From positions 1 through 42,373 of IMG/VR virus record IMGVR_UViG_3300035670_000472: a DNA stretch of 42,373 nucleotides, one strand, 5' to 3'. Numbering within the stretch: the first letter of the stretch is position 1; every line of letters begins with the position of its first letter. This stretch comes from a virus. Positions 1 through 42,373 of this stretch are shown piece by piece. The notes below the pieces were generated by a model. It was not told the DNA's origin, searched no databases, and was given only the letters and a program-made list of their open reading frames with translations. A program made the translations under genes and the position numbers.

Positions 1-2
1 TT

Positions 3-611
3 GCAGGAAACCATGATGAATTTCTCAGACCAATGCTCCCGTATGGGTTCAGTTTTGGCAATGTGGAAATCTTCAATCAGTATGAACACATTGGTGTTGA
101 CGGTAAGCACTATCTGGTCACTCATGGCGACCTATTTGATGGTATTACACGCCTTGCGCCTTGGTTATCGTTTCTAGGCGACAAAGCATATGATTTTGTC
201 CTCTATCTCAACACTAAGTTTAATTGGATTCGCCATCGACTTGGTTTTGGCTATTGGTCTCTATCTAAGTATCTTAAAGTTAAAGTTAAGAAGGCAGTAG
301 ATTTTATATTTCAGTTTGAGAATAATCTTGCAGCATATTGTAAGCGGAAAGGTTATGATGGTGTGATTTGCGGTCATATACATAACGCAGAAATTAAAAT
401 GATTGATGATGTTGTTTATATGAACGATGGTGATTGGGTTGAATCTTGTACCGCACTCGTTGAACACATGAATGGTAAATGGGAACTTATCACATGGACA
501 GAGGAGATACAAGGTGTGGCTAATGATACTTCTGGCAGTTCACATAAACAATCCAAGCGACATACCAGGAAGAATAACGATGGAGTTCAAGACACAACAA
601 CAGTGTCTTGA
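3..611 (+). CDS. Calcineurin-like metallophosphoesterase, 5' truncated by the window edge
   Basis: The frame is open from base 3, so the true start lies upstream of the window. The first visible codons encode GNHD, then come a THGD motif near base 120 and GHIH near base 372. These are three metal-binding blocks of the calcineurin-like phosphoesterase fold. The layout resembles UDP-2,3-diacylglucosamine diphosphatase (LpxH)-type hydrolases, but the substrate cannot be read from this fragment. The last 35 or so residues are polar and low in complexity and are overlapped out of frame by the small gene starting at 514. The next full gene is a glycosyltransferase, so a role in sugar or lipid metabolism is possible but inferred. 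Confidence 0.85.
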   Translation, partial: AGNHDEFLRPMLPYGFSFGNVEIFNQYEHIGVDGKHYLVTHGDLFDGITRLAPWLSFLGDKAYDFVLYLNTKFNWIRHRLGFGYWSLSKYLKVKVKKAVDFIFQFENNLAAYCKRKGYDGVICGHIHNAEIKMIDDVVYMNDGDWVESCTALVEHMNGKWELITWTEEIQGVANDTSGSSHKQSKRHTRKNNDGVQDTTTVS

Positions 612-684
612 TGCATTACAGACAATGAATTATTGGTTAAAGTTTGAATCATTTAAGGTCGAGGGCCGTTGCGAGAAGATATGA
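514..684 (+). CDS. Small protein with hydrophobic N-terminus and two conserved-looking cysteines
   Basis: The proposed start is GTG at 514, with GAGGAG at 501-506 seven bases upstream, giving 56 residues. The stop overlaps the ATG of the following glycosyltransferase (ATGA at 681-684), which suggests translational coupling. The N-terminus is hydrophobic and is followed by a pattern F-x-T-x4-C, about 20 residues, then V-x-G-x-C-x-x-I. The same layout occurs in the proteins at 16724-16909 and 25986-26201, so I read the three as a family of small exported or membrane-anchored proteins. The first 98 bases overlap the end of the phosphoesterase in another frame. Function unknown. Confidence 0.55.
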   Translation: MWLMILLAVHINNPSDIPGRITMEFKTQQQCLDALQTMNYWLKFESFKVEGRCEKI

Positions 685-1655
685 AAATTGCAATCATCAC
701 CGATGCATGGGAACCACAAGTCAATGGTGTTGTGCGAACATATCAAAATGTTACCAAAGACATGTATGGTGTTGAAATCATTCATCCTTATTTGCCTGGT
801 CTAAAAAGAATTGCATTGCCTAACTATCCTGAGATTGAAGTCGTTTACAATCCATGGGAAATTAAACAAAAACTATGGCAAATGATGCATGAACAATATT
901 CTATACACATTGCGACAGAAGGTCCTTTAGGTTTATATGCAAGAAAAATACTGGCAAAAAGAAAATATACATACACAACAAGTTTTCATACCTTATTTCC
1001 TGAATTCATACAGAAACAATTTGGCTTACCTGCGAAGTTATTCTACCCATACTTCAGATGGTTTCATAAAAAGTCAAAAAACATATTAGTGCCAACAAAT
1101 GGCATGAAGTATAAGTTAGAGAATTTAGGTTTTCAAAATCTAAAGGTATGGACAAGAGGTGTAGACTTTGAAATCTTTAATCCGAAAAGAAGGCAACAAA
1201 CAAAACCATACATCGTTTGTGTTTCTCGGATATCAAAAGAAAAAGGTCTTGACGATTTCTGTCAACTAAAGTATAATCGTAAAGTATTGATTGGTAATGG
1301 GCCATATTTGAATGAATTGAAAGAAAAATATCCTGATGTAGAATTCATCGGTAAAAAAGAGGGTGCCGAACTTGCAGAATGGATTGCAAGTGCAGATGTA
1401 TTTGTCTTTCCTTCAAAAGCCGATACTTTCGGTATTGTAATTTTAGAAGCATTGGCGTGTGGCACACCAGTTGCTGCATACGATGAACCAGGACCAAGAG
1501 AAACAATTTTTAATGGTGTGAATGGGCATTACGGAGATGATTTACAGAAAGCAGTAACAATATGCCTGTCGTTAAATCGTGGTGATGTAAGTAGTTCATC
1601 ACGAAATTGGACATGGCAGAGAGCAAGACAACAATTTTTAGAGGCAATGAAATGA
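681..1655 (+). CDS. Glycosyltransferase family 4-like (GT-B fold)
   Basis: 324 residues from ATG 681; a TTG twelve bases upstream is possible, but the ATG sits in an ATGA overlap with the preceding gene. The N-terminus has the GT4-like block QVNGVVRT, and a TSFHT segment follows near residue 100. The C-terminal half has the Rossmann-like VCVSRISKEKG, the VLIGNGP loop and VFPSKADTFG leading into ILEALACGTPV. The usual E-x7-E donor-site motif is a D-x7-E variant here. The closest general type is a nucleotide-sugar-dependent hexosyl- or mannosyltransferase. Donor and acceptor are unknown. It could act on phage DNA, virion proteins or host envelope sugars. Confidence 0.85.
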   Translation: MKIAIITDAWEPQVNGVVRTYQNVTKDMYGVEIIHPYLPGLKRIALPNYPEIEVVYNPWEIKQKLWQMMHEQYSIHIATEGPLGLYARKILAKRKYTYTTSFHTLFPEFIQKQFGLPAKLFYPYFRWFHKKSKNILVPTNGMKYKLENLGFQNLKVWTRGVDFEIFNPKRRQQTKPYIVCVSRISKEKGLDDFCQLKYNRKVLIGNGPYLNELKEKYPDVEFIGKKEGAELAEWIASADVFVFPSKADTFGIVILEALACGTPVAAYDEPGPRETIFNGVNGHYGDDLQKAVTICLSLNRGDVSSSSRNWTWQRARQQFLEAMK

Positions 1656-2650
1656 CAAAGAAGAAAAATAACGAATTAATTTTAACAGACGAAAGAATGA
1701 GTTTTCGACCATTCAACTATCCATGGTGTTATGATGCATGGAAAAAACACGAAAGTTCTCATTGGTTGGCCGATGAAGTGCCGATGTTAGAAGATGTAAA
1801 AGATTGGAAAAATGTATTAACAAAAGAAGAAAAATACTTTCTTACAAACATCTTTCGTTTCTTTACGCAAGGTGACATTGATGTTGCCGGTGCGTATGTT
1901 AAAAATTATTTGCCTTATTTTCCTCAACCAGAAGTTCGCATGATGCTTCTTGGTTTTGCCGCAAGAGAGGCAGTTCACATTGCTGCCTATTCACACCTCA
2001 TCGAAACACTTGGTATGCCTGATTCGACATACAATGAATTTCTGCAATATCAAGAAATGAAAGACAAACATGATTATGTGTTAGATATTTCAAATCAAAA
2101 TACAACGAAACAAAATACCGCAAAACACATCGCCGTATTTTCTGCGTTTACTGAAGGTATGCAACTCTTTAGTTCCTTTATCATGTTACTCAACTTTGCA
2201 AGACACGGTAAGATGAAAGGTATGGGTCAAATCATTGCATGGTCAATCGTAGATGAAACTCAACATTGTGAAGCAATGATTAAAATGTTTAGAACATTTG
2301 TTGAAGAAAACCGTGAGATTTGGAATGATGATTTGAAATCTGAAATTTACAAAATTGCAGAAAAAATGGTTGAACTGGAAGACAACTTTATTGATTTGTC
2401 TTTCAATATGGGTCCAATGGAAAACTTAACACCTGAAGATGTGAAGCAATACATAAGATATATTGCTGACAGACGATTAATTAGTCTTGGCCTCAAAGGA
2501 ATTTTTAAGGTTAAGAAGAATCCATTATCTTGGGTGGAGTTTATGTTGAATGCTCCGGGCCATACTAACTTTTTCGAAAACAGAAGTACCGACTACGCAA
2601 AAGGTGCTCTGTCAGGTAATTGGGATGATGTATGGGGGAAAGCCGCATGA
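1652..2650 (+). CDS. nrdB: Ribonucleoside-diphosphate reductase class I, small (beta) subunit
   Basis: 332 residues starting at ATG 1652, inside an ATGA overlap with the glycosyltransferase and with AGAGG at 1640-1644 as ribosome binding site. NrdB carries the diferric-tyrosyl radical cofactor that NrdA uses to reduce ribonucleotides. All expected ligands are visible: D75, E106 and H109 in REAVH, radical tyrosine Y113 seven residues after E106, E168 in FTEG, and E202/H205 in DETQH. The first four sit nine residues before their E. coli counterparts (D84, E115, H118, Y122). No nrdA is in the window, so it probably lies upstream. T4-type phages use this enzyme to supply dNTPs for replication. 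Confidence 0.97.
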   Translation: MTKKKNNELILTDERMSFRPFNYPWCYDAWKKHESSHWLADEVPMLEDVKDWKNVLTKEEKYFLTNIFRFFTQGDIDVAGAYVKNYLPYFPQPEVRMMLLGFAAREAVHIAAYSHLIETLGMPDSTYNEFLQYQEMKDKHDYVLDISNQNTTKQNTAKHIAVFSAFTEGMQLFSSFIMLLNFARHGKMKGMGQIIAWSIVDETQHCEAMIKMFRTFVEENREIWNDDLKSEIYKIAEKMVELEDNFIDLSFNMGPMENLTPEDVKQYIRYIADRRLISLGLKGIFKVKKNPLSWVEFMLNAPGHTNFFENRSTDYAKGALSGNWDDVWGKAA

Positions 2651-2844
2651 AAGAAAATATAATTGATACGATGATTATGCAATATGAATCAAAAATTGCA
2701 CAACACAAACTGAATATAGATATTATGATTGCAAATCCAAGAGCAATACCAGAACACGAAAACTTTACCGAAGCAATTGATAAAGAACTTTCTGAACTTG
2801 CGAATGCACATGATAAATTGCAGGCACTCAAAGAATACTTTTAG
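2647..2844 (+). CDS. Small helical protein downstream of nrdB
   Basis: 65 residues from ATG 2647, overlapping the nrdB stop (ATGA). The purine-rich GGGGGA at 2634-2639 serves as ribosome binding site. An in-frame ATG at 2632 is possible but lies deeper inside nrdB. The sequence is rich in charged residues with heptad-like spacing, which suggests a short coiled coil. Coupling to nrdB suggests co-expression with nucleotide metabolism genes. I do not recognise a domain. Confidence 0.75.
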   Translation: MKENIIDTMIMQYESKIAQHKLNIDIMIANPRAIPEHENFTEAIDKELSELANAHDKLQALKEYF

Positions 2845-2853
2845 GAGATACAA

Positions 2854-3285
2854 TTGAAAATTATAATTACAACAATACTTTCGTTATTTGCCATTAGTGC
2901 ATTTGCAAATCCATATGATTGGAAAGTTACAAGAGTAATTGATGGTGACACAGTAGAATTTGCAGCACCATTTCTACCTGATCCGTTGCCAAAGAAACTA
3001 TCGATACGGGTTCTTGGTGTAGATACTCCTGAGAAAGGTCATCGTGCATCCTGCCCACAAGAAGCAGCAGCCGCAGAGAAGGCATCACAGTTTACAAAAG
3101 ACACACTCAATCATGCATACAAGAATAAACTGCCTGTATTGATTGAATTACAGAAGCATGACAAGTATGGTGGTCGTGTTCTTGGTGATGTAATTGTCAA
3201 TGGTCAAAGATTGTCTGCATTATTAATTGCCAATGGTCATGCAAGACCTTATCATGGTGAAAAGAAATCTTCATGGTGTAACTAA
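2854..3285 (+). CDS. Secreted thermonuclease-like (SNase) endonuclease
   Basis: 143 residues. The start is TTG 2854, supported by TAGGAGA at 2842-2848 and by a clean signal peptide beginning there (residues 1-18, ending AFA). The catalytic set of staphylococcal nuclease is visible: D32 in DGDT, R52, D57-T58-x-E60 in VDTPE, and R108 in YGGR. The fold degrades DNA or RNA with calcium. The signal peptide predicts export to the periplasm, where it could degrade incoming foreign DNA or released host DNA; that role is inference. It follows the small gene after nrdB by 9 bases and its stop overlaps the next ATG (TAATG). Confidence 0.9.
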   Translation: MKIIITTILSLFAISAFANPYDWKVTRVIDGDTVEFAAPFLPDPLPKKLSIRVLGVDTPEKGHRASCPQEAAAAEKASQFTKDTLNHAYKNKLPVLIELQKHDKYGGRVLGDVIVNGQRLSALLIANGHARPYHGEKKSSWCN

Positions 3286-3434
3286 TGGCGTCATTGAAAC
3301 ATACTTGCGATAATTGTGAGTCTGAGTTTACGATACGATATGATGAAGAAAATACAGAATCAGACCCATCTTTTTGTCCGTTCTGTGCAGAGATGATAGT
3401 AGATGTGGACAAATTAGATGAAGATGACGATTAA
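3285..3434 (+). CDS. Small zinc-ribbon protein
   Basis: 49 residues from ATG 3285, which shares its A with the thermonuclease stop (TAATG). It has two CxxC pairs, CDNC near residue 8 and CPFC near residue 31, and ends in an acidic tail. This is the layout of a zinc ribbon. The stop codon interlocks with the stop of the minus-strand homing endonuclease that begins at 3431. Likely a DNA-, RNA- or protein-binding accessory factor; target unknown. Confidence 0.8.
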   Translation: MASLKHTCDNCESEFTIRYDEENTESDPSFCPFCAEMIVDVDKLDEDDD

Positions 3435-4156
3435 AGTTTAATCTGCCATCCAATTGTGTTTTTACCCGTGATTCTTAATTGACCAGGTTTTTTCACACAT
3501 ATTACACCTTTATTGACATTACTATAAAGTAAAAAATTACTCAATTTATGTTCTTTAGCAAACTGATTTATTGAGTGATGAGTAAAAGTTTTTCCGTTTG
3601 GTGATGTAAAGGTGTAAGTTCCTTTCGAACTCATCTTAGATAAAATTTCTTTTGTTTTATCGGTATGAGTGATGCCAGTGTGACTTTTTGAAATTTTCTG
3701 TCTGTGTTCATCGGTTTTTTTCTTACCCTTTACTGCTTTTGTTAAAATCTCTCTAACATGCGGAAGCATTTTTCTTCCCATCAATGTTTTTGAAATTTTT
3801 CTTCTACATTCTTCTGAAATTGATTTTCCTTTTAATATACTACTAATGTATTTTTTATGTTCTTCGGTGTGTTTATAACCTATTCCACCGTCACCTCCAT
3901 CTGTCAAATTTCTAAGAATACCAGTATTAATATCTTTTCTTCCATACCAACGGATATATCGTCTTTCTAAGGCTAAAGCTCCAATATTAGAAAGATTTTT
4001 TTCTAAAAAAACAATTTTATTTTTATCTTTTGGAACTGTTACTACATGTTTAGGAGAAAAAGCTCTATCTTTTTTACCTTTTCCGATGTAATAAGGAGTG
4101 TTGTCTGATGCTCTCAAATAAGCGTAGACATAGTAATCGTTTGAATAAATATTCAT
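3431..4156 (-). CDS. GIY-YIG homing endonuclease with NUMOD3-like repeats
   Basis: 241 residues, the only clear gene on the minus strand. The N-terminus has the GIY-YIG core (VYAY at about 9-12, YYIGKG at 22-27) with the following Arg and Glu positions, so it is a nuclease of the family of I-TevI and the Seg proteins. Residues about 95-165 hold repeated H-x-EE-H..I-S-x-x-x-x-G-K/R motifs, which resemble NUMOD3 DNA-binding modules. A C-terminal block around FTSPNGKTF resembles a further DNA-binding module. Such genes cleave phage genomes lacking the insert and spread by repair. It is inserted in reverse between the zinc-ribbon gene and the gene at 4242, and appears to carry its own late promoter. 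Confidence 0.88.
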   Translation of the reverse strand: MNIYSNDYYVYAYLRASDNTPYYIGKGKKDRAFSPKHVVTVPKDKNKIVFLEKNLSNIGALALERRYIRWYGRKDINTGILRNLTDGGDGGIGYKHTEEHKKYISSILKGKSISEECRRKISKTLMGRKMLPHVREILTKAVKGKKKTDEHRQKISKSHTGITHTDKTKEILSKMSSKGTYTFTSPNGKTFTHHSINQFAKEHKLSNFLLYSNVNKGVICVKKPGQLRITGKNTIGWQIKL

Positions 4157-4160
4157 AGCT

Positions 4161-4179
4161 GATACGGTCCTTTCGTATT
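4161..4179 (-). promoter_or_regulatory. Hairpin holding the Shine-Dalgarno of the minus-strand endonuclease in its loop
   Basis: On the minus strand ATACG and CGTAT pair (plus one G-T pair), with loop AAAGGAC. AAGGA in this loop is the only good ribosome binding site before the ATG at 4156. T4 homing endonuclease I-TevI is known to be held back by a hairpin over its ribosome binding site. Similar control here is inferred. Confidence 0.5.
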
Positions 4180-4182
4180 AGA

Positions 4183-4212
4183 GTGGATGCGGTCTGACCA
4201 CCGGCGATCCAC
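4183..4212 (-). promoter_or_regulatory. Stem-loop in the leader of the minus-strand endonuclease
   Basis: GTGGAT at 4183-4188 pairs with ATCCAC at 4207-4212, and the interior (GCGGT with ACCGGC) can pair further with a bulge. It would sit at the very 5' end of a transcript starting from the late promoter at 4216-4223, or could act as a bidirectional transcription barrier between the two divergent genes. Confidence 0.4.
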
Positions 4213-4215
4213 ACC

Positions 4216-4223
4216 TATTTATA
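4216..4223 (-). promoter_or_regulatory. T4-type late promoter for the minus-strand homing endonuclease
   Basis: The minus strand reads TATAAATA exactly, the canonical T4 late -10 word, about 60 bases upstream of the endonuclease ATG. No other gene on that strand could use it. This predicts late, independent expression of the endonuclease. Confidence 0.6.
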
Positions 4224-4241
4224 TTTTTTTTTATTTTCCAT

Positions 4242-4697
4242 ATGACTTGGTACTTTCAAAACACCACGAATGAAATAAATCCTGAAGAGGTCGAAGACTA
4301 TTATGGCTTTGTTTACAGCATAACAGAAATTTCAACAGGTAAAAAATACATTGGTCGTAAATACTTAACCAAAGCAAAAACAAAGCAAGTCAAAGGTAAA
4401 AGAAAAAGGATCAGAGTTAAATCTGATTGGGAAGAATACTATGGTTCAAATGTTGAATTATTAAAAGAAATAGAAATTAAAGGCAAAAATGCTTTTGTTC
4501 GTGAAATACTACACCTTTGTAAAACAAGGTCTGAAACAAATTATTATGAAACTTATGAGATTTTCGTGAGACATGCTTTATTATCTGAAAATTATTGGAA
4601 TCAATGGGTAGCGTGTAAAATTAGGAAGGATCATCTAAAGCATCTTATATCAAAGGCAGCACCAACTACTTATGAAAATTTGAAAGAAGAATCCTAG
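4242..4697 (+). CDS. GIY-YIG domain protein (putative endonuclease)
   Basis: 151 residues. Motifs YGFVYSI (about 21-27) and KKYIGRKYL (about 34-42) give the GIY and YIG blocks. A basic lysine-rich stretch follows, then a helical C-terminal part with YYETYEIFV, which could supply the catalytic glutamate. No NUMOD repeats are visible, so it may be a resident phage nuclease rather than a mobile one. No Shine-Dalgarno is seen: the ATG follows a pyrimidine-rich run (T8 and TTTTCC). The opposing endonuclease lies 85 bases away. Confidence 0.7.
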   Translation: MTWYFQNTTNEINPEEVEDYYGFVYSITEISTGKKYIGRKYLTKAKTKQVKGKRKRIRVKSDWEEYYGSNVELLKEIEIKGKNAFVREILHLCKTRSETNYYETYEIFVRHALLSENYWNQWVACKIRKDHLKHLISKAAPTTYENLKEES

Positions 4698-4702
4698 GCA
4701 AA

Positions 4703-4738
4703 AGGGAAAACACAGCAAAATATTCCCTAAATGCTGTG
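4703..4738 (+). other. Possible H-type RNA pseudoknot just after the 4697 stop
   Basis: Two perfect stems are interleaved: AGGGAA (4703-4708) with TTCCCT (4723-4728), and CACAGCA (4711-4717) with TGCTGTG (4732-4738). The order stem1-stem2-stem1'-stem2' with loops of 2, 5 and 3 bases is that of an H-type pseudoknot. The two stems could also be alternative structures. Role unknown. Confidence 0.4.
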
Positions 4739-4783
4739 CAAGTGCAACAATTTTTGTGCGTTGCGATTATATATAAAAGTGAT

Positions 4784-4803
4784 GTGACGCTCAAAGAGGT
4801 CAC
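4784..4803 (+). promoter_or_regulatory. Leader hairpin and AT-rich promoter-like region before the 4836 gene
   Basis: GTGAC (4784-4788) pairs with GTCAC (4799-4803). Just upstream, TATATATAAAAG at about 4770 is a possible -10 or late-type element, without a convincing -35. GCAAC/GTTGC near 4744-4765 can form a further small stem. Together these form the 138-base non-coding stretch after 4697. Confidence 0.3.
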
Positions 4804-4835
4804 GATTAATCCACTCGCTTAATAGGAGAATTACC

Positions 4836-5045
4836 ATGTTTTCATACGCCAACGCTTTCATTGACACCGTTCAATCTGCAAAAACCAACACCCTCAAAAC
4901 TATCGTTACTGATGCCAAAGTTCGTGAGCCATTTCAGTCTTTCATTGATGCCGAGACTACATTTGCTAAGTCGGTGACACAAATTGCTGACTCTGTTTAT
5001 GCACAATTTACAGAGCAAGTTGCAAAGTTTACAGGCAAGAAGTAA
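4836..5045 (+). CDS. Small amphipathic helical protein, phasin-like composition
   Basis: 69 residues with a strong ribosome binding site (TAGGAG, 4823-4828). The sequence is almost wholly helical, rich in Ala, Thr, Phe and Gln, with repeated F-x3-V/T spacing. This resembles phasin-type granule or surface-coating proteins in composition only. The stop shares a base with the next start (TAATG). Function unknown. Confidence 0.7.
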   Translation: MFSYANAFIDTVQSAKTNTLKTIVTDAKVREPFQSFIDAETTFAKSVTQIADSVYAQFTEQVAKFTGKK

Positions 5046-5185
5046 TGAAAAACTTCTTTCGTAAAGTCTATTGCATATTCAAAGAAATTGGATTTGCTCG
5101 TGCCGCTTCTACACTGGCCCGTGAGGGTAAGTATGAAGAAGCAAAAGCAATGATGATGGCAAGGAATGCCTGCAAAAAATGCTAA
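5045..5185 (+). CDS. Small basic protein ending in CKKC
   Basis: 46 residues from ATG 5045, overlapping the previous stop (TAATG). The N-terminus is basic and aromatic (MKNFFRKVY), followed by an Ala-rich helix with AREGKYEEAKAMM and a terminal C-KK-C. It overlaps the next small gene by 7 bases. No family recognised. Confidence 0.6.
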   Translation: MKNFFRKVYCIFKEIGFARAASTLAREGKYEEAKAMMMARNACKKC

Positions 5186-5310
5186 AGACAGTAGAGCTCT
5201 ATAAAATCTATGCTGATGCGACCATAGAGCTCTACTTCAAACTTCGTTATGGACATGCATGGAGATGGTATCAGTTAAATTATGAAGTCAATCGAGAGTT
5301 TCTACCCTAG
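5179..5310 (+). CDS. Small aromatic-rich hypothetical protein
   Basis: 43 residues from ATG 5179, overlapping the end of the preceding gene. It is rich in Tyr, Trp and Leu (LYFKLRYGHAWRWYQ). It fills the space between two genes in a run of overlapping small ORFs, but its downstream overlap with the ORF starting at 5282 means that one of the two starts may be wrong. Unknown function. Confidence 0.5.
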   Translation: MLKTVELYKIYADATIELYFKLRYGHAWRWYQLNYEVNREFLP

Positions 5311-5596
5311 ATTTCAAAACGCATACATAATGAGTATGCGTGAATATCGACCAACAAAAAGACAACCAAACAAAAAGTTTCTAGACATGGCATTGAAAAC
5401 CAAGTCTTGGCAACCTGTCGTCCGCAACGGATGGATTATTAAGTTCTCCGTATACAAAGATTCATTTGTTCTTCTCACAGTCATCTCACAATATACAGGA
5501 CAAGTCATTATGAGACACTTCACAAACGAAGATGATGCCTGTATGTTCATCAATTTAGTCATTGAATTAGATGCTGAGGAGACATATGAGTTATAA
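5282..5596 (+). CDS. Hypothetical protein, last gene before the tail-fibre block
   Basis: 104 residues from ATG 5282; ATG 5330 would avoid overlap with the previous gene. Neither start has a strong Shine-Dalgarno. The protein starts basic and ends in an alternating pattern of strands and a helix (VLLTVISQYTGQVIMRHF, then DDACMFINLVIEL), suggesting a small alpha-beta fold. A late promoter word lies directly over its stop. Function unknown. Confidence 0.65.
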   Translation: MKSIESFYPRFQNAYIMSMREYRPTKRQPNKKFLDMALKTKSWQPVVRNGWIIKFSVYKDSFVLLTVISQYTGQVIMRHFTNEDDACMFINLVIELDAEETYEL

Positions 5597-5608
5597 ATAG
5601 ACTAAATA
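5592..5608 (+). promoter_or_regulatory. Late promoter for the tail-fibre block
   Basis: TATAAATA at 5592-5599 is an exact T4 late -10 word overlapping the upstream stop codon. A second close word, ACTAAATA, follows at 5601-5608. The first fibre gene starts at 5634. Confidence 0.65.
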
Positions 5609-5633
5609 GAGTATTCAATCACAGGATTTTTTT

Positions 5634-6293
5634 ATGGCTCTAAGTCGAATTACTGCAAATTCAATTGCTGACGGCACCGTAGTTGCCGCAGACATCGCTG
5701 ACGGTTCTATCACTACTGCAAAGATTGCTGATGCGAATGTTACAAATTCTAAGTTAGCGGGTTCAATTACCTCTGACAAAATCACATCAGTTAGTAATAC
5801 AGCAATCTCTGGTGTCATCATAACATCCCAATTAGCAAATAATCTTACAGTAAACGCATCATCAATTATTTCTTCTGCCAATATTGATTTCAAAGTTGGT
5901 GCTTCTCAGAACACAGCAGTTAAAATTGCTTCAAATGAAAACCTTCAATTCAACTCCGGCTATGGCTCAGTCGCTACTGCATACGGATGTCGTGCTTGGG
6001 TAAACTTTGATGGCAGAAGTACTCCTTCTATTCGTGGAAGCGGAAATGTGTCGAGCATTACGGATGAAGGGCCCGGCGAATACACGATAAATTTTACGGC
6101 CGCAATAGTTGATGCGAATTATTCTATTACGGCAAACATTGGATATTTTCCTACTATAGACGGCAATAATGTTGTGGTGATTAATACTGACGGCGCATTC
6201 GTTCCAAGCACAACGGCGTTTCGTATTAGAACTTTTAGAGTTGCCGGTGGTGATAATGACTCTAACTATGTTATGTGCTCTGTATTTCGTTAA
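5634..6293 (+). CDS. Tail fibre-like protein with DG-x-IT-x-A-K-IAD repeats
   Basis: 219 residues. The N-terminal 60 residues repeat the pattern IADGTV..ADIADGSITTAKIADANVT, typical of trimeric phage fibre shafts. The C-terminal half (CRAWVNFDG, RGSGNVSSITDEGPGEYTINF, then a run of strands ending in CSVFR) resembles the receptor-facing domain seen in many aquatic phage fibres. The N-terminal repeats are closely matched by those of the fibre at 6867. It probably assembles as a trimer on the baseplate or tail fibre. Receptor unknown. Confidence 0.8.
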   Translation: MALSRITANSIADGTVVAADIADGSITTAKIADANVTNSKLAGSITSDKITSVSNTAISGVIITSQLANNLTVNASSIISSANIDFKVGASQNTAVKIASNENLQFNSGYGSVATAYGCRAWVNFDGRSTPSIRGSGNVSSITDEGPGEYTINFTAAIVDANYSITANIGYFPTIDGNNVVVINTDGAFVPSTTAFRIRTFRVAGGDNDSNYVMCSVFR

Positions 6294-6305
6294 TTAGGAG
6301 TGAAC

Positions 6306-6599
6306 ATGAATCAACGAATTATTTTTCAAAACGATGAAGGCGGCGTTTCTATTATTGTTCCTTCCCCCAACTGCTTACAAGAACACACCATCGAGGAGAT
6401 TGCCGCTAAAGATGTCCCTGCTGGCAAGCCATACAAGATTGTGGATGTGGCAGACATTCCATCAGACCGCACCTTCCGCAATGCGTGGACGGTGAACGAG
6501 GCAGACCTGACCGATGGCGTGGGTGCTGAAACCAATATGTTTATTACTGACCCGCAACACCCAGACTATGTTGCTCCAGTAATTGAGGAAAGAGAATGA
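6306..6599 (+). CDS. Tail fibre-associated small protein
   Basis: 97 residues from ATG 6306 with TAGGAG at 6295-6300; a GTG at 6300 is less likely. Sequences of the type RIIFQNDEGGVSIIVP..EEIAAKDVPAGKPYKIVD are common next to phage fibre genes, probably as assembly partners. The stretch at about 6410-6540 is visibly richer in GC than its surroundings, which suggests acquisition by recombination. The stop overlaps the next start (ATGA). Confidence 0.7.
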   Translation: MNQRIIFQNDEGGVSIIVPSPNCLQEHTIEEIAAKDVPAGKPYKIVDVADIPSDRTFRNAWTVNEADLTDGVGAETNMFITDPQHPDYVAPVIEERE

Positions 6600-6856
6600 T
6601 TACAATTGATATAACTAAAGCAAAAGACATTGCTAAAGACAACCTAAGAGCAGAAAGAGCACCAATTCTTGCTTCACTCGATGTTTCTTATATGCGAGCT
6701 GTAGAATCAGGCAACACAGAATTACAAACTGCAATTGCTGAACAGAAACAGGCTCTACGAGACATTACAGCACACGAATCAATCAATAATGCTTCAGATG
6801 CAGATTCGTTAAAGACTGCAATGAATACTCTCATAGAACAAATAAAACCAGAATAA
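6596..6856 (+). CDS. Small helical tail-associated protein
   Basis: 86 residues, ATG in the overlap with the previous stop. The layout ITKAKDIAKDNLRAERAPILASLDVSYMRAVESG..Q..IAEQKQALRDIT is a common helical protein beside fibre genes in tailed phages, probably a chaperone or assembly factor. The stop codon is embedded in a late promoter-like AATAAATA. Confidence 0.7.
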   Translation: MITIDITKAKDIAKDNLRAERAPILASLDVSYMRAVESGNTELQTAIAEQKQALRDITAHESINNASDADSLKTAMNTLIEQIKPE

Positions 6857-6859
6857 ATA
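6852..6859 (+). promoter_or_regulatory. Late promoter-like word before the 6867 fibre gene
   Basis: AATAAATA differs from TATAAATA at one position, overlaps the upstream stop codon and lies 7 bases before the ATG. Same placement as at 8505 and 9976. Confidence 0.45.
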
Positions 6860-6866
6860 ATCCACT

Positions 6867-8333
6867 ATGGCAATTCAAAGAATAACATCAGGTATCATTG
6901 CAGACGGTGCTATCGTAGCGACCGATATTGGTGATAATACAGTCACTACATCGAAAATTGCTGATGCGAATGTTACATCATCTAAGTTAGATTCTACTCT
7001 ATCAATCTCAGGTAATTTTCTTGCAAACAATATAACAGCAAACACGAATATAGTTGCAAACACTGGTTCAGCAACAGCACCTTCTATTTTCCCTACTGGT
7101 GATACGAATACAGGCATCTTCTTCCCTGCGGCAGACACCATAGCCTTTGCAGAAGGTGGTGCGGAGGCGATGCGGATTGATGCGAATGGTAATGTGGGGA
7201 TTGGTACGACTTCGCCTAGTGGAAAACTTCATGTTGTTAACACACTAACCACAGGTTCTACAGACGATAACCTATTAGCATACTTTTCAAGTTCAAATAG
7301 AAATTCCAGTGTATACATTATTGCTAAAAATACGGAATCGTCTGGTCTTTATTTTGGTGATCCTGACAACAATCAAATTGGATACGCAGCCTATGACCAT
7401 GCTGGAAATTATTTAAGATTTGCCACAAACGGCTCCGAGCGTGCCCGTATCGACTCCAGCGGTAATATTTATACTTCTGGAAACTATACTGTTCAATACC
7501 CCGGCGAGAACAATACTACAACAGGAATTTTTCTTGAGAGTTCGGGGAAACTTGGTGTTTCTAGGGACAATACAAATCCTTTTTATGTAAATCGAAACAC
7601 CTCAGATGGCACTTTAATTTCCATGAGAACTGGAGGTAATGAGCAGGGAACGATTTCTGTATCTGGCGGAACTGTTTCTTACAATCAGTTTATGGGTTCT
7701 CACTGGGCTACACTAACTGATTGGTCTCGCCCAGATATTAAAATTGGAACAATACTTGATTCAATCAATGAATTAGTAATCTACAAGTATGCTCTTATTG
7801 AAGTCGAAGAAGAAATCCCTGCAAAAAAAGCTGTGCTAGATGAAAATGGCAACGAAATTGAACCAGCAGTTGAAGCACACATTGGACCAGTTCAAAAGAA
7901 AATCTGTTACAATGGTAATGCAGAAGTAGGTGCAACTGTCTCTGTTGAATACGAAGGTGAAACTTATGAAGGTATTGTTGAATTAGAAAGAGACAGAGAA
8001 TTTACCAAAGGTGTTAAAGTTAAAATCAACGACACTGCTGCATCTAAGGCAGTCTATGGTGTATTTGTTGCATGGAATAACGATAAGAATGGTGACGGTG
8101 GTATTTGGAACGATATGTATGTTGGTGCAGTTGGTAACTATGTTGTTCGTATGGCAGAAGGGCAAGAACCACAGATTGGTGATTTAATTGAAGCTGATGG
8201 CAATGGTTGTGGTGTTGTGCAAGAAGATGACATTATTCGTTCAAAGACAGTTGGTAAAGTCACAAGTAATATTCCACAAGTAACCTATGAAGATGGGTCA
8301 TTCTTAGTGACTTGTGTGTTGTATAGTGGTTAA
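6867..8333 (+). CDS. Long tail fibre protein, modular
   Basis: 488 residues. Residues 1-60 carry the IADGAIVATDIGDNTVTTSKIAD shaft repeats shared with the 5634 fibre. Residues about 70-120 hold the widespread phage module TGIFFPAADTIAFAEGGAEAMRID followed by NGNVGIGTTSP. Residues about 290-488 form a compact C-terminal domain (VYGVFVAWNNDKNGDGG, GDLIEADGNG, SKTVGKVTSN) that resembles autoproteolytic or intramolecular chaperone domains of fibres (peptidase G2-like). I see no direct proof of cleavage. The GC-rich module near 7100-7200 marks mosaic exchange. Confidence 0.8.
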   Translation: MAIQRITSGIIADGAIVATDIGDNTVTTSKIADANVTSSKLDSTLSISGNFLANNITANTNIVANTGSATAPSIFPTGDTNTGIFFPAADTIAFAEGGAEAMRIDANGNVGIGTTSPSGKLHVVNTLTTGSTDDNLLAYFSSSNRNSSVYIIAKNTESSGLYFGDPDNNQIGYAAYDHAGNYLRFATNGSERARIDSSGNIYTSGNYTVQYPGENNTTTGIFLESSGKLGVSRDNTNPFYVNRNTSDGTLISMRTGGNEQGTISVSGGTVSYNQFMGSHWATLTDWSRPDIKIGTILDSINELVIYKYALIEVEEEIPAKKAVLDENGNEIEPAVEAHIGPVQKKICYNGNAEVGATVSVEYEGETYEGIVELERDREFTKGVKVKINDTAASKAVYGVFVAWNNDKNGDGGIWNDMYVGAVGNYVVRMAEGQEPQIGDLIEADGNGCGVVQEDDIIRSKTVGKVTSNIPQVTYEDGSFLVTCVLYSG

Positions 8334-8357
8334 TAAACTAATTATGAAAGGTAAATT

Positions 8358-8513
8358 ATGATTAAGTTAGAACTTGAAATTGAAGAAGTAAACGGAATAC
8401 TACAATGCCTAGGTCAATTACCAACATCATCTGGTGCCTGGCCATTAGTTGTAAAGATTAAACAACAAGCAGAACCACAAGTTCCAAAAGAAGAAAAAAC
8501 AGAGAATAAATAA
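8358..8513 (+). CDS. Small structural-gene-associated protein
   Basis: 51 residues from ATG 8358. The pattern LELEIEEVNGILQCLGQLPTSSGAWPL..KIKQQAE is known to me as a frequent small protein beside phage tail and fibre genes. Its role is not established. The C-terminus is lysine- and glutamate-rich. The stop codon overlaps the AATAAATA word at 8505. Confidence 0.7.
   Translation: MIKLELEIEEVNGILQCLGQLPTSSGAWPLVVKIKQQAEPQVPKEEKTENK
8505..8512 (+). promoter_or_regulatory. Late promoter-like word before the 8520 fibre gene
   Basis: AATAAATA, overlapping the upstream stop and 7 bases before the ATG at 8520. One mismatch from the T4 late consensus. Confidence 0.45.
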
Positions 8514-8519
8514 ACCATT

Positions 8520-9812
8520 ATGGGTCAAATAACAAAAGTTACACCAGATATGATTCAGGTCGCAAACAATGTGACCTCTACAACTATCGGTAATACTACA
8601 TCAGGTGTATCACTCACATTCGATAGCAATGGTGTGATAACTTCTGCGGCAAATGTGGTACTCTCAGTTGCAAACACACAATTGACTGGGACAATCACTG
8701 CTACTCAGATGGCAGCCAATTCTGTAAACTCCACAATATTGCAGACGAATTCGGTCGAAAACTACATGGCGATTTCTGGTCGCCCTCTGAGTAATCGCAA
8801 TCTGATTATCAATGGTGCGATGCAGATAGCACAAAGAAACACAAGTGTCACAGGAATTACAACAGGCGGTTACTATACTGCGGATCGTTGGATAATAGGA
8901 ATTTCTTCTGCTGGCACATGGACAATGAATGTTGAATCATCGGGTCCCGCAAATACAGAGTTTCGTAAATCAGCTAATGTGATATGCACAACAGCTAATT
9001 CATCATTAGGATCAAATGAACAATTTCGTTTACTTCAAAGAATTGAGGGGCAAAATCTTCAAAGTATCAAAAAAGGTACTTCAGCAGCTGAATCCCTCAC
9101 CATTTCTTTTTATGTAAAATCAAGTAATACTGGAACATATATTTGTGAATTTTTTGATAACGACAATACCCGACAAATTTCGAAGTCATATACAATTGAT
9201 GCAGCAGATACATGGGAAAAGAAAACAATCACGGTACCACCAGATACGACAGGACAATTTGATAATGATAATGCAAATAGTTTTCAATTGTCATTTTGGT
9301 TAGCCGCAGGAACAGATTTTACTTCTGGTACTCTCAATTCTTCTGCATGGGCATCAAATGTAACTGCCAATCGTCTTGTCGGACAATTGAACCTCGCAAA
9401 TGCTGTGGGTAACTACTGGGCAGTTACAGGGATTCAATTAGAAACTGGTACTGTTGCTACTCCGTATGAATGGTTGGATTATGGTGTAGAGTTAGCGAAG
9501 TGTCAGAGGTATTATGAAAAAATGGATACAACAGATTCGCTTCCATTTATAGGGCAGGCATATTCAACAACAGCTATACAAGCGTCTATGACATGGAAAG
9601 TGACAAAGCGGGCTGCCCCTACAATTGCTTTTTCTGGGACTAGTACAATTTATAACTCAACTGGTTCTGGAAATGCAGCAACTCTGACATATGCTGGTAT
9701 TTCAACTGATGTAGCGTATATAAACGGTACAACAACTGGATTAACTGCTGGCAACGCAGCTCTAATATATACAACTGGCACAAGTTTCTTTTCTTTTTCA
9801 GCGGAGTTGTAA
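8520..9812 (+). CDS. Tail fibre or receptor-binding protein with NLIINGAM..DRW domain
   Basis: 430 residues. The N-terminal 90 residues are a beta-rich shaft with VANTQLTGTIT repeats. The domain from about 95 has NRNLIINGAMQIAQRNTS and ADRWIIG, followed by a jelly-roll-like region ending VTGIQLETGTVATPYEW and VELAKCQRYYEK. This is a common phage carbohydrate-binding fibre architecture. The protein at 14000-15364 has the same order of motifs and the same SAEL C-terminus, so the two are paralogues that may recognise different receptors. A small partner gene follows each. Confidence 0.82.
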   Translation: MGQITKVTPDMIQVANNVTSTTIGNTTSGVSLTFDSNGVITSAANVVLSVANTQLTGTITATQMAANSVNSTILQTNSVENYMAISGRPLSNRNLIINGAMQIAQRNTSVTGITTGGYYTADRWIIGISSAGTWTMNVESSGPANTEFRKSANVICTTANSSLGSNEQFRLLQRIEGQNLQSIKKGTSAAESLTISFYVKSSNTGTYICEFFDNDNTRQISKSYTIDAADTWEKKTITVPPDTTGQFDNDNANSFQLSFWLAAGTDFTSGTLNSSAWASNVTANRLVGQLNLANAVGNYWAVTGIQLETGTVATPYEWLDYGVELAKCQRYYEKMDTTDSLPFIGQAYSTTAIQASMTWKVTKRAAPTIAFSGTSTIYNSTGSGNAATLTYAGISTDVAYINGTTTGLTAGNAALIYTTGTSFFSFSAEL

Positions 9813-9815
9813 ATA

Positions 9816-9980
9816 ATGTACAAACAACTACCAGATAATTTGTTCGGGCCGGTAAAGACAATTTTAAGGCTTTCCGATAATGCTTGCATCCCTTTCGACC
9901 CCGCCAACACAGACTACCAAGAGTATTTGAAGTGGGTCTCTGAAGGCGGTGTCCCAGAACCTGCTGACCAACCAGAATAA
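9816..9980 (+). CDS. Small tail fibre partner protein, paralogue of 15365-15526
   Basis: 54 residues from ATG 9816. The core [21 protein letters not shown] resembles small fibre-assembly proteins found after fibre genes (the FDP-N-x-D-YQ-x-YL-x-W pattern). The DNA of this core is nearly identical to that at about 15450-15500, despite divergent flanks. The gene sits directly after the paralogous fibre, so a dedicated chaperone or assembly role is likely. Confidence 0.75.
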   Translation: MYKQLPDNLFGPVKTILRLSDNACIPFDPANTDYQEYLKWVSEGGVPEPADQPE

Positions 9981-9983
9981 ATA
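9976..9983 (+). promoter_or_regulatory. Late promoter-like word before the 9991 gene
   Basis: AATAAATA overlapping the upstream stop codon, 7 bases before ATG 9991. Confidence 0.45.
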
Positions 9984-9990
9984 ACTAATC

Positions 9991-10413
9991 ATGTCATACA
10001 TAGGCAACTACCCAATCTCAGGTACCATTCGTTCTCAGTTCTTTTCTGGTGATGGTTCTACGAACACATTTAATTTGCTATACGAATATGGCAACGAAGC
10101 ATCCGTGCTTGTATTCATTTCTGGTGTCAAACAGAAAACAGATTCGTATGGCGTCATTAATGGTCAAATAGTATTTCTTGCAACACCTCCAGCAGGTACA
10201 GACAACATCGAGGTCATTTATCTTGGTGGTTCTGTTGTAACGACACCATATCTTTCTGCTGACCAGTATGGTATGATTCGCATTAATCCGCAAGAACTAG
10301 TGTCAAACTCGGTTGTGAGTACAGGCTATAACGCTTCGGCTGCTGGCCCCATTACAATTGCAAATAATGTTACGCTGACTATATCCAATAACTCAACATT
10401 TACCGTATTCTAA
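9991..10413 (+). CDS. Beta-rich structural protein, fibre or baseplate-associated
   Basis: 140 residues. The FFSGDGSTNTFNLLYEYGNEASVLVFISGVKQ block is a frequent beta-sandwich module in phage appendage proteins. The C-terminal part (NASAAGPITIANNVTLTISNNSTFTVF) is a short beta-helix-like segment. It lies 7 bases after a late promoter-like word and 12 bases before the next structural gene. Probably a virion component. Confidence 0.7.
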   Translation: MSYIGNYPISGTIRSQFFSGDGSTNTFNLLYEYGNEASVLVFISGVKQKTDSYGVINGQIVFLATPPAGTDNIEVIYLGGSVVTTPYLSADQYGMIRINPQELVSNSVVSTGYNASAAGPITIANNVTLTISNNSTFTVF

Positions 10414-10425
10414 AGAGAAAAAACT

Positions 10426-10983
10426 ATGGCCGGAAAAATTCGTGCAGATACCATACAAGGTGATTCGCAACTAAAATTAAACATTGGTGAGACAACCTAT
10501 ATCGAGGTTTCTGCTCCATCATTCAACATTGCACAACCACTCAATGTTCAAAGTACCGCAGTCTTTACTGATGCAGTTACGCTTAATGATACGCTAAGTG
10601 TCTCTGGTGTCTCGACTCTTGCAAATGTGAATTCAACTGGCGTATCGACCTTTGGTGGCGCTCAGATTGGTCAGGTTTCTACACTTGCAAATGTTTCTTC
10701 AAATGTCACACCAGACTTTGCATCAAACAACTTCTTTACGCTGACACTGGATGGTAATCTGACATTTCAGGCACCAATCAATATCTCTACAGGTCAAGCC
10801 GGGGTCATCTTTCTTGTTCAGGATGGTACAGGCTCAAGAACTGCATCATTCAATACATACTATCGCTTCCCAGCGCAAACAGCACCAACTCTGACAACAA
10901 CTGCAAATGCCGTAGACATGCTGACCTATGTTGTCAAATCATCTACTGAGATTCTATGTGATGTTGTGTTAGATATTCGTTAA
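10426..10983 (+). CDS. Structural protein with short beta-helix repeats
   Basis: 185 residues. After a conserved-looking MAGKIRADTIQGDS start, residues 40-85 contain repeated GVSTLANVNSTGVSTFGG-type strands. The C-terminal domain (FFTLTLDGNLTFQAP..GVIFLVQDGTGSRTASF..YRFPAQTAPTLT) is a beta-sandwich common in phage virion adhesins. It lies between two appendage genes. Probably a fibre or tail-tip component. Confidence 0.7.
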   Translation: MAGKIRADTIQGDSQLKLNIGETTYIEVSAPSFNIAQPLNVQSTAVFTDAVTLNDTLSVSGVSTLANVNSTGVSTFGGAQIGQVSTLANVSSNVTPDFASNNFFTLTLDGNLTFQAPINISTGQAGVIFLVQDGTGSRTASFNTYYRFPAQTAPTLTTTANAVDMLTYVVKSSTEILCDVVLDIR

Positions 10984-10991
10984 GGATTGTT

Positions 10992-13427
10992 ATGTCATTA
11001 ATACCATTTGCAGGTGCGGTACAAAAATTCAATCGACCGAGAGGTGGGTATCAAATAGAGCGGTCTCTGCGGTTTAACTCTGCTGACTCTACTTCGCTTA
11101 GTCGAACTCCTGGCTCTGCTTCTAACCGAAAGACTTGGACATGGAGTGGGTGGGTTAAACGGTGCGAAATTAGCACAGATGAAAGAACATTTTTTGGTGC
11201 TGGTACAGATTCCAATAATTTCACCGCATTGGCTTGGAATACTGATAAGTTGTTTTTTCAAAACTATACTGGTGGTTCTCAAGTAACGGCAACCACAACG
11301 GCAGTTTATCGTGATGCGTCTGCTTGGTATCACATTGTTTTGGCTATAGACACTACACAAGCAACTGCGGCAGACAGAGCAAAAATATATGTCAATGGTG
11401 TTCAACAAGCAGGGTTTAGTGGTTCGTCTTTTTCTTTGAACCAAGATTTTTGGGTAAATTACACATACGCCCACAGGATTGGGTCACGGCAATTGTCATC
11501 TGCTGATTCGTTTAGCAATCAGTACATGACCGAAATTCATTTTGTAGACGGGTCTGCCCTAGACCCAACTTCATTCGGTGAATTCAACTCCACCACAGGT
11601 GTATGGCAACCTAAAGCCTACACAGGTTCTTACGGAACTAACGGGTTCTATCTTGACTTTGCGGATAACACCAGCACGACCACCATTGGATACGATGCGG
11701 CTGGCTCTAATGATTGGACGGCCAACAACCTCTCGGTGACTGCGGGTGCTGGCAATGATTCTCTGGTTGACTCACCGACACGCTATGGCACAGACACAGG
11801 TGCTGGTGGTGAGGTGCGGGGGAATTATTGTGTGTTAAATCCTTTGCAAAGTAATGGTGGAACTTTATCAAACGGAAATCTTGATTATGCAGCCAGTACC
11901 GCAACAGCTTTTTATTCTATAGGAACTCTTGGTGCGGCGAGTGGAAAGTATTATTTTGAGTTTACTAGAAATGCAGGTAACTCTGCTTACCCTTTTGTTG
12001 GAGCCTTCAAACAAGGCGGGTCTGTTGGTTCTTTTTTAGGAGAAACGGCAGATGCTTGGACATTGCTTCTTGATGGTGCCAACAATGGAGAATGGCGAAC
12101 CAACGGTGTATTAAGTAGCGTAAGTGCGGGTACATTTGTAAACGGCGATATTGCAATGGTCGCAGTAGATGTAGATGCTGGAAAAATATGGTTCGGAAGG
12201 AATGGAACATGGGCGGCTTCAGGAAATCCAGCAACGGGTTCAAATGCCCAATACACCAATTTAAGTGGAACTATTGCACCTGCTGTCGCTATGTATGATG
12301 CGGCTGGTTTGTCATCCAACTTCGGTCAACGCCCATTCGCATACACCGCACCTTCTGGTTTCCTTTCTCTATGCACGACTAATCTGCCGACTTCGACTAT
12401 TGAGGATGGTGGGGAATACTTTAATACGGTGTTGTGGAGTGGTAACTCAACCTCTGCCCGAGACATTTCTGTTGGGTTTGCTACTGACTTCACTTGGATC
12501 AAATCAAGAGGCGATGCATCAGAAAACCACCAACTGTTTGATGTATTGCGTGGGGCGACTAATTCGTTAGTCAGTAATTTAACTGTTGCAACAGTTACTA
12601 ACACAGAAAGACTTCAGGCATTTATTGCTAATGGTTTTACAATTGGTAATGATACTGCCGTAAACGAAACAGGTGACACCTATGTCGCATGGAACTGGAA
12701 AGCAGGTGGCGCAAGTGTAGTCAATACTGATGGCACGATTAGCAGCAATGTCTCAGTCAATACAACGAGTGGGTTCTCAATTGTTACTTACGCTGGAAAT
12801 TCAACCGCAGCGGCTACTGTTGGTCATGGCCTTGGAGTAACACCGTCTTTGGTTATTATAAAAAATAGAACTAATGCTTATGGTTGGGTAACACGCCATG
12901 TATCCCTTGGTGCAACACAAAACATAGCATTACAAAACACAGATGGGGCATACACAGTTTCATCCGCTACATCTCACGGAGGCGTTGGAACACTCACATC
13001 CACAACTTTCAGTTTTATTTCTGGAACGGTAGACCTTCTTAACGCTAACCAAACTAGCAACAATTATGTCGCCTACTGCTTCGCTTCTGTCGCTGGCTAT
13101 TCTGCGTTTGGGTCATACACAGGCAATGGTTCAAGTTCGGGGCCGTTCATTTACACTGGTTTTCGTCCCCGCTTTGTGATGATGAAACGCACAGACAATG
13201 TAAGTGATTGGACTATGCAAGATACAAGTAGAAGTCCATACAACGCTGCTTCAAATATTTTGTTTGCAAATTTGGCGGATGCTGAAAACACAGGAAGTGG
13301 CAACAACCTAATAGACATTTTGTCAAATGGTTTTAGACATATATCAACAATTTACAATGTAAACGGTGGCACTTACATTTACGCCGCCTTCGCAGAAAAC
13401 CCCTTTGCCTACTCTCTCGCTCGATAA
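10992..13427 (+). CDS. Large adhesin-like structural protein with LamG- and SPRY-like domains
   Basis: 811 residues, the largest protein here. Residues about 20-200 form a concanavalin-like (LamG or pentraxin) fold: SLRFNSADSTSLSRTPG, TWSGWVK, WYHIVLAIDTTQ, KIYVNGVQQ and YMTEIHFVDG. Residues about 310-460 resemble a SPRY/B30.2 domain (SGKYYFEFTRNAG..GAFKQGG..WFGRNGTW..PAVAMYDA). The rest holds repeated WNWKAGG and VGHGLGVTPSLVIIKNR modules. These folds typically bind sugars or proteins, so it is a good candidate for host-surface binding. Placement on the virion is unknown. Confidence 0.75.
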   Translation: MSLIPFAGAVQKFNRPRGGYQIERSLRFNSADSTSLSRTPGSASNRKTWTWSGWVKRCEISTDERTFFGAGTDSNNFTALAWNTDKLFFQNYTGGSQVTATTTAVYRDASAWYHIVLAIDTTQATAADRAKIYVNGVQQAGFSGSSFSLNQDFWVNYTYAHRIGSRQLSSADSFSNQYMTEIHFVDGSALDPTSFGEFNSTTGVWQPKAYTGSYGTNGFYLDFADNTSTTTIGYDAAGSNDWTANNLSVTAGAGNDSLVDSPTRYGTDTGAGGEVRGNYCVLNPLQSNGGTLSNGNLDYAASTATAFYSIGTLGAASGKYYFEFTRNAGNSAYPFVGAFKQGGSVGSFLGETADAWTLLLDGANNGEWRTNGVLSSVSAGTFVNGDIAMVAVDVDAGKIWFGRNGTWAASGNPATGSNAQYTNLSGTIAPAVAMYDAAGLSSNFGQRPFAYTAPSGFLSLCTTNLPTSTIEDGGEYFNTVLWSGNSTSARDISVGFATDFTWIKSRGDASENHQLFDVLRGATNSLVSNLTVATVTNTERLQAFIANGFTIGNDTAVNETGDTYVAWNWKAGGASVVNTDGTISSNVSVNTTSGFSIVTYAGNSTAAATVGHGLGVTPSLVIIKNRTNAYGWVTRHVSLGATQNIALQNTDGAYTVSSATSHGGVGTLTSTTFSFISGTVDLLNANQTSNNYVAYCFASVAGYSAFGSYTGNGSSSGPFIYTGFRPRFVMMKRTDNVSDWTMQDTSRSPYNAASNILFANLADAENTGSGNNLIDILSNGFRHISTIYNVNGGTYIYAAFAENPFAYSLAR

Positions 13428-13434
13428 CTAAATA
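13427..13434 (+). promoter_or_regulatory. Late promoter-like word before the 13461 gene
   Basis: ACTAAATA directly after the upstream stop, 26 bases before the next ATG. The same variant occurs at 5601 and 28722. Confidence 0.4.
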
Positions 13435-13460
13435 ACAAAACAAACACTAAGGATTACCAA

Positions 13461-13997
13461 ATGTTTTTACTGAACGATAAACCTCTTGCACTTGATAGAC
13501 CATTCTCGCACAATGGTATCAATTATCCTGCCAATTGGTTACGCTTGGCCACATCGCAACAGAAAGCCGCAATTGGTATCACAGAAGTTGCAGATGAACC
13601 AGAGACACCATATGACCAGAGATTCTATTGGGGTCCAAACAATCCTAAGTTACTGAATGACCGTGAAGAATCTGATGAAGACGGCAATCCACTCTATGTG
13701 AAAGTGTATGATGCTGAGACTGAATCTATGGTTGATACCGAAGAGCGTCTGGTCACAAAAGGTCTCAAGTCACAATGGACTGCACAGGTCAAAGATACTG
13801 CTGGTAAGATGCTGGCACAGACTGATTGGATGGTCACTCGCAAATTTGAAAGAGACATAGATATACCTACTGCAACTGTTACATTCCGTGCTGCGGTTGT
13901 GACAGAGTGCGATAGATTAGAAACAGCAATTGCGGCGTGTGAGGATGTAGAAGAACTCATTGGTGTGGTAACTACACAGAATTGGCCTAAGGAATAA
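13461..13997 (+). CDS. Tail fibre-region protein, probable assembly partner
   Basis: 178 residues with AAGGA upstream. The N-terminus (FLLNDKPLALDRPFSHNGINYPANWLRLAT..EKAAIGI-like) and the middle RFYWGPNNPK are typical of proteins encoded beside phage fibres (DUF4376-like arrangement). The C-terminal half is helical (TDWMVTRKFERD..V..ECDRLETAIAACEDVEELI). It is followed two bases later by a fibre gene. Probable role in fibre assembly or attachment. Confidence 0.65.
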   Translation: MFLLNDKPLALDRPFSHNGINYPANWLRLATSQQKAAIGITEVADEPETPYDQRFYWGPNNPKLLNDREESDEDGNPLYVKVYDAETESMVDTEERLVTKGLKSQWTAQVKDTAGKMLAQTDWMVTRKFERDIDIPTATVTFRAAVVTECDRLETAIAACEDVEELIGVVTTQNWPKE

Positions 13998-13999
13998 TA

Positions 14000-15364
14000 A
14001 TGGCAGGACAAATAGTCGTATCATCAATTAAGACAGATTCAGATAACAGTATTTCGTTTCTTGCGAATACTGGTGCAACAATCTTTTCTGCGAATCTGGC
14101 CAGTGGATTGTCTGCAAGTAGTTTTGGGAACAATACAATCACCTCTGATAAGATTGTCTCTGTTGCAAATACAAAGATTTCTGGTAACATTGTATCATCG
14201 CAAATTACCTCTGTTGCAAATACTCAACTCACAGGTACAATTACTAATTCGCAGTTAGGTACTGGTGCTGTATCAAACACACAGATTGCTTCTGGTGCTG
14301 TTGAACAATACTTTGCTGATACTGGTTTTGAGGCGCAGTTTAGGAACCGCATCATCAATGGTGACATGAGGATTGCACAACGAGGCACTGGTGCTGTGAC
14401 TGCAAACGATTCGTACCCAGTAGACAGAATGAACATTGGCAATTCAACTGATGGGGCGTTTTCTGCAATTCAAGATTCTGATGTTCCTGCTGGGTTTAAT
14501 AAATCTATTAAGTTTACGATTACAACCGCAGATGCTTCTGTAACAGGAACTCAAAGTTTGTTTTTAGTACACCCGATTGAAGGTTTTAATGTGGCAGACC
14601 TAAATTGGGGAACTGCTAATGCAAAAACAGTTACATTGTCTTTTTGGGTGCGGTCTAGTGTAACTGGTACATTTAGCGGAAGTTTGGTAAATAATGCATT
14701 AGATAGGTCATACCCATTTACATATTCAATTTCTGTTGCAGATACTTGGGAATATAAAACAGTTACCGTTGCTGGCGATACAACAGGAACTTGGACAACT
14801 GATAATTCAACTGGGATTAGACTTTATTTTTCATTGGGTACTGGAGCCACTCGTTTAGGAACGGCAAATACTTGGGGCGCTGCGAGGTATCATGGAGCAA
14901 CAGGCGAAACAGCATTAGTCAATACTATCAACGCCACTTGGTACATCACAGGAGTCCAACTAGAAGTCGGTAGTGTCGCCACGCCTTTTGAGCGCAGACC
15001 ATTTGGCATGGAGTTGGCGTTGTGTCAGCGGTATTACGCTAAATCGTATGAAATTGGGACGGCGCCTGGAACGGATACTCAGACAGGTCTTATTGCAATG
15101 CGAAACTGGGATACTTCTTCTAGAAACGACATTGACATTCCAATAATTTGGCCAGTGAATATGCGAGCCGTTCCCACTTTTACTGCGTATTCAAAATCCG
15201 GAAGTTCTGGTTATATTTCAGAAGGGGTGGACGGTTCATTTACAGACAAAAGTTTTAATGGAAGTTACAACTCGTCATCAAAAGGAATATATGCAATCGC
15301 TACCGGGGGCATTGGAAGTCTTGCGTTTGCCACCCTACATTACACTGCAAGTGCGGAGTTATAA
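14000..15364 (+). CDS. Tail fibre or receptor-binding protein, paralogue of 8520-9812
   Basis: 454 residues. The shaft has repeated TSDKIVSVANTKISGNIVSSQI strands. The central domain begins FRNRIINGDMRIAQRGTG and DRMNIG and ends ITGVQLEVGSVATPFE and LCQRYYAKSYE. The same motif order and C-terminal SAEL occur in the 8520 protein, while the middle is clearly diverged. The outer 100 residues probably form the receptor-contact region and differ most. A small partner gene starts at the next base after the stop. Confidence 0.82.
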   Translation: MAGQIVVSSIKTDSDNSISFLANTGATIFSANLASGLSASSFGNNTITSDKIVSVANTKISGNIVSSQITSVANTQLTGTITNSQLGTGAVSNTQIASGAVEQYFADTGFEAQFRNRIINGDMRIAQRGTGAVTANDSYPVDRMNIGNSTDGAFSAIQDSDVPAGFNKSIKFTITTADASVTGTQSLFLVHPIEGFNVADLNWGTANAKTVTLSFWVRSSVTGTFSGSLVNNALDRSYPFTYSISVADTWEYKTVTVAGDTTGTWTTDNSTGIRLYFSLGTGATRLGTANTWGAARYHGATGETALVNTINATWYITGVQLEVGSVATPFERRPFGMELALCQRYYAKSYEIGTAPGTDTQTGLIAMRNWDTSSRNDIDIPIIWPVNMRAVPTFTAYSKSGSSGYISEGVDGSFTDKSFNGSYNSSSKGIYAIATGGIGSLAFATLHYTASAEL

Positions 15365-15526
15365 ATGTATAAACAAGTTAAGAGTTTAGAGACTGGGGCT
15401 TTGTTAAACGGTATTAAACGCCTATCCGACAACGCCTTCATCCCCTTCGACCCCGCCAACACAGACTACCAAAAGTATTTGGAGTGGCTGGCTGAAGGCA
15501 ACACACCAGAACCTGCTGACGAATAA
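15365..15526 (+). CDS. Small tail fibre partner protein, paralogue of 9816-9980
   Basis: 53 residues from ATG 15365, immediately after the fibre stop. The core [20 protein letters not shown] is almost the same as in the protein at 9816, and the DNA there is nearly identical, so recent duplication or gene conversion is likely. The pairing of fibre plus this small gene is repeated twice in the block. Confidence 0.75.
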
Positions 15527-15539
15527 TCCATAACTAAAT

Positions 15540-15593
15540 CAAGCACTTACAGAGTGCTTGACAAACCCCTTTCTGCCGTGTTATAATGACAAT
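15540..15593 (+). promoter_or_regulatory. Class 1 promoter with overlapping inverted repeat; leaderless output predicted
   Basis: CAAGCACT (15540-15547) and AGTGCTTG (15553-15560) form a perfect inverted repeat that covers the first part of the -35. The -35 is TTGACA at 15558-15563 and the -10 is TATAAT at 15582-15587, spacer 18. TGCCG, present in most of these promoters, is inside the spacer. The ATG at 15594 falls where transcription should start. Confidence 0.8.
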
Positions 15594-16043
15594 ATGATTA
15601 TTACTGGCAAAATCAATTCAACAATGCGGCAAGCACTAGAATACTATGCTTACCGTCTTTTCACGCATCAACTCTCCCGTCACATTGAAGTAAAAGTTAC
15701 CCAAAGAAAGAATTTGGGTCCTCTGCACGGCCAGGTTGGCATTGAAGACTATAATGTTCTCGGTCAACCACGCTCATTTGAAATTGAACTCCGTGCATCT
15801 GATTCCCTAGAAGATAAACTCAAAACACTTGGTCACGAAATGTGTCATGTTCGCCAGTATTGTCGTGGTGAACTCAATGAAGAAGGTAATCGTTGGCGTG
15901 GAAGAAGCATAGATATTGATAGCACATCCTATTTCGACTTACCATGGGAGAAAGAAGCAGAAGAACTAGGCATTCAACTATACAAGGATTATAAAAATGT
16001 TAGAACAACAAGAGATGGAAGAAGTGGCTCACGGAATCGATGA
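15594..16043 (+). CDS. SprT-like putative zinc metalloprotease
   Basis: 149 residues from ATG 15594. The zinc motif HEMCH (H81, E82, H85) sits in a helix after KLKTLGHEMCHVRQY, and a later acidic stretch PWEKEAEE could give the third ligand. This fits SprT or similar minigluzincin proteases. There is no leader: the ATG lies 7 bases after the TATAAT. The C-terminus (about 15 residues, Arg/Ser-rich) overlaps the next gene. Substrate unknown. Confidence 0.75.
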   Translation: MIITGKINSTMRQALEYYAYRLFTHQLSRHIEVKVTQRKNLGPLHGQVGIEDYNVLGQPRSFEIELRASDSLEDKLKTLGHEMCHVRQYCRGELNEEGNRWRGRSIDIDSTSYFDLPWEKEAEELGIQLYKDYKNVRTTRDGRSGSRNR

Positions 16044-16218
16044 TTTTTTATATGAACTTGCAGAAGAAACAGGAATGTCTACAGCAGCAGTATCAGGTAT
16101 GGTTTTGGCAAGACTAGCAAAAATGTGTGAGACTACAGATGAACTGGATAATTTTTACAAGTTATTGAATGTAGTGTCAACAAGGCGCCACGAAGCAGGA
16201 ACGACATCATTGCAATAA
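15997..16218 (+). CDS. Hypothetical protein
   Basis: 73 residues from ATG 15997 with AAGGA at about 15983; overlaps the protease gene by 47 bases. It is helical and acidic in the first half (MEEVAHGIDDFLYELAEETGMSTAAVSGMVLARL). The segment around GMSTAAVSGMVL could be a helix-turn-helix-like element, but this is weak. No clear family. Confidence 0.65.
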   Translation: MLEQQEMEEVAHGIDDFLYELAEETGMSTAAVSGMVLARLAKMCETTDELDNFYKLLNVVSTRRHEAGTTSLQ

Positions 16219-16227
16219 GGATATATT

Positions 16228-16542
16228 ATGGGAATGTTTGATGAAATTTTTTATGAACGGGAAATGTATCAGACCAAAGATACACCACAACAATCACTAG
16301 ACACCTACGAAATCCGTGGTGATGAACTTTGGTGGAAAAAGACTGAATACGAATGGGAAGATGATAAAGATTCCATGTTCGGTGGTTATATGCAAGAGGT
16401 ATCGCACGAATGGGTATTTTGCGATAGGTTCGATGGCGTTATTGACTTTTACCGTGAGAATAAAGAAGAAGGTAACAAATGGATTGAGTATCATACACTT
16501 TTTAACAATGGCCGAATGATTAAGATTGAGAGGAAAGAATGA
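16228..16542 (+). CDS. MGMFDEI-family hypothetical protein
   Basis: 104 residues with AAGGATA ribosome binding site. The opening MGMFDEIFYE is a recognisable start of small proteins common in phages and bacteria, with an alternating acidic and aromatic beta-rich body. No enzymatic motif. It is coupled to the next gene by an ATGA overlap. Confidence 0.7.
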   Translation: MGMFDEIFYEREMYQTKDTPQQSLDTYEIRGDELWWKKTEYEWEDDKDSMFGGYMQEVSHEWVFCDRFDGVIDFYRENKEEGNKWIEYHTLFNNGRMIKIERKE

Positions 16543-16727
16543 AGAACTATTGGGGTGAACCAGACGATGATGCAAGATTGCCAGATTGGATGGATCCACG
16601 CAAATGTCATCAATTCAATGAACAAAAGAAACAAAGGCAACAAAACGGCAGAGATTTGAACTCTGTTATCCAAGAATGCCTCAATAAGCCTGCTGTTCAT
16701 GTTATCATTGACAAACCAAACGAATGA
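16539..16727 (+). CDS. Small acidic-then-basic hypothetical protein
   Basis: 62 residues in a chain of ATGA overlaps on both sides. The start is acidic (GEPDDDARLPDW), followed by a basic Gln-rich helix (FNEQKKQRQQN). No domain recognised. Confidence 0.65.
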   Translation: MKNYWGEPDDDARLPDWMDPRKCHQFNEQKKQRQQNGRDLNSVIQECLNKPAVHVIIDKPNE

Positions 16728-16909
16728 AACTGTTTCTGTTCGTTCTATTGGCAGTACCGGTAAACGATTCAATGGTTGCCGTACCGAATACGCAAACGAT
16801 ACGATACTTTGAAACAATGGCCGAGTGCCATACAGAACGCAATCGCATAGAACCATCTATCGATAAAACCTATGTAAAATTGAAATGTGAAGCAATAGAG
16901 ATAAAATAA
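16724..16909 (+). CDS. Small exported-type protein with paired cysteines
   Basis: 61 residues, ATGA-coupled to the previous gene. The hydrophobic start (MKLFLFVLLAVPV) is followed by the F-E-T-MAEC motif, about 20 residues, then V-K-L-K-C-E-A-I. It shares this layout with the proteins at 514 and 25986. Likely membrane-anchored or periplasmic, with a disulfide. Function unknown. Confidence 0.65.
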   Translation: MKLFLFVLLAVPVNDSMVAVPNTQTIRYFETMAECHTERNRIEPSIDKTYVKLKCEAIEIK

Positions 16910-16911
16910 TT

Positions 16912-17220
16912 ATGAGCAAGTGCAGATATAGTACCAACTGGATGGGACCTGCTGGTCTTTGGTGGTACGAAGAACGAGGTCTACTCAACGACAAAAGAGA
17001 AATCACCGAACACTATTCTTGTGGTCGCCTCGATGTTCGTGGCGGCAACATCGAATCAATCTATGGCGATGAGATAGGTGTACCGCCAATGAGGTCTGAA
17101 GATTGGGTGACTTTTGGCGATTGGTTAAATGATTTTAGAACTGATGAAATGTGGTCACTCAAAGACATAGTAAATGAGTATGAAAAGACAAATCCAAAGA
17201 TAAGGTGGGCAAATAAATGA
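16912..17220 (+). CDS. Conserved phage hypothetical protein
   Basis: 102 residues, aromatic-rich (NWMGPAGLWWYEERG). The C-terminal part reads SEDWVTFGDWLNDFRT. Such small proteins are widespread in T4-type aquatic phages. No activity known. The stop overlaps the next start. Confidence 0.7.
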   Translation: MSKCRYSTNWMGPAGLWWYEERGLLNDKREITEHYSCGRLDVRGGNIESIYGDEIGVPPMRSEDWVTFGDWLNDFRTDEMWSLKDIVNEYEKTNPKIRWANK

Positions 17221-17537
17221 ACGAATACGCACCAGACGCATGGCAGGTCATACAAATCAGCACACCGAACGAAACGGTATATAAACTGTTTTCGACATGG
17301 TACGGAGGTTATTTGACTGGTGATGCATGGAAACTGAATTCAGGTATTGTCAGTATGAAAAAGGTCGGCAAGGTCTATGAAGTGACAGGCCATTCAGGTT
17401 CGATTTATAGAGTACCGAACCATGAGCATTGTTATTCCACTAGTGCCTATACAAATTCGGTACTTGCAAATCTCATTGAAAAGTCTGAGTATGAAATCAA
17501 AGTCCTACCCTTTGACACCGACTGGGAACACCTGTGA
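17217..17537 (+). CDS. Conserved phage hypothetical protein
   Basis: 106 residues. Beta-rich: WQVIQISTPNETVYKLFSTWYGGYLTGDAWKLNSGIV, then a short IYRVPNHEHCYSTSAY segment. The order and spacing resemble a family of small T4-type phage proteins with no assigned role. ATGA-coupled upstream and GTGA-coupled downstream. Confidence 0.7.
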   Translation: MNEYAPDAWQVIQISTPNETVYKLFSTWYGGYLTGDAWKLNSGIVSMKKVGKVYEVTGHSGSIYRVPNHEHCYSTSAYTNSVLANLIEKSEYEIKVLPFDTDWEHL

Positions 17538-17650
17538 GATATGTGCTGATGCTCATTGCAGTATTTTTAATTCTTTATACGATTGGAGATTTTTTGACTT
17601 GTTATTATATGCTAACACCCAGCAAGGCATGGTGTGAGATTTTTCTATGA
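17534..17650 (+). CDS. Very small membrane protein, coupled on both sides
   Basis: 38 residues from GTG 17534. The start shares bases with the upstream stop (GTGA) and the stop lies in the next ATGA. The sequence RYVLMLIAVFLILYTIGDFLTCYY is a single membrane helix, followed by a short tail with a cysteine. The double overlap with neighbouring genes argues that it is real. Probably an inner-membrane protein of unknown role. Confidence 0.65.
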   Translation: MRYVLMLIAVFLILYTIGDFLTCYYMLTPSKAWCEIFL

Positions 17651-17883
17651 ACACCTACGAATGGCGTGATGCCGAACACAAGGTGTCTTATTACTTTACG
17701 CAAAACACCGGCCGTATTGTAGGTCAAGTCTATAACATGGCACACACAAACATCTATGGTGCCAGAATATACAATGACCACAATGAAGAAAAGTATTTGG
17801 GGCAATATATCTCATATGACACCGCAAAGAAAGCGACTGAAGAATATTGGAACATACAGAATCGAACCCTACTAGAGAACTAA
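17647..17883 (+). CDS. Hypothetical protein
   Basis: 78 residues. Beta-rich start (YEWRDAEHKVSYYFTQNTGRIVGQVYNMAHTNIYGARIYND), then a helix (DTAKKATEEYW). Coupled by ATGA to the membrane peptide before it. Its C-terminus overlaps the following ORF by 37 bases if that one starts at 17847. Confidence 0.7.
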   Translation: MNTYEWRDAEHKVSYYFTQNTGRIVGQVYNMAHTNIYGARIYNDHNEEKYLGQYISYDTAKKATEEYWNIQNRTLLEN

Positions 17884-18122
17884 ATTATCTTATATGGGCA
17901 GTGACAAAGAAAGATTGTCTATCACCCATTGAGAAGAATGCCATCGCAAATGTATTAAGGAAACAAGCAATGAAATACTATCTTTTACACGACGGAGAAG
18001 AAATAGAGTTTCAGTCCCTAGAATCAGCCCTCACCTATTCCCGTTTTCTTGTCAATGAGTGGGCGATTAAGGACGAGAAAGGAACAATTGTATTTGATTG
18101 GGTAGATAGAGTAGGACCATAA
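17847..18122 (+). CDS. Hypothetical protein with uncertain start
   Basis: 91 residues if TTG 17847 is used; GTG 17901 and ATG 17970 are alternatives. ATG 17970 has AAGGA at a good distance and would give 50 residues beginning MKYYLLHDGEEIEF. The longer version includes a helical segment LNYLIWAVTKKDCLSPIEKNAIANVL that looks protein-like, so I keep the long form with low certainty. Unknown function. Confidence 0.5.
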   Translation: MEHTESNPTRELNYLIWAVTKKDCLSPIEKNAIANVLRKQAMKYYLLHDGEEIEFQSLESALTYSRFLVNEWAIKDEKGTIVFDWVDRVGP

Positions 18123-18133
18123 AGGAGAAGACC

Positions 18134-18316
18134 ATGAATCATATAGACCATTTGAAGTATGAAGTAGAAGTGCTCAAGACCCGTATAGAAGAACACGGTA
18201 CAGGTCATATAAAAGAAGCCATAAGACTATTAGAATCCCGTATTGAAGAACTACGCAAAGAACCTGCTGAAGTCCTAGACTCCGCATATCCTGATGGCGA
18301 TGGGTATTGGAAGTAA
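18134..18316 (+). CDS. Small coiled-coil protein
   Basis: 60 residues with a strong AAGGAG ribosome binding site. Residues 5-45 are a heptad-spaced coiled coil (LKYEVEVLKTRIEEH, then AIRLLESRIEELRKE). The end is LDSAYPDGDGYWK. The downstream homing endonuclease starts within 10 bases of the stop. Function unknown. Confidence 0.65.
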   Translation: MNHIDHLKYEVEVLKTRIEEHGTGHIKEAIRLLESRIEELRKEPAEVLDSAYPDGDGYWK

Positions 18317-18323
18317 AGATAGA

Positions 18324-19136
18324 ATGAGTAAAATCCCTCAGGAATACTATACTTGTCATGTAACTGGAGAACATCTTCATTATACTGAATTTGTTCTGGC
18401 AAAAAATGGATGGTTCGCTATTGATGGAACACGCCGTCATCCAATTTCGAAGGTGGGTAAAACAAATAATCAATCTTTAATTAATGGTCTTAGAATGAAT
18501 GTGAATGGTAAATTAGTTGCTATTTCACATTCAAAACATCCGCATCACGAAGTATACAAAAAACATATAGATGCTATACGAAAAGAAAACAATTACACTT
18601 TACCATGGCTTAGAGTAGATTTAACTAAAATAGCATATACGAGAATATATGAAGAACTCAATGTATCCCTTCCAAACTTTGAAGAATTAAACACTAAGGG
18701 GAGTAGAAAGAGCAATGGTTCAGATTCCTGTCTCGATTATCTTAAAATTCCAAATGACCGACAACATCGAGAAGTAAAGATAGGTAAATATTTCGTAGAT
18801 GGTTTAGTAAAAAATTTAGTCATTGAATACTTTGGAGACTATTTCCACGCAAATCCTTCTTTTTACGAACCCGACCAAAAGATACTTGGCAGTGTTGTTA
18901 AAGATAAGTGGAAGAAAGATGAAATGAGAATAAATGACATAAAAGAAAAAGGTTATAGTGTGATTAAGATATGGGAAAACGATTGGAACAATTTTTCTCA
19001 GAGTAAAGTCGATAATTTGCGTATAGAGTATAATAATCAAGAATATTATATAAAAGAACTGATTGATATAGAGAGAGTAGTAACCGAATTGGCAGAGAAT
19101 AGCGTAGGAATGCGAGAAAAGAGTGGGACAATATAG
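18324..19136 (+). CDS. Vsr-like (PD-D/E-x-K type) freestanding homing endonuclease
   Basis: 270 residues from ATG 18324; ATG 18294 in the same frame would overlap the upstream gene. The core (QHREVKIGKYFVDG, LVIEYFGDYFHANPS, KDEMRINDIKEKGYSVIKIWENDW) has the strand-helix order of very-short-patch-repair nucleases, with Asp in VDG and Glu in IEYFG as catalytic candidates. Proteins of this type act as homing endonucleases in phages (I-Bth0305I family). The N-terminal 80 residues may recognise DNA. Composition is more AT-rich than its neighbours, in line with mobility. Confidence 0.75.
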   Translation: MSKIPQEYYTCHVTGEHLHYTEFVLAKNGWFAIDGTRRHPISKVGKTNNQSLINGLRMNVNGKLVAISHSKHPHHEVYKKHIDAIRKENNYTLPWLRVDLTKIAYTRIYEELNVSLPNFEELNTKGSRKSNGSDSCLDYLKIPNDRQHREVKIGKYFVDGLVKNLVIEYFGDYFHANPSFYEPDQKILGSVVKDKWKKDEMRINDIKEKGYSVIKIWENDWNNFSQSKVDNLRIEYNNQEYYIKELIDIERVVTELAENSVGMREKSGTI

Positions 19137-19410
19137 GTTAAAAAGCTGTAAATTCTGTAAAAAAGACCATCGTAAAAGAGGACTTTACTGTTCCCAATCG
19201 TGTGCTAATCGTGATAGACCAGAGTATTCTAAGAAGGTCTCAGATAATATGCGTCAAGTTGCCATAGAATTCAATCGAACTCCCGAAGGTATCGCACAAC
19301 AAAAATTATTTAATACTGGCTTAGTATCTGATGATTTTGCAATTGATATACCCTCATTAGACCCTGACCTCTCTGATTATAACGATTATAATAAAGCAGA
19401 GGATTGGTAG
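19123..19410 (+). CDS. Zinc-ribbon protein coupled to the Vsr-like endonuclease
   Basis: 95 residues from GTG 19123, overlapping the endonuclease end by 14 bases. C9, C12, C23 and C27 (CKFC..YCSQSC) form a zinc-binding block of the kind fused to many homing endonucleases as a DNA-binding part. The remainder is acidic with a DYNDYN tail. It may be a split-off DNA-binding partner of the endonuclease or a separate small protein. Confidence 0.65.
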   Translation: MGQYRLKSCKFCKKDHRKRGLYCSQSCANRDRPEYSKKVSDNMRQVAIEFNRTPEGIAQQKLFNTGLVSDDFAIDIPSLDPDLSDYNDYNKAEDW

Positions 19411-19422
19411 TATAATCTCCCC

Positions 19423-19487
19423 GTAAGTAAGTAATCACTAACATAGTCCAAATAGTGCTTGACATTGTTGCCTTTTTAGTCTATAAT
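19423..19487 (+). promoter_or_regulatory. Class 1 promoter with upstream inverted repeat-like block
   Basis: A degenerate GTTAGTGA/TCACTAAC block ends at 19442. It is followed by TCCAAATAGTGC, TTGACA at 19459-19464, a 17-base spacer, and TATAAT at 19482-19487. ATG 19495 follows after 7 bases, so the product is predicted to be leaderless. Confidence 0.8.
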
Positions 19488-19494
19488 GGGTTCT

Positions 19495-19653
19495 ATGATG
19501 AAAAACGAACCTACTTTTCAAGAACTAGTCAATCTAGTGCAATTCCTTTCCCAACGCCTTCAGAAGTTAGACCAGTTTGAACCGCTGTGTCTGAATGTCG
19601 CTGAGAAAAGTGCAATAGATTTTTGTGTGAAGAACCGTAATTACAATGCGTAA
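19495..19653 (+). CDS. Small helical protein from a predicted leaderless mRNA
   Basis: 52 residues from ATG 19495 (ATGATG; the second ATG at 19498 is equally possible). It is helical with repeated Leu and Gln (FQELVNLVQFLSQRLQKLDQFE). No Shine-Dalgarno can exist because the start lies 7 bases after the -10. It overlaps the next gene by 8 bases. Function unknown. Confidence 0.65.
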   Translation: MMKNEPTFQELVNLVQFLSQRLQKLDQFEPLCLNVAEKSAIDFCVKNRNYNA

Positions 19654-19945
19654 AAAACGAAACGACCGAAACTACATCCTGTACCAGCTGACAGTTGATG
19701 ACCAGACCTACATTGGACTTACTGTGGCTGTGGGTCGTGCGTTTCTCCGAAGTGTAAAAGTGCGGGTACAAAAACACCTATCCCGTGCTAAGGTAGAGAA
19801 CAAGAACTGGTCCATTTGTGCCGCACTACAGAATGCAAATGTGATAGAATATGAGGTGCTAGAAGTTGTCCGTGGGCGTAAGAAGGCTTATGCCCGAGAG
19901 CGTGAGTTAATCTATAGTATGGAGCCGACACTCAATGATTTCTGA
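19646..19945 (+). CDS. Short GIY-YIG domain protein
   Basis: 99 residues. NYILYQLTVDDQTYIGLT gives the GIY/YIG block, and later R/H positions and REREL give candidate catalytic residues. The whole protein is little more than one nuclease domain. It may be a small resident nuclease or the remnant of a homing endonuclease. It overlaps both neighbours. Confidence 0.65.
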   Translation: MRKKRNDRNYILYQLTVDDQTYIGLTVAVGRAFLRSVKVRVQKHLSRAKVENKNWSICAALQNANVIEYEVLEVVRGRKKAYARERELIYSMEPTLNDF

Positions 19946-20075
19946 TCCGAACGAAACCCCTATGACGCCCGAAGAACAGGCTGAGATGGAAGAATATATG
20001 CTTGCGATGGGACCTCGATTCTATGGTCCTGACTTTGATGATGAAACTGGTCCTTGGTACTGGGAGAACGAATGA
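19935..20075 (+). CDS. Small acidic protein
   Basis: 46 residues from ATG 19935, overlapping the GIY-YIG gene by 11 bases and the next start by ATGA. It is acidic and rich in Met, Pro and Trp (TPEEQAEMEEYMLAMG..DETGPWYWENE). It could be an inhibitor or adaptor, but there is no evidence beyond composition. Confidence 0.55.
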   Translation: MISDPNETPMTPEEQAEMEEYMLAMGPRFYGPDFDDETGPWYWENE

Positions 20076-20287
20076 GAACCTTTAATATGAACGATTCAAT
20101 CTATACAATGATTAGTGATTTGGTCGAGGCACAATACTACGCCAACAATAATTCCTATAGTTATTCTGCTGGGTATCTGATATCAGTCCTCGAAGATACG
20201 ATAAGCCAACTCCCGAAGTCTAAGCAAGAAGCCCTGCTGAATCGATTTAATACAGAACGGCAGTTAGTCTGGGCAAAAGTTAGTTAG
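20072..20287 (+). CDS. Hypothetical protein
   Basis: 71 residues from ATG 20072, in an ATGA overlap with GGGAGA upstream. It has a helical core (IYTMISDLVEAQYYANNNSYSYSAGYLISVLEDTISQL). No family recognised. A regulatory cassette follows its stop. Confidence 0.65.
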   Translation: MRTFNMNDSIYTMISDLVEAQYYANNNSYSYSAGYLISVLEDTISQLPKSKQEALLNRFNTERQLVWAKVS

Positions 20288-20364
20288 TGTTCACTTACAT
20301 AGGGCTGTTGTATAAAAGCAACAGTCCAAATAGTGCTTGACTTTTGCCGCAATCCCTGTATAAT
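20283..20364 (+). promoter_or_regulatory. Class 1 cassette: inverted repeat, stem-loop, promoter
   Basis: GTTAGTG-TT-CACTTAC at 20283-20298 (one mismatch) is followed by a GCTGTTG/CAACAGT stem-loop at 20304-20325. Then TCCAAATAGTGC, TTGACT at 20337-20342 and TATAAT at 20359-20364 (spacer 16). GTG 20372 and ATG 20375 lie at the expected transcription start. Confidence 0.8.
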
Positions 20365-20395
20365 GGGTACTGTGATGATTGATACGGAGATTCGA

Positions 20396-20476
20396 ATGAT
20401 TGTGATTGAGATGCTTTTTCTAGTGAGTGGAATTGTTGCCCTCGCCCTGATAATGAACCCTATGGACATCGACTAA
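20396..20476 (+). CDS. Very small membrane protein
   Basis: 26 residues from ATG 20396, with CGGAG upstream; an in-frame ATG at 20375 (7 more residues) would make a leaderless start. The sequence MIVIEMLFLVSGIVALALIM is a single membrane helix. The stop shares a base with the next ATG. Probable inner-membrane peptide. Confidence 0.55.
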   Translation: MIVIEMLFLVSGIVALALIMNPMDID

Positions 20477-20655
20477 TGAACACGACCCTTCCCTCCGATA
20501 TTCTTCAAAAGAAAATTGCGAAGTTAGAACAAGAAGCTGCGATTCGTATGGCAATTGATACCTTTCTGGATTGTAATGCGGTCGAAGTGAAAGTGCGGAA
20601 GATGCGTAAACCCCGCTTCTCCGAAAAAGTGATTAATCGTTATACTGCTGCTTAA
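20476..20655 (+). CDS. Small basic helical protein
   Basis: 59 residues from ATG 20476 (TAATG overlap). A coiled-coil-like start (DILQKKIAKLEQEAAIRMAIDTFL) leads into a basic stretch VEVKVRKMRKPRFSEK that may bind nucleic acid. No family recognised. Confidence 0.65.
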   Translation: MNTTLPSDILQKKIAKLEQEAAIRMAIDTFLDCNAVEVKVRKMRKPRFSEKVINRYTAA

Positions 20656-20664
20656 GGAAACACT

Positions 20665-20913
20665 ATGCGTACCAAAGTGATTATTGATGGTCTGAAAAAC
20701 ACCCAAAAATTCCGTGCTGTTATCAATGGGGTTTTTATCGGTGATTGTCAAGTGAAAGACCTGATGGGTGCTCGATTCCCTCAACGGGAACAGCGAGTTG
20801 CTGTGTGGAATGCGTTGATGCAAGTGGCAATGCGCCGCCGTCATGGATTGCAAATGGTTGGATTCAGTACCCGCACCAACGATGGTATTGATGTCCAGGT
20901 CGACCTCGTTTAA
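20665..20913 (+). CDS. Small basic hypothetical protein
   Basis: 82 residues with AAGGA upstream. It has beta-strands in the first half (TKVIIDGLKNTQKFRAVINGVFIGDCQVKDL) and a basic helix RVAVWNALMQVAMRRRH. GC content is higher than in nearby genes. A structured intergenic element follows the stop. Confidence 0.65.
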   Translation: MRTKVIIDGLKNTQKFRAVINGVFIGDCQVKDLMGARFPQREQRVAVWNALMQVAMRRRHGLQMVGFSTRTNDGIDVQVDLV

Positions 20914-20919
20914 GAGGTT

Positions 20920-20982
20920 TTATATTGAAGTGCATTTGTAAGACATATGGGCAGAACCCGTGCTAAGTGTGCTTCAATATAA
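20920..20982 (+). ncRNA. Strong structured RNA element
   Basis: TTATATTGAAG (20920-20930) pairs perfectly with CTTCAATATAA (20972-20982), and five further pairs extend the stem inward. An inner TATGGG/CCCGTG hairpin lies in the loop. The 63-base element follows the 20913 stop and precedes a class 1 promoter. It could be a terminator-like 3' end, a processed small RNA or an RNA thermosensor; nothing more can be told. Confidence 0.45.
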
Positions 20983-20984
20983 GT

Positions 20985-21040
20985 GAGTGAGTACTGACTA
21001 TCCAAATAGTGCTTGACATTTGCCGAAAACCGTGTATAAT
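20985..21040 (+). promoter_or_regulatory. Class 1 promoter
   Basis: A degenerate repeat block, then TCCAAATAGTGC, TTGACA at 21013-21018, spacer 16 containing TTGCCG, and TATAAT at 21035-21040. ATG 21048 follows after 7 bases, then the conserved leader TGATTGATAAGGA. Confidence 0.8.
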
Positions 21041-21071
21041 AGAACCTATGATGATTGATAAGGATACGAAG

Positions 21072-21284
21072 ATGAAATACCAGATTCCTTCTTATGAAAT
21101 GTTCACCTCTGCTGGTGACCTTGCGGTTGCTGACCTTGTGACCTTCTCTAAGATACACAACCTCCAAGATACCGTGGTCCTTGCGTTAATGAGTGCGCTG
21201 TCTAAAGATGAACGATTTGGTGAGGCTACAGATACCGCAGTCCGTGAGTGCGTTGGTTCAGAATTGGGATGGTACGAAGTATGA
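21072..21284 (+). CDS. Conserved phage hypothetical protein
   Basis: 70 residues from ATG 21072, which has AAGGA seven bases upstream. ATG 21048 in the same frame would add eight residues (MMIDKDTK) and be leaderless. A helical core DLVTFSKIHNLQDTVVLALMSALS is followed by AVRECVGSELGWYEV. The stop overlaps the next start. Confidence 0.65.
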   Translation: MKYQIPSYEMFTSAGDLAVADLVTFSKIHNLQDTVVLALMSALSKDERFGEATDTAVRECVGSELGWYEV

Positions 21285-21496
21285 ACGAAGTACAAAAAGC
21301 CCAAGAACTTGCCTGGAAGGTTGGGATTTCCGGAAAGAATATGCGTGGCGACATTGAAACAAATTGGGATCAACTTATGGATTTTGCCGAGTTGATTGTG
21401 CGAGAGTGTGCTGGTGTTGGATATGAAGCATCCTATTCTGAGTGTGCGTTGAATGTCAGCAACAAGATTTTAGAACATTTTGGAGTGCAAGAATGA
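21281..21496 (+). CDS. Phage protein with FAELIVRECA motif
   Basis: 71 residues from ATG 21281 (ATGA). The FAELIVRECA segment is a signature seen again and again in short proteins of many tailed phages, with no known activity. The surrounding helices and NWDQLMDF fit the same type. ATGA-coupled to the next gene. Confidence 0.7.
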   Translation: MNEVQKAQELAWKVGISGKNMRGDIETNWDQLMDFAELIVRECAGVGYEASYSECALNVSNKILEHFGVQE

Positions 21497-21636
21497 CCTA
21501 CACCGTGATAATTGACCATGCAGGTGAAGTGGTTCGCCTGGCTTGTGAAACGATGGAAGAAGCACAAATTGTCCGCCGCAGTTTCGTCCATTGGGGTGGT
21601 ATGGGTTTTGATATACGAATTGAGGTGCAAGAATGA
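21493..21636 (+). CDS. Small beta-alpha protein
   Basis: 47 residues from ATG 21493, ATGA-coupled on both sides. Pattern strand-helix-strand: YTVIIDHAGEVVRLACETMEEAQIVRRSFVHWG. No family recognised. One of a run of four ATGA-linked genes from 21072. Confidence 0.65.
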   Translation: MTYTVIIDHAGEVVRLACETMEEAQIVRRSFVHWGGMGFDIRIEVQE

Positions 21637-21944
21637 TTGTCATACAAACCCAATACCGTGAGAACTATGGTACTGCTGATGAACCCTACTGGAAGTCCAA
21701 GGGTGGGTCAGATTACAAGGTGACCAATGCACCTGACCTGTCTGATACCCAGCTGACTAAATTCATTCTGTCCATACGGTCCCAAATAGAATACAATGAG
21801 ACCTTCTCTGAAGAATATATCATCTCCTTCTTTACTGCTAAGGATGACTACCTATCAGAATTTGAAAAGTCTCAATTAGAATTCGATGGGGAAATACTGT
21901 ATAAAGAACCAACACTAAATTATGAGGAAATTGTAAATGGCTAA
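21633..21944 (+). CDS. Conserved phage hypothetical protein
   Basis: 103 residues from ATG 21633 (ATGA). The block YRENYGTADEPYWKSKGGSDYKV is common in small proteins of aquatic T4-type phages. The rest is acidic and helical (IEYNETFSEEYIISFFTAKDD). Function unknown. Confidence 0.7.
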   Translation: MIVIQTQYRENYGTADEPYWKSKGGSDYKVTNAPDLSDTQLTKFILSIRSQIEYNETFSEEYIISFFTAKDDYLSEFEKSQLEFDGEILYKEPTLNYEEIVNG

Positions 21945-22089
21945 GATGAAAGAATTAGTAATGGATATACTAGAGGCGTATGAGGAAGAGCATCTGCCTG
22001 TGAGTGTAATTGCGAATATGTTTGGCGTGTCTATAGAGATGGTCGAGCAAGTGATTAGCGACTATAGTGAGGACAAAATCGGCACCTAG
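21937..22089 (+). CDS. Small helix-turn-helix-like protein
   Basis: 50 residues from ATG 21937 with GAGGAAA upstream; overlaps the previous stop. The core LPVSVIANMFGVSIEMVEQVISDY has the spacing of a helix-turn-helix (VSVIANMFGVS as turn and recognition part). It is a candidate small DNA-binding regulator, possibly of the repeated upstream inverted repeats, but that link is speculation. Confidence 0.6.
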   Translation: MAKMKELVMDILEAYEEEHLPVSVIANMFGVSIEMVEQVISDYSEDKIGT

Positions 22090-22134
22090 GACAGTAGCGG
22101 GGAGTCCTCTACAGATGGTCTACTGTTGTTCTAG
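22086..22134 (+). other. Structured intergenic element
   Basis: ACAGTAG (22091-22097) pairs with CTACTGT (22120-22126) and outer CTAG with CTAG. The rest of the 116-base gap to 22206 is pyrimidine-rich and ends in a T-rich run near 22196. It may be a leaky terminator. No promoter was recognised. Confidence 0.35.
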
Positions 22135-22205
22135 ATTCTTTCCGCCTTCCCTGTTGTTCCCCAAATTCGCAATCCTATACTCGGTGTCACACAAAAATTT
22201 TTTGG

Positions 22206-22409
22206 ATGGAAAATGTCATGGAAAAGACGGCTTCAAATAAACTCAAAGGTTATATCGCCAGTATGGTTCGCCTCAGGCATTTCAACGAGGATTACGAAGA
22301 GCGCCTCGAAGACGAATACCTAGAACTCTCTGTGCTACTCAATGAAAATACTGTATATGACTTTGTTTCACGGAATAACAATGCTCGTTCTGTTCATAGG
22401 CAATACTAA
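22206..22409 (+). CDS. Hypothetical protein
   Basis: 67 residues from ATG 22206 (or ATG 22218). Helical and charged (RLRHFNEDYEERLEDEYLELSVLLNEN), ending in a basic tail. It has no strong ribosome binding site apart from TGGATGG. Confidence 0.6.
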   Translation: MENVMEKTASNKLKGYIASMVRLRHFNEDYEERLEDEYLELSVLLNENTVYDFVSRNNNARSVHRQY

Positions 22410-22553
22410 ATGATAATACTCAATCTTTTCTTTTCTATACTATTCTTTAAGTTTGCAATGGACAATTTCGAAGAAGGTAGAAATGTTGTTGGGTATGGTG
22501 ACTTATTCATATCAGCCTTAAATGCAGCAGTTGTAGCCCATGTTCTACTCTGA
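22410..22553 (+). CDS. Small membrane protein
   Basis: 47 residues from ATG 22410, in a TAAATG junction with the gene before. The first 17 residues are a hydrophobic helix (IILNLFFSILFFKFAM) and the C-terminal 18 form a second hydrophobic helix (FISALNAAVVAHVLL). Probably two membrane passes. Function unknown. Confidence 0.6.
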   Translation: MIILNLFFSILFFKFAMDNFEEGRNVVGYGDLFISALNAAVVAHVLL

Positions 22554-22557
22554 AACT

Positions 22558-22590
22558 TTACCGCAAATTCTATACATACTCTGATACAAT
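22558..22590 (+). promoter_or_regulatory. Class 2 promoter (TTACCGCAA, 21 bases, TACAAT)
   Basis: TTACCG at 22558-22563 followed by CAA, and TACAAT at 22585-22590, spacing 21. Two other sites (23634 and 34313) share the same box and the same exact spacing. ATG 22600 lies 9 bases after the -10. Confidence 0.5.
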
Positions 22591-22599
22591 AGGTTTATT

Positions 22600-22776
22600 A
22601 TGACATTCTTTGTAATCTGTCCGGCATGTAATGAGGAACACTTTTTGGATGAAGTCGAGTTTTTGAATGTGGAAGAAGGACCACAGAGAGAAGACATAAT
22701 GACTTTTCAATGTTACAAATCAAACACTACACAAAGGAGTGTGGTATATGGGTCTCCTCATTCTTTCAATTTTTAG
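22600..22776 (+). CDS. Small zinc-finger-like protein
   Basis: 58 residues from ATG 22600, predicted leaderless or nearly so. CPAC near residue 7 and FQC near residue 38 suggest a partial zinc ribbon that lacks one expected cysteine (CY in place of a second CxxC). The end SVVYGSPHS is typical of related phage ribbons. Confidence 0.6.
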   Translation: MTFFVICPACNEEHFLDEVEFLNVEEGPQREDIMTFQCYKSNTTQRSVVYGSPHSFNF

Positions 22777-22873
22777 TATATTCTTTATACTAAACTTTAC
22801 TGTCACGCTTCTTTTAATGAAATATGGTCTTACGAGGTATACAAAATATGAAAAAAATGGTAATGATGATTGA
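22748..22873 (+). CDS. Small membrane protein
   Basis: 41 residues from ATG 22748, overlapping the end of the previous gene and the start of the next. Long hydrophobic helix (LLILSIFSIFFILNFTVTLLLM), then a basic tail. The overlaps support translation, but the ORF is short. Confidence 0.5.
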   Translation: MGLLILSIFSIFFILNFTVTLLLMKYGLTRYTKYEKNGNDD

Positions 22874-23042
22874 CCCGCCTTCTGGTTGGAAGTATGGATT
22901 CCCTAAGGTTCTACCACAGAAATTTGATACCTGGGAAGAACAAAGGGACTGGTTATTGTCTGAAGGTTATCCTCAGAGAGAAATCGATTTGTGTGGTGAC
23001 CATTTCTATTGTAGATATTGGGAACAGGAGATTGATGAATGA
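22848..23042 (+). CDS. Conserved phage hypothetical protein
   Basis: 64 residues from ATG 22848. The opening MIDPPSGWKYGFPKVLP is a recognisable phage motif without known function. The C-terminal part has W-x-x-x-R-D-W and two cysteines. ATGA-coupled to the next gene. Confidence 0.7.
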   Translation: MKKMVMMIDPPSGWKYGFPKVLPQKFDTWEEQRDWLLSEGYPQREIDLCGDHFYCRYWEQEIDE

Positions 23043-23401
23043 AAGTAGTCATTAATACAGAATTTGGTGGATTTGGTTTGTCTAATGAAGCATTTGAATT
23101 ATTGCTTCAACGAAAAGGCATTGAGTATGAAGTCGTGAAGGGCAAGACCTTTGGTTTTGAGCGTGAGAGTTTCTATGTCAAAGGCCATGCAGGCGATGAC
23201 AATTTCTATCTCTCGGATTATGATTTCTATGACAATCGGTCGGATGCAGATTTAGTGTCGGTCGTAGAAGAACTTGGTGAGTCTGCAAATGGTCATGCTG
23301 CAAATCTAAAAGTCGTAGAGATTCCCGATGGCATTGAATGGTTTATCCATGAGTATGATGGTCGAGAACATGTCGCAGAAAGGCATCGAACATGGACATA
23401 A
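23039..23401 (+). CDS. Conserved phage hypothetical protein, MKVVIN..GGFGLS family
   Basis: 120 residues from ATG 23039 (ATGA). MKVVINTEFGGFGLSNEAFELLL is the start of a widespread phage protein family, ending in IPDGIEWFIHEYDGREHVAERHRTW. It is not a known enzyme. It often occurs with other small genes in early regions of T4-type phages. Confidence 0.8.
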   Translation: MKVVINTEFGGFGLSNEAFELLLQRKGIEYEVVKGKTFGFERESFYVKGHAGDDNFYLSDYDFYDNRSDADLVSVVEELGESANGHAANLKVVEIPDGIEWFIHEYDGREHVAERHRTWT

Positions 23402-23625
23402 GAATCGATGGTTTGAACGATGAACAATGTCGATTGCTCGATTGTATTTGGGCGATTGGCGATAAAGAAGAATTCGAAAGCTGGTACTGTACCTTGCCGT
23501 ATCGAACAATGCAGGAAGTGGAATCTTTGCTTGAGTTACTAAGATACGAAATGATGGAGAGATATTTGGATATGGACTCTCTATCTACGGCTCGGGCTTA
23601 TATTGATAACATACGAAGTTGGTGA
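23392..23625 (+). CDS. Conserved phage hypothetical protein
   Basis: 77 residues from ATG 23392, overlapping the previous gene by 10 bases. Helical and acidic, with IDGLNDEQCRLLDCIWAI at the start. A familiar phage type with no known role. Confidence 0.7.
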   Translation: MDIRIDGLNDEQCRLLDCIWAIGDKEEFESWYCTLPYRTMQEVESLLELLRYEMMERYLDMDSLSTARAYIDNIRSW

Positions 23626-23633
23626 GTGGATGA

Positions 23634-23666
23634 TTGCCGCAATTTGTGGTAGTCTTGTGTTATAGT
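23634..23666 (+). promoter_or_regulatory. Class 2 promoter (TTGCCGCAA, 21 bases, TATAGT)
   Basis: TTGCCG at 23634-23639 followed by CAA; TATAGT at 23661-23666, spacing 21. ATG 23696 follows with TGGAG at 23682-23686, so this one has a short leader. Confidence 0.5.
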
Positions 23667-23695
23667 AGTATTTCTTACATTATGGAGTGATTGAA

Positions 23696-24232
23696 ATGAA
23701 AAGTCTTGTAATTGCGTTGTTGGCAGTATCTCTCTCAGCCTGTTCTACTTTTGGTGACAAACGAGTAGAAGGTCCTGAATCGGTAACTGCTGAGTTTATG
23801 GGCGGTGACCTGAAAGTAAAATTCAACAAAGATGGGCAGTTTGAATCTCTACAATCAGCCGGCACAGCACGGGTAACATCTTCTCTGCCTTCTGCAACCG
23901 AAGAAGCATTTATTGTTGCAACGATGCGAGCCAAGCAACAAGTCGTTGAGTTTATGAAGAATGAACTAGAAGGCGACAAGTTTACAAATACAGCAACTGA
24001 TTCTCTGCAAAAGAGTCAGGCGTTCTCTGGTTCTGCAAATACTGAAGTGAACTCAAACATTGCATATCAAGTGCAAGAGAGTATTCGTTCAAAGTCTAAG
24101 GCGATTCTGCAAGGTGTCTATGTCGAGTCCAAAAAGTTTGACACGGCAACAAATACTGTGCGAGTGGTTGTAAAGACTGGCACCAAAGATATCGAAACTG
24201 CAAAACAGATTCGTTCATTGATGGGTAACTAA
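23696..24232 (+). CDS. Lipoprotein, LPP20-like
   Basis: 178 residues from ATG 23696 with TGGAG ten bases upstream. A lipoprotein signal ends in LSAC (lipobox, C16). The mature part begins with a strand region, then has two features of LPP20-type lipoproteins: an Ala-rich helix (EEAFIVATMRAKQQVVEFMKNELEG) and SKAILQGVYVESKKF, followed by VRVVVKTG. It is probably anchored to the outer or inner membrane and coupled to the next gene by TAATG. Possible roles are host-surface modification or exclusion. Confidence 0.7.
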   Translation: MKSLVIALLAVSLSACSTFGDKRVEGPESVTAEFMGGDLKVKFNKDGQFESLQSAGTARVTSSLPSATEEAFIVATMRAKQQVVEFMKNELEGDKFTNTATDSLQKSQAFSGSANTEVNSNIAYQVQESIRSKSKAILQGVYVESKKFDTATNTVRVVVKTGTKDIETAKQIRSLMGN

Positions 24233-25176
24233 TGAAACACATTCTACTGGTTCTGGCATTCATTTGCCAGCCAGTGTTTGCGTTTTCTTCCTTTGATGCA
24301 ATTCATTTGGTCTTCAAAGGCATTCATTTTCTCCATGCTGATTCAACACCAAAAGAAATTGTTGTGTCTGAAATCGGCATGGGTAAAACGCAAACCGAGG
24401 CTGTCGAGAATGCATTACAATTGGCAATTTCAAAAAGTATTGGTGTTCTGATTGTATCAGACCAAACAATTGAAAATGACCGAGTGATACGAAATTTAAC
24501 AGCAGCATATTCTTCTGGTGTTGTCAATTCATATACGATTGATTCATGCACAAAAAATGAATATGTGACATGCAAAGTAACCGCAAAGATATCGCCATGG
24601 AATTTTATTCGTAAACTACAGGGCGATTCACAAACAATGCAGGTGAACGGCGATGATTTGTTAATGCAACACCGTTCGGCTCAGGCGACAATGATTCAAC
24701 GAAGAAAGATTGCAGAATACTATTTCTCACAAATTCGAAATGTTGGTCTGGATGCAAAAATTCGTGAAGTGAAGATTCTGCCAAGTAACGCCAAGGCTAA
24801 ACTTGCAATTGAATATGAAGTAAAATGGAATCCTGATTACAAGAAAAGTATGATTGCATTCCTTGAAAAACTAGAGAAAGATACCGAAGGCGAAACGAAC
24901 CAAGAAGTTTACATTCAATGGGGACCGACAGGATTTTTTGAGAATCGTGTGAGAATCAATACACAGGATCCTTATTTGAGGCAGATGATGTTGAATTATC
25001 TTTTCGCACCCATCGAGGTCAATATAGTTGAATTAGGAATTTGTGAACGATTTGACCCGCCAGAAGATGTTTTCAAAATCGATTGGTATGGTTTCCGTAA
25101 ACAAAAGGTAATTGAGATTGATTCTCAAAAACTAGTAGGAATACGCAAATTATCGGCATCGACCACATGTAAGTAA
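24232..25176 (+). CDS. Exported protein with FlgT/CsgG-like N-terminal domain
   Basis: 314 residues from ATG 24232. A signal peptide of about 18 residues ends VFA. The next 100 residues (EIGMGKTQTEAVENALQLAISKSIGVLIVSDQ, SGVVNSYTIDS..YVTCKVTAKISP) match the pattern of periplasmic FlgT or CsgG-like folds. The rest has a beta-rich lobe with WGPTGFFENRVRI. The two genes form an operon with the lipoprotein before them. Curli-type (CsgG/CsgF) genes are known from some myophages of marine Methylophilales; relatedness is not shown here. Confidence 0.6.
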   Translation: MKHILLVLAFICQPVFAFSSFDAIHLVFKGIHFLHADSTPKEIVVSEIGMGKTQTEAVENALQLAISKSIGVLIVSDQTIENDRVIRNLTAAYSSGVVNSYTIDSCTKNEYVTCKVTAKISPWNFIRKLQGDSQTMQVNGDDLLMQHRSAQATMIQRRKIAEYYFSQIRNVGLDAKIREVKILPSNAKAKLAIEYEVKWNPDYKKSMIAFLEKLEKDTEGETNQEVYIQWGPTGFFENRVRINTQDPYLRQMMLNYLFAPIEVNIVELGICERFDPPEDVFKIDWYGFRKQKVIEIDSQKLVGIRKLSASTTCK

Positions 25177-25243
25177 GTGTTCACTAACATAGTTGTTTTT
25201 ATGCAACAAAGTGCTTGACAAATGCCGATTTATGTTATATAAT
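25173..25243 (+). promoter_or_regulatory. Class 1 cassette: inverted repeat, short stem-loop, promoter
   Basis: GTAAGTG-TT-CACTAAC at 25173-25188 (one mismatch) lies over the upstream stop. GTTG/CAAC with loop TTTTTATG follows at 25192-25207. Then AGTGC, TTGACA at 25215-25220, spacer 17, TATAAT at 25238-25243. The downstream gene has a normal leader with AAAGGA. Confidence 0.8.
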
Positions 25244-25275
25244 AGTCCCATCGAAACTGAGAAAGGAACTATATC

Positions 25276-25653
25276 ATGGCTTATATGAATCAAGACAAAA
25301 AGAAAGTGATTGCTGCGAAACTGAAACCCGTGCTGAAAAAGTATGGCGTGAAAGGGACGCTGTCTGTTCGGAATCATATGGCAATTGTGCTAAATGTCAA
25401 ATCTGGCAAAGTTGATTTCTTTAATGATTATGGTGATGTTGAAGATGCGAAGAAGTTTGGCATTCAGGTCAACCCATATTGGTTTCACGAACATTTTACT
25501 GGTAAGGCAAAACAATTTCTTACCGAGGCATTTGATGCGCTGAAATCTGCTGGTTACTATAATAATTCGGATGCACAAATCGATTACTTTGACACCGCAT
25601 ATTATTACGACATCAATATTGGTAAATGGAATAAACCTTATGTTTGCGAATAA
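25276..25653 (+). CDS. Conserved phage and bacterial hypothetical protein
   Basis: 125 residues with AAAGGA upstream. The pattern YMNQDKKKVIAAKLKPVLKKYGVKGTLSVRNHMAIVLNVKSG, with DYFDTAYYYDINIGKWNKPY at the end, is common in T4-type phages and in bacteria. No established activity. It starts a four-gene run with overlaps. Confidence 0.75.
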   Translation: MAYMNQDKKKVIAAKLKPVLKKYGVKGTLSVRNHMAIVLNVKSGKVDFFNDYGDVEDAKKFGIQVNPYWFHEHFTGKAKQFLTEAFDALKSAGYYNNSDAQIDYFDTAYYYDINIGKWNKPYVCE

Positions 25654-25858
25654 TGTTTTGAAATGGGTTGCCACGGCGATTACTTTAATGGGGTCGCTGT
25701 GTGTTGCTCTCTCAATAGACCCTCTGAATGTGATTCTATTGAATATCGGTGCCGCAATGTTTATTGTTTGGGGTTTTCGAATTAAAGAAAACGCAATTGT
25801 GGTTGTGAATAGTGGCCTTTTGGCAATCTATGTCTTTGGTCTAATGTTGAGGATTTGA
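25640..25858 (+). CDS. Small multi-pass membrane protein
   Basis: 72 residues from ATG 25640, overlapping the previous gene by 14 bases. Three hydrophobic helices: WVATAITLMGSLCVALSI, VILLNIGAAMFIVWGF and IVVVNSGLLAIYVFGL. Similar short proteins occur in other T4-type phages. Function unknown. Confidence 0.65.
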   Translation: MFANNVLKWVATAITLMGSLCVALSIDPLNVILLNIGAAMFIVWGFRIKENAIVVVNSGLLAIYVFGLMLRI

Positions 25859-25860
25859 AA

Positions 25861-25989
25861 ATGATTAATCTTGTTATTGGTTTTATTCTTGGTGTTACGG
25901 TTGCGACTGTCGGTTTTTCTGGCGTTGCAAGTTTTGCTGATAAACAAATTGACTCTGCTAAAGAAGTCATTCGGGAAAATGTAAAATGA
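25861..25989 (+). CDS. Very small membrane protein
   Basis: 42 residues from ATG 25861. One membrane helix (INLVIGFILGVTVATVGFSGVASF) followed by a charged helix. ATGA-coupled to the next gene. Confidence 0.6.
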   Translation: MINLVIGFILGVTVATVGFSGVASFADKQIDSAKEVIRENVK

Positions 25990-26201
25990 TGAATACTGTT
26001 TTTGCTATGTTGATTGTTACGGCATCTGGTAATGTTACCGAAGCATACAATTTCTCCAGTAAAGCAGAGTGTGAATCGGCCGCATTTCGTTTGCAAGTGA
26101 AGGCGGTGTGCGTAGAAAAGAAACCTGTCAATGTTGAAGTTGAAATGCAAAAAATGATTTCGATAATGAAGGCAATGCAAAATGAACTCAATAAAGATTA
26201 A
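25986..26201 (+). CDS. Small exported-type protein with SKAEC and VCV cysteines
   Basis: 71 residues from ATG 25986. Short hydrophobic start (VFAMLIVTASG), then AYNFSSKAECESAAFRLQVKAVCVEKK, then a Met-rich helix. Two cysteines about 15 residues apart. Shares its layout with the proteins at 514 and 16724. Related proteins with this SKAECE pattern are common in T4-type phages. Confidence 0.7.
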   Translation: MMNTVFAMLIVTASGNVTEAYNFSSKAECESAAFRLQVKAVCVEKKPVNVEVEMQKMISIMKAMQNELNKD

Positions 26202-26346
26202 GTGCAGTAAACCTAGGAATTTTGTGGCAAGGGATTTGTTAAGTGTTAAATACCGAATGCGTGTAGCACAAAATAAAAAGAAGTATGACAGAACACGGGA
26301 CAAGTCCTCGCTACGAAAGGAATTTTATGTCGGAGAAAAAATCTAG
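26182..26346 (+). CDS. Small basic phage protein (KPRNFVARDLL type)
   Basis: 54 residues from ATG 26182, overlapping both neighbours by about 20 bases. KPRNFVARDLLSVKYRMRVAQNKKKYDR is a common phage pattern: a strongly basic small protein that probably binds nucleic acid. The out-of-frame overlaps at both ends show tight packing. Confidence 0.7.
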   Translation: MNSIKIKCSKPRNFVARDLLSVKYRMRVAQNKKKYDRTRDKSSLRKEFYVGEKI

Positions 26347-26716
26347 CGACTTTGATGGTATCTATTTTTTGCCTGGTGATGATGAAGGAGAGCTCGAGCT
26401 TTCCTTCTTTGATTTTAAGGGCGACATGGCTGGCGGTAAACCAATCAAAGTATCAGAAATTGGGCACATGTATCACATTGCCTTTTTCAAAAAAGATGAA
26501 AATGGTAAGCCAAAATTTGATGATGCGTTTGAAGCAATTCTTGCCGACCCAGCAACATGGATTGAAAATCTTGTCGGTGCAGGTATCTATGGTTGTGCGA
26601 TAAGGAAAACGGAAAAGTCCTCAGATTGGTTCGATGATTACCTACAAAAGACAGTAGGTCATGTTAAGATACAAGAAATGATAGGAAGTTTGAAGTCAAT
26701 TTTAGATAACAAGTGA
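26327..26716 (+). CDS. Hypothetical protein
   Basis: 129 residues from ATG 26327 with AAAGGA upstream. Beta-rich first half with acidic loops (FLPGDDEGELELSFFDFKGDMAGGKPIKV), then helices (WFDDYLQKTVGHVKIQEMIGSLKSIL). No family recognised. Confidence 0.65.
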   Translation: MSEKKSSDFDGIYFLPGDDEGELELSFFDFKGDMAGGKPIKVSEIGHMYHIAFFKKDENGKPKFDDAFEAILADPATWIENLVGAGIYGCAIRKTEKSSDWFDDYLQKTVGHVKIQEMIGSLKSILDNK

Positions 26717-26725
26717 GAATATATT

Positions 26726-27304
26726 ATGCCTAATTGGTGCAGCAACAGTATTACGGTTCGTGGTGAAAAGGAAGACCTCGATAAATTTGAATCCTTTCTG
26801 AATGAGAAGGATGGCAAAGAGTGGTTTGATTTCTTTCTGCCATGTCCACAAGAATTGAAAGATGGTGGGCCTGTAGGATTTTCTGCTGAGCCTGATGAGA
26901 ACGCAAAAGCACTTATAGAAAAATATGGTGCATCTGATTGGTATTCATGGTCAGTAAATAATTGGGGTTGTAAATGGAATTGTGATGCACAAGATTGGTC
27001 GAGAGATGGTGATGGAATCTCATTTTGGTTTGATTCACCATGGGGACCACCAACGGAACTCTATTCTTTTATTTGCAATGACACCGATTTCGATGTAGAG
27101 GCTGAATATCACGAAGAAGGTATGGCATTTGTTGGTCGTTTTATTGATGGTGAAGATGAATCGTATGAATATTCTGATGTTGAATCATTAGATGAGATTC
27201 CTGATAGCCTTGTTGACAATTGGGGTCTGCGTGAAATGCTTGAAGAGCGTGCAGAATGGGAAAATGAAGACGAAGATGATGAGGAAAATGAAAATGACAA
27301 GTGA
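26726..27304 (+). CDS. YubB/Api92-like protein with ferredoxin-like domain
   Basis: 192 residues. MPNWCSNSITVRG is the hallmark start of YubB/Api92-type proteins, which adopt a ferredoxin-like fold. The middle (FFLPCPQEL, WYSWSVNNWGCKWNCDA, WFDSPWGPP) fits the same family. The C-terminal 60 residues are strongly acidic, ending in a Glu/Asp/Asn repeat. Function of the family is not known to me. Confidence 0.8.
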   Translation: MPNWCSNSITVRGEKEDLDKFESFLNEKDGKEWFDFFLPCPQELKDGGPVGFSAEPDENAKALIEKYGASDWYSWSVNNWGCKWNCDAQDWSRDGDGISFWFDSPWGPPTELYSFICNDTDFDVEAEYHEEGMAFVGRFIDGEDESYEYSDVESLDEIPDSLVDNWGLREMLEERAEWENEDEDDEENENDK

Positions 27305-27569
27305 ATTTGATACAAAAGAAGGCCGTGAGTGGTTGCGTGGTCTTTTGCAAAGTGAAAAAGTTACGGTTTTGTTCACCAAAAAAGATGGATCCGAACGAAA
27401 ACTGATTTGCACTCTCAAAGAAGACAAAATTCCGAGCGAAAAATCGCCGAAAAATTCAGGAAAAGCAAAATCTGAAGATGCAATTGCAGTTTTTGACTTG
27501 GAAAAATCTGATTGGCGCAGTTTTCGGTTTGATTCTGTGAAAAAAGTTGAATTTACTCTTGGAGAATGA
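27294..27569 (+). CDS. Conserved T4-type phage hypothetical protein
   Basis: 91 residues from ATG 27294, overlapping the acidic tail of the previous gene. Beta-rich: KVTVLFTKKDGSERKLICTLKEDKIP, then VFDLEKSDWRSFRFDSVKKVEF. Common in aquatic T4-type phages. The fold suggests a small SH3-like barrel, but this is an inference. Confidence 0.7.
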   Translation: MTSEFDTKEGREWLRGLLQSEKVTVLFTKKDGSERKLICTLKEDKIPSEKSPKNSGKAKSEDAIAVFDLEKSDWRSFRFDSVKKVEFTLGE

Positions 27570-27573
27570 TAAA

Positions 27574-27891
27574 GTGGCAAAGAAAGACAAGAAAAAAAGT
27601 GAGTTGAAGCGGTTCTCAATTGAAACTGTCTCTACTTTTTACGAAGTGAACATCGTTTTTGCTGAAAATGAAGAAATGGCGAAGACAATTGCCGCACAAA
27701 CCGACTACAATGTGTCAAAATGGCTTGGATCACAAGTTATCAATGTGCGTGAAGCAAAAGACAAAGACATTGAACGATTCAAAGAGACTGATGAATACTT
27801 TTTCGAAGGTGCCTCAGCGATTGATGATGAAGGAAGTCTTGTCTATACAGATTTAGAAGGCAATTTCGTAAGACACAACGATGCGTTTTGA
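27574..27891 (+). CDS. Conserved phage hypothetical protein
   Basis: 105 residues from GTG 27574 with GGAGA upstream. After a Lys-rich start, LKRFSIETVSTFYEVNIVFAENEEMAKTIAAQ resembles a small alpha-beta domain. The C-terminal part is acidic. Last gene before the terminator and tRNA cluster. Confidence 0.65.
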   Translation: MAKKDKKKSELKRFSIETVSTFYEVNIVFAENEEMAKTIAAQTDYNVSKWLGSQVINVREAKDKDIERFKETDEYFFEGASAIDDEGSLVYTDLEGNFVRHNDAF

Positions 27892-27901
27892 AAAGTTTTT
27901 A

Positions 27902-27909
27902 CATAAATA
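27902..27909 (+). promoter_or_regulatory. Late promoter-like word upstream of the tRNA cluster
   Basis: CATAAATA, one mismatch from TATAAATA. A 25-codon ORF (27915-27992) follows at once, then the terminator at 28018. Transcription from here into the tRNAs would have to pass that terminator. Confidence 0.35.
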
Positions 27910-27914
27910 AACTT

Positions 27915-27992
27915 ATGACTCAAATATTACTCACTCCAACATGTTTATTAACACTTCCAAGAGAAAATTGGATGCCAGGGGTTTGTGTGTAA
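27915..27992 (+). CDS. Possible very small ORF after a late promoter word
   Basis: 25 codons (MTQILLTPTCLLTLPRENW and on), ATG six bases after the CATAAATA word. No Shine-Dalgarno. It may be a real peptide or chance. Low certainty. Confidence 0.25.
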   Translation: MTQILLTPTCLLTLPRENWMPGVCV

Positions 27993-28017
27993 TTTTTCGT
28001 AATACTGAATTTTAATC

Positions 28018-28053
28018 ACAAACCCCCTCTCGAAAGACAGGGGGTTTTGTTTT
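28018..28053 (+). terminator. Rho-independent terminator before the tRNA genes
   Basis: AACCCCCT and AGGGGGTT form a strong GC-rich stem around a CTCGAAAGAC loop, followed by TTGTTTT. It separates the hypothetical gene block from the tRNA cluster. Confidence 0.85.
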
Positions 28054-28055
28054 AT

Positions 28056-28129
28056 GCCCTCTTAGTTAAATGGTATAACAGTTGATTTGTAATCATCTAT
28101 TGGCAGTTCGATTCTGTCAGAGGGCACCA
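28056..28129 (+). tRNA. tRNA-Thr (UGU)
   Basis: Acceptor GCCCTCT pairs with AGAGGGC, then A and an encoded CCA. Anticodon loop TTTGTAA gives TGT (reads ACA). T-arm with TTCGATT is present. One mismatch in the anticodon stem. 74 bases. Confidence 0.85.
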
Positions 28130-28136
28130 GTTTTAT

Positions 28137-28214
28137 CCGAGTTTAGCGCAGTCTGGTTAGCGCATCTGCTTTGGGAGCAGAGGGTCGGGAGTTCGAATCT
28201 CTCAACTCGGACCA
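28137..28214 (+). tRNA. tRNA-Pro (UGG)
   Basis: Acceptor CCGAGTT pairs with AACTCGG, then A and CCA. Anticodon stem TCTGC/GCAGA with loop TTTGGGA gives TGG (reads CCA). T-loop TTCGAAT. 78 bases. Confidence 0.88.
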
Positions 28215-28229
28215 ATTAAGGAGAAGAAA

Positions 28230-28277
28230 ATGTCAGTAGAAGAATATTGGCAATGGATTCGTGGTAATGTACAGTAA
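28230..28277 (+). CDS. 15-codon ORF between tRNA genes with a strong ribosome binding site
   Basis: ATG 28230 has AAGGAG nine bases upstream; the peptide is MSVEEYWQWIRGNVQ. It lies between tRNA-Pro and tRNA-Glu. Either a real small peptide, a leader for the downstream tRNAs, or a remnant of an inserted gene. Confidence 0.4.
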   Translation: MSVEEYWQWIRGNVQ

Positions 28278-28283
28278 ATTAAT

Positions 28284-28358
28284 GCACCGTTCGTCTATCG
28301 GTTAGGACACTCGCCTTTCACGCAAGTAAGAGGGGTTCGATTCCCCTACGGTGTACCA
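28284..28358 (+). tRNA. tRNA-Glu (UUC)
   Basis: Acceptor GCACCGT pairs with ACGGTGT (one G-T), then A and CCA. Loop CTTTCAC gives TTC (reads GAA). One mismatch in the anticodon stem. T-loop TTCGATT. 75 bases. Confidence 0.85.
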
Positions 28359-28369
28359 ATTTTTATAAT

Positions 28370-28454
28370 GCGACTGTGATGAAACAGGTAAACATAGTGG
28401 ACTTAAAATTCACCGGCGAAAGCCTTGCCAGTTCGATTCTGGCCAGTCGCACCA
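28370..28454 (+). tRNA. tRNA-Leu (UAA)
   Basis: Acceptor GCGACTG pairs with CAGTCGC, then A and CCA. Loop CTTAAAA gives TAA (reads TTA). The long variable arm (CCGGCGAAAGCC region) makes it class II, as expected for Leu. 85 bases. Confidence 0.88.
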
Positions 28455-28455
28455 T

Positions 28456-28531
28456 ACGACCGTAGCTCAGGGGATAGAGCATCTGCCTTCTAAGCAGAGA
28501 GTCGCAGGTTCGATTCCTGCCGGTCGTGCCA
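28456..28531 (+). tRNA. tRNA-Arg (UCU)
   Basis: Acceptor ACGACCG pairs with CGGTCGT, then G and CCA. Anticodon stem TCTGC/GCAGA, loop CTTCTAA gives TCT (reads AGA). T-loop TTCGATT. 76 bases. Confidence 0.9.
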
Positions 28532-28536
28532 GTTTT

Positions 28537-28612
28537 GGGCGAGTAGCTTAATGGTTAAAGCAGGGTACTCATAATGCCTTGAGTGTGGGTTCAATTCCTA
28601 CCTCGCCCACCA
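28537..28612 (+). tRNA. tRNA-Met-like (CAU)
   Basis: Acceptor GGGCGAG pairs with CTCGCCC, then A and CCA. Loop CTCATAA gives CAT. The G1-C72 pair argues against an initiator tRNA. It is probably elongator Met; an Ile tRNA with lysidine-modified CAU cannot be excluded. 76 bases. Confidence 0.85.
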
Positions 28613-28617
28613 ATAAT

Positions 28618-28695
28618 GCACATGTGGCAGAGTGGTCAAATGCAAGAGCCTGCAAAACTCTAAAATCACTGGTTCGAATCCAGTCATGTGCTCCA
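28618..28695 (+). tRNA. tRNA-Cys (GCA)
   Basis: Acceptor GCACATG pairs with CATGTGC, then T and CCA. Loop CTGCAAA gives GCA (reads TGC and TGT). One mismatch at the foot of the anticodon stem. T-loop TTCGAAT. 78 bases. A cysteine tRNA stands just before the cysteine-repeat gene cluster. Confidence 0.85.
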
Positions 28696-28721
28696 TTAAA
28701 GATGTTGCAACAAAAGTCGAT

Positions 28722-28729
28722 ACTAAATA
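28722..28729 (+). promoter_or_regulatory. Late promoter-like word before the exported-protein cluster
   Basis: ACTAAATA followed by a 68-base leader to ATG 28798. The same variant stands before the genes at 5634 and 13461, so the exported-protein cluster may be expressed late. Confidence 0.45.
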
Positions 28730-28797
28730 ATACCTTGTAGTACATTATTTTTTCTGTGAGTTCGTTATGCTCTAAACTACAGGAAAGATAAATTCAA

Positions 28798-29397
28798 ATG
28801 TTAAAAAAATTAGCCGCAATCGTTATGATGACTGCGACTGTTTCAGTATTCGCACAGGCTATTGTGACTGAATCTACATCCAATAGCACAACAAACAGTA
28901 ATTCGAAATCCGAGACAACAGTAAAATCTCCACCCCCATCGGCCATAGCGCCATCAATCAACACAATGAACAACGATTTATGCACGGTCGGTGTTTCTGG
29001 TGCAGCACAAACACAAATTCTTGGTATTGCAATCGGTTCCACATTCCGTGATGAAAATTGTGAGAGACTTAAACTTGCAAAGAATCTTTATGACATGGGC
29101 ATGAAAGTTGCCGCAGTTGCAACTCTCTGTCAGGATGAAAGAGTTTTTGTTGCAATGTTAAATGCAGGCACTCCTTGTCCAATCAATGGCAAAATTGGTG
29201 CTGAAGCCAAGAAAGACTGGGACCAAAAAGACTTGTCTGCTGTTGATGCAAACAAGAAACTTGGTACAACTGGTTTCTATCGTGCGCCAGTTAACATTAA
29301 AGAAGAACCAAAAGAAAATAATACTAACAACAATCAATCCTCTTGCAATGGTTATACGGGCAATGATCCAATCGTAAGAGACCGAATGGGATGCTAA
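28798..29397 (+). CDS. Exported cysteine-containing hypothetical protein
   Basis: 199 residues. Signal peptide of about 20 residues ends VFAQA. A Ser/Thr/Asn-rich linker follows, then a conserved-looking domain (DLCTVGVSGAAQTQILGIAIGSTF, NCERLKLAKNLYDMGMKVAAVATLCQDERVFVAMLNAGTPCP), then a polar tail ending in two cysteines. Similar exported proteins occur in aquatic myophages. Probably periplasmic, disulfide-stabilised. Function unknown. Confidence 0.7.
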   Translation: MLKKLAAIVMMTATVSVFAQAIVTESTSNSTTNSNSKSETTVKSPPPSAIAPSINTMNNDLCTVGVSGAAQTQILGIAIGSTFRDENCERLKLAKNLYDMGMKVAAVATLCQDERVFVAMLNAGTPCPINGKIGAEAKKDWDQKDLSAVDANKKLGTTGFYRAPVNIKEEPKENNTNNNQSSCNGYTGNDPIVRDRMGC

Positions 29398-29398
29398 A

Positions 29399-29743
29399 AT
29401 GAAAAAGATACTTGCGATGTTTTTGTTGATGCCATCTTTGGTATTTGCAGAACCAAAAACCGCAACATACGAAACCATATGTTTGAATGGTAAAGATTTA
29501 ACCAATACTGTTAATGAGTTCAAAGAAATTCCTTTTGTTCGTGGATTAAGTGTACCTCTCACACAACAGGAAAGAAAACTTTCATTGGTTATCTTTGCAA
29601 ATCCGACTACTGGTTCTTTTACGATTGTAGAAAAGTCAGCCGAAGACTTGTATTGTATTCTTGCAATTGGTGGTGGTTTTGAACCAGTGCCTAAAGAAAT
29701 ACAAGATGATGTAAGACAAGACCAGAAAAAAGGAACTCTGTGA
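29399..29743 (+). CDS. Exported hypothetical protein
   Basis: 114 residues starting one base after the previous stop codon. A signal peptide ends SLVFA. The mature part is a small beta-rich domain (LSLVIFANPTTGSFTIVEKSAEDLYCILAIGGGFEPVP) with two cysteines. Overlaps the next gene by ATG-bearing bases (ATG-like GTGA junction at 29740). Likely to work with its exported neighbours. Confidence 0.7.
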   Translation: MKKILAMFLLMPSLVFAEPKTATYETICLNGKDLTNTVNEFKEIPFVRGLSVPLTQQERKLSLVIFANPTTGSFTIVEKSAEDLYCILAIGGGFEPVPKEIQDDVRQDQKKGTL

Positions 29744-31263
29744 AGAAGTTTTTATTTCTTTTCTTTATGATGGTTGGTTCTGTCTATGCAGACACCACAG
29801 GTAATTTAATTGGTGGATCATGGAACAATGTTGCGACTGGTACACATCCAAATAATTGTTGCACAGGTGGTCCTGGTCCACTTTATGACCCAGCAACAGG
29901 AATAATTCACTTCTCATATGGATTAACTGCCGTTCATCAAGTCATAGCCATCAATCAAGCATTGTCTGGTAGTGGCATACAAATCAATGGTTGGAATTGG
30001 GGTTATGACCTCCGCAACTTAAACGGTACAGGTGGTCAAAGTGGAACTGACACCGTTAGTGTTACATCGTTTATGACAAATAGTGCAGGTCAGATTATTC
30101 AACAGTCAGACCAATACTTTAGCACACAATTTGATTGGACAAGATTTTCAGGAACAGAAGTCCTCGCTTCTTCTTTAAGTTTAGAAAGCTCTGGTAGTCT
30201 TGGTATTCAATTTGTGAGTAGAGATGCTGGTTTCTGGGCAGGTTATTATGGACCACAAGTTCGCAATGTTTCATTAAGTGCAAACTACACATCTGTGCCG
30301 GTTGACCCATGCGTGGCAGACCCACTTTCGTCACCATCGTGCCCAGGTTATGCTACTGCGTATCACGACCAACAATGTTCAATTAATCCACTTTATGCAA
30401 CATCCTGTCCTGGCTACGCACAAGCGTATTATACACAACAATGCTCAATAAATCCTTTATATGATTCTGGATGTCCAGGTTATGCAACTGCATATTACAA
30501 TCAACAATGTTCGTTAGATGCCTTGTATGATAGTTCTTGTCCTGGTTATGCACAAGCATATTTTGACCAACAATGTTCTTTAGATGGTTTATATGATACA
30601 AGTTGCCCAAACTATGCAGAAGCATATGCAACACAACAATTACTGTCACAACAAAATAGTTCGTCATCACAAACAATAGTTGCACAAACTACTACAGAAC
30701 CTTCTGTTCAGGTATCATCTAAAGGTGAAGTATCAACAGAAGTGCAATTGGTTGCTGACCCAACAGTAAATGAAGTATTAAGAGATAGCACTAAAAAAGA
30801 AGTTAAGTCTTCTTCTCCTGCGGCAGAAGTGACACCAATTGCAACAAGACCACAATCTGCACCTGTGGCACAACCTGCACAAAAGGCAGAACAGAAACAA
30901 GAACAAAAGAAAACTGATAATGAGATTGCAAAGATAGAAAAGAAATCTGATTCAAAAGATTCTAAGTCCAATAGAGAAAAAGTAAAAGAAGCAGCAACAG
31001 AGAAAGCAAAAGAACTTGCAAATGAAATGTCAAATGCAGCAACACTTGAAGCACAAACGGCCAGTCAGGGATTGGTTCTTGGTTTGATGAACTACAATCC
31101 TGGTTTCTCTGCGTATGCAAATGCAATCATACCAGATACAGGTGCGGTTGACATGGCAAGACAATACAATAAACCTACAGTTGACAATCGCAGAGCATTG
31201 AGAGCATTAAGTGGTGCTTCTGATAGATTACATCAACAAATGGTAGATGAACAATACCGATAA
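29740..31263 (+). CDS. Exported protein with five 22-residue cysteine repeats
   Basis: 507 residues from GTG 29740. Signal peptide of about 17 residues (ends VYA). Residues 18-185 are a beta-rich domain (NPNNCCTGGPGPLYDPATG-type start, QINGWNWGYDLRN, LGIQFVSRD). Residues 191-300 are five tandem 22-residue repeats of C-S-x-x-P-L-Y-x-x-S-C-P-G-Y-A-x-A-Y-x-x-Q-Q. A Gln/Lys/Glu-rich linker follows (about 300-430), then a C-terminal helical part (GLVLGLMNYNPGFSAYANAIIPDT). The repeats could form disulfide-linked stalks. Such a protein may modify the infected cell surface or be in the virion; neither is shown. Confidence 0.75.
   Translation: MKKFLFLFFMMVGSVYADTTGNLIGGSWNNVATGTHPNNCCTGGPGPLYDPATGIIHFSYGLTAVHQVIAINQALSGSGIQINGWNWGYDLRNLNGTGGQSGTDTVSVTSFMTNSAGQIIQQSDQYFSTQFDWTRFSGTEVLASSLSLESSGSLGIQFVSRDAGFWAGYYGPQVRNVSLSANYTSVPVDPCVADPLSSPSCPGYATAYHDQQCSINPLYATSCPGYAQAYYTQQCSINPLYDSGCPGYATAYYNQQCSLDALYDSSCPGYAQAYFDQQCSLDGLYDTSCPNYAEAYATQQLLSQQNSSSSQTIVAQTTTEPSVQVSSKGEVSTEVQLVADPTVNEVLRDSTKKEVKSSSPAAEVTPIATRPQSAPVAQPAQKAEQKQEQKKTDNEIAKIEKKSDSKDSKSNREKVKEAATEKAKELANEMSNAATLEAQTASQGLVLGLMNYNPGFSAYANAIIPDTGAVDMARQYNKPTVDNRRALRALSGASDRLHQQMVDEQYR
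30310..30639 (+). repeat. Five in-frame 66-base tandem repeats encoding the cysteine motif
   Basis: Each unit encodes 22 residues starting with Cys and containing a second Cys-Pro eleven residues later. The units are well matched in protein but differ at many synonymous positions, so the array is not freshly duplicated. Confidence 0.8.
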
Positions 31264-31273
31264 GGAGAATACC

Positions 31274-31489
31274 ATGAAATGGTATCACAGTATGCTAACT
31301 GATGGCACAGATGAAGGTATCAGTAGTAAAAGAGTTGTCACGCTTCTTGCATTCACACTTTGCACGATAGCGTTTATTGCAAACTTGTTTTGGAACTTGA
31401 CAATAGATGAAAAAATATTTGAAGGCATGATGTATATTGCGATTGCAGGATTAGGTTTTACAGCATCAGAAAAATTTACAAAAAAATAA
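31274..31489 (+). CDS. Holin-like small membrane protein
   Basis: 71 residues from ATG 31274 with AAGGAG upstream. WYHSMLTDGTDEGISSKRVVTLLAFTLCTIAFIANLFWNL, then a second hydrophobic helix YIAIAGLGFTASEKF. The size and two-helix layout fit phage holins, and similar proteins are common in T4-type aquatic phages. No endolysin is visible in the window, so the call is tentative. Confidence 0.6.
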   Translation: MKWYHSMLTDGTDEGISSKRVVTLLAFTLCTIAFIANLFWNLTIDEKIFEGMMYIAIAGLGFTASEKFTKK

Positions 31490-31498
31490 GAGGAAGAA

Positions 31499-31954
31499 AT
31501 GCCAAAAAACATAGACGAACAAGTAGATAAGTTAGAAGCCGCAGTTGACCCCAATACGGTCATCAGCGTTGGTGGCTTTAACTTTACTCCAGCAAAACTT
31601 ATGATTGCTGGTGGTATTATATCATCTGTTCTTGGTGGTCTATATGGTGCATTTGAAGTCTACAAAGACTATCAAAGTATGAAAGAAGCAATTCAGACTT
31701 ATGTGGCACCAGATTTAAGTGAAATAAATAAAAAGATTGCAGTCTTAGAACAAAATTCTGAGAAGTCTACCGAATATGTGCGAGACATTAACACAAATCT
31801 CAAACAAGACATTCGCAGAATTGAAAAGATTGTAGAACAGGTTGAGCGTGATTCAAAAGTGGCTCAGCGAGAGATGGATAAAGATGTCCGTGAATTGAGA
31901 AAAGAGATTGACTCTAAGATTAAGAATGCGTTAGATAATCCGCTTGCAAATTAA
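31499..31954 (+). CDS. Membrane-anchored coiled-coil protein
   Basis: 151 residues. One membrane helix at about 35-55 (LMIAGGIISSVLGGLYGAF), then a long coiled coil (IAVLEQNSEKSTEYVRDINTNLKQDIRRIEKIVEQVERD). It follows the holin-like gene by 9 bases. It may span or tether envelope layers. Role unknown. Confidence 0.65.
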   Translation: MPKNIDEQVDKLEAAVDPNTVISVGGFNFTPAKLMIAGGIISSVLGGLYGAFEVYKDYQSMKEAIQTYVAPDLSEINKKIAVLEQNSEKSTEYVRDINTNLKQDIRRIEKIVEQVERDSKVAQREMDKDVRELRKEIDSKIKNALDNPLAN

Positions 31955-31972
31955 ACATTATAAGGAGTTGTA

Positions 31973-32239
31973 ATGAATGACAAGAAGATGTTTAAGTGGA
32001 TGGCGCTCTTAATTGCAGCGCCAGTCGCATTGGCTGTATTTGGTGGTGATAGATTTCGTTATCCGTGCCAAGACCCAGCAAACTGGAATGAAGAATTTTG
32101 TAAACCTCCTACATGTGAAGTGACAAGAACATGTCCGGAACACATATTCAAAGGAACTGAAAATGGAAAAGTTATGGCAAATATTAAGGCAGTCGCTGAA
32201 AAGCCTGTCATTGAAAAAGGAGCAGAGTGTGCAAAGTAA
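31973..32239 (+). CDS. Exported or membrane-anchored cysteine protein
   Basis: 88 residues. An N-terminal helix (WMALLIAAPVALAVFGG) acts as signal or anchor, followed by YPCQDPANWNEEFCKPPTCEVTRTCPE with four cysteines in 25 residues. Overlaps the next gene by about 11 bases. Probably disulfide-bonded in the periplasm. Similar layouts occur in lysis or envelope regions of phages. Confidence 0.65.
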   Translation: MNDKKMFKWMALLIAAPVALAVFGGDRFRYPCQDPANWNEEFCKPPTCEVTRTCPEHIFKGTENGKVMANIKAVAEKPVIEKGAECAK

Positions 32240-32663
32240 TCAAGAACCATTCATGTATACCGAAGAGCAGTTAATGGCAAGACTGAAATTCTTTATTGGA
32301 ATTTGTCTTGCACTTACGCTTGTCGGAATCGTATTTGTTGTGTTATACTCCCTCATCTTTGTTACGCAACCAATGAATGCAATTGCACCAATCGATTCTA
32401 AGTTTTTTGAATTGATTATTCCGATTGCAACTTTCTTAACTGGTACTCTTTCTGGTATCATGTTGGCTGGTGGTGACAAAGATTTGAAAGGCAAGGCAAT
32501 TGATGCTGCATCTGGTGTCAACAAACCAGGTACACCACCATCGAGTCCTTCAACGCCAAGTCCTGTTGCTACGGCACCAAAAGTGATGCCACCGCCACCG
32601 AGACCGGCACCACCGCCACCTCCTTCTGCCGCAAAGAAGGAAGATGACGGCGAACTACTGTAA
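32229..32663 (+). CDS. Membrane protein with proline-rich tail, holin or spanin-like context
   Basis: 144 residues from GTG 32229, with AAGGAG at 32217-32222 six bases upstream; ATG 32253 is an alternative. Two hydrophobic helices (FFIGICLALTLVGIVFVVLYSLIF and FELIIPIATFLTGTLSGIMLAGG), then a Pro-rich tail with PPPPRPAPPPPPSA. Likely a small membrane protein of the lysis module. The specific role is inferred from neighbours only. Confidence 0.6.
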   Translation: MQSNQEPFMYTEEQLMARLKFFIGICLALTLVGIVFVVLYSLIFVTQPMNAIAPIDSKFFELIIPIATFLTGTLSGIMLAGGDKDLKGKAIDAASGVNKPGTPPSSPSTPSPVATAPKVMPPPPRPAPPPPPSAAKKEDDGELL

Positions 32664-32674
32664 TTGTTGCCGAA

Positions 32675-32734
32675 CCTGACTGTTGTTTTCATGCAACAGT
32701 CAGGCTTGACATAGTGTGTCGGTAATGATATAAT
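32675..32734 (+). promoter_or_regulatory. Class 1 cassette with an 11-bp stem-loop and promoter
   Basis: CCTGACTGTTG (32675-32685) pairs perfectly with CAACAGTCAGG (32694-32704), loop TTTTCATG. It is followed directly by TTGACA at 32706-32711, spacer 17, and TATAAT at 32729-32734. Same hairpin core as at 20304, 25192, 39115 and 41015. Confidence 0.8.
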
Positions 32735-32762
32735 GTGAACTGTTTATAAATGGAGATTTGTT

Positions 32763-33836
32763 ATGGCACGAATTCTTGATGCGAATGAAAAATTTGTTGG
32801 CAAAGAACCGAAGTTTACTGGTGAAGTTACCGATAGTGAAATTGGTTCTACTTTGTCATGGTATTCTCAAAACAAAAGTCCCAAAGATTCCCAAAAGTAT
32901 GCAATTGATTTCTTCAAAAAGAAATTCAAACTTTCAATTGCATCTGTAATCAAAGGCAAACCCTCTCAATTTGGTTTCATTTGTCGAATGGTGACAAACG
33001 GTGCGGTATTGTCTGCCGAAAGACAAACATGGTTTCAAAAACAAGTTGAAGATATCAAAGAAGAACTTGCAAAGGCTCAAACAACCGAAGTCATTGAAAC
33101 TGTCAAAAAAGGTCCTAACATTCAGGAACGAATTCGTGAAAAGGCAAATGATTGCATTGGTGAATTAGAAGGACAAATTGATACACTCATTGCAACAAGA
33201 TTTTCTGCCAATGTCGCACCGTATGGTGTGATGCATACATTGGCAATCAAAGAGGCACAAGTAAAATATATCCTCGAATGGGCAAAGTCAAAACGGAGTG
33301 AGTTTGATGAAGTGATGACTACCGATGACAAAGACCTTAAAGAAGGCTATTCCAATTTCTCAAAAACAGAATTGAAAAAGATTGTTGCGTATTGCGACCA
33401 AGTGATTCTTGATTGTCAAAAAGTCGCATCAACGGCAACACGCAAACCTCGCAAACGCAAGGCAAAGTCACCAGAACAACTTGTGGCAAAAATTAAATAT
33501 TGCCAAGAGTTTGCAGATTTGAAGTTGACATCGGTTAAACCTACTGATATAATTGGTGCAATGCAGTTATGGGTTTACAATACCAAAACAAGAAAACTCG
33601 GTGTCTATCACGCAGAAGATGCTGGCGGTCTTTCAATCAAAGGTTCGTCAGTTGTTAATTTTGCAGAAAGTAAATCGGTGCAAAAGAAGTTGCGTAAACC
33701 AGAAGTGACTTTGCCTGATGTATTGTCTGGTGGTAAAGTATTCTTGCGTAATGTAATTGAAAACATTCGTGCAGTTGAAAGTGCCTTGACTGGCCGACTC
33801 AATGCCGATACTATTTTATTGAAAGTGACAAAATGA
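32763..33836 (+). CDS. Conserved T4-type phage hypothetical protein
   Basis: 357 residues with GGAG upstream. No known catalytic motif. The middle is helical and charged (WFQKQVEDIKEELAKAQT, GELEGQIDTLIATR), with a basic patch TRKPRKRKAKSPEQL near residue 225-240. The C-terminal half starts CQEFADLKLTSVKPTDIIGAMQLWVYNTKTRKLGVY. Proteins of this kind occur in T4-type aquatic phages. A nucleic-acid role is possible from the basic patch. Confidence 0.65.
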   Translation: MARILDANEKFVGKEPKFTGEVTDSEIGSTLSWYSQNKSPKDSQKYAIDFFKKKFKLSIASVIKGKPSQFGFICRMVTNGAVLSAERQTWFQKQVEDIKEELAKAQTTEVIETVKKGPNIQERIREKANDCIGELEGQIDTLIATRFSANVAPYGVMHTLAIKEAQVKYILEWAKSKRSEFDEVMTTDDKDLKEGYSNFSKTELKKIVAYCDQVILDCQKVASTATRKPRKRKAKSPEQLVAKIKYCQEFADLKLTSVKPTDIIGAMQLWVYNTKTRKLGVYHAEDAGGLSIKGSSVVNFAESKSVQKKLRKPEVTLPDVLSGGKVFLRNVIENIRAVESALTGRLNADTILLKVTK

Positions 33837-34324
33837 CAACTCCAATGCCAATTTATACAGACGATGACCGAGACTACTCTGAGATAGTTGAAACCTGGGT
33901 TCGCACCTTCTATTCCACAATGGATGAAGATGCCGTAGATGAAGAAGATTTGCAACCTGGTGACGAATCTGGTGAAGCGCCTGCGGGTGTGAAAATTATC
34001 TTTGACGGCTATGGTATGAAAGAGTGGGAAGATGAAAACGGTGAGTATCAATGCGATGAACAAGGCAACAAAAACATGATGAGTTTTGCCGTGTTCGTTC
34101 ATAAGAATTCATTGACCGAAGATTTTCCTCCTCACGACCTAACGCCATGGTGTCTGATTCATCGACCAAAAGAAGAAGTATGCATCTATGCTTGGTTCGA
34201 TTTAGAAGAAGACCAGGTTGATATCATACCGTTTGAAGAAAACAATTCTACCGAACTAGACCACGATTTCATTTACGACCTAATTTTCAAAATTGCCGAA
34301 AGGGATGGTACTTTGCCACAATAA
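33833..34324 (+). CDS. Acidic hypothetical protein
   Basis: 163 residues, ATGA-coupled to the previous gene. Very acidic (VDEEDLQPGDESGEA, EWEDENGEYQCDEQGNK) with a beta-rich centre (FAVFVHKN, CLIHRPKEEVCIYAWFDLEEDQVDIIPF). No family recognised. Its extreme acidity fits a DNA mimic, but that is speculative. Confidence 0.6.
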   Translation: MTTPMPIYTDDDRDYSEIVETWVRTFYSTMDEDAVDEEDLQPGDESGEAPAGVKIIFDGYGMKEWEDENGEYQCDEQGNKNMMSFAVFVHKNSLTEDFPPHDLTPWCLIHRPKEEVCIYAWFDLEEDQVDIIPFEENNSTELDHDFIYDLIFKIAERDGTLPQ

Positions 34325-34345
34325 CACATTTGTCTGTGTTATAAT
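34313..34345 (+). promoter_or_regulatory. Class 2 promoter (TTGCCACAA, 21 bases, TATAAT) before rnh
   Basis: TTGCCA at 34313-34318 followed by CAA, spacing 21, TATAAT at 34340-34345. ATG 34355 lies 9 bases after the -10, so the rnh mRNA is predicted to be leaderless or nearly so. Confidence 0.5.
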
Positions 34346-34354
34346 TATATCATT

Positions 34355-35203
34355 ATGATAATCTTTGACTACAATCAAGTTGCAATTTCTAATCTAATGG
34401 AACAAATCGGTTCTTCTAAAACACAAGTAGAAGAAAGTCTTGTTCGCCATATGATTTTGAATACCATTCGTACCTATGTGAAGAAATTCAAAGAATCACA
34501 TGGGCCTGAAGTTGTGATTGCTTGCGACAATAAAAACTATTGGCGCCGTGATATCTTTTCCCATTACAAGGCAGGTCGTAAGAAAGCTCGTGAAGCATCT
34601 GGTCACGACTGGAATACAATCTTTGAATGCCTCAATAAAATTCGTGATGAGTTGCGTGACCATTCTCCTTACAAAGTAATTACTGTTGATACTTGTGAAG
34701 CAGACGATATCATTGCCACACTCACTATGAAATATTCGGCAACGCAAAAGATTATGATTCTTTCCTCTGACAAAGACTTTGCTCAGTTGCAGAGATATCC
34801 GAATGTTGAACAGTATTCACCAATTCTGAAAAAATACATCAAAGAACCTCTGCCGTTGTTGCAGTTGAAACAGTTAATTATTCGTGGTGACAAAGGCGAT
34901 GGCATTCCTAACATTCTTTCAGCCGATGATGTGTTTGTTGTTGGTGGTCGACAGAAACCAATTACTGAAGCGAAGATTATTGGTTGGATGAATCAAGACC
35001 CAAAAGAATTTTGCAATGAAGACATGTTTCGTAATTTTGTTCGCAACGAAACATTGATTGACCTCACCAAAATTCCTGAGCGTTTGTCTACAGAAATACT
35101 ACATACCTATGATAATTCTTCTGGCCACACAAAGCAAGAATTTATGAATTATATGATTGCAAACCGACTAAAAAATTTAATTGAGGTTCTTAATGATTTC
35201 TGA
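34355..35203 (+). CDS. rnh: RNase H / 5'-3' exonuclease (T4 Rnh-like)
   Basis: 282 residues. The acidic metal-binding blocks of the FEN/T4 RNase H family are visible: FDYN at the start, CDNKNYWRRD, CEADD near residue 110, SSDKDF and RGDKGDG. In T4 this enzyme removes RNA primers and flaps during lagging-strand synthesis. The middle (HYKAGRKKAREAS) resembles the arch or clamp region. The start has no Shine-Dalgarno and stands at the presumed transcription start. The next gene overlaps by 11 bases. Confidence 0.85.
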   Translation: MIIFDYNQVAISNLMEQIGSSKTQVEESLVRHMILNTIRTYVKKFKESHGPEVVIACDNKNYWRRDIFSHYKAGRKKAREASGHDWNTIFECLNKIRDELRDHSPYKVITVDTCEADDIIATLTMKYSATQKIMILSSDKDFAQLQRYPNVEQYSPILKKYIKEPLPLLQLKQLIIRGDKGDGIPNILSADDVFVVGGRQKPITEAKIIGWMNQDPKEFCNEDMFRNFVRNETLIDLTKIPERLSTEILHTYDNSSGHTKQEFMNYMIANRLKNLIEVLNDF

Positions 35204-35615
35204 CATTCTATATTCTGAAATTTTTGCTGAGTTTGATAAAGCAAAGAACAAGGCAGAAAGAATTGCTGTTCTACGCAAATACGACCATCCAAGATTTCGT
35301 GAATTTCTAAACTATGCATTTAATCCACACATCAAATTCGATGTTGTGGTTCCAAAATACCGGGAAGCAGTAGAACCCGCTGGTCTTAACTTTGCCTATC
35401 TAAGTTCTGAAGTACCAAAACTCTATCGATTCATTCAGAATCATCCAATGAGAGCTGAGGGTCTTTCAGAAACGAAGAAGACATCATTGCTCGTTGTCCT
35501 CTTAGAGTCTCTACACAAAGATGACGCTGCCTTGCTCGTCAAACTTTTCAAAAAAGATTTAGGCGTTAAACATCTAACATTGAATTTGGTACTAGAAGCA
35601 TTTCCTGGCATTTGA
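35193..35615 (+). CDS. Conserved T4-type phage hypothetical protein
   Basis: 140 residues from ATG 35193, overlapping the rnh end. Helical (ILYSEIFAEFDKAKNKAERIAVLRKYDHPRFREFLNYAF), then AGLNFAYLSSEVPKLYRFIQNHPM and a C-terminal helix. Common in T4-type aquatic phages near replication genes. The context with rnh suggests a replication-associated role, but this is not shown. Confidence 0.7.
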   Translation: MISDILYSEIFAEFDKAKNKAERIAVLRKYDHPRFREFLNYAFNPHIKFDVVVPKYREAVEPAGLNFAYLSSEVPKLYRFIQNHPMRAEGLSETKKTSLLVVLLESLHKDDAALLVKLFKKDLGVKHLTLNLVLEAFPGI

Positions 35616-35616
35616 T

Positions 35617-36033
35617 ATGAAGATTGTTGTTTGTTCTGGCGGATTTGATCCTATTCACTCTGGTCATATTGCTTACTTTCGTGCAGCGAAACGACTAGGT
35701 GATGTTCTTGTTGTTGGCGTAAATTCTGATGAATGGTTGACAAGAAAAAAAGGTAAACCGTTTATGCCTCTACAAGAACGACTAGAAATTGTTCAGGCAA
35801 TTAAATATGTTGATTACACTATGAAATTTATCGATGATGATGATTCGGCAAGACATCTGATTAAAAATGTAAAGTTGATGTGGCCGAATGATGAAATACT
35901 TTTTGCAAACGGTGGCGACCGCAACGAAACGAACAATCGTGAATCAGATGTTACTGGTGTATCTTTTGTTTTCGGTGTTGGTGGTTCGCACAAGATGAAT
36001 TCTTCCTCTGAAATATTGAAATCATGGAAATGA
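35617..36033 (+). CDS. Cytidylyltransferase-like nucleotidyltransferase
   Basis: 138 residues. CSGGFDPIHSGHIAYF holds the HxGH nucleotide-binding motif (H14 and H17), typical of cytidylyltransferases such as TagD or the C-terminal half of HldE. VVGVNSDEWLTRKKG, then MPLQERLEIVQAIKYVD, matches the family core. It would activate a sugar or polyol phosphate with CTP or ATP. The neighbours are sugar enzymes, so it fits a nucleotide-sugar pathway. Exact substrate unknown. Confidence 0.8.
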   Translation: MKIVVCSGGFDPIHSGHIAYFRAAKRLGDVLVVGVNSDEWLTRKKGKPFMPLQERLEIVQAIKYVDYTMKFIDDDDSARHLIKNVKLMWPNDEILFANGGDRNETNNRESDVTGVSFVFGVGGSHKMNSSSEILKSWK

Positions 36034-36782
36034 AAGTTGCGGTTGTAACACCTACAATTGGTGCAGGTACACTTGGTCATTGTATTGAATCTGTTCAGAA
36101 TCAGACTTACGAAAATTTAACTCATTATATTTTTTTAGATGGTAAAGAACACTATGAAAAAATTTATCCTATTCTTTATGAGAAATCTGGTAAGAGAACA
36201 ATTCGAACAGTTGAATTAGAAGACAATGTTGGAAAAGGTTGGTATGGCCATCGTGTCTATGCTGCATGTTCTTTTCTTGTAAATGCCGACATCATTTGTT
36301 ACCTAGATGAAGACAATTGGTATCAACCGTGCCATGTTCAAAAACTTGTCGATACAATCAAAAGTGGCAATGATTGGGCATATTCACTCAGAAAAATCTA
36401 TGACAAAGAAGGCAACTTTCTTTGCGAAGACAATTGCGAATCACTCGGCAAATGGCCAGTCTATTTCAATCATACCGTGCATCATATTGATACATCCTCG
36501 TTTGCAGTAAAGAGAGATGTTGCCGTCCAAATTGGTCACGCATGGTATGGTCAATGGGGAGCAGACAGACAATTCTTTTCAAACATATCAAAATTTTTTC
36601 CAAAGTTTGATTGCACAAATGCACACACACTCTGTTATCGTTTAGATGGCAATCCAAATTCAGTAACAAAAGAATTCTTTGACGAAGGAAACAAACACAT
36701 GCAAAATAAGTATGGTGAAGAATTTCCTTGGAAAACAAAAAAATTGGCACAAATCGCACCGGGAGTTTCAATTATAGCATGA
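36030..36782 (+). CDS. Glycosyltransferase family 2-like
   Basis: 250 residues from ATG 36030 (ATGA; ATG 36024 also possible). The GT-A fold start is VAVVTPTIGAGTLGHCIESVQNQTYENL, and ICYLDEDNWYQP (D93-E94-D95) carries the metal/nucleotide-sugar DxD motif. The rest has HIDTSSFAVKRD and a W-rich region. It would transfer a sugar from an activated donor. ATGA-coupled to the next gene, so it belongs to the sugar module. Acceptor unknown. Confidence 0.8.
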   Translation: MKVAVVTPTIGAGTLGHCIESVQNQTYENLTHYIFLDGKEHYEKIYPILYEKSGKRTIRTVELEDNVGKGWYGHRVYAACSFLVNADIICYLDEDNWYQPCHVQKLVDTIKSGNDWAYSLRKIYDKEGNFLCEDNCESLGKWPVYFNHTVHHIDTSSFAVKRDVAVQIGHAWYGQWGADRQFFSNISKFFPKFDCTNAHTLCYRLDGNPNSVTKEFFDEGNKHMQNKYGEEFPWKTKKLAQIAPGVSIIA

Positions 36783-37279
36783 AGGTACAAAACACAGAAT
36801 TGGCTGGAGTTTTACTCATTACGCCTCCAGTAATGCACGAAGATTTTCGTGGTACAAATACAGAAGTTTACAATGATGCACTCTATCGTAAAAGTGGCAT
36901 CAAACACGATTGGGTATTAGATTCAATCAGCACATCTCGTAGGCATGTGCTTCGTGGTTTGCACGGTGATGACCATACGACAAAACTTATTTCTTGTTTG
37001 TATGGCAGTTTTTATTTTGTTGTTGTAAATAATGACCCAACACATCCACAATACCGTCAATGGGAATCTTTCACACTCTCAGATAAAAATCGATTGCAGG
37101 TTCTTGTGCCGCCAAAATTTGGTAATGGTCATCTTGTAATGAGTGACCATGTTGTGTTCAGTTATAAGTTGGATGCATACTATGATAGAAACAGTCAATT
37201 TACAATTAAGTGGAACGATCCAGACTACAATATTTGGTGGCCAATCAGAAGACCTATTCTTTCCGAAAGAGACAGTTAA
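36779..37279 (+). CDS. RmlC-like dTDP-sugar 3,5-epimerase (cupin fold)
   Basis: 166 residues from ATG 36779 (ATGA). RGLHGDDHTTKL contains the catalytic His region of RmlC-type epimerases (H62, with K69 near by). Strands such as SCLYGSFYFVVVNND and VLVPPKFGNGHLVMSDHVVFSYKLDAYYDR fit the cupin barrel. It probably epimerises a dTDP-4-keto sugar. It is a little shorter than typical RmlC (about 180 residues). Confidence 0.8.
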   Translation: MKVQNTELAGVLLITPPVMHEDFRGTNTEVYNDALYRKSGIKHDWVLDSISTSRRHVLRGLHGDDHTTKLISCLYGSFYFVVVNNDPTHPQYRQWESFTLSDKNRLQVLVPPKFGNGHLVMSDHVVFSYKLDAYYDRNSQFTIKWNDPDYNIWWPIRRPILSERDS

Positions 37280-37286
37280 AAGAAGA

Positions 37287-38225
37287 ATGAAAACTGCTCT
37301 GATTACCGGTGTGTCTGGTTATCTTGGTTCGCATCTTGCCAAATCATTGAAGAAGGCAGGATGGAAAGTTGTCGGCATTGATAAGAAATATCCAAAAAAC
37401 GAATATGTTGACTTGTTTCAAATTGGTGACATTACTGAACAAGAACCACTCGTTAACACTTTTCGAAAAATAAGAATTGATGCCGTATTTCATCTTGCCG
37501 GTAGAATCGAAGTTTGCGAATCAAATAAAAATCCAATTGAGTTCTATCGAAACAATGTGAACGGTACAATCAATGTTCTAAATGCCATGAAAACATTTGG
37601 CGTAGATAAAATCATCTATTCGTCTACGGCTGGTGTTTACAAGACAAAGAATGAACCAATCACAGAAATTGACGAAGTGAACCCATTCAACAATCCATAC
37701 TCAGGAAGTAAGTATTGTGCAGAGATGGCAATTCGTCAATCAGGAATCAAACACATCATTTTTCGTTATTTCAATTTGGCAGGTGCAGACCCCGATGGTG
37801 AGTTTGGTGAATGTCACGAACCAGAGACTCACCTGATTCCGAGAATTCTGCAAAATCTAAATAGTTTTGAAATTTATGGTGAAGACTATGAAACGCCAGA
37901 TGGCACATGCATTCGTGACTATGTTCATGTTTCAGATGTTGCCGATGCACACATTCTTGCCGCAGAAAAACTGAAAGAAAACTCTGCCATAATTAATTTG
38001 GGAACGGGTAAAGGACATTCGGTAAAAGAGATTATTGAAATTGTCGGTGAGGTTGCAAACAGACCGGTAGGTTATTCTTACAAACCTCGCCGACAAGGTG
38101 ACCCACCTAAATTAGTTGCCGATATTAATTCTGCCAAAAATCTATTGCAATATCAGCCAAGACATGATATAGTATCTATTGTTCAAACTGCATACAACTG
38201 GCAACAATCACAAAATGACAAATAA
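37287..38225 (+). CDS. galE: UDP-glucose 4-epimerase-like SDR enzyme
   Basis: 312 residues from ATG 37287. TGVSGYLGSH is the NAD-binding glycine motif. The catalytic triad region is present: SSTAGVY and YSGSKYCAE (Y-x3-K). FRYFNLAGADPDGEFGECHEPETHLIPRILQ and GTCIRDYVHVSDVADAH are typical of GalE. It interconverts UDP-glucose and UDP-galactose or similar. Together with the cytidylyltransferase, GT2 and RmlC-like proteins it forms a sugar-modification module. Confidence 0.88.
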   Translation: MKTALITGVSGYLGSHLAKSLKKAGWKVVGIDKKYPKNEYVDLFQIGDITEQEPLVNTFRKIRIDAVFHLAGRIEVCESNKNPIEFYRNNVNGTINVLNAMKTFGVDKIIYSSTAGVYKTKNEPITEIDEVNPFNNPYSGSKYCAEMAIRQSGIKHIIFRYFNLAGADPDGEFGECHEPETHLIPRILQNLNSFEIYGEDYETPDGTCIRDYVHVSDVADAHILAAEKLKENSAIINLGTGKGHSVKEIIEIVGEVANRPVGYSYKPRRQGDPPKLVADINSAKNLLQYQPRHDIVSIVQTAYNWQQSQNDK

Positions 38226-38781
38226 AAAAGACATGGATTTCGTTTCGGCATCAGACCGTATTTCTTCTAGTCTATTAGATAACCACATACATTTTATCTA
38301 TGGTGACATTGAAGAAGCAAACACACTCGATGCCATCCATTGGATTACCTATGAGAATCTTCAACCTGGAGATTATCCGCTAACACTCTACATCAATTCT
38401 GATGGTGGGTCATTACAAGATGCTTTCGCTCTTATCGATGTGATGCGTAAGTCAAACAAACCTGTTCACACAATTGGACTTGGTTCTGTTTGTTCATCCG
38501 CATTTTTAATATTTGCTTCTGGTACAAAAGGATATCGTTACATCAGTCCTACTGCATCAATCATGTGCCATCAATACACCGATGGTCTAACAGGCAAGTA
38601 CCATGACATTAAAGCAACGGCCAAAGAACACGACCTCATCAACAAACGAATGGTCAATCTTTTCAAAGAGTGTACCGATTTAAGTTTACAACAAATAAAC
38701 AAAAAACTTTTGCCGGCAAGTGACGCCTACTTTACGGCTGAAGAATTAATCGAACTAGGCGTAGCGGACCATATCTTCTAA
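38215..38781 (+). CDS. clpP: ClpP-like serine protease
   Basis: 188 residues from ATG 38215, overlapping galE by 11 bases. Catalytic triad by alignment to ClpP: S94 in GSVCSSAF, H119 in MCHQ, D170 in SDAYF. The core YINSDGGSLQDAFALIDVM and ISPTASIMCHQYTDGLTGKYHDI are clear. No ATPase partner is visible. Phage ClpP proteins may act in capsid maturation, or work with host ClpX/ClpA. A missing signal peptide means cytoplasmic action. Confidence 0.88.
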   Translation: MTNKKDMDFVSASDRISSSLLDNHIHFIYGDIEEANTLDAIHWITYENLQPGDYPLTLYINSDGGSLQDAFALIDVMRKSNKPVHTIGLGSVCSSAFLIFASGTKGYRYISPTASIMCHQYTDGLTGKYHDIKATAKEHDLINKRMVNLFKECTDLSLQQINKKLLPASDAYFTAEELIELGVADHIF

Positions 38782-38801
38782 GGAGGTTTTCAAAAATAGA
38801 C

Positions 38802-38957
38802 ATGTTACAAGGTGGCAAGAAATATCAAAAAACGGTCAAGACTAAATTCAAAAAGAACCGTGACAAAGAAGGCAGTAAACATTTCGATAAAAACAGGCAT
38901 CACGATAAATCTTTTTATCGTTTAGCAAAAGAGGAAAAAGAAGACTATGTCCTATAG
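38802..38957 (+). CDS. Small very basic protein
   Basis: 51 residues from ATG 38802. Basic and hydrophilic (KKYQKTVKTKFKKNRDKEGSKHF, then FDKNRHHDKSFYR). AAGGAGG is 15 bases upstream, rather far, so the start is not certain. Probably nucleic-acid binding. Overlaps the next gene by 11 bases. Confidence 0.6.
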   Translation: MLQGGKKYQKTVKTKFKKNRDKEGSKHFDKNRHHDKSFYRLAKEEKEDYVL

Positions 38958-39114
38958 AGAAGAATTGAAGGCAAAGATTCGTGACCTAGAAAAAAAGATT
39001 GCAAAAGACGAAACCGAAAAATTGCAATTAGAGATTGAGTTGAATAAACTGAAATTGGCAGAATTTGAAGAAGATATGAAAGAATCTGCCGAACAAAAAC
39101 TACTCAAAGGATAG
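38947..39114 (+). CDS. Small coiled-coil protein
   Basis: 55 residues from ATG 38947. A clear coiled coil: YREELKAKIRDLEKKIAKDETEKLQLEIELNKLKLAEFEED. Overlaps the basic protein by 11 bases, so the two may be co-translated and could pair. A class 1 cassette follows. Confidence 0.65.
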   Translation: MSYREELKAKIRDLEKKIAKDETEKLQLEIELNKLKLAEFEEDMKESAEQKLLKG

Positions 39115-39168
39115 TGTTGTTTTTATGCAACAGTAGTGCTTGACAAATGCCATAACCTCTGTTATACT
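39115..39168 (+). promoter_or_regulatory. Class 1 cassette with stem-loop and promoter
   Basis: TGTTG/CAACA stem-loop (39115-39132) with loop TTTTTATG, then AGTGC, TTGACA at 39140-39145, spacer 17, and TATACT at 39163-39168. ATG 39176 lies 7 bases after the -10. Confidence 0.8.
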
Positions 39169-39175
39169 TGGGGTT

Positions 39176-39595
39176 ATGGAAATCTTAAAAGAAGTCACTC
39201 AATGGGATGTCGAATATCGGCAACCTAATCACACCTATTTGGTTAATAATAAAAACCAAATTGTCGCATATGCCAAATGGCATTCAAATGAGATTATGTT
39301 ATTCAAATCTCGTACCACACTTAATACTCGGTATCGTAAATTTGAAAAATCAAATCACAAGGCATTATCAAAATTAATTAAACAATTTGCCTCAGAAGAT
39401 AAACAAACCGAAAAGAAAGAAAAATATATTCGGCCTAATTATGTTCGTTTATTCAAAGTAAATTCAAAAGGCAAAGATTATATTGTCGAATATAATGCAA
39501 AAGTAAAACAAGTAACCTGCCCTTGTATTGGTTTCGGTTATCGTAGAAAATGCAAACACTCAGATGCTGTATTTAAGTTAGTGAACACTCACTAA
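39176..39595 (+). CDS. SWIM-type zinc finger protein
   Basis: 139 residues from ATG 39176, at the transcription start and so predicted leaderless. C115-P-C117 and C126-K-H128 give the CxC..CxH SWIM motif at the C-terminus (VTCPCIGFGYRRKCKHSD). The N-terminal part is a beta-rich domain (LVNNKNQIVAYAKWHSNEIMLFKS). SWIM domains bind DNA or proteins. The end of this gene overlaps the inverted repeat of the next cassette. Confidence 0.75.
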   Translation: MEILKEVTQWDVEYRQPNHTYLVNNKNQIVAYAKWHSNEIMLFKSRTTLNTRYRKFEKSNHKALSKLIKQFASEDKQTEKKEKYIRPNYVRLFKVNSKGKDYIVEYNAKVKQVTCPCIGFGYRRKCKHSDAVFKLVNTH

Positions 39596-39641
39596 CATAC
39601 TCCAAAAAGTGCTTGACATTCCTGCCGACTTGTAGTAATAT
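39577..39641 (+). promoter_or_regulatory. Class 1 cassette: perfect inverted repeat over the stop codon, then promoter
   Basis: GTTAGTGA (39577-39584) and TCACTAAC (39589-39596), 8-bp arms with a 4-base spacer, contain the SWIM gene stop codon. Then TTGACA at 39613-39618, spacer 17, and TAATAT at 39636-39641. The leader has TGATTGATATGGA before ATG 39671. Confidence 0.8.
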
Positions 39642-39670
39642 TGTATTTGTTGATTGATATGGAGATTGTT

Positions 39671-39985
39671 ATGAAGAAATTTGCGATTTTTCAGTTACCC
39701 TTTGAACACGACAAAATGCGTGATTTGTATTTTATGGAACCAAGTGAGATTGAATCGCTTAGTGATGAATTCGAATTCGTTGCTCAAATTGATGCACGGT
39801 CGCTTGATGAGTGTTTTCGAATCGGTAATTTCGTTTGCGCTGCCGATGAACCTCTCCGCCAAGTAGTTGCTGAGGGAATGCGTAGTATCTCGACCGGAGA
39901 TATTGTGCAAGATTTAGAAACCGATGAGACATTTGTTTGTATCGCTCACGGTTGGGAAAAAATCAATATGAAGGAGTGTGCATAA
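39671..39985 (+). CDS. Hypothetical protein
   Basis: 104 residues from ATG 39671 with TGGAG upstream in the conserved leader. Mixed alpha-beta (MKKFAIFQLPFEHDKMRDL, EFEFVAQIDARSLDECFRIGNFV). No family recognised. The next gene starts in its last codon. Confidence 0.65.
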   Translation: MKKFAIFQLPFEHDKMRDLYFMEPSEIESLSDEFEFVAQIDARSLDECFRIGNFVCAADEPLRQVVAEGMRSISTGDIVQDLETDETFVCIAHGWEKINMKECA

Positions 39986-40311
39986 TGATTGACGGACTGA
40001 ATGATTATCTGGATTATATTCGCAAAGACTATGCACGGTGGATGGGACAATCGCCTACCGAAATTCGCATTCGTATGACCGAAGAATTTCAACAGTCGGT
40101 CGGTTTTGAAGTTGGCTCAAAGTATATCAAAGTTTATGCTGGTGCCAATCAACGCTCTGTCCACTCGTTCATCTGCCTGAAAGATAATGGTAAATTCAAA
40201 AGGGGTGACATTCTGAAGGCCGCTGGTTGGTCTGCACCTGCGAAGAATTTTGCTCGTGGTAATGTAATCACGAAACAATATGGACAAACTACTTGGACTG
40301 GAGCGATGTAA
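39985..40311 (+). CDS. Conserved T4-type phage hypothetical protein
   Basis: 108 residues from ATG 39985. The C-terminal part SFICLKDNGKFKRGDILKAAGWSAPAKNFARGNVI is a recognisable phage pattern. The N-terminus is helical (DGLNDYLDYIRKDYARWMGQSPTEIRIRMTEEF). Role unknown. TAATG overlap with the next gene. Confidence 0.75.
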   Translation: MIDGLNDYLDYIRKDYARWMGQSPTEIRIRMTEEFQQSVGFEVGSKYIKVYAGANQRSVHSFICLKDNGKFKRGDILKAAGWSAPAKNFARGNVITKQYGQTTWTGAM

Positions 40312-40502
40312 TGAATAAAATTAATGGTTTTGTTGTTGTTGCGACTGCCGACAACATTTCAAAAATGACAAGTGAAGAAATTAGTTTATTGGCAGATTTG
40401 TTGTCTGATGTTACAAATGGTGCGAAACTGGCTGATGCAATTTCGTTTTCGATACAAGACAAAGATTATGCGAATGTCGAAGTCCAAGAGGCGGTGTGCT
40501 AA
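40311..40502 (+). CDS. Hypothetical protein
   Basis: 63 residues from ATG 40311 (TAATG). Beta-alpha start (NGFVVVATADNISKMTSEEISLLADLLSDV). No domain seen. One base separates its stop from the next gene. Confidence 0.6.
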   Translation: MNKINGFVVVATADNISKMTSEEISLLADLLSDVTNGAKLADAISFSIQDKDYANVEVQEAVC

Positions 40503-40503
40503 T

Positions 40504-40653
40504 ATGATGAGATTCATTTTTGGTTTACTTTTAGTTTTCGGTGCGGTCGGTGGTATGGATGCCGATCCTGAAGGTGTTAACTTTGCCGCACAAATGTCCA
40601 TTGCCATGTTAGGATTGATTCTAATGTTTTTCGGCACAAGGAGAATGAGATGA
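40504..40653 (+). CDS. Small membrane protein
   Basis: 49 residues from ATG 40504. Two hydrophobic helices (FIFGLLLVFGAVGGM and MSIAMLGLILMFFGT) joined by DADPEGVNFAA. Similar short proteins are common in aquatic phages. ATGA-coupled to the next gene. Confidence 0.65.
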   Translation: MMRFIFGLLLVFGAVGGMDADPEGVNFAAQMSIAMLGLILMFFGTRRMR

Positions 40654-40988
40654 TAATTTACACACACCAAAAATCTAAAAAACGCAAACCAAATGCAAAA
40701 CAAAAAGAATTGGCTGCTGATTGGCAACAATTAGTGGCAAAACATTTACCAAAAACGATGTTGCCAAAACCAGACATTCAAAAAGTATTTCCTTCTGCAC
40801 CCAAACCTTTTGTGCGACATACAAAATATATTGAATCTTTGGTTACCGGCTATTATAATACTTTTCGAAAACCAGATATGCGATATACTGGCGACAAAAT
40901 GAAAGGTATTGGCACATTGCATAAATCAAATGCGGTGCCTATTTTTACTGATGAAGAAGCAAAAGACCAGGCAACAATGCGCCGATAA
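40650..40988 (+). CDS. Conserved phage hypothetical protein
   Basis: 112 residues, basic at the N-terminus (HQKSKKRKPNAKQKELAADW) and ending with RYTGDKMKGIGTLHKSNAVPIFTDEEAKD. The pattern is familiar from small T4-type phage proteins with no assigned function. Confidence 0.65.
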   Translation: MIIYTHQKSKKRKPNAKQKELAADWQQLVAKHLPKTMLPKPDIQKVFPSAPKPFVRHTKYIESLVTGYYNTFRKPDMRYTGDKMKGIGTLHKSNAVPIFTDEEAKDQATMRR

Positions 40989-40991
40989 TAT

Positions 40992-41068
40992 GTTAGTGAG
41001 TATTCACTAACTTGTGTTGTTTTTAGGCAACAATAGTGCTTGACAAGTATGCCGTTTCGTGTTATAAT
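40992..41068 (+). promoter_or_regulatory. Class 1 cassette: perfect inverted repeat, stem-loop, promoter
   Basis: GTTAGTGA (40992-40999) and TCACTAAC (41004-41011) with a GTAT spacer. TGTTG/CAACA stem-loop at 41015-41032. TTGACA at 41040-41045, spacer 17, TATAAT at 41063-41068. The most complete copy of the cassette in the window. Confidence 0.85.
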
Positions 41069-41079
41069 GTTTACATTGA

Positions 41080-41103
41080 ATGATTGATAAGGACTCTTTG
41101 TAA
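41080..41103 (+). promoter_or_regulatory. Leader peptide candidate overlapping the 41103 start
   Basis: ATG 41080 begins a 7-residue ORF (MIDKDSL) whose TAA shares a base with the ATG at 41103. AAGGA inside it is also the ribosome binding site of the main gene. The TGATTGATAAGGA string recurs in three other leaders. Confidence 0.4.
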
Positions 41104-41822
41104 TGAAACTGCTTTCGATTGGTAACCCTAAGATTCTCAAAGGCATGAAACAAGGTTATATGACATATATTCTGCACCTTGCGCCTGCTGATGTTTCTGG
41201 TTACAATACTTGTCCGAAGGCGACTGCCGGTTGCAAAACGGCATGTCTTAATACCGCAGGTCGTGGCGGCATGTTCAAAAAAGGCGAAACGACCAATGTC
41301 ATTCAACAGGCACGAATTCGTAAAACCAAATTCTTTTTTGAAGACCGTGAAAATTTTCTTGCGACACTTAAAGACGATATTCGCAAGGCAATTAAACAGG
41401 CCGAAAAGAAAGGTCTGATTCCTGTTTTTCGTTTGAATGGCACCTCTGACATTGCATGGGAAAAGTATGGTGTCATCCAAGAGTTTCCCAATGTTCAGTT
41501 TTATGATTACACCAAAATTCTTGGTCGCAAAGTGAACGGTCTTGCAAATTATCAATTGACCTTCTCTGCCGCTGATGGCAATGACCTTGATGTTCGCCGG
41601 GCAATTAAAGAAGGTTACAATGTTGCAACGGTGTTCGGTATTAAGAAATCGCAACCAATGCCTGAGACATACGAAGGCATGCCAGTTTTTAATGGCGATG
41701 ATTCTGACCTGCGTTTTCTTGACCCGAAAGGTGTTGTTGTTGGTCTGTATGCCAAAGGTAAAGCGAAAAAAGATACCTCTGGTTTTGTGAAATACCCTGT
41801 TATTATGATGAAGGCTGCTTAA
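41103..41822 (+). CDS. Gp88-like cysteine protein
   Basis: 239 residues. C37, C44 and C48 (CPKATAGCKTACL) followed by NTAGRG resemble the Gp88-type phage proteins, whose activity is not known to me. The cysteine cluster could bind iron-sulfur or zinc. The rest is an alpha-beta fold (FRLNGTSDIAWEKYGVIQEFPNVQFYDYTKI..YQLTFSAADGNDLDV). A TIM-barrel-like or SAM-related fold is possible but unproven. Confidence 0.7.
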   Translation: MKLLSIGNPKILKGMKQGYMTYILHLAPADVSGYNTCPKATAGCKTACLNTAGRGGMFKKGETTNVIQQARIRKTKFFFEDRENFLATLKDDIRKAIKQAEKKGLIPVFRLNGTSDIAWEKYGVIQEFPNVQFYDYTKILGRKVNGLANYQLTFSAADGNDLDVRRAIKEGYNVATVFGIKKSQPMPETYEGMPVFNGDDSDLRFLDPKGVVVGLYAKGKAKKDTSGFVKYPVIMMKAA

Positions 41823-41823
41823 T

Positions 41824-42024
41824 ATGAATTACGATAAACGACATGGTGGTGCCTATGACCGTGGTTCTGCTGATGCGTGGTACGGTCGTGAAGTGAACCC
41901 GCATTACTTTACTGGCGACACTTATCAGTCAACCAAGATTGAAGAAGTTGATATGACCGAAGAAGAAATTGCGGCATACATGGCGGGTTACAATGCAACA
42001 CCCTTTGCTCAAAAGGAGTGGTAA
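41824..42024 (+). CDS. Small conserved phage protein (DRGSADAWYGR type)
   Basis: 66 residues starting one base after the Gp88-like stop. HGGAYDRGSADAWYGREVNPHYF is a recurrent small-protein motif in tailed phages and bacteria, somewhat like ribosome modulation factor in spacing. TEEEIAAYMAGYN follows. Function unknown. Confidence 0.7.
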   Translation: MNYDKRHGGAYDRGSADAWYGREVNPHYFTGDTYQSTKIEEVDMTEEEIAAYMAGYNATPFAQKEW

Positions 42025-42025
42025 A

Positions 42026-42247
42026 ATGATTCGCAGAAAACCTAAAAAGTTTAAGCCGCAAATTGATTTGTCTGGCCCACAAGGCAATGCATATTATTTG
42101 ATGGCGGTTGTAGAGAAAACATTTCGTCAATCTGGTGCGCCTCATTTAGGCAAAGTCATTGTTGAAGAAATGAAACAAGGTGATTACGAGCATTTGGTAA
42201 GAACCTTTGATTTGTACCTTGGTGAACATTTTGATATTGTGAGATGA
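42026..42247 (+). CDS. Small conserved phage protein
   Basis: 73 residues from ATG 42026 with AAGGAG upstream. Basic start (MIRRKPKKFKPQ), then IDLSGPQGNAYYLMAVVEKTF, a pattern known from other T4-type phages. A second helix EEMKQGDYEHLVRTFDLYLG follows. ATGA-coupled to the last gene. Confidence 0.7.
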   Translation: MIRRKPKKFKPQIDLSGPQGNAYYLMAVVEKTFRQSGAPHLGKVIVEEMKQGDYEHLVRTFDLYLGEHFDIVR

Positions 42248-42373
42248 TTATGGATAATTTTTTGATTAGTATTGAAAAAGACGAATACGGTTTTTATCGT
42301 GCCGTTTTTTCCGATGGTACGATTGTCGATTTGAACACCGACAATTATGCCGATGCCGTTTGTGAAGCAGATA
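42244..42373 (+). CDS. Hypothetical protein, 3' end beyond the window
   Basis: Starts at ATG 42244 (ATG 42250 possible) and is open to the last base, 43 codons visible. Acidic and aromatic (IEKDEYGFYRAVFSDGTIVDLNTDNYADAV). No family assigned. Confidence 0.55.
   Translation, partial: MIMDNFLISIEKDEYGFYRAVFSDGTIVDLNTDNYADAVCEAD

Follow-up and report, generated by a model that had tools for sequence, protein, structure and literature searches.

What are the nine strong, presumably early promoters that are dispersed along one strand of a freshwater phage record, and which sequences travel with them? A sequence-only reading had noted their extended -35 and TATAAT-like -10 boxes and likened them to PeSLs (promoter-early stem-loops), in which the stem-loop is an effective transcription terminator, suggesting that this set may be a variant with additional parts. 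Arbiol (2010) and Comeau (2014) reportedly described PeSL cassettes in T4-type phages.

The virus and its relatives

The stretch analysed here (the window, 42,373 bases) is an entire virus record and belongs to a freshwater T4-type virus of bacteria. This assignment follows from a domain search, in which the gene at 34355 showed a 5'-3' exonuclease domain together with the T4 RNase H C-terminal domain, and from the gene at 32763, whose relatives occur in phages including Caulobacter phage Cr30 and Sinorhizobium phiM12, both of which we take to be T4-type phages. One further record (G002) matched window positions 1-26038 at 99.98% identity, followed in order of growing distance by G003, G009, G032, G010, G012 and G016; the viral records compared here are mostly partial. 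A megablast search of window positions 15000-22000 against the phage collection gave no match, and BLAST searches with the cassettes returned no convincing cultured relative.

Nine promoters far above chance

Every one of the nine promoters was present where the sequence-only reading had placed it, all on the + strand and with spacers of 16-18, the -35 hexamers starting at 15558, 19459, 20337, 21013, 25215, 32706, 39140, 39613 and 41040. The sequence AGTGCTTGAC occurred eight times on the + strand of the window and not at all on the - strand, against 0.055 expected from Markov shuffles. Near-perfect promoters numbered ten on the + strand and one on the - strand (about 0.9 expected per strand), and two of these ten, at 1249 and 33525, had no cassette. 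The nine promoters are real and lie far above chance. The box sequences had been described correctly overall, with the corrections that the -35 at 20337 reads TTGACT and that the -10 boxes of the 39140 and 39613 copies read TATACT and TAATAT. A TGCCG word, said to sit in most spacers, was found in six of the nine (TGCC in eight), yet its position varied and it was over-represented across the whole + strand of the window (58 occurrences versus about 20 expected), so we give it little weight. The motif was expected to recur in relatives, and it was present in many related contigs.

Anatomy of the cassettes

No cassette was without an inverted repeat, which lay upstream of the -35 box or extended into it. 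A 20-bp palindrome stood upstream of the promoter in six of the nine (degenerate in one of these, at 20983), while a stem-loop adjoined six of the nine promoters, the remaining three cassettes having the palindrome only. Where present, the stem-loop was located either between palindrome and promoter or alone, and the order of palindrome, stem-loop and promoter was preserved in diverged contigs. The guess of extra parts was thus borne out by the palindrome, a stem-loop with the core TGTTG-N8-CAACA, and a leader, TGATTGATAAGGA, seen in several copies; the leader and the TGTTG stem-loop had been overlooked by the sequence-only reading, as had the main extra part, the palindrome as a candidate TetR-type operator.

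All features that follow are on the + strand. Palindrome and stem-loop occurred together in cassette 3 (20279-20364; palindrome with one mismatch 20279-20298, stem-loop 20302-20327 at -16 kcal/mol, -35 20337-20342, -10 20359-20364), in cassette 5 (25169-25243; palindrome 25169-25188, short stem-loop 25192-25207 at -4.7 kcal/mol, -35 25215-25220, -10 25238-25243) and in cassette 9 (40992-41068; palindrome 40992-41011, stem-loop 41015-41032, -35 41040-41045, -10 41063-41068). The stem-loop was absent from cassette 2 (19423-19487; palindrome 19423-19442, -35 19459-19464, -10 19482-19487), where the -35 lies 26 nt downstream of the palindrome centre as measured on an identical copy (L004), from cassette 4 (20983-21040; degenerate palindrome 20983-21002, -35 21013-21018, -10 21035-21040), and from cassette 8 (39577-39641; palindrome 39577-39596, -35 39613-39618, -10 39636-39641). 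The palindrome was absent from cassette 6 (32675-32734), which had a long stem-loop at 32675-32704 (-20.6 kcal/mol) around a core at 32681-32698, with the -35 at 32706-32711 and the -10 at 32729-32734, and from cassette 7 (39115-39168; stem-loop 39115-39132, -35 39140-39145, -10 39163-39168). It was also absent from cassette 1 (15539-15587; -35 15558-15563, -10 15582-15587), whose stem-loop (15539-15561, -12.8 kcal/mol) differs in type from the TGTTG form and uses the extended -35 as its 3' arm.

The stem-loops

The TGTTG-N8-CAACA core was found at 20306, 32681, 39115 and 41015 and, slightly shortened, at 25192; its loop edges were almost always Y and R. The same core was observed upstream of a consensus promoter in at least 120 stretches of viral contigs. 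The outer stem at the 32763 locus read CCTGAC/GTCAGG in the window, TAG/CTA in G009 and CCTGCC/GGCAGG in G032, and these compensating changes in three phages indicate that pairing matters at this locus. General complementarity of the flanks was not seen in 139 cassettes from viral contigs, among the matches listed. No U-tract followed the TGTTG stem-loops of the window, and a terminator scan of positions 24000-42373 never called them; a T-run of the kind expected for a normal terminator followed the core in a few viral stretches. By these features the stem-loops do not resemble intrinsic terminators. We also considered the core as a host site and rejected it, its counts in 61 bacterial genomes being comparable in magnitude to those of the reversed control and the matches listed being devoid of an A-tract centre. 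Distances from core to promoter showed no clean helical period.

Gain, loss and exchange of cassettes

The cassettes have been gained, lost and swapped at orthologous loci. G003 has no cassette at all before the 21072 gene, which follows directly after its neighbour. In G009 it is the orthologue of 39671 that has the stem-loop version in front and that of 41103 the stem-loop-free version, the reverse of the window. The orthologue of 25276 is preceded by a cassette in two contigs (G012, L007) and by none in three others (L022, L130, L097). Between the flanking cassettes of G032 (window 39086-40874) no DNA match was detectable. These differences fit recombination between dispersed copies, as is described for PeSLs (PMC4503421); by the same process recombination would spread and swap the cassettes here. 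The comparison with PeSLs therefore stood as regards scattered sigma70-type promoters that come with stem-loops, lie at block boundaries and are gained, lost and swapped in relatives, but not for the terminator, a component of the PeSL definition that the present stem-loops do not resemble.

A conserved 20-bp palindrome

The consensus of 277 unique phage instances of the palindrome, among the matches listed, was GTWAGTRAGYRCTYACTWAC. Complementarity of the arms in these instances was hardly ever above that of shuffled pairs, and was lower at variable positions. Since the arms do not covary, the palindrome reads as a protein-binding DNA site, a putative operator, and an RNA hairpin or terminator was rejected.

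We observed the palindrome in at least 118 viral stretches, and 95 of the 116 retrieved also matched a stricter pattern, which was found in 10 stretches within 257 Gb of bacterial and archaeal genomes. In the bacterial family to which a beta-proteobacterial bin (G050) belongs, the relaxed pattern was at control level across 121 genomes, one phage-like contig excepted. Given this near-absence from bacterial genomes, we rejected a host repeat. The palindrome was common among unrelated freshwater phages, including small phages with one to four copies clustered between diverging operons upstream of the terminase genes, most often separated by 22-23, 28-30 or 37-39 bp. NtrC-like and Fur-like boxes were seen in some small phages and at none of the window's cassettes. 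The palindrome was missing from what has been sequenced of MW202483 and DSL-LC05 (terminase 67-77% identical to the one in the small phages) and from Limnohabitans phage DC31, which indicates that the site is gained and lost. A literature search for the exact palindromes gave no match.

A host TetR-family protein as candidate reader

A TetR-family gene lay directly downstream of seven of the ten bacterial palindrome matches, in several cases beside efflux genes. SlmA, a TetR-like nucleoid-occlusion protein, was within the top four NCBIfam matches for six of these seven TetR proteins, always below the cut-off; the seventh had no NCBIfam match. For one TetR protein tested, the best solved structure was SlmA. 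The published SlmA site has a 12-bp palindromic core, GTGAGTACTCAC, read by a TetR-family protein (PMC3116907), and the consensus centre of the 277 phage sites contains GTGAGTACTCAC. The window's own palindromes are one to four of the twelve core bases away from the strict SlmA core (e.g. GTGAACACTCAC).

In the bacterial family searched, SlmA was above the cut-off in 37 of 41 genomes, and both SlmA sequences read had the E. coli-type recognition helix SEAALYRHF (VSEAALYRHF in both and in the solved SlmA). Chromosomal SlmA-like core sites were enriched in one genus only of this family. A related palindrome occurred in a Rhizobium phage, and we know of no SlmA in rhizobia. A literature search on SlmA and phages found no work on SlmA sites in phages.

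A shared phage regulator was considered as reader and none was found: the phage groups with the palindrome have no regulator gene in common, and no TetR_N domain was detected in 38 phage records, which are partial. As unrelated phages share the palindrome but no TetR gene, a host protein is the probable reader. A host TetR-family protein would be the likeliest, with SlmA the leading candidate though not the only one.

Position of the palindrome relative to the promoter

Measured from the -35, most palindrome centres lay about 26, 36-38, 46-51 or 56-58 nt upstream. This puts them near -61, -72, -82 and -93, positions established for class I activation by CRP. Operator-promoter distances showed a 10-11 bp period (p 0.0007) when copies more than 85% alike were merged; at an 80% redundancy cut the period was marginal (p 0.04 to the -10, 0.17 to the -35), and at 72% it was not significant. 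The significance of the helical spacing thus depends on redundancy filtering.

Published effects of SlmA on transcription are mixed. In V. cholerae it directly activates one promoter, without a CRP-like contact and independently of helical phase (PMC5519180), while in E. coli a reporter was unaffected by upstream SlmA sites (PMC3573117). SlmA sites in multicopy block division (PMC3573117), so that phage-borne sites could act likewise.

Proposed model and alternatives

On balance we favour the reading that these are mobile, PeSL-like early promoter cassettes with a TetR-type operator read by a host protein, SlmA being the leading candidate, and we hold it as somewhat probable. Each cassette would recruit host sigma70 RNA polymerase through its near-consensus promoter; in six of the nine the upstream gene block ends with a stem-loop, and six (one degenerate) carry upstream of the promoter the putative 20-bp operator, whose TetR-family type is supported by its conservation and by the position of the same sequence in bacteria. 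A host protein, SlmA if the leading candidate is right, would read the operator and, bound near -61, -72, -82 or -93, tune early transcription from one face of the DNA, while recombination between copies would distribute and exchange the cassettes. A more specific version, which we regard as rather doubtful, is that unrelated freshwater phages independently acquired SlmA sites, at class I positions in T4-type phages and as tandem arrays in the divergent control region of small phages, with expression linked to division.

A TetR-family regulator of the host that is not SlmA, such as an efflux-pump controller, could instead be the reader, and the early genes would then respond to that regulator's own signal. 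We consider this unlikely, slightly more so than independently acquired SlmA sites. The full 20-mer, outer bases included, precedes non-SlmA TetR genes, several of them beside efflux genes, and chromosomal SlmA-like sites are without the outer bases, both as such a regulator would predict; the exact 20-mer is, however, too rare in bacterial genomes for a widespread regulator, and SlmA alone among TetR-like proteins is near-universal in the searched family. A non-TetR protein encoded by the phages themselves, perhaps a small regulator made early or a protein of replication or packaging, is a still less probable reader. It would account for sites that are phage-specific and adjoin terminase genes in small phages, and small proteins may be missed in records that are all partial, but the groups sharing the site have only tail, lysis and GP88-type genes in common and TetR_N is found in none of the 38 records. 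The terminase neighbours had also raised a packaging site, a role ill-suited to T4-type contigs, where many copies stand at early promoters.

Least probable, in our view very improbable, is that the palindrome is one more stem-loop, interchangeable with the TGTTG type, which acts in an ordinary PeSL either to terminate transcription or as a target for recombination. Its presence in most cassettes that have no TGTTG stem-loop and the good RNA folding of perfect copies (-9.6 and -9.3 kcal/mol) would suit such a role, but the 19423 copy does not fold (-0.9 kcal/mol), most copies are not followed by a U-tract, and the 277 instances keep sequence rather than pairing.

Significance and comparison with known systems

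The operator-type sites in most of the cassettes suggest that the phage may wire a host protein, perhaps SlmA, into the control of its early genes. If true, this would follow CtrA as a second case of lytic phages that use sites in their own promoters to read a host regulator of the cell cycle or of stress, with the switch copied around the genome inside a shuffling cassette, and phage use of host nucleoid occlusion to keep the cell undivided would become directly testable. Were SlmA the reader, phage early transcription would be tied to the host's division state, and SlmA held on multicopy phage DNA would block host division. The TGTTG-N8-CAACA promoter cassette is a second phage-wide element, present in more than 100 viral stretches.

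The closest proven parallel is in phages of Alphaproteobacteria, where host CtrA, a cell-cycle regulator, regulates unrelated phages via sites concentrated at their promoters (PMC9437464); CtrA belongs to another protein family and other hosts, and binding and regulation are demonstrated there and predicted here. SlmA-binding sites known from E. coli and V. cholerae (PMC3116907, PMC3573117, PMC5519180) have the palindromic core that the phage consensus contains, and SlmA can activate transcription in V. cholerae (PMC5519180), as is conceivable for the phage cassettes, whereas the phage sites, whose binding we infer, span 20 bp with conserved outer bases and stand at phage promoters. Like the cassettes, T4 early promoters offer host polymerase near-consensus -35, TGn and -10 elements, and their descriptions include UP elements and no operator (PMC2988021); the cassettes here add a conserved AGTGC 5' of the -35 and the upstream operator-type site. 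With the PeSLs of T4-type phages they share dispersed small cassettes that join a strong sigma70-type early promoter and a stem-loop between gene blocks, and they differ in the additional 20-bp candidate operator of TetR type and in stem-loops that have a fixed core, no U-tract and no recognisable terminator.

Cassette parts and promoters

The cassettes' stem-loop core (TGTTGY-N6-RCAACA) was also observed upstream of a consensus promoter in at least 120 stretches of viral contigs (loci L208-L323 and others), and the phages carrying this combination differ greatly in G+C content. Within the window, only about 7 nt separate the -10 box from the downstream ATG codon at both 15594 and 39176; if these starts are placed correctly, the two genes would yield nearly leaderless early mRNAs. 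A perfect TTGACA-17-TATAAT promoter was found within gene 32763 (33525-33553), without cassette parts.

Other features observed in the window included seven tRNA genes in a tandem row (28056-28695) and a 66-bp periodic repeat (30340-30603) lying within an ORF (29740-31263) that matched no PHROGs or Pfam family. On the opposite (-) strand, an ORF with a NUMOD3 motif (3431-4156) probably encodes a homing endonuclease.

Operator-like sites in other phages

The window's GP88-family gene (41103-41822) lies downstream of a cassette. Orthologues were observed near clusters of the 20-bp palindrome, a candidate TetR-type operator, in unrelated small phages (loci L039, L040, L044, L071, L073, L094, L105 and L113), but unlike the window gene these had no cassette immediately upstream. 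Among the small phages with palindrome clusters (L026-L141), 14 perfect NtrC-type sites (TGCACC-N5-GGTGCA) were found in 10 loci, compared with 0 in shuffled sequences, and a few Fur-box-like sites were present in some of these phages. In such phages it looks as if several host-type operators had been collected in a single control region. A related palindrome was also found in Rhizobium phage B1VFA (66297-66370), where two copies, GTAAGTAAGTGCTTACTTAC and a near copy, stand on either side of a possible promoter, an arrangement that looks like a repressor-type layout.
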